From Straminergon stramineum (Eukaryota > Streptophyta > Bryopsida > Hypnales > Calliergonaceae): a stretch of 64,000 nt of DNA. Location: contig OY987271.1 in assembly GCA_963920665.1 (NCBI GenBank), positions 14,635,350 through 14,699,349 on the forward strand. Reading direction: 5' to 3'. Shown here piece after piece: positions 1 to 64,000 of the stretch (the stretch's first letter is position 1; every line of letters begins with the position of its first letter). The notes under the pieces are model-generated. The model saw only the letters and a program-made list of their open reading frames with translations, made no database searches and was not told the origin of the DNA. A program made the position numbers and the translations under genes.

Positions 1-900
1 GTCCTTCTCTTATAGAAAAAGACATGATCAATGTCTATCACTCGAGAATTGGCAAAAAAGATCGGAATATGACTTGCGCATCCTAACGCTTGAACCCTAA
101 ACTAAAACTGCATGAAAATCTTCCATATGTCTAAGGATTTCAGCATCACATACCCGATACTCAAAGCGCCTCTGTGAGCTATAACCCAAACGTCATTGAT
201 GCTCTAAACTATCTTCAATTTCCGACAAACAAAAAGCACCAATTCTGTAGGGAATGCATAACGCACGGAGACCGAATGGAGCACCACGTTTGAGAGTTCT
301 CCACACACTTCAGAAAACATGAAGAAAGAATCTATGCAACCAACTGATGGCAAAAGTCGTTCAATTGTTGGCGGGAATGGAGACGGCGGCAACTATGTTA
401 CTGCCGTTTGAATTCGAAAATGGCAGCCTGCCAACCCGCATTCAGAGTTGAATTTGCATGTGATGCGTCACTGTTCATTAGGAAGGCGACAAGATATGTA
501 GATGGCTTCTGGATTCCGCCACTCACATTTTGGACACAACCCTTTTTTGTAAAGGGGAAATGGTCAGTGGTGCATGCGAAGTACAGTGATCTGCGGAAAG
601 CTCATGGTCCCTACCTAGAGGAAGGAATAAATGTTGTTCTCCACGACTCCACCGCCTTTTTTAGGTTGCGCATGTTCTTAAAGGTCTACAATAAATTCTT
701 TTGGGGAGAGGTTCGTATTGGGAGAGTTTTCCTCGGGTTCCATTTTGTGGCATCCGCATGTTATTTTTATTCCCATTCCCATTTATTGTCCAAAAAAAGG
801 TGACAACTTTACCAATTTATATCAATGATTCTGAAGTATTTTAAAGTCAACAGTTTCATTACAATATAGCTTGCCATTTTGACATACCGCTGAATTAAAT
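1..900. other. AT-rich spacer with an unrecognised open frame
   Basis: An open frame of 131 codons lies on the plus strand at 408-803; its second methionine is at 420. The middle part (about 420-660) has more balanced composition than its surroundings and could be a decayed exon, but I do not recognise the protein. It shows no membrane segment, signal peptide or known motif, and no clear splice sites bound it. Nothing else in this stretch can be supported. Confidence 0.3.
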
Positions 901-987
901 AGGGTTTAGAGTTTCAGGGTTTAGGATATCAAGGGGATAGGGTTTATAGGGTTTAGGGTTTAGGGGTTAGGGTTTTAGGATTTAGGA
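901..987 (+). repeat. Degenerate interstitial telomere-like repeat (TTTAGGG)n
   Basis: About ten full or imperfect units of the plant telomere heptamer TTTAGGG (read as AGGGTTT) occur in 87 bases, interrupted by short spacers. The best run is at about 939-985. Such interstitial tracts are common in plant genomes and can mark old break repair or telomere-derived insertion. It is too degenerate and too internal to be a working telomere. Confidence 0.7.
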
Positions 988-3900
988 TACCCATTGCAAT
1001 GTTTACTTTCAACGTATTCAAGTCTCTTTCAAAGGAGCTTCAAATAGACTAGATGTCTGAGAAAATACACATTGGAAATTTAACATGCGAAAATTGTAGA
1101 CTATGTTTTATCGAGTCATAAATTCGGTGGGGTCATATTTGTTAGACCATGCAACCTCATATCTTTTGTGACCAAGATTTTGAATATTGCATGCCAAAAG
1201 TGGACTAGAAGACATGAAGTCAATTCTCGACTTTTAACAACCACATGATAAAACATTATACTCTTTTAATTGACAAATGATATTCATTTCTTCAATTTCA
1301 TTTTTGATGTGGAACATGTCTATTTTAAAGTTGGCATTGTGGTAACTATTTCTACTTTGTACACACATTGTTCGCATTTTCACTTTCATTTTTACAATGT
1401 CAATGGGGAATTCATTTTACTAGGTGGATAAATTGAATTCTTACTTTTTTTATTATTTTTTTCATCATTTTAACTAAAGAAGAGCAAGATTCATTTGAAA
1501 CTATTTTGAATTGTAGTTGTGAGAAGTATTTCGAAATTATACATGTTTTGGATTCTTTTTTTCTGTTCATGCACTTTATGAATTGGAGAATTCATTGTCT
1601 AGGTTTCCAAAAGTGAAGTCCCTTTTCATTTTTATATGTACATGTATCTTTTCAATTCTATCAATTTCGAAAGTTTGCCGTTCTAATTCGGGATTACTTA
1701 TGTATCATTATTGTATATATTCAGAAAATGATATTACTCATGTTTTCATATATGGAGTCCTCTAAATCACTCATTGAAGCATTTGGAAGCATGTGCGGAA
1801 GTAATGGGGCAATGATAGAAATACTTTGAAGGGTAGTTATGATTAAAAGCATGCATTCATTGGTATTATATGTGGCATTAAGTTGTACATTAAGATTTGA
1901 TGAGACATTGAAAGCATTTTGAAATATAAACTACCTTGTTTGTACAATCTGAAATTAGAAGAAATGGATGAAATTTGCAATTAGCAACTTCATGGCTATT
2001 TTGTCTCGTGCTTATGGAAAGCTATTGTATACGTTTAGAAAGTTCGGGTCTCTAAAATACAATATTTTTCCTTTTCTTAGAGACATAAGTAATTCTACAA
2101 TTTTTTGTAGAAGCTTTACATGTACGGATTCTATGGAGACACATAATTCAGGCTTTAGAATCAAACTTCTTATACCTTGAACCACTTTAGAAAATGTATT
2201 GTTGTATTAAATGGTCAAGATTCATTAAATACGAGCAACATTAACTAGTTCAAACTTATGACATGTGTTGAGAGAGGTTAAGAGATTTCAAAACACTTGT
2301 AACATTCTAATATGTAGGGTTTCCGAACATTATTATTTCTCTATCTATAAATAATTTTCATGTGTTCTATTGTAATAACTATATAGTCTTTAACAATGTG
2401 TAGTGTTTTCAGAAATGTAATGATTAACCCATTTCATGTGGAGTCAATGAATTGGTATGTAAGAAAATGAACGTGAACACAAAGAAATTGTTTTATTTTT
2501 ATAAGTTGTAATTCATGTGAACATGAAATCCATGGACACATTTCATTCATTTGAATCAAAGATCAAAAATCCAAACTGACAGTGGATGTACTTTAATGAA
2601 TCCCAGATAGGGAAAGTAATAGAATTGGTATTCAAATAAATAAATAAAATCAGCCAAAATATTCTACATAATTTTAATACTTCAAATTCATGCCCTCTGG
2701 AACTTTATAGAAGGTTCCACCTAATTTATAGCGTTTATGAAAAGTAAAAAATATAGTGTTCGTTGTACATTGATAAATAACCCAATTCATGTAAAGTCAT
2801 AGAATAGGGATGCATACACTAGTAGAAAACATTGTTTCCTTCAATAGAATGTAGGTCACACATTTTCTTTTCTTGTACTCTGAAGACAAGAAATCAATGT
2901 GGACAAAAACGCAGTTTCTTCAAGTTATACAAATCACTGATGTTGCATAATAGTTTATGTGGAATTAAATGATTCAACAACTTCGAATAATCTTTAGGAA
3001 TCATATGAAATTCATGACCATAAAATTAACAACCACACAAGAGCTTCGTTGCAGCTATTAAATCACCCTTTCAACCCTAAGATAATAATATGAATGGCTT
3101 TTATAGAACTTAATGAAAATAAATAAACCATACATGTTAAATTCCAATGCTGTAATAAAATTATCCAACAACTTTAGATATAAAACTCATGGCTACATTT
3201 CTGTTGTGAGAGAGATACTTCAGAGTTAAAGGTAATGCTTTTAAAAAATAAAATAGTGCAGTTGATGTATTGTGTAGAACTAAATAAAAAAAAATCACAT
3301 TATGAGTTCAAAATATCTAATGAATTGAGCTTAAGAAAATATTTAATGTAGTTACTGCATTCTATGATTTCAAAAAACAAATCATAGATGTAGTTTACAA
3401 TTGGTGGAAATACACGACTTCAGAACTTGCGATGAAATGAAGGTTTGCATATTACTTTCATACCAGATAGGGAAACTATGCAATGGCTAGGCTATCGTAT
3501 GAAGTTCCTAAAAATGCAGTCTAAGTCAAAATAGATCATTGTTCTCACGTGAAGTTATGGGAATAAAATGAACCCTCAACTTCTTTGTTCATTTATTTGC
3601 ATACACTTCCCGAAAATCATGTGTTTATGATTTAGGGTTGAAAGAACTAGTCACTTTCAATACAATCAGGATTAAATATTTCACATGTATGCGAAATTGT
3701 GATTGGATATCCCAATCTTGTAGGACCCGCACTACAATTTCATGCACTCTAAATTTATGTACACATCCTCTGGAATTAAGAAAATATATTGATTTCATGT
3801 ATTTAATAACATCATAGATTAACTATTAGACTTCATTATAATACTAAAGACTTTAATTTTTTTATATGTGCTCATGAGTTCATAATACTCAAAATCATGA

Positions 3901-5390
3901 TTTCTAAAATTGGGTGGCATTTTAAACTTATGTATTTTTTATACGGACTCATTTTAATGTGTATTGCCCAACAATTATGATTGTAGTTATTTAGAGTAGT
4001 CGGAACACGACACTTGATTTAAAAGCTTGCCGTTGTAGAAAGGAAGAAACCTATCCAAGAGATAGTTTGACAAATTCCATGTGGTTCAACATGAGCATAA
4101 ATAAATTCAATACATACATACGTAAATGCAAAAGAATTTAGCAAAAATTATAAATTATAAATTTCACTTTTATAAATAAAACCAGCGATATTGATTTTCT
4201 TTACACTGTTTTCTTCAATGACTCCAACTTCATTTTCTCACACAGTAAGTTGCTATTATTTGGGTCTATACAAAAATTTCTAAACTACTCGAACTACCTT
4301 TTTTTGCTGATTAACCCCAATAAATCTTTAACCCTATGAAATGGTGTATATTTATATAATTTAAAGCGGTTTCCTCATTTCTACCAACCATGAATATTGG
4401 AAATAAAACTTTATGGTTGTAAAATGTCCCTTATTAAACCTTATGCGCCCATCTTTGCTAAGGTTTTATTCATGATAGATTAAGAATTGAATGTGAGGAT
4501 TATGCGTTTTGCACTTTGAATTTGTCATCTTCTTTAAACCCCGAAGACATTGGTCATTGTTAATAGAAACAATTCAATGTATTAGGGTCTGCAAATCTTT
4601 CATCAAAAAGGGAAGGAGCTCTTTAGAAGTCTGGTCAAGGAATTTCTTTGGGGATTTCCTAATTTCAAATATTAATCAATTGATATATAAATGAATGATT
4701 TCTACATCATTCAATCAACCCTACTAGCTTTTACATTTGCATACATGTCGAGTGCGTCATCTAGATCTGTAAATAGGCAAGTTTTAATAGGTATCAATTG
4801 AGTATGATGGATAGACTAGGATTTACGGTATGACTAACGAGCACGTATTGGCCTGTGACGTCAATAGGGTATAATGGACAAAGGATACCGGCAGTGCCCG
4901 AGCGGGTATTACTTGTTTTATTCCAATTTTTCCAAAGTGGCCATATTAAATGTTATAATGTACTCCCAATCATAACATTCATTAACAAATAGGTTGTATA
5001 ATATGGTTTTCATACATAAATGAAATGCCATGTACAATTTTTTCTAATTTAATGTTTTTTGGCGATTTTATCCAAATTTAGGGATATTTTAGTGGTCATT
5101 CTTTACCCCTTGAATGCCGACTTAGTAATTTTGAAAATCAACCATTTTAGAACCATGTGACATCATCCACTTGAAAAAAATCTAAAATACTCATTCACAG
5201 TCCAACTACAGTACAAGATATGCCCTTCCCACCCCTAATTGTGAGGATGAATAGTTGAAATTCTTTCCTCCAGAGGAAAATTCCTTCTCATTCATCGAAT
5301 AGGAAACATCCATTCAGTGGTTTAGGGGTTAAACAATTTTTTTTTCTCATGCAATCTGGCACTTCTAAACCCCCCTCCAAAGCCCTAGTG
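988..5390. other. AT-rich intergenic DNA, no gene seen
   Basis: Roughly 4.4 kb of AT-rich sequence with only short chance open frames (longest about 70 codons at 1968-2180) and no recognisable protein. Small inverted repeats occur, for example TTCTACAA...TTGTAGAA near 2094-2113. A 9-bp stem GGCACTTCT/AGAAGTGCC (5358-5366 and 5392-5400) sits just before the GC-rich repeat that follows. Confidence 0.6.
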
Positions 5391-5461
5391 GAGAAGTGCC
5401 AAGTACCACTTTGTGGTTACTAGGAGTGTATTAGTTGGCAGGTACTAGGTGGGTATCACTT

Positions 5462-5745
5462 CGCGGTTACCGTGGGGTATCTTTTGGCGGGTACTGGGCG
5501 GTTAATGGACGGGTATTGGGCGGGTACTGGGCGGGTATCAAGGATACTGGGCGGTTACCGTGGGGTATCTTTTGGCGGGTACTGGGCGGTTAATGGACGG
5601 GTATTGGGCGGGTACTGGGCGGGTATCAAGGATACTGGGCGGTTACCGTGGGGTATCTTTTGGCGGGTACTGGGCGATCACTGGGTGGTCACGAGGTGGT
5701 CACTGGGCGGGTACTGGGCAGTCACTAGGTGGGTATCAGAAGTAC
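5462..5745 (+). repeat. 88-bp GC-rich tandem repeat with a GGCGGGTACTGG sub-motif
   Basis: Two full copies of an 88-bp unit run from about 5475 to 5650, followed by a partial third copy to about 5690 and a looser tail of GGGTACTGG/GGTCACTGG units to about 5745. Each unit is built from 10-12 bp sub-repeats (GGCGGGTACTGG, GGCGGTTACCG, ACGGGTATTGG). The block is GC-rich in an otherwise AT-rich area. Open frames across it start at GTG and arise because 88 is not a multiple of three, so different frames stay open in successive units. I do not regard them as genes. Confidence 0.85.
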
Positions 5746-5989
5746 CGGCGACTGCTGGGAGTACCTCCGATTCTTCCTTTGCAAGAAGCCTGTCGTCGCT
5801 CCTCCGATTCCCCTCTGATCTTGCAGACCCTACGTTTCTTCAATGTCCTTGATCGTTTTTCGTTGCCTGCGCATGCTGCGGACGTGCTGCTTCGTTTTCC
5901 TCTTTACTTTTGAGGGTTGGAGGAGGTGTTGTGCGGAATTGAGCAATTTTTTGATTTCAGAACTCTTGTACGTGTTTAGGATTTAGGGT

Positions 5990-6490
5990 ACAACTTTTGA
6001 TCGGTGGAGCTCGCTATTGGTGGAGTTGCTCGGTGGAGGTGCTGTTGGTGGAGTTGCTCGATGGAGGTGCTCTTGGTGAAGTTCATCGGTGGAGCTTCTG
6101 ATCGTTTCTCATCGGTTAGCAGTGCATACTCTTCCCCTTTCAATTTTTAGGTTTTAGGGTGGTCTTCTGAGCTCGATGTTGATGGAGTCCACCGCAAGAG
6201 GTCGCTGTTGGAGCCTCTGATCGGTGGAGCTTCTGATTGGTTTAGGATCAGTTAGCAATAGAAGGTTTGATGTTCTGATTTTCCCCTTCAATTTTTGAGG
6301 GTTTAGGTTGGTGTTGGGAGCTCGTTGTTGATCGGTGGAATGCACCGCAGGAACTCGCTGTTGGTGGAGTTCATCACTCAGTCCCGCTTTAGTTTATTAG
6401 GGTTGGTTGCTGTTGGAGGAGGCCGGTGGTTGTCGGCAAGGAGGAGCTCGGTCTTTGTTGGTGGTGGAGAAGCTCACTCTTGGAGGAGGA
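5990..6490 (+). repeat. Degenerate GGTGGAG-rich repeat
   Basis: The motif GGTGGAG(C/T)T(G/C/T)CT recurs at irregular spacing, for example near 6003, 6018, 6033, 6048, 6090 and 6225, with variants to about 6480. The unit is about 15 bp. Longer blocks recur, such as 'GATCGGTGGAGCTTCTGAT' near 6085 and 6220. No coding frame is convincing. The region then turns into a TG-rich tract (about 6720-6870). Confidence 0.65.
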
Positions 6491-7143
6491 GGTAGGTGGG
6501 TTTTTCTCTTTTTTTTGTTGCATGAATACATTGCATACTTGTTTGAAACTTTTTTTTAAGCTGAAGTGCAGATGTGTTGTATGACTTCGTTTTAATGGTT
6601 GGATTATTGAATGGAATTAGTACTGCTCTTAATTTTAGGGTTTCAGGTTTGATAGTGATTCTCTTTTCCTATCAATTGCTGAATTTTTGGACATTCCTTT
6701 GCTCTGCTCTTTCATATCTTTGCATAGTGTGCATTGTGACATTGTGTCATTGTAGAATTCCGTGATACGTTGCTTTGGTTGGTCATTGTGTGCATTGCAT
6801 GATTGTGTGTACACTGTGAGTTTGTGTGATTGTGTGATATTGTCATTGTATGCATTGCTGTTATGTTTTCACAAGATTGTTGAATTTTGATTTTCGATTG
6901 TGTACTCTATTGTTAGAAAAGTAATTTTAGAATTACAGTTCTTCTACATTGGAAGTGTTAGAATTTGCTAACCTTGCACTGAAATTTTGACAGAATTCAA
7001 AGGTGAATCCGCAGAAGAAGTTTTGCATCTATTTCTGAAGGTGAGTTCAATAACCAAGTATTGCACTTTCCATAAAGAATTTTGGATTTATGTTTCTACT
7101 GTCCTAATACAAATTAATCCCACCAGTCCGCACAGGAAGCAAT

Positions 7144-7741
7144 TTAGGTCGATGTCGATCTCGTTGAAGGTCAGATTCCCTCAACAAAACAACACAGAGC
7201 AAACAGATAAATAGTTCTTTGCAGTGCCCAATTAGGTCAAGTCGAGCTAAAAGCTCAAATTTCTACATATAATTGTAGAAGTGTGGTCAATGAACCTGAT
7301 ATACACATCAATCAAAAATGATGCAACCTCTCCGTTCAGGTCGAGTCGACCTAAACAGCAAAAGAAGTCTTCCATCAATTTCTCGAGCTTAGAGGGTCAC
7401 TCGCAGAAGGTCGACTCAACCTAATTTCCCATTCAATGAGAAATTGACATCCATGGAAATGGTTTGCTATAAGTGTCCCAATCAAAACTATAAAGATACA
7501 GAATAGGTCGACCCGACTTATTTCAAATTTCAGTGAAAAATTGACATCCACGGAAAATGGTTTTTTTTGAGTTTCGCAATGAAAACTATAAAAAATATAG
7601 AATAGGTTGACTCGACCTAAATCCACTTGCAACAATAGAATAAATGCCACGAGAGAAGAAACAGATAAGCTCAGAATACCTCTCATGAAAATACCTTAGA
7701 AAATACTAAACCTGATGTCGATTTAGATCGAGTTGGCCTAA
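7144..7741. repeat. Cluster of 19-bp palindromes upstream of the ParB/methyltransferase-like gene
   Basis: Near-copies of the palindrome TTAGGTCGAGTCGACCTAA (nine-base arms around one central base) occur at 7232-7250, 7337-7354, 7407-7424, 7504-7521, 7603-7620 and 7723-7741, with a weaker half-site at 7145-7160. Spacing is about 70-120 bp and the intervening DNA is not otherwise repeated. A plausible 5' splice site lies at 7041 (CTGAAG|GTGAGT), so this stretch may be a 5' intron of the downstream gene. Further copies occur in introns of that gene, and one lies just after exon 3. Confidence 0.8.
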
Positions 7742-9205
7742 TCCTTCAATGGGCTTTGACACTGTTTATTCTTCCTCAAAATGGAAGAACAGATTCCTAG
7801 ACTAGAGGCGTTCTTCAAAAGATGTGAGACTCCTCGTGAAGAGGAGGACGGAGATGATATCGATAATGATGGAGAATACTGGGAATTCCAAAACTCGGAG
7901 AAAGTTGCAGAGTGGAGTTTGCGGATGATTCCATTCAAGAATCTCATCTGCTTCTCCTACAAATACATAGAGAGTGAGGCATTCTACTTTGTCTCATTTG
8001 ATGAGAAGATCAAAGACATTGCCCATGACAAGGGGTCGATGATAAAAATTCATTGCGTGACAGCCCAAACGGGGATTCCAGAAGAACAACAATGTCACTT
8101 CACAATTGTTTTGGACTCCGCCAAGATTTCATTAAATATTACACCATTTATAATGACTCTTGAACCTACGGAGTATCGATCAGAGATTCCGGAGATGGAG
8201 AAGAAGATTGACAATAACTTCTTCCACAATGCTGCCGGAAAGCTGTTCACAAGGAAAACATTGTGCAATCGCCTGCGAACGCTCTTTGTGACCTTCGAGG
8301 TTTTCAAAGCAAAGCTAGAGTCGAAGAAGAGAGATATGTCTACGCAATCTGTTTCTCAAGAAATTCTCGCTACTAAAGGCGAAGGTCAAGCTTCAATGGG
8401 TACACCTGGAACCTAAAGTAGTCGTGGAACTCGCAGAAATATAAATAGGAGAACCCCTCCTGCTGCACCAGTAAGAAGTAAACTCGCTTCTTCTTCTGTG
8501 CAGAATCCGAGAGAAAAGAACTACGAGGAGGCCAGTTTTGTGTCAGCAGTAATTGACATTCCTGAAGCGCACGACCCACAGAGGAATCACGACTACAAAC
8601 TGTTCGCAGAGGCTTATAAGAACTATTGGGCGACATGTACAGACGCATACGTGTTCAAGATTGATTAGAAAAAGTCTATCTCCATTGATCAGATGATCGC
8701 AGCTCCATCGGACATGAACATCAGGAGTCATGAAAAAAGACTTGCGGCAGACGTCATACATTATTACGTGCATATGCCAAACAAGTCCACAAAACAAACA
8801 CTCTGCGTCATGCCCGTGGATCAAATAGAGAAGCCCACACCCGAGTCATGGGATAAAATTAAAGGAGGAAAGTTTTATCTTATAAATGGACAACATAGTG
8901 TAACGGCCAGCAAGATGATGGTGGAACAGAAGCTGGATGAGTCCATCGTGAAACATTTTAGGGAATGGGACTGCTACGTCGTCTGGTCTAAAGACAACAG
9001 GAAATTGCGCTCAATCTCTGCGTACTACAATAGGGTAAACCACTTTGTCGCCATGAAGCCCTCGTGGTCAACCAATATCCTGGGTGCAAGATCTGTCTGG
9101 GTAACGATGGAGAGACCGCGGAACCCAAAAGAACCCTCACCAGCCAGGACCCTATCGAATGCTCGACGCAACGCAGAGAACAAAGCCAACGCTTTGAAAT
9201 TCAAG

Positions 9206-9342
9206 GTAACGAATTAGGTCGAGTCGACCTAAAGTTGGAAGAATGCAATAAATATGTTTTGGAGTATTTATTTGGGTTTTGTTAGGTCGAGTCGACCTAA
9301 ATGACAGCTGACACAAATTGAGCTTCTGATTATTTGTTTCAG
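9206..9342 (+). repeat. Intron with two perfect 19-bp palindromes
   Basis: This intron (CAAG|GTAACG ... TTTCAG|GAG) carries two exact copies of TTAGGTCGAGTCGACCTAA, at 9214-9232 and 9282-9300. They make up more than a quarter of the intron. The first lies 9 bases after the splice donor. No copy was seen inside a coding exon. Confidence 0.85.
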
Positions 9343-10695
9343 GAGTTTGTAAAAGCTATGAATGCCAGGTTCGCGATGCTTGACGTTGTGAAGTCCCAGA
9401 AGGCTTCTAGGGGGAAGGATGCTGAAGAGAAGTTGAAGATCACCAACGAATTGAAGATCATCACCGCTTCTGATTCAATCTTTTCACTCTGGAGTGAGGT
9501 TATATCAAGTAATGCGCATGGGGAGCTCATTGACCCAAACACTCTAATGCCCTTCAATAAGAAGGCTGGGTGGAAGTCGGAATCTAGGAACCTAACACAC
9601 GAATTCTTCAAGTGGTTAGGAAACCTTTCTTACGATGACATGGCAAAGCTCGCGAAGCACATTCTGCATCAGGACACAGAGAAGAGGACATAGAAGTACC
9701 CAAAGGTGACGATTAAGCAGGTGTCATCGGTGCTTGAGAGTTGCTATATTTGTAAAGAGTGGGTAGAGCGGCGAAAACGAAAATATCTCGTGAAGAAAGA
9801 GCTTCACAACCTTGCCCCAAATTTGGGTCTGCTCAATGCGTTCAACGAACTGAACGTGGAGAAGTGGAGAGAATTCAAGAGAAGTCGTTGTATCACGAGT
9901 GCAACGATGAATGTTCTCCTTGAGCAACCTGGAGATGATTACTGGAAGGAAGCTAAACAAACCAAGGCCAAGAACAAGAAAGCCGAGGAGATATCTCCAT
10001 ATGCCGCCGAATTCTTCAAGGTCTTTCTAGAACGAAGAACGAACTTTGTGAAACCTCTTGTCGTTGCACACTACAGGCCATACAACATCAGTTCTGACAT
10101 ACACTCAGATTGGCCAGCAGGAGTGTGGAAGGAAAACACTGCAGGTGATATCAAATTCGGAATCATTGACTTCCGATATGCTCCTATAGTCTTGAACAAG
10201 GACAAGTGCACTCCGGTGATGCCATACTTCTACGCAGCAATGAAGTCCTTCCAAGAGATGAAGAAACCATTATTGGAGGAGGTCACAACTTGGCTCTTCA
10301 TCTGCTCAGATCTTGTGGAGCAGACGCAGGCTCTGCATTATGTGCAAACCAACGAGGACCTCAGGGATTACAAAATGGCGTACGCAAATTATTGGCCGGC
10401 GAAGCATGAGCGGATGGGTGACTATTCCGCGAGTAACAGCAAGGCTACCGAGAAAGTATATCTCACGTTCTTGTAGAGTCCAGACAATGCTGTCATTCGG
10501 ATCCCAAAACCAGCATATCGCGCTCCAGACACTGACGTTTTCAAGAAGCCCAGGGCGTACAATGAGCTGCAATATAGAATTCACAACACAAAGCTAAGAA
10601 TGGAATTCTATCTTCATATCCTGGATAGGTTTGCTATGGGAGGGAGCAGTGTGATGTCGCTGTTTGGTGGCACGAAGTTCACTTGTGCAGCGATG

Positions 10696-10924
10696 GTGAG
10701 TCCCTTTCAGGTCGAGTCGACCTAAAGTAGCAATTGCAAAACAGTGTTTAGTCGTTGAGTATTCATTTATCTGAGTTTCCTGACTTAGGTTTAGTCGACC
10801 TAAGTAGGTAGGAAGATAACTTGAATACTTGTAGACTCGATTGAAATAGTGTTTTAGGTGGGCTCGACCTAATCTAATTAGATACGCTTCGTATAACGGA
10901 CTTGTTGATTTGGATTCGTTGTAG
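10696..10924 (+). repeat. Intron with three copies of the 19-bp palindrome
   Basis: The intron between the methyltransferase-like exons contains palindrome copies at 10708-10724 (near perfect), 10785-10803 (TTAGGTTTAGTCGACCTAA) and 10854-10872 (TTAGGTGGGCTCGACCTAA). Another copy lies just after the end of exon 3 at about 11997-12015 in the next intron. Confidence 0.8.
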
Positions 10925-13819
10925 ATGATGGGATATAACGTTTTCGCAGTAGGAACATCAGACGAGTCTAATAGTTGGATGACCATCGCAGAGTTGGGAA
11001 AATCGTTGGACAAAAACGATTTCCTTCCAAAGGGCTATTTCGTGGACGAAGATAGATTTAGCAGAAAGCCCAGCTCTGGTGCAACACCTATGACGCCTGT
11101 ATCTAACAAGAGGAGGCGGAAATCGACTTGGGATTTGTCGTATACACCATCTTCACCTAGATTTCCCTCATCGCAAGCAAGTCCGTCGTCGTAGAGTGTG
11201 GACCTGTCCATTGATGAAGAAGAGGAGGCTGACTATGGCATTGGAGACGACGATGTGACACCCATCAATCTCTCTCAGAGTATTCAGGGCTCTTCTGCGT
11301 CATCAGGGCCAACGGTGGAGATGCGCACCCGGGAGGCGCAGCCTTCGAGTACACCGCCACCGTCGGCACGCCAAGACGTAAGTGGGAAACGGAAGAGGCA
11401 GTCTGACAACCAGGAAGACTATGCCACTCAAATTGCAGAGTTGAGGAACGAATGGGTGTTGGATCGGGCAGCGACAATGGCAATGTACCAATAGACGAAC
11501 CAACGGATGGACAAGATACAGGAGTTCATCTTGTTGCAAGCAAAGAAAAATGACAATAATTTTGCTGCCATCCTCAATCAGCTTCGGGGTGCACAACCAC
11601 TAGCGGCACTTCCTCCAAGTGCCTCCAATCCTCAGTTGATGCTGGATGGTCAACAGTCAGGGTCCCTGAACAGTGGAGGATCTAGTTTAGCAAAGCCTGG
11701 ACAAATCATGCGGCCTCCGTCTACTATGCCTTTACCTCCTCCTTCTTCTGTCGTGCCCTCCCCTCCTCCTCCTGATTTTGGCGTGCCTAATTCGTCTTCG
11801 CCAAATGAGTCGTGTCCTGCCAATCCTTCTCCTGCGGAGTCTAACGTTGTGGCTGTTGCGGACCTGCATATCAAGGTTGCCACTAATGTCGAGCCTTCTG
11901 AAGCCGATTCCATCGAGTGTGGGAATGACCTTCCGCCACAGAGGACTACACCGGCAGGTTGAGATAATGTGTATCACTCGATGTCATTTGTATAGTTTAG
12001 GTCGACTCGAGCTGATGTGTAACATAGCCTTGATGTAGTTGTAGAATTTGGAGTACACTAACAATTTTTTGAAAATGAACGTACGGTGGATTGAACGATG
12101 GAGTTCTAAATTTTGACGATGATTTTTTGTATCTTATTTACTAAGTCTTCAGGAATTAATATATGGAATTCTTACAAATTATTTTTGTATACATTCCCCA
12201 ATCGCAGGCTCAATTGATGTTGATGTTGTGCCTTCCACATCCATTTCTAAATCTCCAACAAAACAACCTGCTCTCCTAGTCGATGACATTTCTAAAGAAG
12301 AGACTCAGCCCTCGCAATCGGATGTCAGGGCTCCAGAGCAAAATGCTGAGCCATCGAAGGAACCTATTCTTCTAGAAGATGACTTATCCCTACCAGGTGA
12401 CATTCACATGGAGGTCAGGGATCAAGGTGTGGACCTGAAGGTCTTGGAGGAGGATAATGCTTCGCCTGGAGCAACTCTTGACAAGGTAATTTACATAATT
12501 CGCTTGCAATTGCTTCGTATTCTCCTTGTTTCTATTGTCGACAGTCATGCGTGTGTTTGTGTAGTTATCGTTTGTCTTTCATTTTGTCTCTTCAAAATGT
12601 GCTAGTGCAGTCTAGTAACTGGCTGCGCATTCGTCCGTTTGATAGAAGGGATTGGGTTCTCGTTGTCTTCGTGGAGGGACGTCGGAGGAGGTCAAACATC
12701 CGCTGAGGTCCAGGGAGGCAGACAAGTGGCTAAACGTTGTCCTGGACCTCAATGGAATATTATGTGTCTGTGATGATATTAAGTCCAAAAGCTGGTACAG
12801 TCACGTAGGGGGATCCTTGCAAGGGCACTCTGCCACAGTCCCCACAGTGGTGGGGAAGAAAGAAATCTATGTCCGGCCAAATTGTTTAGAATTCCTAAGA
12901 GAGTTAGGAACGATAGCTATCGTTTCGGTCTGGAGCTCAATGACGATGTTGAACACCGAAGGTGTTTGTAAACATCTATTTGCTGGTTTGGAAATGCCCT
13001 TCCTCGTACTCGGACAAGACTCGTGCACAACGTTGAAGTGCAGGGATGGTTCTGGAAAGATCACTACTTTCAAGGAACCTGGTACGAGCAAGTGGCTATT
13101 TCTGAAAAACCTTAGCACGCTATTCAATGGCTCACGAGGGAATTTTATGTCCGAGAATACTAATATGGTGGACGACAGCCCGATGAAGCACATATTGAAC
13201 AAGCCAGAGAATGTAGTTCTCCCGGACACATGGTCGAACAAGGGGAATGGACCAAAGGATACGTTTCTCGTAGACATCCTTTTGCCCTGGTTCAAGCGCC
13301 TTCATGCGGCGCGTGAGCAAGGGTTGAAGTCGTTTAGAGAGAAGAGTTCAGGGAAAATGGGGCGGCGGATGCTCTGCGATGAACGAAATCGTCGAGAGTA
13401 CAATAGGCTAATGGAAGTTGTTCAGACATCTACGAGTTTCAGATAGACTTCGGCTTATGATGATTAGTATTTAAATTAGCTGCAGATGTAGTGCGATGTC
13501 ATCAAAATTTGTCTTCGACATTGTGTTTTAGGTTGCATCGATCTTAATTGTACATAGTTTTTGGATTTGTAATATTGAATATTGTGAAAAATATTTTCGG
13601 TATGAATAAAACGAGAAAGCTTTAATACCTTGGAGTGCCTTTATTTTTAAAGTGCTGTTGAATGCTTCTAGGAGTGTTTTAGGGTGATCCGGCCTTATCT
13701 GGTTCGATGGGTGCTTTTATCAAAGATTTGCCATATGTTGGGACAATTGGTTTGTGTGTCTTCTCTTCTCTCCTTGCTCTTCATTGATGCAAATCTTGGG
13801 TATCCATTTTTGTTTCAGG

Positions 13820-14458
13820 CCCTCTGTACACTATCGTCTCCAATTCAGAATGCAAGTCTGACCTGCATAGCATCGGCTGATTCATTCATGGAGTATGGCC
13901 AGAATGCAATCCTCAGCACGGGGAACTTCCTGTGCTCTGCGGCTACAGCAAATTCCACAATGGACTTCTCCCTTAAGCCCGTGGACGACGATGTGGTGGA
14001 CAGTCCGCCAAATGGAGCTCCTTGTATGCCAAAGTCATGCTCACCTTCTCCTTTACGACCTACAGTTGCTAGAATGTCACAAAGGTCGCTGTCTGCCGTA
14101 GTCAGAGTGCCACAGAGGAAGTTGTATGACGACACACATGTCCCTATGTCCTTCCCTGTCACGGAAGCATTGTTGCTGGAAAACAAAATAGTTGAAGGTT
14201 CTTTAGGTGGTTGTTTTCAGTGACCTCCAATTCCATTGGATCGTGTCAAGTCCCTAGGCGTGCGGAAGACAAAGACTCACGATGGAGTTCCGCCAAGTCG
14301 ACGCACTCTTCCATTTTTCGATGCGTGGGATCGGAAGCTCATTAAGCTTCAAAGGTGACAAAGTCTGCGAGAATACAAGAAAAAGGACAATGGATACAGT
14401 CGTAGGCCGGAGATTCTTCAGGCAGTGGAAATTCTGAAGAGTAAATCACACATATAGT
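13820..14458 (+). pseudogene. Unrecognised decayed exon downstream of the fusion gene
   Basis: After a splice-acceptor-like TTTCAG (ending about 13819) a frame stays open for about 210 codons to TAG at about 14456, apart from TGA at about 14221 and about 14357, both of which would fit CGA (Arg). The predicted segment is Ser/Pro-rich then basic (PPIPLDRVKSLGVRKTK, FFDAWDRKLIKLQ, then KKKDNGYSRRPE). I do not recognise it. It lies downstream of the AATAAA signal of the fusion gene, so it is either a separate decayed gene or an extra alternatively spliced 3' exon. Confidence 0.4.
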
Positions 14459-14835
14459 ATGCTTTCCTAGTATAGGTGTCGAGCCCTTACATACAAAAAT
14501 GATTTTGGAAAGTGTACATAAAACTCAATACTTGGGTCATTCACACTTTGGAGGAATACGTAACAATTTTAATATCACTTGTTATAGTGCACAACAGAAA
14601 AGAAAGTGAAAGAGCTACTGGAACTAGCGTGACAGCCAAAATAGCCAAAAAAATCGAAAACTTATTGTAACTATTGAACTTCTTTATAATTATAACACAT
14701 TTTGTGGGTGATGTACTGTACATCTTCTACTTTTTGTTTTTGGATCGTTAAATATGTAAGACTCAAATTTACCGCATTTTGGTGTTTATGGGGCCGCAAT
14801 AATCATCGGTTATGGTTCATGTGCCTATATATACT

Positions 14836-14945
14836 CCCATTTCAATGTGGACATATTTCCATTGTGCTACAAATACACTCCCATTTCAATGTGGACATAT
14901 TTCCATTGTGCTACAAATACACTCCCATTTCAATGGAAAACTCCT
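14836..14945 (+). repeat. 44-bp tandem duplication
   Basis: A 44-bp unit beginning CCCATTTCAATGTGGACATA occurs twice in full (from about 14838 and about 14882), with a third partial copy from about 14926. It lies in the short region between the decayed exon and the truncated 3' side of the Ty3 element. The stretch 14459-15098 otherwise holds no gene that I can recognise. Confidence 0.8.
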
Positions 14946-15098
14946 ATTTTAATGAATATTGTGTTCTTACAACCTCAAGCCACTTTATTGCCAACCAAGT
15001 ATTATAAAGTGTGTCTAGCACAACTTCCTAACCAAGCACTAAGCAAAGTCTACACAAGTGTGGTGTTTCACCCCCACCAACAAAGGTTGATGTCCTCA

Positions 15099-15641
15099 TC
15101 AATGCATCCGTCCGCGTTTGTTGCCTTGCCTTTGAGCTTCATACAAGTCCACTACCTCCTTGGCATTGACCATATGTTTGGCCTCTACCCAAGTTGCTTC
15201 CTTCTCATGATACCCCCGCCATTTCACCAAGTACTCTTTACCTTTCCTCTTGGTGTTCCTACTTTTCAAGATCCCTTCCACCTCATACTCAACGTGGTCA
15301 CCAACCAACTCTGGTGGAGGCTGCAACACTTGCTTGCACTCCGGCCTCAAGGTATCTTCATAATATGGCTTGAGCAATGAAACATGAAAAGTTGGATGCA
15401 CCTTGATTTCCGGTGGTAATATTAACTTATAGACATCCTCAAACAAGCGCTTTTCAATGACAAACGGACCCGCATATTTTGCCATGAATTTGGGAGTTAG
15501 ACCCTTCGGTAAGGTGAAGTTCTTCACATTCAACCAAACCTTTTTGCCCTCCTCATACTCAACATGGCATCGCCCTTTGTTCACTTGGTTCACATACCTC
15601 TTTTGTGCTTTGGCTAACCATACTTTGGTCTTTTCGAGCAT
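15099..15641 (-). CDS. Polyprotein tail: integrase C-terminus and chromodomain
   Basis: This 180-codon segment is in frame with the upstream polyprotein and separated from it by one TAA. The first 100 residues resemble the integrase C-terminal module of plant Ty3 elements (KVWLNVKNF, KFMAKYAGPF, FHVSLLKPY). The last part is a chromodomain (VEGILKSRNTKRKGKEYLVK, then WRGYHEKEATWVEA), which in chromoviruses is thought to steer integration to particular chromatin. As a separate protein it would lack the integrase core, so it is best seen as the severed end of the polyprotein. Confidence 0.88.
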   Translation of the reverse strand: MLEKTKVWLAKAQKRYVNQVNKGRCHVEYEEGKKVWLNVKNFTLPKGLTPKFMAKYAGPFVIEKRLFEDVYKLILPPEIKVHPTFHVSLLKPYYEDTLRPECKQVLQPPPELVGDHVEYEVEGILKSRNTKRKGKEYLVKWRGYHEKEATWVEAKHMVNAKEVVDLYEAQRQGNKRGRMH

Positions 15642-18600
15642 TTACTCTCTTTTGGCAATCAAGTCCTCTGCATCTTGGTTTGGCAACGGCTCCACTTGTG
15701 CTTGCTCCAAGGCTAAGTCGATAGGCATAAGTGGCTCCACTCCATAGGCCACTTTGAACGGTGATTCCCCGGTTGCTGCATGCTTAGCTTTGTTGTAACT
15801 AAACTCTACCAAAACCAAGTACTCCGTCCAATCACTTTGGTCTGCACTCACGTAATTCCTTAGGTATTGATTGAGAACCCCATTCACCCTCTCCGTTTGT
15901 CCATCGGTTTGAGGATGAAATGCCGTGCTAAACGCAAGTTTAGTCTTCATCTTACGAAACAAGTGCCTCCAAAATGCACTTGTAAACTTAGGGTCTCTAT
16001 CCGAAACAATCACCCTTGGCAATCCGTGATGTCGCCACCACATGTTGAGGAACAAGACCGTGGTCTCCAATGCGGTTGCCGTCCCCCGAGTTGGCTCCAT
16101 GAGTGCTAACTTGCTAAAGCGATCTACCACCACAAAGATCGCATCATACCCTCGTGACATCGGAAGGCTTGTGATGAAGTCCATGGAAATACATTCCCAT
16201 GGCCCACTTGGAATAGGCAAAGGTCGTAACAATCCCGCTTGCTTTTGATAAGATGCCCGATTGCCTTGGCAAATGACACAAGTCTTCACATAATGGGTAA
16301 TGTCTTCTTTCATCCCCGACCAATAAAACCTCTTGCTAACCGAACATATGGTGGATTTCTCCCCCCTATGCCCGGCCAAGGGGTTATCATGTTCCTCTTT
16401 CAACACGATTAACCTCAACTTGCCACTTGGAACATACACCCTAGTTTGTTTGAACTTGATCAAGCCTTCATGCAACCGGATTCCTTTCACTTTCTTACCA
16501 CTTCGCAAGTCACTCAAAAACTTTTGAGCTTCTGGTTCCTTCATATACGCCTCCCTTATCTTCCCAGCCAAGTCCCCTTCACCCACATACATCATGCGCA
16601 AAATTTGGGTGCTACTTGGCCTATGCTCCTCCTTCCGACTTAGTGCATCTAGCACTACATTCTCACGCCCCGGCTTGTGGATCAACTCCACATTCATAAG
16701 CGCCAAGGTATCATACCACCTCAATTGCTTTGGTGACACCCGAGCTTGGTTCTCAAAGTACTTCAAAGATACATTATCAGTGTATACCTTGGTCTTATGA
16801 AGACCAAGGTAATGTTGCCATGTCTTCAAACAATGCACCACGGCAAACATTTCCTTCTCATGCGTTGGCCACTTGGTTTGAGTTCCATCAAGCTTTTTGC
16901 TCTCAAACGCAATAGGCCGCCCATCTTGCATGAGCACTCCCCCAATGGTAAAGTCGCTTGCATCGGTGTGTACCTCAAAAGGTTTCTCAAACTCGGGAAA
17001 CTTCAATACTGGTGGAGAAGAAAGCTTTTGTTTGAGTTCTTCAAATGATCTCTCACAATCATCCATCCACCCTATGGCAAGGTTTTTCTTCAATAAGTCG
17101 GACATAGGCTTGGCAATTTTAGAAAAGTCACGAATGAACCGTCTATAATAATTGGCCAACCCAAGAAAGGATCTAACTCCCTTTTGGGTTGTAGGCCTTT
17201 TCCACTTTTGAATTGCCTCTACCTTTTTGTTGTCCGGCTTGATTCCCGACCCCATCCTAATGTGTCCCAAGAACTCCATTTCCATCAAACCAAACTCACT
17301 TTTCTCCCCATTTGCATACAACTTGTTATCCCTTAGTTTTTGAAGCACCACCTCAAGATGCCTAGCATGCTCCTCCGCCGTCTTGGAAAACACCAAAATG
17401 TCATCAATGTATACAATGACAAACTCATCAAGCTCCTCATGAAATATCATATTCATGAGTGTGGTAAAAGTCGAAGGTCCATTGCACAATCCAAATGGCA
17501 TGACCAAAAACTCATAGGACCCATATCTTGTCCTACAAGCCGTTTTCTCAACGTCACCCTCCGCAATGCGAATTTGGTAGTAACCCGATTTTAAGTCAAT
17601 GCGGCTATAGTACTTAGCCCCCGCCAACCAATCAAAGAGATCATCAATTCGAGGCAAAGGATAGTTGTTCTTGATGGTCACCTTATTGAGAGCTTGGTAA
17701 TCCACACACATGCGGAGTTTCCCATCTTTCTTGTCCACAAACAAGACCGGTGCTCCATAAGGTGATTTACTTTGGCGAATATACCCCTTTGCCAAAAGCT
17801 CCTTGAGTTGTTTCTTCAACTCTTCCAACTCCCTTTGGTTCAATCTATATGGTGCCTTGGACGGTGGCTCCGACCCCGGCACCACCTCGATCTTGTGATC
17901 CACTTCTCTCTTTGGCGGTAGCTCATCAGGCAACTCTTGAGTAAGTATGTCCATAAACTTTCGGATTACATCACCAACACATTTTGGAGGTTGCTTCCCC
18001 TTAGCACCTCCATGGCTAACTCCCCCATGTGAGTCCGCCCGCATCACAATCAAAAACCTATTTTCCTCTAGGTCCTCAATGCTAGCTAGTAGGATTCGAC
18101 TCCCCAATAATGAAGGAGTCCTAGTTATTTCCAACTCTATTTCCCTACCATCCGCATTAGCGACGACCTTCACCTTTGGTCGCCGCCGTATGTCTACCTC
18201 ATATGTATCCAAAAAGGTATTTCCTAGGATGAAGTCCACTCCATCCATGTCACATACGGTGAAGTCTTCCACAAAAGAAAATTCTCCACACTTCACCTCC
18301 ACATCCGTCACAATGTGGCTTGTTTGGTGAGGCTTACCCTTGGCAAACCTCATATTGATGGGCTTGCTTGCCTTAGTCTTTTGCAAGCCCAACTCCTCCG
18401 CCGCTCTTGGACTTATAAACAAGTGGGTTGCCCCTGAATCCAACAAAAATGAAACATCACGTTGGCCAATGGTCCCTTCGAGAAATAACAACCTTGGTTT
18501 TATTTTGGTTCTACTTGCCTTAGCCACAAAGCCCCCATGAAGCAAGTGTTTTGTCAAGTGAGTGCGCATGCTTTGAGTACTCACCCGCGGTTTGGTGCAA

Positions 18601-19679
18601 CCCTTTGCCATGTGGCCCTTCTCACCACAATTGAAGCAAGTCATTTGACTTCCATCCCCCTTTGGCTTGTTGTCACCTTTCGCTTTTCCTTTAGTAGAAC
18701 CCCCTTTATTCCCACTTGGTTGTCCTCCATCTTGCCCATGCTTCCGCTTTTGCCAAACGCGTTTCCTTAGTTGGTGCTTCGAATGTGCCTTGGTAGACTC
18801 ATGTGTTGAGGCCCCATCTTTGGCCCTCTTGTTGGGGCCTTCATCATCCCCAATCCTTTCCGCAAGCTTCAATAGCTCAACACATGATTCTGGCAACCTT
18901 GGCATTCGAAACAATGCTCGTTCCGCCCAACTTTGGAGTCCATTGAAGAAAATAATCTTCTTGGCCAATTCATCCAACTTTGGGAGTATACTTAGTTGTG
19001 CGTTGAACTCCCGCACATACCCCCTTAAAGTACCGGTTTGCTTCAACCGCACTAATGCCATCCCATCACGAAGGTCTTGGTACTCCGGTGTGAACCGGTT
19101 ACCTAGTAGTTCCTTGAAACTAGTCCAATCAAGGTTCTCCACCACCTCCCCATTTTCCTCTTTGTATTGGGTCCACCACGTCAAGGCATGATCCTTCAAG
19201 AAAGTCACCGCAATAGTGATCTTGTCCTCTTCAAGTGCACGTTGAGCTTCGAAGTACATCTCCATCTCCACAAGAAAGTCCTTAACCTTGTGAGCCTTGC
19301 CCATCCCCGTGAAAGAAGAGGGCATGTTGGTCTTGCACAACTTGTGTGATGAAGAGCTTGAGCTCCTCTCTTTTAGCTCTTTAATTTCCCCTTGCATGTC
19401 CCGAAGAGTTTTGACAAGTTCCTCAAATATCACATCACGTGACTTCTTTTTCCGACTTCGTGGTGCCCTCAAAGGACTAGAGGCAGTATCCCGATTGTCT
19501 TCACTAGCTTCTTGGTTCCCACTACATTTCATTGTCACAGGGTTCACTCCTTCCTCTGAACAGTGCACCCTTTTACCTTGTGTTTCGGAGGCTTCACCAT
19601 ACTCTTGACCTTGACTACGTGTCCGTCGACCCTGTTCAGAAGGCTCAATTTCATCAACTTTGGTACCCTTTCTAGCCAT
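15642..19679 (-). CDS. Ty3/gypsy Gag-Pol polyprotein
   Basis: The frame runs from the first ATG after the primer site (19679) for about 1,345 codons. It shows a Gag capsid region; a basic Lys/Gly-rich stretch; the zinc knuckle [14 protein letters not shown] (about residue 346); an aspartic protease box [10 protein letters not shown] (about 415); reverse transcriptase with YIDDILVF (about 755); RNase H; the integrase zinc domain; and the integrase core with DRDPKF (about 1225). These are enzymes for copying RNA to DNA and integrating it. The frame stops at TAA (15642-15644) inside the integrase C-terminal region; the next codons continue the same protein in the same frame. The stop fits a CAA Gln codon changed by C-to-T. 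The frame can also be opened upstream at a TTG, but that lies in the primer site and is not a credible start. Confidence 0.9.
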
Positions 19680-19725
19680 GCCTCCCAAACTCCGTCGCAC
19701 TACATAGCCCTGCTCTGATATCAAG

Positions 19726-20847
19726 TGTCGCGCCCCTTAGTAACACTTACCACCTTAAGCTCACTTTCCAAACACTTAACACCTCAATGCCACCAAGGTT
19801 CACGCTCTCCTAACACTGCACATGCGACGCACCCACAATGTTAGGTTCCAATTCAAGTCACGGGGTTCCCCATTCCTCCGTGACTCCCAATCCTTTCCTT
19901 CCAATACTTAACTCCCACAAGACACCGGGCATGTCATTTGATGACATGAGGCGGAACTTCCATTGATGTCCAAGCACTCGGTGAGGCACTACTCCCACCG
20001 GTGCTAACCGCCCTTGAATGAGACCCAACTCCCCACTAGGCCCAACCCAACTCATTTCAGGACTCACTAATCGGGATTCACCAAACGGGACTCATACCAT
20101 GGCCTAGTGTAGAGTGGGACACCACCCAACCAGTATCAAAGAGTGCACAAGCACTCCATGGTAACACACAAGTGGTGGTGAGGCTCCAACACTAACCTCA
20201 CCACCCGGAGCCACTTAGGCTCACCATGGCACCATCCGCAAGTGAGGAGGGAGACCACCCCTCCTCATAGTACTCTCTGCGGGATTCGGCAGCCCCCCCC
20301 TCTTGTATGTCAAGGGGGACTCCCAAACACCCTTTGGTTTTGGAAGACCACCCCGTTTCTCCCGATTCACACTAGTTTGGGACTCCCAAACTTCCACCCG
20401 GCATAACTTTGCGGTCCAAGATCCAAATCGCACATGCGACCCCATTTTCGACATCTACGCAACGCGTAGATGCCGATGGACTATTCACTTGCTCCATTCG
20501 GACAAGTACTTGCAAATTTATCGCCCTCCAAAGATTCGGGACACTCCTGGCGCGGCCAGGGCGCTCCCGGCGCTCCCGGGACACCCCCAACTTTGAACGC
20601 CCATAACTTTTGACTCGCAAGTCCAAATCACGTGTTCTTTGGACGGCTGGAAGCGTCTTCTCAAGACCTTTCCAAGCATGTATCACACGCCCCCAAATTC
20701 GTCCGGATCAGAGCGCTACATTGCTCTGATTGCTCGGGACTCCTAGTCCCCTTCACCTCATCTCTTGCAAGGCTTGGGGAGTCACCCCCAATATCCCCCT
20801 TGCTCACCAAGGTGGCACGGGCACGCCTTGTTATGAGGGTCGTGACA
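19726..20847 (-). repeat. 5' LTR of the Ty3/gypsy element
   Basis: The LTR, read on the minus strand, begins TGTCACGACCCTCATAACAA at 20847 and ends GGGGCGCGACA at 19726, so it has TG...CA ends and is 1,122 bp long. It directly abuts a primer binding site resembling the usual TGGTATCAGAGC of plant elements primed by initiator tRNA-Met. The right boundary is judged from the TG start alone, because no second LTR is available for comparison. Confidence 0.75.
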
Positions 20848-23546
20848 TCCCCACTCTAAAAGGTATTGCTTAATTTATAGAAATTCAACTCACTCCACGG
20901 AATCTTGTATCTTTTCTTTGTCAATAACTATAAACATACATTGTAAAGTTTTTTGCCTCGCCATTTTGACCATCCTAAAGTAAAATCTCTCATAAATATA
21001 ACTATCTTTCACATGAAACAAACCTTGACACACGAGGTAGAGAGTTTAGTTTAAAAATGAACACAAGGATTTAGATAATTGGAACCACTTCAAATGAAAA
21101 TAACAACCATCCAAAAATTGTTAGAAAAATTTAGATGAATGCCTAACATATTATAATAATATTTTAAAGTTTCTCAATTTTAATATATTATTTTTGGGGC
21201 TACCTAAATAATTTTTGCACTTTGATTAATTATTAGGCAAAAAACTACCAAAGTTGCTAGGAAGCTACAATATCTAAACCAAAACCAAAACCAAAACTCA
21301 TATGTATCCAAAGATTGTCATTTTTTCACCACCTTTGATGAACAAGAGTGCCCTTATGATTATTACAAGCCATGCATCCAATAAACTCCAAAGCCTTCAT
21401 ATTGATCTTTGCGAGTATTTTGGGTATTGAAGCAACCTTCTATGTGCCAAACATTTGATGTCCATTGGACATAATATTTGTAGTGATGGCATTTAAAGAA
21501 ATTAAGCAATAGAAGAAATTTCCTTTCATCCTATGCCTCCACTCTTTGAAAAATGGAAAACTAACTTCCTCCTCCCAAAAATGAAGAGCCAAAATACTAA
21601 CACAAAAAAAAGAACAATTTAAAACACAAAATTCAAAGCAAAAACATTAAAAAAATCCAAAATAGACCAAAACAAGAAACCAAAATACAAACAAACAATT
21701 TAAAACAAAAATAAATAAATAAAAATTTAAAAGGAAAAACTTTGGCCATATTGATCACAAAATATAACCATTTAAAGTGGAAAAAATAGTGTTTTGTCTC
21801 CTAGCATTACTTCATTAGAAGGCTTTGAATTGTCTTAGCTTTAAATTTCTATCATATATATTTTCCATTGAAAATTTTTAATTTGAAGAATTGGAAAAAA
21901 ATTCATCCCCCCCCCCTCCCCTAAATCCGCCCCTGAACATGATTTTCATTCTTTAAGAGAATTGTTAAATAGAAGCAAATTCAAGATGAAAGGAAAAACT
22001 AAATTATTGACAATCCTACCATGGAATTATTACAAACTTATTCCAAAAGTGAGATTGTTCTAGTAAACAAATTAAGCTATGAGTTACTTTTCTTTTAAAT
22101 TATTAAGATTGAGTTCATAAGTGAAGTCAATACATTCTTATTTCAAGAATTTGATAAGATTGCCCACTAAACAAGAAGTTTCATAATTTTTACATCACTT
22201 ATCCAAATGGAATGGATGAATTCTTTCCAACTATACAAAAATATAATCAATGAGAAAGAAATTAAAAGAAAAATATTTCTATTTCTATTTTATTTTTTTG
22301 ACTACCTTTGCCTACTTGGGGCTCATTGTAGCATAACTTTTGCTCCCAAAAACTAATTTGAAATAGAGAAATTGTTCCCTCAAAGCTAATCAATTTTCCT
22401 ATCTTCAAAAACAATTTTACAAACTCTTGCCAAAAATTGATATTATAGGTATGTTCTCAAATTCCAAAGAGCCCCTAAGATGAACTTTTGGAACTTTAGG
22501 GGCCAAGACCAACAAAGTGAGTCATTATGAGAAAATTTTGAGGTTCAAAGTCCTTAAAAGCAAATTGAAGAAGAATTTTCAAAAATCCAATTTAGGATTG
22601 CAACTTCTAGAAATAGTTGAAAGGATAAGTACTTCAACAAGAATGAAATATATTAGGAACAATTTAGAGTAAGAAGAGCTTAAAAAAGAAAGAAATGGAT
22701 GGATCAAGGTCAAAATCAAAGCAGCTATACTCCAATAGAAGAGATTTGAGGGCATGAAGAGGCCACAAGTTATTTTGAGTTCCCAAGGTGTGAGAACGCA
22801 CCACATCAGTAGTAATACATGGCATAGTCACTACCATGTCAGAAAATAATATTATTTTTAATTATTTTAATTATTTTATTTTAATTCAGTTTTAAGTTCA
22901 TTAGTACATTTTAGAAATTTTGAAAAAAAAATTAATTAATTTTTTTCAATAATTCGGAAATTCAACCCATTATAAGTTGGTTCCTAATTTTTGGCAGCAC
23001 AAGGAATAATGCAAGGAACAACCCTGAAACGGGCTCTTGAAGCCCACAATTGTCCTCTAATGTGAGTAACTTTAGTAGTTAGGTCATTTGCGAAACTTTA
23101 GTAGTTGGGTCCTAGGAGCAGGTTCACATGGGTTCCCATGTAATTTAAAGATAAATTTAGAAAATAAAAAATAAAAATGTTCCCCTTCATCTCATATTCC
23201 AACTTGTCCCTCCACAAGCTCGTTTGGATCGAGCCATGACATCATGGCCTCAATAGCATCCTCAATCTTCTTTATGCATATTTGCAACATCGATCAAGGT
23301 TACAAGCAATCTTATGAACTTTGATCGTATTGGACATGTTGTACAAGTAGTTTTCAAGACCTTATTTCACTACTAGTTGCAAAACCCATTGCTTTTCATT
23401 CCCTTAAAAAGCGACAAAACGTGGGGTGAGTGAAAAAAAGTCACAAAAGACAAAACATGGGGCCAACTTGGATATTAACATTAGATCATTTTCAATGAGA
23501 AGCAACACAACTCCTAAGCTCTGAAATGAAAAACGATGGGTTTCGC

Positions 23547-23745
23547 TAGCTCTAGTGTTTGGACCTCTTGTGGTCCTCGCTCGTCCTCAGACTTGTACTT
23601 TTGAACCATCTTCTTGATATCGTCCTTCGGAAAACAACCTTTGTCGTGCAGGCATGTGATTGTAATCTTATTCTTCCAGCCAGTCGTCTTGAATTTTACA
23701 TCCTCAGCAGACACTTTCAAAACCCCATTCAAGTCAACCTCAAAT
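23547..23745 (-). pseudogene. HSP70 pseudogene fragment (substrate-binding domain)
   Basis: About 65 codons on the minus strand resemble the well-conserved region at the end of the HSP70 substrate-binding beta domain and start of the helical lid: [20 protein letters not shown], then NKITIT, HDKG and KYKSEDE. HSP70 chaperones usually have NGILNVSAEDK, KNKITIT and YKAEDE here. The fragment contains small insertions and substitutions, lacks the ATPase domain and has no gene context, so it is a dead scrap, possibly from a processed copy. Confidence 0.8.
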
Positions 23746-25640
23746 TAAGTTCATTGAAATCTGGAGCACACCATGAGGTGCAGAAAGCAAACCAGAAAGC
23801 TCGAACTTACTTATCACAAGTAAGATAAAACAACCCATTGTGGTCAAATGACCCATAGTGGACACCTATGGAATGACCCCATTATGGGTTTTTTCAGACC
23901 TCATCATGGGTTTTATTACTAAATGAGATTTAAACCACAATCAATATCTTATCTAACAGTAATGGACTGATTAGTGATTGTATTAAGAACTTTTAACTTT
24001 TTAGTGTAATTTTATTGTATGAAGTGACTTTTTTTATTCCTTTCACATTATAAATTATTGTGACTGCTTTAGGTGTGGAAGATGAGTATGATGGATACAA
24101 ATTTTGTTGGTTTTGGGATAGTCTACAGACTCTTTCGGGCCATGATGGGCTGAACACTTCAAAAATTTACAGCAAATTCATACTTTGTCAAAAAATAATA
24201 ATTTCAAATGCTCTCATTGTTTCTCACACCTGTCTTTATGTGGGGAAAAAATGAAAAAAAAATTCAGCAATGGCATGAGTAGGAACTCCTAATTCTGACC
24301 ACAATGGGCTGTTTTACCTTACTGGCACACCCACCCTCGAACACTTGAATTAGCACTTACATACAGAAAATTCTAAAAAAATACAATGGAATTTTTTCTT
24401 AAAACTCTAAAAATACAACTATAATAAAGACCTCTCTAAGTCTCCATCCCTCCTTCTCAAAAGCATATCAATGATATTTGATGGTTCATGAGAAACTTAA
24501 ATAAATGTAAAATTTCAAGTTTCTAACACTTAATATGACTTGAAATTCTCTAGGTTATAACAAATGTAATCCTTACTTTTTTTTAAATGACATTACTTTT
24601 AAGAATTAATTTTTATCAAACTTGCTATCTATCTCTGGTACATTGGATCTTGCAGAGAAAATCACACTAGAAATTCATTTTAACCCCTAAATTTTGAAAT
24701 TCCCCTTGACGGACTCTTTGGATTTGAAGTGGGTTTGTGTGCCCTCAATTTTGACATGAGTTTTTGGAAAATTAAAAAAAAATTGGAAGATACGAAATCA
24801 AATTGGCTTTTGGAGAATATAATTTTTTTCAATCAATGACTGAAAGCAAAAGTTATGCCACCCTAAACCCATAAAGCAGTTCACTAGGTAGGACCAAAAT
24901 ATCACAAAAATTTCAATTTTTTAATTTTTAATTCAAAGATAATATTTTTGTCTACATTTGAAGCTTTGATTCATTCTATTTGGACAAGTTATGTGAGAAA
25001 GTTATATTGTGGGGGGCAATCTAAGCATCTTCATGAAAAAATAACTCACAGAATGCAATTCTCACAATTTTTCCAAAAAAATTGTTTGAAACAATTAAGT
25101 TTGCTTTTTAGAACATCTTGTTATTGAGATTATTGTGATTCAATTCCATCTTAGAATTATTAACAATTTAGTTTTTTGTTCAATCTTCTACCTACTTCTA
25201 CTTCACAATTTTTTTAAGAAATGAAAATCAAATGTTTTTATTTTGAATGTTTTTTACCTAACTCTTCATTCAATTTTTCAACATAGAAAATTAGAAATTC
25301 AAAATCAGTAGAGCAAAGCCAAAAAAAAGAAGATTCAAGGCCAAAAAATCTGGTTGAATGAGGTGCAAAAAACCAGGTCTCTTCACTTTAAATGCAAATA
25401 TCTTGCAATTTGTATGGTCAAAGTTTCTAAAATTTCTTCCACACGTTATTATATTATTCTATTGGAAGATCCTATGGTTGAATGTGGGAAAAAATCATTT
25501 GAAAACTTATTTTCAATTTACAATAGACATTATGACAATTTTGAATGTTTTTTGATGGAAAAAAGGCCTTGGAACTATAGGGATTAAAAAGTTGTAGAAG
25601 ACATTTCTAGAAGCTAAAGAGTGATAGTGGTTATTCATAG

Positions 25641-25680
25641 GGTGTCCCTTTTGAGTGGATAGTCATTCAAAAGGGACACC
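25641..25680. repeat. Perfect 14-bp hairpin
   Basis: GGTGTCCCTTTTGA (25641-25654) is followed after 12 bases by its exact reverse complement TCAAAAGGGACACC (25667-25680). The stem is GC-balanced while the surroundings are AT-rich. It may be a small inverted-repeat transposon remnant; no target duplication was recognised. Confidence 0.8.
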
Positions 25681-26023
25681 AAAGCCCCAAGATTTTAAAA
25701 AATGTTTTATTTACTTTTCATTACTTCCCAATCAAAAAATTAAAATAGAAATTTTATATTCTTTGTTCATTACCCCCAAACCATATATCTTTTCTAATTA
25801 CATATGATAACAATTGATATGGGGTATATGACCATATATATACAATAAACCATGTCCATATGTCATACTTGTACTTGAATGCAGTGGGGGTTTTTCTAGT
25901 GATTTGTCATCACTTTGCACCAAAATAATGAGCCCCGCACCAAGCCCTTAGAACATAAATAGTAAAATCATGGATGAAATCTCCAAAAAACTTTAAATTA
26001 AAAAAAATGAAATGAAATTGCCA

Positions 26024-26032
26024 AATTGTGGA
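26024..26032 (+). repeat. Target-site duplication of MULE-2, left copy
   Basis: AATTGTGGA, matched exactly at 61554-61562 just outside the right inverted repeat. Confidence 0.78.
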
Positions 26033-26354
26033 CAGGGTTGCTAGCATGTGAGCCTGTGAGCAAGAAACTTTTTGGCGAGAAAAAATGGCTGAAAGACCTA
26101 TGACCGCGGACATGAGAAAGTAAAAAGGGCAAAGAATGTAGAGTTTTTTTCGCAAAATTCGAAGCACTTACCCCTTTATTTGATTGAAGGGTTTTCTGGA
26201 ACAAAATGTATTCCACATACATGAAATTCTTATAGTAGGAAATAAGAATTAGAGAAACGCATGTCCAAGATATAGCCATAAAACACACAAATCCAATCAT
26301 AATAGAAAACAATACACAATAGCATGACTCATGAGATATGTCAATTTCATGAGT

Positions 26355-27278
26355 CTAGGTCGCAGTGCAGTCGATGGCGGATTTGGAAGACTTGGACAAA
26401 TCTGAAGACTCTCTACCCTCAGATGTAGACCCATCTATGAACTGTAAGACATTTAGAGCGTATGAGTCTTTATAGCGTTTTGGTTTGGAACAACCAAAGT
26501 TCACAAAGGCTGTTGCTATCTGGTTGGCATAGACTGGAAGCTCGTATCTCTTCTCCGGACTACATAGAAGACTTTGTTTCTTCATCATTGGATCAAGTGC
26601 CATCAATCTTTGATGACTGCAAACAAAAATGTCACCATGTTAGAGTTTTGAAAGGTAGAAGGCATCATGCACAAAGAGAATTAAAAAAGTGCCTACTTAC
26701 TTATTCAATTTTCCCTTCCAAATGAATTTGCGAGGCACCACGGGCATGGCATTCGGATCCTGCGAAATTGCAAATGGTGGAGGCGGTGGTGTCACTTCCT
26801 TGGCAGTAGTGGACTTCCGCATGGGTTTGAGGATGGCTTCGAAGATGTCCTTGTTCTCCTCCAAGGCCACAATGTGGCGGCCCGTGCCATGACAAGCGAC
26901 AATGGATGCACCTATACGCATGGAAATTTAAAAATATATTATGAGAGACTAAAATAGTAGTTTGGGTACAATTGGGAGGTAGAGTAGTCTTATTGAATAT
27001 TAACCTATGGATGCGGTGCAGTCAAGAATCAGATCTCCTAGGACGCTGGTAGCTTCAAGGAGAATTTGAAAGAACCATGGATCTTTTTCGCAAGCCCCAC
27101 ACCAAGGCTTCCCGTCATCCATGGCCATGTCATCTGGATGGGTGTAGTTCATCACCATGTCATCCCATGCGATGTCGACACCAACCTTCACCATTGTGGT
27201 AGTGCGCTTGAAAGCGAAATTGGATTTCCCTTTCGTGCCCAAGTCCTTCACCACCAAGGTGATTCCAAATTTTTGTGT
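26355..27278 (-). pseudogene. MULE-2 methyltransferase-like gene, last three exons only
   Basis: Three minus-strand exons are visible: 27278-27005, 26911-26701 and 26616-26355, all with GT-AG borders. The first reads PWCGACEKDPWFFQ and then GDLILDCTASIG across the splice junction into ASIVACHGTGRHIVALEENK. This is the X-then-I motif region of a beta-class N4/N6 methyltransferase (normally LDPFxGSGTT and GRxxxGIE). The first exon is 274 nt, exactly the length of the matching MULE-1 exon (46743-47016), and the intron falls at the same place. The Gly-rich SAM loop is degenerate, so activity is doubtful. The last exon (CSKPKRYKDSYALNVLQFID, Ser-rich tail) is unrecognised. The 5' part, including any ParB-like domain, is missing: element A begins at 27338. 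Confidence 0.72.
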
Positions 27279-27337
27279 CTGCACAGTCATCCAAAATAGG
27301 TGTACAATCATGTACAATGCGATGAAAGTAATGCATG

Positions 27338-30300
27338 TGTCGCAACACAGGATAAGTAAATTCCCTATTATGCTCACAAAAATCACTCTAAAGCATAACG
27401 AAGTGACTCTAAAGATCGAACCCACCAGATTTTGTGAAGTATTTACTTGATTTGGGCGAGTAAGCTCTCTCACCCTCGAAAACTTCCTTTCCGGTCCTAG
27501 ATCTAAAACCGGAAACAACCAACCACCAAGAGGATTAGGACCGGATTACTTCCCATCCGATCTTTGAATCCTCCGGTTAACCAATTCTCCTAATCTCCAG
27601 GACCTAAACGATTCCGGTCCTGGTACTACTCTGAACCAATCCGCTCCAGCTGGTTCCCGTACCTCCTCAACACTCTTCCAGTTTAGTTTTGCCTCTGTTG
27701 GACCATCAAAGGGTTCGCCGCTTAGGTTTCTGAGTGGTAGGCCCACCACTCCTTCTACGGATTATAGTGGTTGAAGACCCACTATTCTCTCCCTTCCTCT
27801 CCTAACTAACTCGAATCCGGTTTGATCCCTCACAACACTCCCAACAGCAATCCGGAATGCAGGTCACACAGAGATCCCCCGTACGATCCGTTCTTACTAC
27901 AACAACCTCAATGCCAGCTCCTACCTGTGCGAAGCTAGGTGGTTACAAGTGTACTCGTCCGTTCCAATAGTAAATAGGATCATTCCATTTACCGACTAAG
28001 GTGGTGAGACCTCTCAAAAGATCGGACACTCAACCGGACTACCCGTCCAAGAGTTCTAGTGCGACTAAGGATACCCTCCCTATCCGCCTAGCCTAACAAC
28101 GGCTATCTCACCCGGAACTTCAAAACCGTAGATCTTGCTGAGGCACTGAAATACACTCCCAACTCTTACACAACCTACACCCACACTAAGGATCGGAAAC
28201 TATTGCACTAAGGGGAGAAACCTAATCACAACTCTGCCTTATGCCTTCCTAACTTCGCATCATGCAAAACCTTCCAAGCTTGGGAGACACACACAACAAT
28301 AGAGCGCATACAAAGGTACAACAAAAATTGCAAAAAGAAGACTCCCAGCGTCCCTCGCGGGCGTTGACTATATACATTTCAAAAAGTTACAAATAGGCGG
28401 GAAAACTCGCGAAAGTTCCGCCGCCATCTCGGTCAGACTTTTCGGTCCTACCTACTCCCCATTGGATTGGAATAGTTCCTGTATCCGTTCCTACTCTACT
28501 TACTCTGTACATTCTAAGTCCCTATTCGCGATCCAATGGTCGCGCTGTCTGCTCCCGGGTCCATATGCTCGAAAACCTCGTTTAGATTCCGACTCCTCTC
28601 TACCTCCTGAGGTCGAGGAACCGGATTGCCTTCTGTGGACGCGGGTGGTGAGTCCAAGTCGATGGTGGTTCCAGGCATGCCGGCTTGGGTCGTTCTCTTG
28701 GACTTGGGGGTTGTATCCTTCCCCTCTCTTGTTGTCACTTTCGGGAACGAATCCAGGAGGGAGATATTCGAGAGTCGAATACCGTGAGAGCAAGTTGTTC
28801 TCAATAGTATCCAGGTACTCTCCTCCATCCGGTTCGTTGCCTTCTGTGCCTCCTTCATTGCCGCTTCTACCTACTCGGCAAAGTCATTGAGAATCCTTAC
28901 CATCCGAGAACCGGATAGCTTCTTCTCCTCGTGCACCCGCTCATCAAACAACTTTGCTTTGGTGAGGGCCGTTCCGGTCTCCCCAAACGTGGCCTTCACT
29001 TGCTCCATCATCTACCGAGCATCCTCTGCAATAGACTTGGTGGCTGCAAAGTTCTCCTTGTGCACCAAGATCTCCGTCTTCATCCGATCCACCTCCTCTT
29101 GTAACTGGCAGATCTCTACTTCCTGCTTCTAGGCCTCGATCGGATCAAAGATACAACCCGCCACCTTTTCCGGTAGCTCTCGGTTGGGTGCTGCTCCCAC
29201 CAACTGCCCGATGGCTACGACTATCCTTCTCTTGAGTTCCCAATCCATCCTGATGTCACAGAGGACCTTCACCAGAGGTTGGAACGGATCCTCGGGATCC
29301 ACTGCCTTCTCGTCTTTCGGTTTCCCTTCCGGAGCTGGAGTGTTGGGCCCAGGTAGCGTCCCTCATTTGTTCGGGGAGGTAGTCTTGTGACGCTTGACCA
29401 ACGGTACTGGCGCCTCCTCGTCTTCCGACTCCGAATCCTCTCCCGGTTCAAAACCGGATTCGGTCTCCCGATCCGATCTTGATTCTCCATATCTCAGCAC
29501 TACTTGTTGATTCTTCCACACCTCGTCCTCTCTGTCATTCAGGTGTTGATGGAATTGATAAAGGTGCATCAAGTAGGGGCTTACTGGAGTTGCCCTACTC
29601 TTTCCGATTCTACTAACTAACTGGAGCACCAGATCGGAAATGATCCGAGCCCAATCGACTTTCCGGTCCCCTCTCAGGGCCTGAAAATGGTGTTTGCAAG
29701 GGTAATGGTTACCCTTATTGTCTTTTCCGGATGGTGGATCGGAACGAGGAATTGTAAGAGTCGGCGGTTGCGCTCATCGTTATAGTCCTCTATGGCGTAT
29801 CCATCCTTCGGGTTCACCACACCCTCGAATTTGCCTCGGACGAAGTCGTCCTTCCGACTGGCCATCCCAAATCCTCCCGGCCGGAAGCTGTAAACTGACC
29901 TCCAGACCTCTTCCGTCCAGAGGGGCGGAACCGCTCTCAGCGTATTGTCCCACTCATTAGACACTTTGCCCAAGAGTTCCCGCACGAAAACTTCCTCCTT
30001 GAAACCCCAAGGCTTGGTTGCAAACCCTATACAACCCATGGAGTTCAAGTCATCCATGAGTTCCGCTTGGGTATCCTCTGACAGCGGGATAACTGGAACT
30101 ACTTTTCGGAGTTTGACATCTACTGGTGATGATGAGCTAGCATGACCTCCAGTTCTTTTGGGCTGCAGCATAGTTGCGGACGAGCTACTTGGAACCCTTT
30201 CCGATTTTACCTTATTGTCGCTCTCCTAGCCGCACGTCCCGTTCCTTTCCTTCACTCTCCGATCTCAACCGGAAACCAAACTTGTACTGTAGCGGATACA

Positions 30301-30696
30301 ATAACACTCGCGAAAAACACTCGAAACAGTGCCTGACACGGAATGCTGAAACTGATAGACACGAGGAGCTTGAAAGCGTTGGAAAATGAAAAAGTGAAAA
30401 GGGGTGTGACTGGCCAGGCCAGCCCATTTATATTGGCTGGCCCTGATTGCCACCTCATTATGACCTAATCCAGATCCGGTTTTCATAGGGTATCCGGTCC
30501 GTCACTTATCCAGTCAGACATCTGTTCCTATCGCTTCATTCCCTGGAAACTAGATTGAGTAGATCTTCCCGCTATTTTATTTTCCACTTCTATTTCCCCT
30601 CCTTATGGTTTCTTAACCAAATCCGAATACCCTTATCTAGCTATCCGGTTAGTATTACTAAGTTAAACCAAAAAAATAGAATTTCATGCGCCCACA
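27338..30696 (-). mobile_element. Element A, copy 1 (full length, mismatched flanks)
   Basis: Read on the plus strand this begins TGTCGCAACACAGGATAAG (27338) and ends ATTTCATGCGCCCACA (30696); its length and sequence match the A copies at 39142-42489 and 55601-58944 end to end. Flanks are GCATG on the left and CCCTG on the right, so it has no target duplication, although the other two full copies have perfect ones. The left flank is the MULE-2 methyltransferase-like gene and the right flank is an internal point of element B. This fits recombination between two A insertions. Confidence 0.8.
28514..30171 (-). pseudogene. Element A protein (Gag-like or plant-transposon-like), copy 1
   Basis: The coding frame starts at ATG 30171 and ends at TAG 28514-28516, about 550 codons. 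The N-terminal half (residues about 40-190) has the conserved blocks GKVSNEWDNT, VWRSVYSFRPGGFGMASRKD, KFEGVVNPKDGYAIED, VTITLANTIF and ATPVSPYLMHLYQ. It recalls the 'putative plant transposon protein' / Gag-like families linked with plant LTR elements. An acidic stretch, a Lys/His patch and a coiled-coil-like Glu/Lys/Ala-rich C-terminal half follow (DRMKTEILVH, SIAEDAR, EQVEAAM). No catalytic motif is seen. This copy is broken: TGA at 29363-29365 (CGA in the copy at 40461), TAG at 29012-29014 (CAG in the copy at 40812) and other changes. Confidence 0.65.
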
Positions 30697-30931
30697 CCCT
30701 GTGAGGGTAAAACAGAGGTACCAAAAACTAGTGTTTGTGAGTGAAGTGACAGATCAGGAATCCGGAAACAGAGTGAATCCGGATTGGATTCCGGAAAGAG
30801 AGAGCTTAAGTTGGTAGAACGGATAACCTAGGCTTGCAACAACATACTAGAATCCCCTGGGACGATATTTCGAGTTAGTTTACACGTTTGGGTGTTGTAA
30901 ATGGTATTTACCACACGCTACGCGTACGACA
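30697..30931 (+). mobile_element. Element B, 3' terminal fragment
   Basis: About 235 bp match the 3' end of the B copy at about 52447-52681 (GAGGGTAAAA, CCAAAAACTAGTGTTTGTGA, through to CGTACGACA). The fragment ends exactly at the B terminus and is followed by GATAC within an A fragment, consistent with B having inserted into A there. Its 5' portion is cut off by A copy 1. Confidence 0.8.
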
Positions 30932-31473
30932 GATACAACCCACGACCTTTTCCGGTAGCTCTCTGTCGAGTGCTGCTCCCACCAACTACCCGATGTCTAC
31001 AACTATCCTTCTCTTGCATTCCCAATCCATCCTGATGTCATAGAGGACCTTCACCAGGGGGTGGAACGGGTCATCGGGATCCGCTTCCTCCAATATTGTC
31101 TTCTCCTCTTCCGGTTTTCCTTCTGGAGCTGGAGTGTTGTGACCAAGTGGCGTCCTTCGTTTGTTGGGGGAGGTAGTCTTGTGACGCTTGACCGGCGGTA
31201 CTGGCGCATCCTCTCCATCCGACTCCGAATCCTCTCTTGGTTCAGAACCGGATTTGGTCTCCTGATCCGATCCTGATTCTCCATATCTCAGCACTACTTG
31301 CTGATTCTTCCACACCTCGTCCTCTTTGTCATTCATGAGTTGATGAGACTGATAGAGGTGCATTAAGTAGGGGCTCACTGGAGTTGCCCTACTCTTTCCA
31401 ACTCTATTAACTAACTAGAGCACCAGATCAGAAATGATCCGGGCCCAGTCGACTTTCTAGTCCCCTCTCAGAG
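30932..31473 (-). mobile_element. Element A fragment, left half of a copy split by MULE-1
   Basis: This matches the middle of element A (minus orientation). Encoded residues include SPYLMHLYQSHQLMNDKEDE and RHKTTSPNKRRTP, with the CGA Arg codon that is TGA in two other copies (about 31158). It stops at CCTCTCAGAG, where MULE-1 begins. The same copy resumes at 48477 with CCTCTCAGAG and continues without loss. Confidence 0.85.
31464..31473 (+). repeat. Target-site duplication of MULE-1, left copy
   Basis: CCTCTCAGAG, repeated at 48477-48486. In intact A copies this decamer occurs once (for example near 57935), which confirms that it was duplicated by the insertion. Confidence 0.9.
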
Positions 31474-32261
31474 CAATGACGCTAGAATATGAGCGGGGAG
31501 CGATGAGCGTTGAGCATTGAGCAACAAAAGATTAGATTTGAGCGCTCACTATGAAGATATTTATTAAAAATAGACATGTCAGAGTAATAAATAGGCTTGT
31601 TAGACTGAAATATAGTAATGTCAGAAACGAAGAATAGAAAAATTTATAAAGTTTTTTTGCATAAGTTTTATTCAAAATAATCAATTTGCAATCAAATGAT
31701 GTATGAAGGGCATCAATGAAAGACTAGCATCCAAAAATGACTTTTTTTCACACTCTACTACTATAGTACATGTCCTAAAAAATGCCTTTTTCATTTTTTC
31801 ATTTTTCCCAAAATATTAATTTACAAAAATTATTACAATTTGCATTGTTTATCTCAAAACTTTGTTAAATAATTTGAGGTTGGTTTAGTGTTCTTTAGAA
31901 CCAAAGAGCACTTTGAAGGTTTATTTGGAGATATTTAATAATCAATCGTATAATGTTGTTGGGATATGGTTATTGGTGAAGTACTCCTTGGAACTAAGGA
32001 GCACCTTCATGATTCATTTGTAGAATTGTAACATTTCATCCTACACTGTTGTTTGGTTGAATTCAACCTCTTTCTTATATACTTTTTTTGATGTTTATGA
32101 TTTTACATATGATTTGAGTCGTCCTTGGGTTGTCATGAACTATTTCCACCTCAATCTAATTAGGATTTGGGATATTTTGCAACTACTCCAATTGACAATT
32201 CTATATCCACCTTTAAACATAAGTGGTTTTACTATCTACTACAAGGCAGATATATAATATC

Positions 32262-35200
32262 TTATAGATTGCTACCTACAAGAAGTAGCTTCACTTCATC
32301 AAAGCTCAGACTTGGTGCATGTATATACTTGTCGTCCTTAGAGTTTGCCTTACAAATGAACCTAAAGACATAATACAAATGCTTGCAATTTACCCATGAT
32401 TTCCTACTACCAAGTGCAGCTGTACTCATGGTGATGAAGTCTTCGCAGGTACAAGCAGGGAAGTCCGAAATTGTGATTCGATAGACCTTCTAGTAGGGTA
32501 AGATACCAGATATTAGAGAAATCACTCTACCATAACCAGGGTATGGAATAACAACTACAGATTGAATGACAACTTTTAAGTTTCGTGCAGTCTTTCATTT
32601 GTTGCGGTGGTCAACTGTAGGCGCATTAGGGTTTCGTCGGATGGTCCTTCCTAATCGCTTTGTGGGGTGCATGTCACCGTTAGATGGTTGTAGATTGCTA
32701 TCTAGTTGCTTCGAGTGAAGGAGGGACAGACCTCTCCCTGTACTCTCTTCATTAAAGAGGTGGAGCGATGGTTCATCTATATTCTTAGTTTGCAATTGGA
32801 AACCTGCTTCCTCTAAAGAAAGGATCTTTGATTTGGTGAGATGTGTCCCACATGCAATAGGCCAAACATTTGGAAGAGGAGGCTAGTCATGAACCCACTT
32901 CACCTTAAAGCCTCCTACGCAATGCATGAGGTCGTCTGAGCAAAACTAGAAATCAAAGTTTATAATGGCCTTGGTTCCATATTCTGTCATGCGGTTGTTG
33001 TAGGTAGGTGATGTTGTTCCACTCTTGTTTGCCTTGTTTATCTTGGCCCCACATTTCTTCTTCATTCCAACTTGAACTCCGTGACAAGTCTTTCCTTCCT
33101 TCATACACCTAGCAATGTGCCACAAAGAAGGGTTGCAATTTGTTTCAAGTACCTTAGTAGCGTGAGGGCGTATTGTACTTGGTTCTGCTTCTTGTATCAA
33201 CATTGGCACTGGTGTTGATGCGCCTGCTTCTATACGTGCTCTTACTGATCGAGTCTGAACTTTTGGTGCAGAGAAGTTCACTGTATCATGGCGGTGAGAG
33301 TCACCATCTGACCCAGGTGGCAGATTTAGTTTGCGCTTTGAGGATCCAAAGACTTCTTCACCTTCTAAATGGGGAACACGTATAGTGAATAGGTGAGCAC
33401 TTGGTAGTTTGGCGGCAACCTCGGCAAATTGTGCTGGATTTTTGGTTCGTCTGGCAACTTGAAGGCGAAGTTCATCCAAGTGGGGACCTGTGCCGGATGC
33501 ATACCCTTGGAGGTATGCCCAATAATTTGTTGATTGTTGAATAGCACGCATCATGTCATCTGTGGTGGCGACATATAAGCAAGTTCCCCTCTTCCTAGAC
33601 ATTTGCAACCACTTGTTGTGAACTGTCTCTGCCAAGTTGCATGAAGGCATTTCAGCCAGCTCCTCCAAGTTCAGGTTCTACACCAACAACAAAAATTTTG
33701 AGAGGTGCGGTAAGGCTTTTTTAGTTCCCAAAGTCTAATTTTAGTACTATGAAGTTTGAGTATTTAGCTCAAATTTGTGCAAATTCTTTACATGTGAAGG
33801 AAAACAAAAAAATAGAAAACACATACATTTTGGACATTAAAAGAACTTGCAAGTGAATAGAAATTAGGCCAATTGAAAAGGGAAATAGAAATTTGAGGAG
33901 GCATATGCCGTACCAATTCAAGAAATCCACCCCATTGTCGATATCAGAAGTGCCAGAAATCCAACCAATCATCTAATTCTCGAAGAGAGTCCTCTGATGC
34001 AGCTCTTGAAGAGAGCCACCAACCTTTGATTCCTAAATATCTTTCTTCCACTTCCGCCATCGACTTTGCATCTTTGTATTGTTTACAAAGCATCTTGTGA
34101 GTTTCTTGGAACTCTATGCGAATGAGCTTCTCAGTATGTCTATTAATCGATGTTGTCCAATGAAGTAGACAGGAGCGCTCCCGATCTTGCATTAGCTCTT
34201 GCTTGTTGCCACTTCCATATACCACACGAACAGCATGCCAGTTGGCCATTGTGTTGTCAACCAGAAAACCCTTGAAATTTGGAGAAGAAATCCCATGGCG
34301 CGCCATAACAGAGTTAAGCGATCTCCACATTTGCTCTTGTGACCGAGCATCTTCACTCATCATGTCGCAGACGCAGATAGTTTGAACTCGACAAAACTCA
34401 AGATCGTAAACATGGGCAGCCATTGACGTCCATCCCTTCACCCTCTTTACATGATCAAACATGCACCAAGAGTTTTGCAAGTCTCCACCAGGTTGCATTC
34501 GCCTTACCAAGTCTACTCTGCTTCCTGGACCTTCTTCAGACATCTTGAAAAGGTAAACCTTCTCTTTACCTTGTCCTGAAAAAACGCTATCTTGAATAAA
34601 AGAGTAAGCACTTCTCATTTTCAAGGAGATAGTGTTGTCAATGGGTCCTCCATTCGTACTGTGACGGAAACCTGAGATGGTATTTCGAATACTCGGAGAA
34701 CTAAGTATCCTGAATTTCTCCATGACAGCTTCAAGGGCCTCTCCACGGAGGGGCTTTCGGTCACTTTGTAATCCTTCCTCTCTAAACAATTCAGATGCAA
34801 GAAAATCCTTACTAGCAGCAAGCCGAATGGCTGAATTTGTCGCAGTTGGTGTCTTTGATACTTCTTAACTAATCAAAGATGTTGTTTGATCAACAGAATC
34901 GCTACAAATGCCTTTACCCACAGGATGATTGTGAATACCAACATGGATACAAGCTCTAGGAAGACCTGAAGAGTTCAAGACCCTATACATACGACAAGGA
35001 CACTAAGCTTTGCATGAAGGAACTTCCTTACAAATCTGACATATAAGATTAGACTTTGTTGGTGATTGCTCTCCCACAACAAAGATGGTAGGTGATGACC
35101 CCTCCCACTCTGTCTCATTTTTGTTGCCGCTGCGCTGTAGTCTAGGGCATGCTTTGTTTTCGCAAACAAGGTGGCCCACATACAATGAGTAGTGGAACTT

Positions 35201-36031
35201 TAGGCCAAAGTCATTCACAATATTAGTGGTGTGTGTGTGTGTCTAATTGTGTCCATCAAACTTACGGTCCATGCCCTCTAGCTATCGACCTATAGAAGAT
35301 GAAGAGTTTGAGCTGGGTCGAGTTCCGGAAAAGGAAAAGGAAGAAGGAAGAGGAGGTAACTCAAAGAGTACATCCCCATTAAATGATTGAGGAAGATGTC
35401 GAACAGATTCACAACGAAGTGCGTTGAGGTTTAGAAACTTCAACTCATTCCGAGCACGTGGACGACTCTACATATCTCTAAGGCACTCCAAGACGCTCAC
35501 AAATTTAGTTTCCCTTTGATGAACAGAAGGATGCAATGTGCTATCATGCTTAATGTTGTCCTCATCGAATAGAGTGTCTTCACACTTTTCAGGTATGGTA
35601 GAGAGCTTGGAATTCTCATCAATGATAACAACAACATAATCATCGGAAGACTCTGTAAGATCAATATGGTTATAACTTGGAGACTCTACCTTTATACAAG
35701 TTCCCCAAGACATCTGAACAGTAGAGGTTGCAGATCCGGGTGTGAGAATTTCTGTTGACATTGACCTAGTGACCCTTGGAGTACCGAAAGTATGGTACTT
35801 GCCTGGGGAAAGCTTCCACATGACTCCTGAGTCATTCTTGATCTTCGGTAGCATGACAATAGATATGACTTGAACTCCCTTGGAATCGAATATCTCCTCC
35901 TCCACCCATAAAGAAGACAACTCCAAGTTGAACCTAATACTGAGAATCAATGCAGATATGCATGCTACACCATCATCACTACAAGGAAATGAAATTGGAA
36001 TGCTAGACCTGTCACCATGAACAAGTGCCAT
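32262..36031 (-). pseudogene. MULE-1 transposase (Mutator-like, SWIM zinc finger)
   Basis: Two exons, 36031-33914 and 33677-32262, encode about 1,175 codons aligned end to end with the MULE-2 protein. The N-terminal region holds a Cys/His zinc-finger-like segment (NLICQICKEVPSCKA ... ACIHVGIHNHPV). The central DDE-type core has TICVCDMMSED, GFLVDNTMANWHAVRVVYG and ERSCLLHW (the C-x-x-H-like box), then EERYLGIKGWWLSS. Exon 2 ends in the SWIM finger ACTCEDF ... NCKHLYYVF. Proteins of this kind cut and move elements with matching inverted repeats. The frame is broken by many stops: TAG at 35468, about 35285 and about 35243, TAA 34865-34867, TGA 33944-33946, TAG 32946-32948 and 32883-32885. At most of the positions that align, MULE-2 has Gln, Arg or Trp. 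The start is chosen at MALVHGD because it aligns with MACIRVHG of MULE-2. Confidence 0.82.
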
Positions 36032-36597
36032 GTCCATACTTGAATCTACATACAATCTATAAAGTCATGGTGAATGTTATTGCTTGCCTACATGGGGGAA
36101 TCCAAAAGCTTTTTTGTCATAGTACCTAGATGACAATGAGACGGATTGAAGAGAAAGATTTCGGTTGTTTTATATTGGATTTTAGTGATTTGAAATTTGA
36201 ATTGAGAAGCCTGCATTTAAGGATTTTATGTCCGTCCAACAATTCAATTATTTTATTTCAGTTACCATTACACAATCCTTAGAATTATTAATTGTAGATT
36301 GCGCCACACTCATAGATGATCAAATGAAGGCACATTAGAAGCCACCAAATAGAGGCTTCTTTCTATGTAGGATTGATATTTTGAAATGTAAGAGTGATTG
36401 TGAGGCAGTTGAGCAAAAAAGGGTTGTTAGTGTCTGTTGGAGTTCAAGTGAGTAGATGTCGTTATGTCATGAGAAGCTCTAATAAATTGGATGAGAATAT
36501 GTTCATCAACCTCTAAGATTGATATATATTGGAGAGATTGTAAAGTTAGCAATGAAGAAGTAGAATTAGTTTTGTTGTAGTGTTTTTGGTTGGAAGG
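36032..36597. promoter_or_regulatory. Head-to-head intergenic region of MULE-1
   Basis: About 566 bp separate the ATG of the leftward transposase from the ATG of the rightward ParB/methyltransferase-like gene. Such a gap would have to contain both promoters. It is AT-rich; I see no single convincing TATA box, and the assignment rests on gene positions only. Confidence 0.5.
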
Positions 36598-37059
36598 ATG
36601 CCAAAGGGTTCTCGTAGGAAGAGACGTAAGGCTGGTCTTCTTTTTTCTAGTAAGAAGCAATTAGAGAAATCAAAGATGTTTAAATGCTTGCAGAAGGTCA
36701 ATGGCACTAAGATTAGTAGCATTGTTCAGACCTTGTCCTATGAAGATCTTGGAGTTGAAGTTGGGCATTTTCAGTGTGGGGATAGTTTGACACAAAATAG
36801 TGAAGGAATGAATATTGCCAAGCTTGATAGTGTGGATGAAAGTGGAGAGGACTTACGTCAATCAAGCCCTCCAGAGAACAATACATCGGTAAGAAGCATA
36901 CAGTTGGTAAGTTCATCTATTTATTGTTGGAACTAGATTCATTAGATAGAGAGGAGTAAAATTGAAGGTAGGAGGTCCATAAAGCGTCCATGTAAGAGCT
37001 AAAACTGAATTTAGGGGACGTGAAACTTCTTGAAATATTTTTCAGTAAATTTTCCTTGA

Positions 37060-37155
37060 AATAGAAGAGGAATTGACATCTAAACCAAGTCGTTTCATAT
37101 GTTTTTGAGCTTTGAAGAATTAGTTATGATTTTTTGAAGTCAAAATGGTAGAAGG
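37060..37155 (+). repeat. Dispersed repeat shared with 62975-63070
   Basis: About 95 bp here (GAATTGACATCTAAACCAAG, then TCGTTTCATA ... GAATTAGTTA ... TTTTTGAAGT) match the region at 62975-63070 outside the MULEs with scattered differences. It does not overlap any exon that I call. Confidence 0.7.
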
Positions 37156-39406
37156 CTCTAAAATCGCCCCTGTCCTCAAATGTACACAATTGATACATCC
37201 ATGTAAAGATGAAAAAATCCCATGTACAGAGAGTGTACATTTGAGAGGTGGGCAATTCAAAATGCCCTAACGGAGTTCGAGCCTCCTACCTTACATGTTT
37301 TTATTTGTTAGAGGTGCATTTGACACTACACACTACATTGCGTATTCCGAAAAGAGGATTCCAACGGTATATAGCATGTAAGAAACGGAGTGTTTTTGAA
37401 TGTTTTACGTCCTAAAAACAAATTCAGCATCTTGGAATCTTCTCAGAAGATTTTTCACCCAAATCTTGCCCATGTATTTTTAGAGGATTTTGACGATTTC
37501 TGTAAAATTGTCCATGAGTCCAAAAAATTTGGAAAAAATTGAGGTGAGTTCTAAGGGTTATAATCTATATGCCCACAAAATTTGGACTTGAAATCTTCAA
37601 AATCACAAAATCTAATCAGAAGATTCCTTTGCCCTATATCTACCAATCTCTTCCTTATTTGTTTTTTTTGTTTTTTTTTGAAACCAAAGATCAACTTGCT
37701 GGTTAGCCTAGGGTTGGCTTTTTCATAGTTCTCTTTGTTTTGTGTTGTTGCGTTTTTGGGCGCATTGCTTGTTGTTGCTTCTACGATGAACTTAAGGAGT
37801 GCCGTATTGCAGCGGAAGGATGGAGAGGAGTGCGGTGAAAGCGGGAGGGGTGTCCCTGTATGCATCGAAGGCGTTGATGCTCCTCAAGCCACCGAAACTC
37901 CTCAACAGGTGCCACTTTTTAGCTTCTAGACTACTTGCTGAGGCTATACAATACCGCCTCGTTAACAAGGCTTCAATCTTGCGATGTTTCATTTCTCATT
38001 GAAATAGTACGAATTGAGGTTTAGGGTTTCAAATTTATTTTTTTTGATTGCTGCTTTGGATTCCAGAACATGACCTCGTCAACGAGGCGTCAATTTTAGG
38101 GTATTCAGGGTCTCACTTCGACATTATAATTCAAGGGTGCATGGTTCTAGTTGCTTTTTAAAATTCTTCTTGATAGCTTGCTTAGGTTGTAGAAGATGGC
38201 CTCGTCAACGAGGTCTCAATTTCTAATTGTTTTCTATCTCCCTCCAATGGTACAAGCTTAGGCTATCGGGTTCCAATTCATTTTCTTCGATTTAGCACTT
38301 GGGTTGTCTAATATGGCCTCGTCAACGAGGGCTGAATTTCCAGTTGTTTTAAGTTTCACTTAGGCCACACATGTTTAGGAGGTGTGGTTCCAATTCATTT
38401 TCTTCGATTTAGCACTTGGGCTGTCTAATATGGCCTTGTCAACAAGGGCTGAATTTTTAGTTGTTTTAAGTCTCACTTGGACCATACATGTTTGGAGGTG
38501 TGGTTCTAATTCTTTCCTTCAATTTAGTACTCCGGCTGTCCAATATGGCCTCGTTAACGAGGTCTGAATTTCCAGTTGTTTTAAGTCTCACTTGGACCAT
38601 ATATGTTTGGGAGTGTGCTTCCAATTCATTTTCTTCAATTTAGCGCTTGGGCTGTCCAATATGGCCTCGTTAACGAGGTCTGAATTTCCGGTTGTTTTAA
38701 GTCTCACTTGGACCATACATGCTTGGAGGTGTGCTTCCAATTCATTTTCTTCAATTTAGCGCTTGGGCTATCCAATATGGCCTCGTTAACGAGGTCTGAA
38801 TTTCTGGTTGTTTTAAGTCTCACTTGGACCATACATGCTTGGAGGTGTGCTTCCAATTCATTTTCTTCAATTTAGCGCTTGGGCTGTCCAATATGGCCTC
38901 GTTAACGAGGTCTGAATTTCCGATGGTTTTAAGTCTCATTTGGATCATACATGCTTGGAGGTGTACTTCCAATTCATTTTCTTCAATTTAGCGCTTGGGC
39001 TATCCAATATGGCCTCGTTAATGAGGGCTGAATTTCCGGTTGTTTTAAGTCTCACTTGGACCATATATGTTTGGAGGTGTGCTTCCAATTCATTTTCTTC
39101 AATTTAGCACTTGGGCTGTCCAATATGGCCTCGTTAACGAGTGTGGCAGCATGAAATTCTAATTTTTTTGGTTTTATTTAGTAATACTAACCGGATAGCT
39201 AGATAAGGATATCCGGATTTGGTTAAGAAACCAGAAGGAGCGGAAATAGAAGTGGAGAATGGGTTAGCAACAAGATTTGCTCCATCCCGTTTCCAGAGAA
39301 TAAACGGATAAAAGCGGATGTCGGACCGGATAAGTGACGGACCAGATATCTTAGACGAACCGGATCCGGATTAGGTCGTGCTGAGGTGGCAATAGGGGCC
39401 AGCCAG

Positions 39407-39413
39407 TATAAAG
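39407..39413 (+). promoter_or_regulatory. TATA box upstream of the element A gene
   Basis: TATAAAG in CCAGTATAAAGGGGCTAG, 247 bp before the ATG at 39660. The same site is seen in inverted orientation in the other full copies (near 58675-58680 and, altered, near 30425-30432). Confidence 0.55.
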
Positions 39414-39659
39414 GGGCTAGCCTGGCCAGTTGCACCCCTTTTCACTTTTTCATTTTCCAGCACTCCTCGTGTCTGTTAGTTTAGGCGTTCCATGTCAGGT
39501 ACTATGGCAAGTGTCTTTTGCGACTGTTCTAGTGTCCGCTACAGTGTTGATTTGATTTCCGGTTGAGATCGGAGAGTGAAGGAAAGGAACGGGACGTGCG
39601 GCTAGGAGAGCGACAGTAAGGCAAGATCGGAAAGGGTTCCCAACAGCTCGTGCGCGATC

Positions 39660-41312
39660 ATGCCGTAGCTCAAAAGGACTAGAGGTCAGGCTAGCTCGTC
39701 GTCAGAGGTCAAACTTCGGAAAGTAGTTCCGGTTATCCCACTGTCAAAGGATACTCGCGCAGAACTCATGGACAACTTGAACTCCATGGGTTGTATAGGG
39801 TTTGCAACCAAACCCTGGGGTTTCAAGGAGGAAGTCTTCGTCTGGGAACTCTCGGGGAAAGTGTCTAACGAGTTTGACAATACGCTGAGAGCGGGTCCGC
39901 CTCTCTGGACGGAAGAAGTCTGGAGGTTAGTGTACAGCTTCCGGCCAGGAGGATTCGGGATGGCCAACCGGAAGGACGACTTCGTTCGGGGCAAGTTCGA
40001 GGGATCGGTCAACCCGAAGGACGGATACGCCATCGAGGACTGTAAGGACGAGCGGAACCGCCGACTCCTGCAGTTCATCATTCCGATCCTCCATCCGGAG
40101 AAGCCAACAAGGGTAACTATTACCCTTGTGAATACTATTTTCGGGGCCTTGAGAGGGGACCAGAAAGTCGACTGGGCCCGAATCGTTTCCGATCTGGTGC
40201 TCCAGTTAGTCAGTAGAATCGGAAAGAGTAGGGCAACTCCAATCAATCCCTACTTGATGCACCTCTATCAGTCAAATCAACTCCTGAACGACAGAGAGGA
40301 CGAGGTGTATAAGAATCAGGAAGTAGTTCTCAGATATGGGGAATCAAGTTTGGATCGGGAGAGCGAATCCGGTTCTGAACCGGGGGAGGATTCAGAGTTA
40401 GAAGACGAGGAGGCCCCAGTACCGCCGGTCAAGCGCCACAAGACTACCTCCTCGAACAAACGAGGGACGCCACCTGGGCCCAACATTCCCACTCCGGAAG
40501 GGAAACCAGAAGAGGAGAAGGCAGTGGATCTTGAGGACCCGTTCCCACCTCTGGTGAAGGTCCTCTGTGACATCCGGATGGACTGGGAAAGGAAGAAGAG
40601 GATATTAGTAGCCATCGGGCAGTTGGTGGGAGCAGCACCCGACCGGGAGCTACCGAAAAAGGTGGCGGCCTGTATTTTTGATCCGGTCGAGTCCCGGAAG
40701 TAGGAAGCAGAGATCCGCCGGTTACAAGAGGAGGTGGATCGGATGAAGACGGAGATCCTGGTGCACCAGGAGAACTTTGCCACCACCAAATCGATTGCAG
40801 AGGATGCTCGGCAGATGATGGAGCAAGTGAAGGCCACGTTCGGGGAGACCGGAACGGCCCTCACCAAGGCCAAATTATTTGACGAGCGGATGCACGAGGA
40901 GAAGAAGCTATCCGGTACCCGGATGGTGCGGATCCTCAACAACTTTGCCGAGCAAGTAGAAGCGGCAATGCAAGAGGCACGAAAGGCAGCGGACCGGATG
41001 GAGGAGAGTATCCAGATACTATCGGGAGCAACCTGCTCTCACGGTATCCGACTCTCAGATATCTCCCTCCCGGATTCGTTCTCGAAAGTGACAGTTGGAG
41101 AGGGGAAGGATACGACCCCGAAGTCCAAGAAAACGACCCAGGTCGGCACGCCTGGAACCGCCATCGACTTGGACTCACCGCCCGCGTCCACAGAAGGCAA
41201 TCTAGTTCCTCAACCTCAGGAGATCGATAGGAGTCGGAACCTCAACGAGGTTTTTGAGCAGATGGACCCGGGAGCGGACAGCGCAACCATCGGATCGCGG
41301 ATAGGGACTTAG
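39660..41312 (+). pseudogene. Element A protein, copy 2
   Basis: The frame runs 551 codons from ATG 39660 to TAG 41310-41312 with two internal stops: TAG 39666-39668 (CAG in the copy at 58420) and TAG 40701-40703 (CAG in the copy at 29123-29125). It is the best preserved A gene and keeps the CGA codon (40461) that is TGA in two other copies. Conserved N-terminal blocks include KVSNEFDNTL, YSFRPGGFGMANRKDDF, KFEGSVNPKDGYAIED and VTITLVNTIFGALRG. Then come an acidic Ser/Glu-rich stretch (about 205-225), a basic patch (KRHKTTSSNKR) and a C-terminal helical, coiled-coil-like region. A Gag-like structural role is possible; nothing indicates an enzyme. Confidence 0.65.
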
Positions 41313-41452
41313 GATGTGCAGAGTAGGTAGAATAGGAACGGATACGGAACCTATTCCGGTCCAAGTGGGGAGTAGGTAGGATCAGAAAGTCTGACCGAGA
41401 TGGCGGCGGAACTTTCGTGAGTTTTCCCGCCCATTTGTAACTTTTTGAAATG

Positions 41453-41459
41453 TATATAG
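41453..41459 (+). promoter_or_regulatory. Second TATA box near the 3' end of element A
   Basis: TATATAG in AATGTATATAGTCAGCGCCC, conserved in inverted orientation near 28367-28373 and 56626-56632. It lies about 140 bp after the stop of the A gene and about 1 kb before the element end. In an LTR reading this would be the U3 promoter, with the gene inside U3. Confidence 0.5.
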
Positions 41460-44400
41460 TCAGCGCCCGCGAGGGACGTTGGGAGTCTTCTTTTTGCAAT
41501 TTTTGTTGTACCTTTGTATGCGCTCTCTTGTTGTGTGTGTCTCCCAAGCTTGGCAGGTTTGCATGATGTGGAGTTAGGAAGGTGTAAGGCAAAGTTGTGG
41601 TTAGATTTCTCCCCTTAGTGCGATAGTTTCCGATCCTTAGTGTGTGTGCAAGTTGTGTAAGAGTTGGGAGTGTATTTCAGTGCCTCAGCAAGATCTAGGG
41701 TTTTGAAGTTCCGGGTGAGATAGCCGCTGTTAGGCTATGCGGATAGGGAGGGTATCCTTAGTCGCGTTAGAACTCCTGGACAGGTAGTCCGGTCAAGTGT
41801 CCGACCTTGTAAGAGGTCTCATCACCACAGATTGGTAAACGGAATGATCCTTGGTACTGTTGGAAAGGACGAGTACACTTGTAGCCACCTAGCTTCGCAC
41901 GGGTGAGGGCTAGCATTGAGGTCGTTGTAGCAAGAATGGATCGTACAAGGGATCTCTGTGTGACCTGCATTCCGGATTGCTGTTGGGAGTGTTGTGAGGG
42001 ATCAAACCGGATTCGAGTTAGTTAGGAGAGGAAGGGAGAGAATAGTGGGTCTTCAACCACTATAATCCGTAGAAGGAGTGGTGGGCCTACCACTCAGAAA
42101 CCTAAGCGGCGAACCCTTTGATGGTCCAATAGAGGCAAAACTAAATCGGAAGAGTGTTGAGGAGGTACGGGAACCAGTCGGAGCGGATTGGTTCAAAGTA
42201 GTACCAGGACCGAAATTGTTTAGGTCCTAGAGATTGGGAGAATTGGTTTTAACGGAGGATTTCTGAATCGGGTAGGAAGTAATCCGGTCCTGATCCTCTG
42301 GGTGGTTGTTTGTTTCCGGTTTTAGATCTAGGACCGGAAGGAAGTTTTAGAAGGTGAAAGCGCTTACTCGCCCAAACCAAGTAAATACTTCACAGAATCT
42401 GGTGGGTTCGATCTTTAGAGTCACTTCGTTATGCTCTAGAGTGATTTTTGTGAGCATAACTGGGAATTTACTTATCCTCTGCTGCGACAACGAGGTCTGA
42501 ATTTCCGGTTGTTTTAAGTCTCACTTGGACCATGTATGTTTGGAAGTGTGCTTCCAATTCATTGTCTTCAATTTAGCGCTTGGGCTGTCCAATATGGCCT
42601 TGTTAACAAGGTCTAAATTTCCGGTGGTTTTAAGTCTCACTTGGACCATATATGTTTGGAGGTGTGGTTCCAATTCATTTTCTTCAATTTAGCACTTGGG
42701 CTGTCTAATATGGCCTCGTTAACGAGGTCTAAATTTCCGATGGTTTTAAGTCTCACTTGGACCATACATGCTTGGAGGTGTGGTTCTAATTCCTTCCTTC
42801 AATTTAGTACTTCGGCTGTAGAAGATGGCCTCGTCAACGAGGTCTAAATTTCTGTTTGTTTTAAGTGTCACTCAGACCATAAATGTTTAGGAGGTGTGCT
42901 TCCAATTTTTGTTTCAAATGTTGCTTTAGACTATAGAATATGGCCTCGTCAACGAGGTCTCAATTTCTGATTGTTTTAAATCTCACTTGGACAATGCATG
43001 CCTATGTTCTATGTTTATATTCTTGTTTCAATTGCTAGTTTAGGCTATAGAATATGGTGTCATTAACGAGGCCTCAATTTTCAATTCATTTGGGTCTCAC
43101 TTAGACGGTTCCTGTTTATGGTGTATGGTTCCAATTCTTGTTTCGATTGTTGGTTTAAGCTATAGAATATGGCCTTGTTAATAAGGTCTCAATTTCTGAT
43201 TCTTTTGTATTTCACTTGGACAATACAAGCTTAGTATGCATGTTTTCTAATTTTTCTAAAACAGGGCTTCATGGATGTCGATGGAGGGCTTACACAAGTA
43301 GACTTGCTAGAGCTCAACATCAATGATGAATCTGAGATTGCCATTACTATTCCTCAGGTTTGATACATTTTCAATTCTCTTTGGATTTATGTCACATCAA
43401 CCATTCTTGTATCATAGTTGTCATTCAATTTGCTTTGTTTTTCCATGACTTCATAGTATTAACTACAATTTATTTTCAATATACCATTCATTGTAGGTTG
43501 AGAATACTGTTGGAAGTAAAAGTGCTACTCAAGCTTTTGAAGGGCGAACGGTAGAAGAGGTGGAACACGATGTACAACATGGTCAAAAGCTTGACTCCAA
43601 CGCTGTCATCAATAGTATGCTATTCAATGGTGGTGGGACAGGATCCCGATTTGATATTCCTTTGTGTAGGATGATTGGGCTTCCATTGGTACGTCTTCTC
43701 CTTCAAAGTCAAGTCAAACGATTGGAGGCTGAGTTTGTACATGGATATCGACAAGGGGATCGTGTGCTTTATGTGTCTACAACGAATGACAAGGGACTTT
43801 GTAAGTTAGTGACCCCCGAGATCGTGGAGACATGGGATGAACACTGGATACAAGAGAATGACCAATTTGAGTGTTGGTTAAAGTCTCAGCCATCCATCTC
43901 ACATTTGTCAAACCATATGTTTTTTGTATGGGATAGCAATCATAGATTGGCAACTTGGTATGCTTACATACACAAGATGCATCGTCATGATCGCAAGTGG
44001 CATTTGCTCGTTGATTGTATGCTTCTGGTGTCAGAAGGTCACACATGCATTCTATTGGAGGCTATGAATGACATCAATTGGTGAATTTCAATTTGTGGTA
44101 AAATAAGTTCTTCTTTACTTTACCACTTCTTGGAATGTCTTGCAATATTCCATGTCTTCAAATTCATTCATCTTACATTCTACTTCCATTGGTATTTGAA
44201 GGTCTACAGAGCATTCCCATGTCAAGAGCAATTTGGTTCAACAATTGCATAGGATGAGTACTTATGGCAATTTGAAACTAGAAGAGTTCAAGGGTCTTCT
44301 AAGCAATGAGGATTACAAGAAATGCTAGAATAGAAAACTGCCAGGTGCTTGGTATCCATTGACATCAAACGTCTTCATACAATTCCTTCATCGAATGAGT

Positions 44401-47400
44401 GTCTCATGTTTGTTTAATTTATTCATTCATTTTTGATAATTTGTAGAATTCTTTTTGTATTGATTTTAAATTTTTATTTCTTGTGTGCAGCAAGAGATCG
44501 CTATTATTTTAGATGCGGCAGTGCAAACATATTATAAGAAGACACAGGTGCAAGATCGTACTCCAAAGGGAGTTCATGATGCCATGATTCAAGCTTCCAC
44601 TGCAGCTATCAAGGGATTTCAAACAGAGTTTGATAAGCAGTCTGCTATTGCAAATCCAAAAAATGGCATTGGATTTCTAGAAGAGGTATATATTTTTGTT
44701 TGTTTGTTTGCTTACTTCCTTGTAAATGAATGACTTGTATGATTACTTTAGTGTTGGTTTTGACTATAATTTTGTCCTTTGAAATTTCAGATTAACTTGC
44801 ATTATAGTGCCATTGAGAAGCCCGAGATGTCATTGGAGAAACTTCAAAGGATATCTACATGTGTAGTTCAGTCAAACCATAAGGTTCGTTGGCTCAAGTG
44901 GTGGAACTCTAGTGAGACCTCTAGAGAGGGATTCCGATTTCCCTCCCTTGGTTTCAACACATTGATCTTAGAGACTTGGCTCTCTAAGGCTGCTTTTTGG
45001 GCTGAGGTATGTTATCAACCTTCTCTTTCAATACTTTCATTTTCTGAGCTTATAAATATTTTGATTCTTATCCCATTGTTGTACCATGATATACTATGCC
45101 TTAACAATGTCTTCATACTTATATTTCTTGATTTTTTTGTAGTTGGAAGAGGTAGCCATAGCTGAATTTACAAGCATCACCAAGTCTGAGAATATTGTGG
45201 TTCAGTGGAGTGCCAATGATGAGTTGGACATGATTGGTCCTTACGTACTGACATGGCGCATTGTCTTATGGGATCATGCTTTTTGGTGGCTTTTCAAGAA
45301 GGACTCTTCATATTCAAGGTCTACACCTTTCAAAGAGCAAGAGGGTACAGATGTTGATGTGAAGAGGATTCTATATAGGTATATCTTTTACTTTAGTTAC
45401 ATTTATTTTTGTATATTTGAGTTGCTTTACAAATCCATAGAATAATCTCATTTGTATCTCTCTTATTGCAATAACCAAACTTATTTTATGATTGCAGATA
45501 TTTCAAACGAGAGTTGATTCATAAAGGTGGGATTGAGAGGAAATTCATGCCCAAGCTTTTTAGGGGATGGCTTGACACGTCTTTAAAAGGTTGCATGTTC
45601 ACTTTGACACAACAATGGGGGTTTTCTGACCAAGAACTTCAAGCTTGTCCTTGGTACCTGGAGTGTCCAAGGATTTTTGCCCCAGCACTTGAAAGACTTG
45701 AGAAGGAAGCTACTAAAGACCATCCCAAAACAACCACATAGGATGAGTCTTTAGATGAAGAAGAGGAGGTTGAAGAGGTTGCACCAGTGAAGAAGGGGCG
45801 CAAGCTAAAGGAGAAGAAGACTATGAAGAAGATGGTGAAAGAGACTACAAAGAAGGACAACACCCCCTCTTCATTTGTGCCAGCATCTGCTCTTGCACTT
45901 CCTACTTCTCTTGTGCCTCCTACTTTTGAAGTGATTGATACAACTTGCTCCCATTGCCCTCCAACTCTTATGTCCATTACAACAAATGTTTTTGCTTCAT
46001 CAAAGTACATTGCCAGGTCAGTAGTTCAACCTGATAGACATGGTATTGAGCCTGAGGCTCTAATTCTACCATCATCGATTTCTGCAATGCTCAGTGTCAA
46101 AGAGAAGATAGGAGACAATGCATCAGCATGGGATGAAATGCTTCATTTTGCAAAAAAGGTAAGATCTATACTTGTTAGCCTTCTTCTAATTCTTTCATTT
46201 CACTTTTATATTAAATTATAAGCATGGCATTGCGGATCATTCATACATCTAAAAGTGTGCATTTTTTAATGTCAGGTTGGAAGAGAGCCAGTGCGAACTC
46301 TTGGAGGCAACGTTAACCCTGGTCCATGTTTTGATTTGATTGTTGCTGATATCCCGGATGGACTACCAGTGTCCAACATCTCAGTTCCACCTTCTCATGT
46401 TCCTATTTGGAATGTGTTGAATCAAGAAGAGGTTATTGAACCCATCTTTGAGTTTGCTTCGGAATATGTTCATGATAATGGAGCAATTTTGTTGTTCCAC
46501 CCAGAGAATGGAAAGGTGAAAGAATTTACACTTGAGCATGCCGATACGTATGGCTTTCATCTACTTGACTCTTGGATGGGCGTGAATGAATTGAAGCTTT
46601 CTAGTTACAAAAAATGCAAACGTTGGGTAAGCTTCTTTGAAATTTCCTTCATTTATAATTTTTAGATGCTTGAACCCATTTGTAGTAAATTTGTATTTGT
46701 CAAATATTAATTGTCATACTTGTTCATATTTGGCAATCGCAGCGCTTTCAGATCCTTCTTTTTGTAAGAAGAAAATGGGAGGAAACATCGGTGGTATCTA
46801 AATTCTCTATCTATGTTAATCAACAATTAAACAATGTAGGGACAAACCTTGAAGAAGTGGATCTACTCCACAACTTCACCTCTTTACAGACTCAAATCAT
46901 GAATGGTACAGTTCCGTGGAGAGGTGCCCATGAGAAGGATCCTCTATTTGTACAGCTACTGATTGAGGCATTTTCAAAACCTAGTGATGTGGTACTGGAT
47001 TGTTATGCATCTACAGGTACCTTTCATTAGACAATTATCATTATTTTAACCATATTTTTACTACATTGTGTGTAATATATTTGCTCTAACTAATGATGTT
47101 GCATTCAATGAATAGGGGCCTCTATCCATGCATGCCACAATATTCGACGTCATTTGGTGGCCTTGGAGAGCAATAGTGAGATTTTCAAAGCTATCCTTCA
47201 ACCTTTGAATACACCTCTTTCTACTGCCACCATCCAAACCAAGCGCCCTCTATCTATAGTGGTGGATGATTGTGATGACGATGACATTGTAAAGCCTTCT
47301 GCAAGGCTGCGGAAGAGACGTTGCTGTAAGTAAGTTGGTTGTTGTTCTTATTCATGTCTTCATTTTCTTTTTTTGTGCAATATCTCAAAAGTTCTTTAAG

Positions 47401-48476
47401 GTTTCTAATTGTTCATTCATTGCACCTTGTAGAGGCAGTTCTCTTCAACATCTTGTGCCCTCGCCTTCTCCTAGTCTTAAGAGTTTGCCATGTTACATCC
47501 AAACTCTAGCGACAGCTATGGTAGAGGCTCCATCACCTATTTCTGTTGTCAAACATCGTTCATACAATGTTGTTGTCAAGAAGTTTTTAGACCTTGAAGT
47601 AGATGTCGAGACACCAGGGGTTACATGTAGTGATAGTAGTGAAGCCAGTGATCATTCTTCTCCCATGTGTGGTATTGGGTCCAATTGATCTTGCTTTAAA
47701 CACTATTGTTGTTACTTGATTTTCTAATATCATGTAGTGAGACTAAAAGGGCCACTACATTCTTGCACCTTTTCCTATTCTTGAATTATTTTGCATTCTT
47801 GTCATCCTTGGTGTGTGGAAATAAAGGTCATCTTCATTCTAAAAAAAATCCAATCTAGTTGGAAGACATCTACGTTGAAAAGGTCAATTATAAGAATTTC
47901 TAAAAATAGAATCTGTTTCTTTCAATTAGCACCATGCCACTTTTCTTAAATGGAATTAAACATGTAATTAGAACTTGTAAATGTTGGTGTTAATATAGAA
48001 ATAAATTTGTAAACTTCAATAATTCTTGAAAGGAATTATAAATAATAATTATAAATAGTACCTTCCTAAAATGGTTTCATATTAGGTTATGAACATCAAA
48101 CCCTAGTTTCCAAAAAGTCATCCTAAACCTTGGATATAAAGTACTTGGTAATTTACCCTTATTTTAAACAACTGATTTTTTGGTCCTATCCAACAATCAT
48201 CCAAATTCCTTTCATCCAATGGCATGAACAATAAATGTATTTCATCCAAAATAGTCAACTACAAAAAAAAATCATCCAACTCCATCCATCTCCATTCATC
48301 ACCATTCATCACCATTCATCCTTTTAGAGGAATTTATAGCTATATGTTTTTACCCTAAATCACAGACATGAGCATCTTATGGTGAAAAATTAAAAGTTTT
48401 TCAAATGTTCTTCTAAAAATGCTTAATGCTCAATGCTCAATGCTCATTGCTCCCTGCTCATATTTTAGCAACCCTA

Positions 48477-48486
48477 CCTCTCAGAG
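48477..48486 (+). repeat. Target-site duplication of MULE-1, right copy
   Basis: CCTCTCAGAG, identical to 31464-31473. Confidence 0.9.
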
Positions 48487-49206
48487 CCCCGAAAATGGTG
48501 TTCGCAAGGGTAATGGTTACCCTTGTTGGCTTTTCCGGATGGAGGATCGGAACGAGGAATTGTAAGAGTCGGCGGTTCCGCTCATCCTTATAGTCTTCTA
48601 TGGCGTATCCCTCCTTCGGGTTTACTGCACCCTCGAACTTGCCTCGGACAAAGTCATCCTTCCAGCTAGCCATCCCAAATCCTCCCGGCCAGAAGCTATA
48701 AACTGTCCTCCAAACCTCTTCCGTCCAAAGGGGCGGAACCGCTCTCAGTGTATTGTCCCACTCATTGGACACTTTGCCCAAGAGTTCCTGCACGAAAACT
48801 TCCTCCTTGAACCCCTAGAGCTTGGTTGCAAACCCTATACAACCCATGGAGTTCAAGTCGTCCATGAGTTCCACTCGGGTATCCTCTGACACAGGGATAG
48901 CCGGAACTACTTTCTGAAGTTTGACATCTACTGCTGACGACGAACTAGCATGACCTCTAGTTCTCTTGCGCTACAGCATGGTCGCGGACGCGCTACTCGG
49001 AACCCTTTCCAATTCTACCTTATTGTTGCTCTCCTAGCTGCACATTCCGTTCCTTTCCTTCACTCACCGATCTCAACCAGAACCCAAACTTACACTCTAG
49101 CGGACACTATAACACTCGTGAAAAACATTCAAAACAGTGACTAACACGGAAAGCAGAAACTAACAAACACGAGGAGCTTGAGAGCACTAGAAAATGGAAA
49201 AGTGAA
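48477..49206 (-). mobile_element. Element A fragment, right half of the copy split by MULE-1
   Basis: This resumes the A copy broken at 31473. It starts with the duplicated CCTCTCAGAG and encodes VTITLANTIFGALRG, KFEGAVNPKEGYAIED, SFWPGGFGMASWKDDF and KVSNEWDNTLR on the minus strand. It ends at GAAAATGGAAAAGTGAA where element B begins, so the last part of A (about 320 bp in other copies) is missing. Confidence 0.85.
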
Positions 49207-52200
49207 TGTCGCGAGTCGTAATCTTAGAAGTCACCATGTTAGTATTTAAGGGTGTATAAGTATATAGAATTTTTCAAAATTCTTAATAGGCAAAAAGGAT
49301 TAGAACCCTCTTAGCCTAAACATCTCCCTAACACTGAACAGATGCTCCAAGTAAGCCGTAATGGAATATAGGACGGATCCGGATTCCGGAAACCCAGATA
49401 GCGACAACCTACTGTCTAGACTTTCGGTCTAGAAATAGGGACCTGTTACGGGTGAACGGTCTGCTTTACGAACATTTAGTATTTTGACGGGTACTTAACC
49501 CCGCCACGACCATTTGTTCTTCCTCTTTTTCCACAACTGTTTTGTGCGCGCATAGTTGAGTGAAAGAGTGGTGAGTTAGAGCTCGGGTGAGAGGTGATAG
49601 TGTGTTCGAATTTTAGAGTGGTTTGAGATGGCGGAGGGAGATATCCAGAAGACGTTGGTCATCGGCCGGATGGTTTGTCCAACCATTCTGGAAAGGCTGA
49701 GAGACAGATCCCAGCTAGAGGATGACCTTAGTGAGATAGGGTGTGTCGGTTTGTTCATGCGGCCGTAGACCGTAAAGAACGACCGGATGATCTAGGAGTT
49801 GATAGTAGGAGCGTCAAACCAGTATGAGTTGACGGTGAGAGGAAGGTCTCAGACCTGGACTGATGAAGTCTGGGCTAAGGTTTACGGATTTCCAAAGAAG
49901 GGATCCAGTTTAGCCTCCCGGACGGACAAGTTTACGATAGGAAAGTTCAAGAACGCAACCCATTCTAAGGAAGGGTATGCGATTAGTGACTGCCTAGATC
50001 CACGACATAGGCATGTCCTAGAGTTCCTGATCCCTATCTTGTATCCGGAAAAGCCTACCTGAGTTACGGTTATGGTAGCCAACACCATATTTGGTGCTTT
50101 TGAGGGTAGACCAATCAATTGGGGCAAGGTGATTGGATCCGTAGTCGCCAAGCTTGCCGCCAACGTAGGGAAGGGAAAAACCAGCCCCATAGGGCCGTAT
50201 CTTTTCCATCTGTACCACCACGCAGAGCTTCTCAGCGATGCGGAAATGGTGGAGTACAACACTGGAGCGACCATCCTTCAATACGGCTTGACGGAAGAAG
50301 TGACAACCGAGCAGCCACCAGTGGAAGAAGAGGAGGATCCGGAAGAAGACGAGCAACCCTTGGAGCGGAGGCACCGGAAGTCGATAGATCCGACATCGCG
50401 GGGAAAACTTTCAGCTCAATAGAGGATCTCGGAAGAGGAGGAAGGAAGCATATCCGGGTTCTTCAAGATCGGATTCAATTGGGTACTCCAAGCACAAGAG
50501 TACCACGAGAGCCTAATGGATCTGCTTAGGAGGATTAGTCAGGAGTTGAAGACGGAACCGGAAGACATCCTTGATGCATTGAAGAAACTTCCAAATCCGG
50601 AAGTCCTCGAGCGGAAGGACAAGCAAATCATAGCGCTGGAGAAGGAGAAAGTGGATCTTCAGGCAAGACTGAGCTGGGCGCAAGGGGAGATGGCTGCGGC
50701 AAAGCAAAGGGAGAAGGAAGCCCTGCAGCTGCTGATGAATTTATCCGGCTTAGTAGACAAGCCGGCCGATATGGTGATGAAGGCGGCTCTAACCCACAGG
50801 CGGTTGACCAAGGAAGGGCACCTCACTGGATCCAAGTTCATTCGGATACTCATGGACTTCTCCTCACGGATGGAGCTCACACTCAAGGAGATGAGGCAGT
50901 TGCTTGGACGGATCGACCCCGACCGGGTAATGGACTTCTCCAACTTTTCGGAGATCCATTTCGACACGAAGACACCCGTCAAGCTCACCGCTTGAATGCC
51001 ACTACCTTCAAAACCGGAAGCCCCACGGGAGACTCTCCGATACTCTACGGAACCCTTCTCCAAGCAGCTGAAGAAGACAATTCGAGGGAGCGTGAAGTCA
51101 GCACCTGAGCCAAGCATGCAGCCGGATACAAGACGGGAGTTGGCGCCTCTAGAGATTACGGTGTCTCCACCCGTCCCAGTGTTCAACCTTGCGGAAAAAG
51201 AGCCACTGCCAACACCTCACACCGAAGCCCGTGGCCAACTGATAGAGCGGATTGGGGGGTTGTTGAATCCAGCCCGATCTCATCTGGAGGAGTTCGAGCA
51301 TATGGTGGAGGAGCAGCAACCAAGGAAGGAGATCGAGCCCATCGTGTTGGATGAGACGTCTCCAAGCGAGGAGAACAAGAGGGAGATAACTCAGATTGAG
51401 AAATCTGAAGAGGAAGAGTACTGAACCGGATTAGAGGACGACGACGACGAAGAAGCGGAATATTCTCCTTCGGAAATTCGAAAGATACAGACTTGGGCGG
51501 CGTTACGGATGACCCCCATCAAGGCGACCCTGAAAGCAACTCCAAGGTCATCCACACGAGCACCAGCGAGTCAAGGCGGGAGCAGCCAAAAGAAAGCGCG
51601 GAAGGGAAAGTAGATAGAATTTTTCTTTAGGTAGATAGGACTTTACTTTTGAACTGGATCCGGATTTTCAAGTGTGGGACCGGGTTCCGGATTTCTAGGA
51701 TCTCACCTTTCCCAGATTTCTCGGGGTGTTTGTGAGTGGTCACCTAGATTTCCAGGTGGCCTTTTTGGCTTTGGTTGTTTTCAGTTTTAAGGGAGGTACA
51801 GGATTGTTGCCTCTCATTCCATCCTAGCGTTATAGTTTGTATTTTGTCATCTTTATTTTAATTTGAGCCACCAAGTGGACCCTCAGGGATTGATCTGTTG
51901 TATATCCAACTTCCTTGTGTTTCCTTGTGAGTGTTTGAAGTGTAATTAAGGAGGAGGAAAGGAGGAATCCGGATCTGAGGGGACTAGGGTTTGAGTGTTG
52001 AGGAACGTCTATTACGTAGTCTAGACTAGTGAATTTGGTCTTGAGCACGTGTCTTTAAACTCCTGGAACGGGAATCCGATTAGGAGTAGTGTGGGTGTAG
52101 ATCCAGAATACCAGGGAGGGTTCCGTGTGGAGATAAACAACCACCAGTGGAAGAAACCCCATATCACTTATCAGAAGGTCAGCCAAACCCTAGGATCAGT

Positions 52201-52681
52201 TTAGCGAACAATTTACAATCCTTACCTTAGTTCTAGTTTTTGTTGGTCTATCGTTGTAGTGGAGAAGGCTTGTTACGGATCTGAGTGACCTGCTTTTCGG
52301 GTTGGCCATCCGGAAGGTTGTGAGAGTGTTCCCATTCAATTGAGTGCAGCAGTTGGTCTAAGTGTGTGTTTTGTGGTTTTGAGAGAGAAGAGAGAGTGAG
52401 AAATACGAGTGGTGAGTCCCTACCCCTCTATACAATCAAAGGTGGATCCTTTGAGGGTAAAATAGAGTTACCAAAAACCAGTGTTTGTGAGTGAAGTGAC
52501 AGATCTGAAATCCGGAAACAGAGCGAATCCAGATTGGATTCCGGAAAGAGAGAGCTTAAGTTGGTAGAACGGATAATCGAGGCTTGCAACAACATATTAG
52601 AATCCCTTGGGACGATATTTCGAGTTAGTTTACACGTTTGGGTGTTGTAAATGGTATTTACCACATGCTACACGTACGACA
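49207..52681 (+). mobile_element. Element B (3.5 kb, TGTCG...CGACA ends)
   Basis: The unit begins TGTCGCGAGTCGTAATC and ends GCTACACGTACGACA, so it has TG...CA ends like A. The right end is confirmed by the separate fragment ending at 30931. The left flank is GTGAA inside element A and the right flank is GGACT before the MULE-2 transposase, so no target duplication is left and the copy is probably a recombinant. The 3' part shares motifs with A (for example GTGACCTGC followed by a CGG-TTG box at about 52286-52310 and 41960-41980), so the families are related. Confidence 0.72.
49628..51613 (+). pseudogene. Element B protein, related to the A protein
   Basis: One frame of about 660 codons runs from ATG 49628 to TAG 51611-51613 with stops at 49766 (TAG), about 49793 (TAG), about 50060 (TGA), about 50420 (TAG), about 50993 (TGA) and 51422 (TGA). 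The N-terminal half aligns with the A protein: WTDEVWAKVYGF, KFKNATHSKEGYAISD, VLEFLIPILYPEKP, VANTIFGAFEG and SPIGPYLFHLYHH. The TGA near 50060 falls where A has Arg (PEKPTRVT). Downstream are an acidic Glu/Asp/Pro-rich stretch, a coiled-coil-like region (LERKDKQIIALEKEKVDLQA) and a Glu/Pro-rich tail not found in A. The stops fit C-to-T or G-to-A change. A Gag-like role is possible. Confidence 0.6.
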
Positions 52682-55600
52682 GGACTACTTGGATGGCGGT
52701 GCATAATGGGCAGCTACCTCTACCGGTAGATTTTATCACTCAAATAAAATGATTAATTATCATACCTACCCTAATTAATGTATTGCTCACCCAAATTTAA
52801 TTTCCAAAATGAAACGGTGCTACATAAGGCCATTTGAATTTGGATGCCTTCTCTGATCCCAAAGTTTCATTGCCTCTCAACGTCCCTTAGCTCCTACTTT
52901 TGTTCCACGAGGATGGCTTGTATTAGAGTGCATGGTCAAGATGCTCCACTTGTGTTTTCCGTAGACGATGGACAATTAGCCAAGGTCATGAGTCACCTCC
53001 TATACATACACTTCAAATTTGTAGAGTCCTCCATCTACATTGAAGAGGAAAAATTGTCCCAATCGAGTGAATTGGTGCAATCCATTTCGGTTGTCAAGAG
53101 TCTAGATGCAGATGGCCATTGCTGGTACCTAGCCCCAGGGAACTACAGGGCTTATGGACTTCCGCTTTCCATGCTAGGGGTTTCAACAGAAATTTGGAGT
53201 CGATAGTCGGATAACTCCACAATCGACATGCCATATGTTACACGCACGGTAACACCCAGTCCACCTCGTGAGGGCTTCCAGGTGCTCTGTGAGAGTACAA
53301 TTCTACGGTCAGTGAAGGTAGAGAAACTAGAATCCATCATAGAATTGTCGAGTGAATCAAAAGGGGAGTCACCTAATGTGATGCTTGAAAAGAAACAACG
53401 CCCAATCCCTTTTGAGTCGAGGGAAAAGGCTTCTATACACTCAGAACCAAACACCCCCTCCAATAGTCCAGCCCCATCACTATTGTCACGTCCTCTAGTG
53501 CACCCATCACCGACTCAATAGGTCAGCATAATGGAGTGCTTCAAGAGATTGGCGACCGTGCGGCGTTCGCGGAATGAACTATCCAATATGGATGTCAACA
53601 CCGTGAAGTACTACCGTGTGTAGTACTTGCCGATTGATTTCAACGGGGACGTCATCTTCGAATTGCCCCCATGTCGATCTATATCCTCCTCCTCCGCTGC
53701 CAAGAACCTCGAGGGAATGGTCAGGCGGTACAATGGACACCCATGGTGTAAGCTGATGACCACGAACATTCACAATTCCGACAACCTCAAGTTCCATAAG
53801 TCATAGTGCGTTGGACACCTTGCTTCTCAAAATCCTGAATGCAATTATGTAAAAAGGGCTTCCAAAATGAACGAAACAGAATGGACCGGTTACACAATCT
53901 GCCCTTTTGCTAAAGGGGGGACTCCTCCCAAAGATTGTACTCTAGTATGCAAAGTCTGCAAGAGCCCCCTTGTGTGCTTGAATGCATGTGATCCTAGAAT
54001 TTACTACGTATATTGCGATAATGAAAAAATGACTAGGGCTGCTATACACTTTGGAGATCATACGCACCCAGTAGCGAAGGGTGTATATAGAGACTCCACG
54101 GAGAAAATCTCGGGACTCATTGCACAACAAGTGGCCAAAACGCCCATGGCCACCAACTCTACAATTGCACTTTCTACTAGCAAAGAGTTCCTCACGAACT
54201 ATTTGTTTCACAATGGAGAGGGGGAGAAAGAGATGTTGAAGGGAGAGGAACTAGAGGAAGTCATGGATTGATTCCAATATCTTAGCAGTCCGAACATTAG
54301 GAATGTCATTTCATCGTTTCGCTCCAACAACAAGGGAGGGGTCATCGACAACATCATGACAATGAAGAAAGAGTCAAAGTTCAAGTTCATACATGACAGT
54401 GTCTTCCCAGGACAAGGAAGGGAGAAGGTCTACCTCTTCAAAATGCTCACAGAAGGACCCGGAAGTGGAGTGGACCTCGTCAAACGAATGTAACCAGGAG
54501 GGGATTTACAAAACGCATGGATATTGTTTGACCACCTCAAACGCGTCAATGAGTGGAGTACCATGGCATGCCACATGTACGATGCGGAGTACAAAAAAGT
54601 CATGACCGTGGCCACTTGCGATATACAATCGGAGAACACGAAGATCCAAGTCCAGTTCTGGAGATCTCTAAACACGGTCATGGCAAGACATGGAGTGGAA
54701 CACACCAACTTTAAAGGATTCATGGATGACAGCGCGACGGCCAATTGGAATGCGGCGCGGATTGTCTATGGAAGTGGGTTGCCCAATGAGAAAATGGAGA
54801 ATTGCGAGAGAACGTGTTTGCTACATTGGAGTAGTTTGCTCCACAAGCATACCCAGAAGCACATCAAAGAAGCATTCCAACAACAACACATTACCCTCTG
54901 CAAACAATACAAAGAATCCAAGATTGTCGAAGAAGTAGAGACGCGGTACCTCGCAATTCAATCCTGGTGGTTGTCATCGGGTGCTACAAGTGAAGAAGAC
55001 CTTCATCACTTGGACCACTGGCTAGCATTCTAGCATTTTCGATACCTACAGTGGAGAGGCTTCATGACTATGGTAAGTGACTTCGTAAGCTGATTTTGAA
55101 ATATCCGTTCCCCTCTATCTAAAGCAGTTGTTGATAAATAGAGGTGTACCCTCCAAACTTAGGGGCATGTTCGTGGTGACTTCGATTTATACCATTCATG
55201 TAGGAATTAATTTTACCTTTTCCGAATTCATTGATGAGCATGTGGTGGGGGACCCAAATGAGGGGTTCAAGGATAGGGCACCTAGACCTCAGTTGAATCC
55301 GACTGAAGGTTCTGGGTTCAAATATGTTACCTTTTTTTGGGAGACTCCCACTCCAGAAGGAGCTCTTGGACCCCTTCCTCAGAATCTCATGTCAATCTTT
55401 TTCCTCCAAAGTAGACGTCTTGTGTAGTGCTCATTCGTGGAGAAGAGAATCTCTTTTGTATTTTTACATTTACAAACGTCTTGTTGTGTAAGCAAATGAG
55501 GTTCATACATTTGCAATGAGTCCGAGATGATCACATGGGCTATTAACCCTCCAATATGAAATTGGATGTCCTCACTCATGTGTTATGGATGGATGGATTT

Positions 55601-58600
55601 TGTCGCAGCACAGGATAAGTAAATTCCCTGTTATGCTCACAAAAATCACTCTAGAGCATAACAAAGTGACTCTAAAGATCGAACCTACCAGATTCTATGA
55701 AGTATTTACTTGATTTGGACGAGTAAGCGCTCTCACCCTCTAAAACTTCCTTTCCGGTCCCAGATCTAAAACCGGAAACAAATAACCACCTAGAGGATCA
55801 GGACCGGATTACTTCCCTTCCGATTCATAAATCCTCCGGTAAACCCAATTCTCCCAATCTCCAGGACCTAAACAATTTCGGTCCTGGTACTACTTTGAAC
55901 CAATCCGCTCCGACTGGTTCCCGTATCTTTCCAACACTCTTCCGATTTAGTTTTGCCTCTATTGGACCATCAAAGGGTCCACCGCTTAGGTTTCTGAGTG
56001 GTAGGCCCACCACTCCTACGGATTATAGTGGTTGAAGACCAACTGTTCTCTCCCCTCCTTTCCTAACTAACTCGAATCCGGTTTGATCCCTCACAGCAAT
56101 CCGAACAGCAATCCGGAATGTAGGTCACATAGAGATCCCCCGTACGATCCGCTCTTACTACAACGACCTCAATGCCAGCTCCTACTCGTGCGAAGCTAGG
56201 TGGCTACAAGTGTACTCGTTTGTTCCAACAGTAATTAGGATCATTCCGTTTACCAACTACGGTGATGAGACCTCTCAGAAGGTCAGACACTCAACTGGAT
56301 TACCCGTCCAAGAGTTCTAGCGCGACTAAGGATACCCTCCCTATCCGCATAGCCTAACAGCGGCTATCTCATTTGGAACTTCAAAACCCTAGATCTTGTT
56401 GAGGTACTGAAATACACTCCCAATACTTACACAACCTGCGCACACACTAAGGATTGGAAACTATCGCACTAAGGGGAGAAATCTAACCACAACTCTGCCT
56501 TACACCTTCCTAACTCCACATCATGCAAACCTGCCAAGTTTGGGAGACACACACAACAATAGAGCGCATACAAAGGTACAACCAAATTGCAAAAAGAAGA
56601 CTCCCAACGTCCCTCGCGGGCGCTGACTATATACATTTCAAAAAGTTACAAATGGGCGGGAAAACTCACGAAAGTTCCGCCGCCATCTCGGTCAGACTTT
56701 CCGGTCCTATCTACTCCCCACTTGGACCGGAACAAGTTCCATATCCGTTCCTACTCTACCTACCCTATACATCCTAAGTTCCTATTTGCGATCCTATGGT
56801 CGCGCTGTCCGCTCCCGAGTCCATCTGCTCAAAAACCTCGTTTAGGTTCCAACTCCTCCTGATCTCCTGAGGTCAAGGAACTGGATTGCCTTCTTTGGAC
56901 GCGAGCGGTGAGTCCAAGTCGATGGCGGTTCCAGGCGTGCTGGCTTGGGTCGTTCTCTTCGACTTGGGGGTCGTATCCTTCCCCTTGCTTGCCGTCACTT
57001 CCGGGAACGAATCCGGGAGAGAGAGATCAAAGAGTCGGATACCGCGAGAGCAGGTTGCTCCCGACAGTATCTGGGTACTCTCCTCCATCTGGTCCGCTGC
57101 CTTCCGTGCCTCTTGCATTGCTGCTTCTACCTGCTCGGCAAAGTCGTTGAGGATCCTTACCATCCGGGAACCGGATAGCTTCTTCTCCTTGTGCACCCGC
57201 TCGTCAAACAACTTTGCTTTGGTGAGGGCCGTTCCGGTCTCCCCGAATGTGGCCTTCACTTGCTCCATCATCTGCTGAGCATCCTCTGCGATAGATTTGG
57301 TGGCTGCGAAGTTCTCGTGGTGCACCAAGATCTCCGTCTTCATCCGATCCACCTCCTCTTGTAACCAGCGGATCTCTGCTTCCTACTTCCAGGACTCAAC
57401 CGAATTAGAAATACAAGCCGCCACCTTTTCCGGTAGCTCTCGGTTGGGTGTTGCTCCCACCAACTGCCCGATGGCTACGACTATCCTTCTCTTCCGTTCC
57501 CAATCCATCTGGATGTCACAAAGGACCTTCACCAGAGGTGGGAACAGATCCTCGGGATCCATTGCCTTCTCTTCTTCCGGTTTCCCTTCCGAAGCGGGAG
57601 TGTTGGGCCCAAGTGGTGTCCCTCATTTGTTCGGGGAGGTAGTCTTGTGACGCTTGACCAGCAGTACTGGCGCCTCCTCGTCTTCTGACTCTGATTCCTC
57701 TTCCGGTTCAGAACCGGATTCGGTCTCCCGATCCGATCTTGATTCCCCATATCTGAGCACTACTTCTTGATTCTTATACACCTCGTCCTCTCTGTCATTT
57801 AGGAGTTGATGCGACTGATAGAGGTGCATCAAGTAGGAGCTTACTGGAGTTGCCCTACTCTTTCCGATTCTACTAACTAACTGGAGCACCAGATCGGAAA
57901 TGATCCGGGCCCAGTTGACTTTTCGGTCCCCTCTCAGAGCCTCGAAAATAGTGTTCGCAAGGGTAATAGTTACCCTTGTTGGCTTCTCCGGATGGAGGAT
58001 CGGAACGAGGAATTGAAGGAGTCGGCGGTTCCGCTCATCCTCACATTCCTCGATGGCGTATCCGTCCTTCGGGTTGACTGCTCCCTCGAACTTGCCCCGG
58101 ACGAAGTCGTCCTTCCGGTTGGCCATCCCAAATCCTCCCGGCCAGAAGCTGTACACTAACCTCCAGACTTCTTCCATCCAGAGGGGTGGAACCACTCTCA
58201 GTGTATTATCAAACTTGTTAGACACTTTACCCGAGAGTTCCCGGACGAAGACTTCCTCCTTGAACCCCCAGGGCTTGGTTGCAAACCCTATACAACCCAT
58301 GGAATTCAAGTCGTCCATGAGTTCCGCTCGGGTATCCTCTAATAGTGGGATAACCAGAACTACTTTCCGGAGTTTGACCTCTGACGACGAGCTAGCCTGA
58401 CCTCTAGTCCTTTTGAGCTGCGGCATGGTCGTGTACGAGCTGTTGGGAACCCTTTCCGATCCTGCCTTACTGTCGCTCTCCTAGCCGCACGTCCCGTTTC
58501 TTTCCTTCACTCTCCGATCTCAACCAGAAATCAAACTAACACTGTAGCGGACACTATAACACTCGTGAAAAACACTCGCAACAATGACTGACACGGAACG

Positions 58601-58944
58601 CCGAAACTGACAAACACGAGGAGCGCTGGAAAATGAAAAAGTGAAAAGAGGTGCGACTGGCCAGGCGAGCCCCTTTATACTGGCTGGACCCCATTGCCAC
58701 CTCAGCACGACCTAATCCGGATCCGGTTCGTCTAAGGTATTCAATCCGTCACTTATCCGATTTGACATCCGCTCTTATCTGTTTATTCTCTGGAAACAAG
58801 ATGGAATAGATCTTGTCGCTAACTCATTCTCCACTTCTATTTCCGCTCCTTATGGTTTCTTAACCAAATCCGGATACCCTTATCTAGCTATCCGGTTAGT
58901 ATTACTAAGGAAAACCAAAAAAATTAGAATTTCATGCTGCCATA
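55601..58944 (-). mobile_element. Element A, copy 3 (full length, TSD GATTT)
   Basis: On the plus strand it begins TGTCGCAGCACAGGATAAG (55601) and ends TTCATGCTGCCATA (58944; CATA instead of CACA, one C-to-T change). GATTT flanks it on both sides (55596-55600 and 58945-58949), a perfect 5-bp target duplication. It sits in the MULE-2 transposase intron, only about 10 bp before the exon 2 splice acceptor. Confidence 0.88.
56774..58426 (-). pseudogene. Element A protein, copy 3
   Basis: The frame starts at ATG 58426 with MPQLKRTRGQASSSSEVKLR and ends at TAG 56774-56776, about 551 codons. Internal stops are TGA 57623-57625 (CGA in copy 2), TAG at about 57384-57386 (CAG in copy 1) and TGA at about 56879. 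Same domain plan as the other A copies. The second-position codon CAG (about 58418-58420), which is TAG in copy 2, is intact here. Confidence 0.65.
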
Positions 58945-60589
58945 GATTTGTAGAAATTGAGTTTGGAGGAGATGACCGACCTACCTTTCTGCAATTTGTC
59001 TGAAACAGTTCACAACAAATGGCTTCAAATGTCGGGAAAGCGAGGAGGCAACCTCTTCGACACAACTTGCGATGGCAGCATTCGTGCATGGATGCAAATG
59101 ACCAACTACCGGGCATACCTCAAAGGACATGCATCTGGATCCGGGCTATCCAAGGGGGAGCTCAAATTTAGAGCTACGAGACGAAGTGGATGTGCCAAGA
59201 AAATCAGAGAAGCATTGAACACATTGCTTGGAGCAGAGGGGGTGGGAACAAGAATACCACACTTGGAAGGAGAGGAAATCCTTGGGAGCATGAAGAGGAA
59301 GTTGGACATACCCATTGGTGATGCCAGAGATTCACATAGACCGGACAAAGTGAACTTCTCTCAACCGCATGTGAGAATCAGGTCCACAACGGCTTCTCTT
59401 CAATCTTTGGAAGGCCCAAGTGAACAACCTCAAACCCAGAACCCTAAACATGTCACTACAGCATTTGAAAGTGACTGTGACACCTCCAAGTGGCACATTG
59501 CTAGGATCAGCTACAAGTCCAATGCAAAATGCCACACACAACAACGGACCACCAACATCAGGTGCGCCTCCAAAATCGCAAGGGGAAGGAAGGGAACACC
59601 AGCTCCAACCTATCGGGGCAGAAAGGAAGATTATGGGAGCAAGCGGGAGGTGGTTGTCGACTTCTGGTTCTGTTGGGATGACATTGAACGATGTGTAAAG
59701 GGTACAAAAAGGAAGTGGATCATTGACTGGCCTGAGGTGCCAAAGGTGTGGCCTGTTCTGAGTGGGACCAACCTCAGTAGGGAGGAGACTCTCCTGTTGC
59801 AACATGCAGGCTTCCACCTTCTAGAAAGGCCAACATTGTCCCCATGGCGACTCTTCACCATGTCGAAGGTTTTCCAGACTGTATTGTATAACCAACCAAC
59901 GCCCAAGAACCTGAATGCATATCCAACGGTTAGGAACAACCGAACCATTTGGAGGATAGCCAATGCACCAACTACGGAACAACAGAACAAGTGGGAAAGT
60001 GCAGCAAATGTTAAAGGACAAATACTGGGAGTCACCTTGCTCCCCTTTCCAGACCTTGGTGCAATAGTGGCGCTTGAGACAGGGACAGACACTAATAGAA
60101 ACATCTATCGAATTATAGTGGGTATGTTCCCCACGTGCACATGCCCAGACTTTGTGAATATGGTTGTTTCAGCTATTGGAGGTTGACAACAATACGCGAA
60201 TTGCAAACACCTATACTATTTGTATAGGTACTTCTGCAAGATGGACATCCATGAGGACAAATTCATGCATGCACCTAGTTATAGCTTTAATGGACTAAAG
60301 CTACTCCTAGTTTGAGCAAGAATCATTACAATTCCAAAATAGGCAACCCTACATTTATCCATGTACCTCAATTACATAGTATTCATTCACATATATTGCA
60401 ATTGAAATGATTGGCACTGTACTAAGGGAAAATGTTAATGCATTCTTGAAATATAGAAGCATGTTTGATAAGTGAAGTGCTTTGTTGCCAATTCATATAG
60501 ATGACTATATTTCCAAGTCTTTTTCCTAGTTTCAAAACGTCTTTATAGTCTTTTTACCTCCAATGTGTTCCCATTCATTTTCCCATTTT

Positions 60590-60860
60590 TTAAATTTATT
60601 TTTTTATTTAATTCCTGTGTCCCCAGTTTTCTTTTCCCAATTTTAATCCTTTCCCCATTTTTTTTTCTCTTCCCAATTTTTTTCCTATCCCCATTTTTTT
60701 CCTTTTTCCCATTTTTTTCCTTTCCCCATTTTTTTCCTTTTCCCATTTTTTTCCTTTCCCCATTTTTTCCCTCTTCCCCTTCTTTTTCCTTTCCCCATTT
60801 TTTTCCTTTTCCCCTTTTTTTTCCTTTCTCCATTTTTTCCCTTTCTTCATTTCTTGGATT
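60590..60860 (+). repeat. Pyrimidine-rich microsatellite-like tract
   Basis: Imperfect repeats of TTTCCCCATTTTTTTCC (about 15-17 bp) fill the stretch. Long open frames on both strands here encode only Phe/Pro/Ser or Lys/Gly/Glu strings and are a by-product of base composition. The tract lies between the MULE-2 transposase stop and the right inverted repeat. Confidence 0.85.
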
Positions 60861-61553
60861 CCTCTTTCTTTTTTCCTTTTATTTCGTTTATCTTCTCCAT
60901 TCTCTACAATTGGGGGGAGGATGTCAACATTTTGGCAGTTCTTACAATTATGAAGAGAAATGAATTTTATAATTGTAAATAATGTAAACCACGAAAACTA
61001 AAGATTCGAGTCAAATGCCCACCCTAAATCCACCATGGCTTCTACTCATCATTTCACACAAACCTTGAGGTTTTCTACTCACCCTTCACATATGCACTTA
61101 CCTAAACTCACATGAAAAATCCCAATTGTTCTAGGATATTTAGACACCAAATCCTATGTATTCAAATTAGATAGTGAAAACAACACAACTAAGTTGTGTC
61201 CAAATGGCATCTATCTATAATCCTGAAACTATCTAGCATATTTCCCATTGTAATCATTGAACTAAGTGCTACAACTTTCCAATAAAATTTGACACTCTTT
61301 TTCCATAGTAATAAGCAATTTTAGAAGAATAAAAAATAACTCATTCCAGAGTCCACGGTTTTAGGGGACATGGTCATAGGTCACAATATTCACTTAAAAT
61401 AGGAAATTTTTGTCTATTTTGGGCGAAAAAATGAACAAAAAATATTTGAGGGCAAAAAATTGCCCCAAAAAAGTTTTGGAGGCTCTAGGCTCACATACTC
61501 CACGCTTATAGCTCACAGGCTCACGGCTCTAAGCTCACATGCTAGTGTCGTTG

Positions 61554-61562
61554 AATTGTGGA
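61554..61562 (+). repeat. Target-site duplication of MULE-2, right copy
   Basis: AATTGTGGA, matching 26024-26032. The right inverted repeat just inside it contains several GCTCAC/GCTCTA repeats (about 61469-61545) that are shorter at the left end. Confidence 0.78.
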
Positions 61563-64000
61563 TAAGTAATATGTGCAATGGCAATGAAATATTATCTATC
61601 CAACATATGGATGAATGTTGAAATTTGGAGCATCATTGTAACATCTAATATCGCCACTTTGGCACTTCACAAAAAATACAAAAAGCAACCCTACTTGAAT
61701 GCAAGTATCCATATCCCATATATATGCATATCCCATGAATGCTTAAGTGCCCATATATATGCATATATGTATAAAAGGATACTACATATCAAAGGGGAAG
61801 GGGGTAAAAATAAATCTTTTATGAGTGGGTCTACTTTCATTTTCATTTTTCAAAGGGATAGACAGGTTGTCTCATTTTAGGAGATACTTATGTTCTTCTA
61901 CCTCAAATTTTTCAAGACCTCAATACCAAGATTTGACTTGTAAAAAGACACTTGTCTGATTGATTTCAAATCACTTTCATACTTTTAACACCTTTGTGAT
62001 CGAACATTATAATCTTTCAATCTGTTAGTGATATTGTTTTGTTTTTTTTCTATTTAATCCACAACACTTCTAGTTTGAATTTGTACAACTACAATTCAAA
62101 AAAACTTGATAACACTTATCAAATTTTAATTTTGAACAAAATCCAATAAGCTTAGAGAAGACCTTAGGCATGTAGGGAATTAATTATGGTGCACGAAGTC
62201 CCAAATCTTGAAATTCATCAACCTTGGGGCCTTCACCTCAATCCCATTCTTGAGTTTGAAATGATGAAATGGTGCATGGAGAATGATAAATACAACTAAA
62301 AGCATCCAAAGAAGCAATTGAGCACTATCTATATTACGAAATTTCTTTTTGTGTGTAGGGGTGAATGTTGTTGGAAGTCACAAGAGGATGGTAGATTCTC
62401 TTCCAATTTATTTTTCTAGACACCATATAAATAAACTATGAATTTTCAAAGTATTGAAAATAGATAGACCTAAAAGTAACCTTGGATTCTCATGGAAAGA
62501 AGTTGTATATTTTAGGCAAGAATATTAGTAGAAAAATGGTTTAGAAAAGGGATCACAATTAGGAGGACTACCTTAACCAATTTGTGAGTCCCCAAGTAAT
62601 TTGATTGATCCATCCATCTCCTGGTGCGGGTTCTTGCAGCTAATTAAAAGAGTTTCTTTGCATTCTGAACCGGAGAGAGTTAACAAATTATTCTTTTAAT
62701 ATCTATAATTCATCACATTCGCAATGAAAATGCACGGATTGGTCACAGAAGCTTATTCACATCTGATTCAGTGCACACAATACAACAAAAAGTACAAATG
62801 ATGACTCAAGTGCAAAGGGACACAGACTAGAACTCCAGTAAGTTAGAATATGTAGAGTGCAGTACAGAGCATGCTCTGTAGGAGCCTGAACTAAAACTAG
62901 CCTCTAAGGTCGTCTGCTTTTGAAGCGACCTTTTAAGAGGTGATTGCCATTGGGGGGAAGCTAAATTTTCTTAGGAAGAAAAATGGAATTGGCATCTAAT
63001 CCAAGTCGTTTCATATTTTTCGGACCTTCGTGGAATTAGTTAGGAATTTTTGAAGTTGAAACACAATGGTGACTATAAGCAACCACCTCCTACAATTTAT
63101 ACTATTGGTGCATAGAAGAAAACAAAATGTACCTTTCCATTAGTGGTTGCTTTTAGAGCACCCAATCTTAGTGGATAAATCCTAAACTAAGATGTTGTTG
63201 GCACTTCAACCACCCTCTTGGTTTGTGGCCAAAAGGGCATGAATGACATGGATCTTCCTCTTTTGAAACATACAATGTTTCTTCATTTGCCTATTATTGG
63301 GCAATGCACAACTATCATTTGTCAATCAAATATTATTCCTTTGATGAGGAGGGTCTAGATACCTACTCCCACTATGGTCAAAATGTCAAGATCTAGGAGA
63401 TAAGGGAGCCATTGGTAATGCCAAGAGAAGAAGAATTAGGAGAGTAAAACTAGTAGAAGAGATATAGAAGTCTCATGTATTTATAGGAGAAATACTCTTA
63501 GAGACCAAATCAATGGCACCTTATAACTATGGATCTAGAATGTTCTTTTAACTCTAATTGGCACTTTGATTAACTACCACTTAAAGCACTTTCAAACTAG
63601 AAGTGTCCTTGTTAGTTCCTATTTCAAGTTCATTTTCCCTAGTGTCTTTCTTAACTAATACTTTAAACTCTTTTTAGTGTCCTTTCTAACTACTAGTAAA
63701 GATTTTATATATATTTTTTAAATACTATGATTTTTAAAATATTTTTAAAATGTTTTGAATTAATTGGTTCTTAAATTTATTTTTCACATCCATTTAAAAT
63801 ACTTCCTAAATTTTTTTGTAATGTCATTTTAATTATTATTATTTTTTAATTTCTATTTTGTTTCAATTTCTCTTTTCTGTTATTTTTATAATTATTTTTC
63901 CTGTAATTTTCATGTTCATATTATAAATTCTTTTACATGCACTATTTGATTGGCATTAATATGTAAATTCATATTCATGTAGTTTTTCACAAATTTTGCA
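61563..64000. other. AT-rich sequence beyond MULE-2
   Basis: About 2.4 kb of AT-rich DNA without a recognisable gene. It includes the second copy of a dispersed repeat (62975-63070, matching 37060-37155). The last 300 bases are very T-rich. Confidence 0.55.

Follow-up and report, generated by a model that had tools for sequence, protein, structure and literature searches.

MULEs often capture host genes, and the window analysed here (the whole stretch of DNA, 64 kb) contains two probable members of this group, MULE-1 and MULE-2, in which a transposase gene is accompanied by a second gene, referred to below as the partner gene. We wanted to know whether the partner is passed on with the element as one of its own genes or was picked up as chance cargo, and what it might do. 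The hallmarks of MULEs are a target duplication of 8-11 bp, terminal inverted repeats, a transposase core of the Mutator/IS256 type with an RNase H-like fold, and a SWIM or other zinc finger.

Two elements with matching ends

The limits of the two elements are as follows:

31474..48476, no strand: MULE-1, a two-gene element, 17,003 bp long with a 3.35-kb repeat nested inside; clean empty site, 21-bp ends and the target duplication CCTCTCAGAG
31464..31473, no strand: left copy of the MULE-1 target duplication CCTCTCAGAG
48477..48486, no strand: right copy of the MULE-1 target duplication CCTCTCAGAG
31474..31494, + strand: MULE-1 transposase-side end CAATGACGCTAGAATATGAGC, with subterminal GAGC repeats next to it
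48456..48476, - strand: MULE-1 partner-side end TAGGGTTGCTAAAATATGAGC (read inward)
26033..61553, no strand: MULE-2, outer limits, from the 21-bp ends and the AATTGTGGA target duplication
26024..26032, no strand: left copy of the MULE-2 target duplication AATTGTGGA
61554..61562, no strand: right copy of the MULE-2 target duplication AATTGTGGA
26033..26053, + strand: MULE-2 partner-side end CAGGGTTGCTAGCATGTGAGC, 66 exact copies genome-wide
61533..61553, - strand: MULE-2 transposase-side end CAACGACACTAGCATGTGAGC (read inward)

The preliminary description had assigned common 21-bp ends to MULE-1 and MULE-2, and these ends are indeed found at the proposed offsets, each being single-copy in the window. 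Within the window elements, the 21-bp ends are alike at 15 and 16 of the 21 positions (terminal inverted repeats are present), and the 43-nt terminal arms of MULE-1 are 91% complementary. When MULE-1 is cut out, the flanking DNA forms an unbroken 290-column match, with 90% identity, to another copy (57790-58079) of the retroelement into which MULE-1 is inserted. For MULE-2, the right end lies at 61553, as described before, but the left end, at 26033, lies beyond the range originally considered. The DNA of MULE-2 itself is limited to about 26033-27340, 52691-55600 and 58947-61553, with the remainder consisting of nested retroelements and MULE-1. Target site duplications of 9-10 bp are present in all four elements of which both ends were read, which fits the 8-11 bp expected of a MULE, and the two elements likely belong to a large transposon family of the Mutator type.

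The transposase gene

The following transposase genes were delimited:

32265..36037, - strand: decayed transposase gene of MULE-1 with a SWIM-like C terminus; the core exon is 33944-34864
52913..55084, + strand: MULE-2 transposase gene, 5' part, decayed; 3' limit approximate
58954..60312, + strand: 3' part of the MULE-2 transposase gene, including the SWIM-like motif

The cores of the two transposases share 57% amino acid identity, and each gene, when read through, contains several in-frame stops. The predicted fold of the MULE-1 core is nearest to ISCth4, and the core is predicted to be of the Mutator type (IS256-like). As for the proposed SWIM-type zinc finger, a C-x-C...C-x-H motif is visible, but the Pfam SWIM matches (E 0.79 in MULE-2 and 0.071 in the C4 copy) are both under the cut-off. 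Scanning GTDB with the transposase returned a single 4.1-kb contig (L001), which is likely eukaryotic contamination in a bacterial bin, and scanning IMG/VR returned no relatives.

The partner gene and its predicted domains

37786..47689, + strand: partner gene of MULE-1, modelled with 12 exons (1132 aa) and GT-AG splicing; the first exon and the donor of exon 4 are uncertain
43497..44080, + strand: exon 3, predicted ParB/sulfiredoxin-fold domain; AlphaFold2 pLDDT 83.6, ParB structure matches
46276..47329, + strand: exons 9-11, N6/N4 methyltransferase-like domain; PF01555, motif IV replaced by DIPDG
27005..27278, - strand: MULE-2 exon 10 remnant, 274 nt; 38% amino acid identity to MULE-1, length and phase match
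26701..26911, - strand: MULE-2 exon 11 remnant ASIVACHGTGRHIVALEE; 3' limit approximate
26373..26619, - strand: MULE-2 last exon remnant; limits approximate

As first described, MULE-1 contains both genes head to head, and MULE-2 keeps the last three partner exons, as remnants of exon 10, exon 11 and the last exon; of its partner gene, the 3' end alone is retained. In both elements, the exon is exactly 274 nt long (46743-47016 in MULE-1 and 27005-27278 in MULE-2), and the next intron has an identical phase. Both elements are decayed: the MULE-1 partner gene, read through, has two in-frame TAG stops. No copy read showed a partner gene open along its whole length; the copy at C7:22.17 Mb is open over the part that was read, exons 5-11. 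Searching a set of 5.8 billion proteins with the full-length partner protein gave no match, probably because each exon is stored as a frame of its own; searches with single exons gave 323 and 64 proteins, the 64 being relatives of the ParB exon at E 0.01. Searches of PDB sequence profiles gave nothing useful.

The assignment of a ParB domain is backed by the predicted fold but not by a sequence profile. Among the Foldseek matches to ParB, the best has an E of 0.066, and none is below 0.001. G-x-x-R-x-x-A is the nucleotide-binding motif of the ParB/sulfiredoxin superfamily, and among the 52 rows with letters in the alignment of the ParB exon (65 aligned), G, R and A are present in 47, 45 and 49, respectively; the version of MULE-1 itself reads SNHRLAT. 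Pattern scans of GTDB and IMG/VR did not reveal relatives of the ParB exon.

The methyltransferase assignment is backed by a profile, with MULE-1 matching PF01555 with an E of 8.9e-7 and 29.5 bits, above the cut-off of 26.7, under which the C4 copy (24.1 bits) remains. A genome-wide, exon-by-exon search with PF01555 at E 0.001 gave no match; the exon of the window itself scored just 0.0021. In none of the 25 copies read is motif IV, [DNS]PP[YFW], present, and its aromatic position is D or E in all 25. In motif I, DCxAS(T/I)G is aligned with DPFMGSG of the DpnA chain. Based on models and profiles, we predict a methyltransferase fold that lacks the usual catalytic motif.

The two genes recur together among the listed copies

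That the partner is passed on with the element, and was not captured by chance, is supported by its recurrence, by its own end types where these could be checked, and by its divergence and constraint. Among the matches listed, at least 101 of 129 transposases have a partner exon within 15 kb, and 95 of these 101 pairs are divergent (head to head); for the other 28 transposases, no partner exon within this distance is among the matches listed. Of the 24 closest transposases (at least 77% identity), 22 are accompanied by a ParB exon, divergently in every case. The ends show the same polarity: a listed partner exon lies just inside at least 26 of the 66 exact partner-type ends and points towards the end in 26 out of 26, and for at least 26 of the 90 transposase-type ends a transposase is listed no more than 6 kb inside, again pointing towards the end in 26 out of 26. 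A listed ParB exon is located outside the end in 4 of the 66.

In one element pair, both genes show similar divergence and constraint, with dN and dS values of 0.065 and 0.49 for the transposase core, 0.045 and 0.637 for the ParB exon, 0.074 and 0.514 for exons 5-11, and 0.058 and 0.515 for exons 9-11. The family has also moved recently, as two elements, each with its own target duplication, are 98.6% identical over 15,833 columns. MULE-1 and MULE-2 almost certainly belong to a family of inherited two-gene elements.

Relation to known systems

The second ORF of MuDR is mudrB, and MuDR has long TIRs. The layout found here resembles that of MuDR (mudrA/mudrB) and Mutyl (mutB; described in part of PMC6446971), which are autonomous two-gene MULEs with a second ORF, but by the families found their partner domains are others, and the present elements have short, end-specific ends and no long TIRs. 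VANDAL elements of Arabidopsis are likewise MULEs with an extra gene, VANC, which illustrates that some plant MULEs encode a protein that counters silencing. The present partner differs in having predicted ParB and methyltransferase folds and no VANC-type domain (scanning the read-through partner against Pfam at E 1 returned PF01555 only), and anti-silencing is a proposed role here. According to PMC5735166 and PMC10398659, VANC is directed to short motifs that lie in tandem repeats of non-coding DNA, introns among it, and that differ between related elements. If a second, unrelated partner, with a ParB fold, is strongly selected in a large family that has moved recently, partners of this kind would seem to evolve repeatedly.

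The KIU/ULP1 MULEs also conserve a protein domain across many elements, but this is an Ulp1 peptidase and not a ParB or methyltransferase domain (passages of PMC13317346). Retrotransposons of dinoflagellates and charophytes acquired a DNA methyltransferase gene, in contrast to the present DNA transposon, whose domain lacks the catalytic motif, a 5mC DNMT with demonstrated activity (PMC5890265), and DIRS1-like retrotransposons carry a methyltransferase (MT) domain, but in the pol region and, in selected passages of PMC3266345, with no mention of ParB. Prokaryotic fusions such as Bce_0392 of Bacillus cereus join ParB and an adenine-type methylase in one protein, whose ParB domain, however, nicks DNA (passages of PMC5512222). 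The present family would extend this prokaryotic arrangement to a eukaryotic transposon, with a methyltransferase-like domain retained by selection without its catalytic motif. We found no mention of a MULE whose partner is of the ParB or the N6/N4 methyltransferase type in the titles, abstract openings and selected passages of the open-licence PMC literature; the word "methyltransferase" does not occur in the main text of PMC6446971 (1631 MULEs), which lists SET domains.

Possible functions of the partner

ParB proteins are CTP-dependent DNA clamps that bind parS. We propose that the transposase and partner genes would be inherited as one unit, that the ParB domain may be a nucleotide-controlled DNA-binding module, and that the methyltransferase-like domain may bind either DNA or a cofactor but transfer no methyl group. 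By analogy with VANC, both domains together might act in trans on related copies, and a partner bound to the non-coding DNA of the element would keep it unsilenced. We favour this reading and give it about an even chance; it would provide a new DNA-binding protein, together with candidate sites at which it may bind.

Such candidate sites are present in intron 1 of the partner gene:

37938..43251, + strand: minisatellite in intron 1 of the MULE-1 partner gene, 17 sites of a 14-bp palindrome core (3 or fewer mismatches), with a unit length of about 116 bp

This minisatellite is interrupted by the 3.35-kb repeat at about 39141-42490. Genome-wide, 24 of the 25 exact palindrome copies are followed by a ParB exon 426-4948 bp downstream. 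Of the 24 fetched loci with a ParB identity of at least 68%, 23 contain the array; it is absent from one fragment (L025, 72% ParB identity) and from all six loci fetched for the next subfamily (L026-L031, ParB identity 49-53%), and hence cannot be a general target. A more specific form of the proposal is that the protein loads on these arrays as on a parS-like cluster, spreads, and keeps the element and its relatives unmethylated. If true, a DNA transposon would have turned a ParB-type clamp against the silencing by its host, so that an anti-silencing system would have arisen independently and a ParB/parS-like module would operate in a eukaryotic nucleus, but we regard this as doubtful, since dyad symmetry and covariation of the palindrome are at shuffled level (the test for a maintained dyad failed), which lowers confidence in the parS-like reading.

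With a probability somewhat short of even, the array is a passive minisatellite without a binding role, which is compatible with any of the other readings. Slippage expands minisatellites, dyad covariation is at the shuffled level, and 422 of the 467 differences from the presumed ancestral core, whose assumed CG centre is uncertain and present in 1 of 191 units, are CpG-type transitions. A similar repeat in a neighbouring gene also agrees with it. On the other hand, besides the retention of the array at the loci mentioned above, the core is the best-conserved 14-column window in eight diverged units (84% versus 60% elsewhere); over all 16 units, it ranks second best, by 0.002.

The neighbouring gene, a second gene in the window (7234-12013), contains a near-palindromic CpG repeat, and such arrays are therefore not unique to the ParB partner.

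A possible, though on balance unlikely, alternative is that the partner of this inherited two-gene element is a transposition factor that binds the subterminal GAGC repeats of both ends and aids assembly or cutting by the transposase, with no role in silencing. The outer 120 bp of the four window-element ends contain 6, 5, 2 and 6 GAGC sequences, versus about 0.35 expected from the window; the similar constraint on both genes in the element pair and part of PMC6446971 also count in its support. However, the GAGC repeats would equally be expected from transposase binding alone, and the subfamily-specific palindrome arrays, far from the ends, are left unexplained.

Very improbable is an enzymatically active partner that methylates DNA and marks the element with 6mA or 4mC through an unusual motif IV. 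The PF01555 match, the strong constraint on exons 9-11 and the retrotransposons with active 5mC methyltransferases (PMC5890265) would agree with such an enzyme, but the divergent motif I and the absence of motif IV with its aromatic residue replaced in every copy read oppose it. A role in making a DNA mark was dropped as the main reading on this absence.

Finally, independent capture of a host gene by chance in separate elements, for which the frequency of capture by MULEs and a possible non-transposon host copy of the partner might speak, has hardly any probability given the same end and orientation in diverged elements, the equal length and phase of exon 10, the prevalence of divergent pairs and the similar synonymous divergence of both genes, and as the cause of the recurrence it is refuted by the pairing of at least 101 of the 129 listed transposases.

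Two Nested MULEs in the Window

Two nested DNA transposons, likely of the Mutator-like (MULE) type, are present in the window. Each carries a transposase gene directed to one of its ends and, directed to the opposite end, a partner gene; the latter has a predicted ParB-fold domain (exon 3) and an N6/N4 methyltransferase-like domain (exons 9-11). Both elements are decayed. They and the associated repeats are located as follows:

31474-48476: MULE-1, with CCTCTCAGAG at either flank
26033-61553: MULE-2, flanked by AATTGTGGA
30698-30932 and 52448-52682: pair of 94% identical direct repeats, each about 235 bp long, bordering the retroelement that received MULE-1
27338-30697, 39141-42490 (inverted) and 55601-58946: a 3.35-kb repeat present three times

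The host site of MULE-1 is a retroelement, and the MULE-1 flanks, joined minus one duplication, give an unbroken 290-column match (90% identity) to another retroelement copy at 57790-58079. The direct repeats of about 235 bp are probably the LTRs of the retroelement hit by MULE-1. Only about 6.8 kb of MULE-2, in three pieces, is its own DNA, the remainder being retroelement repeats and MULE-1. The 3.35-kb repeat, of which one copy lies within the MULE-1 minisatellite and two within MULE-2, contains a frame with MDDLNSMGCIGFATKPWGF or near variants.

The Transposase and Partner Genes Recur Together

The genome of the window (326 Mb, 59 contigs) was searched with the transposase core (129 listed matches out of 954 first-look candidates), the ParB exon (151 matches out of 746, of which the 150 listed were used) and methyltransferase exon 9 from another copy (150 listed out of 700). 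Among the matches listed, a ParB exon is located within 15 kb of at least 64 of the 129 transposases, 59 of these 64 pairs being divergent, while random placement gave a mean of 1.9 and a maximum of 6 in 500 trials. When exon 9 was added, at least 101 of the 129 listed transposases were paired within 15 kb (95/101 divergent), against a random mean of 4.2 and maximum of 10 in 300 trials at a distance of 20 kb. These results support the preliminary description, according to which the methyltransferase-like partner is probably an inherited part of the element. For the 24 listed transposases nearest MULE-1, a partner is found no more than 13 kb away in 22 cases, always in divergent orientation. 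Seen from the partner side, a listed transposase is no more than 15 kb away from at least 62 of the 150 ParB exons listed, and at least 39 have a listed exon 9 within 8 kb downstream; where a listed neighbour is lacking, the cause may equally be an unlisted gene, decay or true loss.

Polarity of the Two End Types

Between MULE-1 and MULE-2, seven of the eight outer bases agree at the partner-side ends and six of eight at the transposase-side ends, against two to four for the remaining pairings. Both end types are found on the same sides in two elements elsewhere in the genome, C1 (15,836 bp, duplication ATCATAGGGC) and C4 (15,824 bp, duplication CCTTACAAC). Genome-wide, 66 exact partner-type ends occur; for at least 26 of them the matches listed place a partner exon on the inner side, either exon 9 at up to 4 kb or the ParB exon at up to 8 kb, in all 26 cases directed at that end. 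Counter-cases among these matches are at least four ends with a ParB exon outside, and six whose nearest gene inside is a transposase, 7.9-11.6 kb away, one of which is the nested MULE-1. Likewise, at least 26 of 90 transposase-type ends have a listed transposase within 6 kb inside, always directed at that end (26/26); none has a listed transposase outside, and at least one lies less than 5 kb from a listed partner exon. Since 40 partner-type and 64 transposase-type ends lack such a gene among the matches listed, many must be solo or deleted copies, or ends of unlisted genes.

Constraint, Decay and Recent Movement

Selection was analyzed in one pair of elements, at C7:380 kb and C5:6.10 Mb. 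The values were dN 0.045 and dS 0.637 for the ParB exon, 0.058 and 0.515 for partner exons 9-11, 0.074 and 0.514 for exons 5-11, and 0.065 and 0.49 for the transposase core. As judged from these substitutions, the two genes of this pair are of similar age and similarly strongly constrained. Stops interrupt exons 8 and 9 of the C7 copy, and the exon 10 match of the C5 copy runs over one stop, perhaps in an intron. MULE-1-like ParB exons, many with stops, gave a mean dN of 0.038 and dS of 0.069 (ratio 0.55, 78 pairs), and the ratio for the close pair L029/L031 was 1.26. Between MULE-1 and MULE-2, where dS is saturated, partner exons 10-11 gave a pN/pS of 0.58; in the transposase gene, pN/pS was 0.33 in the core, 0.48 where the second exon begins and 0.68 in the N terminus.

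C1 and C4 are 98.6% identical across 15,833 columns, and the family has therefore moved recently. Both long transposase frames of C4 are open; its partner gene is interrupted by stops in exons 7 and 8, that of C1 by a single stop in exon 8. No copy with both genes open end to end was found among the family copies examined.

The Methyltransferase-like Domain Lacks the Usual Motif IV

Going by its motifs, the partner domain is not a standard METHYLTRANSFERASE. Motif I reads DCxAS(T/I)G. Motif IV, [DNS]PP[YFW], is absent from all 25 copies read (20 short stretches picked across the range of identity, 19 without a stop, plus five elements); its place reads DC(Q/P)ENLP or DxPDGLP in 17 of them, and its fourth position is D or E in all 25. 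The domain is under constraint but probably lacks conventional methyl-transfer activity.

A Palindrome Array in Intron 1

In MULE-1, the first intron of the partner gene consists of a minisatellite with units of about 116 bp built around CCTCGTTAACGAGG. The exact 14-mer core has 25 copies in the genome (reversed control: 0), 24 of which lie upstream of a ParB exon belonging to the MULE-1/MULE-2 family, at distances of 426-4948 bp. A core lies within 1.5 kb of the ParB exon in 23 of 24 fetched loci with at least 68% ParB identity (L002-L024), the exception, L025, being a fragment, and in none of the six at 49-53% (L026-L031). Over the 191 units of L002-L024, non-CpG core positions match at 98.2%, and 422 of 467 differences from the presumed ancestor are CpG-type changes. 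Such transitions suggest past cytosine methylation of the arrays.

In one subfamily, the array fits the target pattern of VANC, the extra protein of Arabidopsis VANDAL MULEs that counteracts silencing; the main rival to a putative VANC-like role of the partner gene is a possible role as a transposition factor. Several observations speak against a binding role of the array: the dyad pairs of the 191 cores are complementary no more often than shuffled ones (only 15 are perfect palindromes), conservation is almost as high in the flanking bases (0.76 and 0.81 versus 0.875 for the core, with a unit filter that demanded AATT downstream), and a similar CpG repeat is present in another gene of the window, as follows:

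7234-12013: eleven copies (up to two mismatches) of the near-palindromic CpG motif AGGTCGAGTCGACCT, between exon-like frames
12646-13443: frame matching NIF-type phosphatase (PF03031, E 4.2e-12)

The region 7234-12013 may represent a second element or gene in which CpG palindromes are repeated.

MULEs with extra genes (PMC6446971; PMC13317346), retrotransposons carrying DNA methyltransferases (PMC5890265) and prokaryotic ParB-methylase proteins (PMC5512222) have been described; in the open-licence literature searched, no MULE with a ParB/methyltransferase-like partner was found.

Other Features

5458-5743: 88-bp tandem repeat in which GGGCGGGTA-like words are frequent
15645-19736, minus strand: open Ty3-type polyprotein frame of 1364 aa with gag, protease, RT, RNase H and integrase domains

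A 4101-bp sequence labelled as a Synechococcales bin contig (L001) contains an open transposase relative in two long frames, which break at about the position of the MULE-1 intron; it is likely eukaryotic contamination in a bacterial bin.
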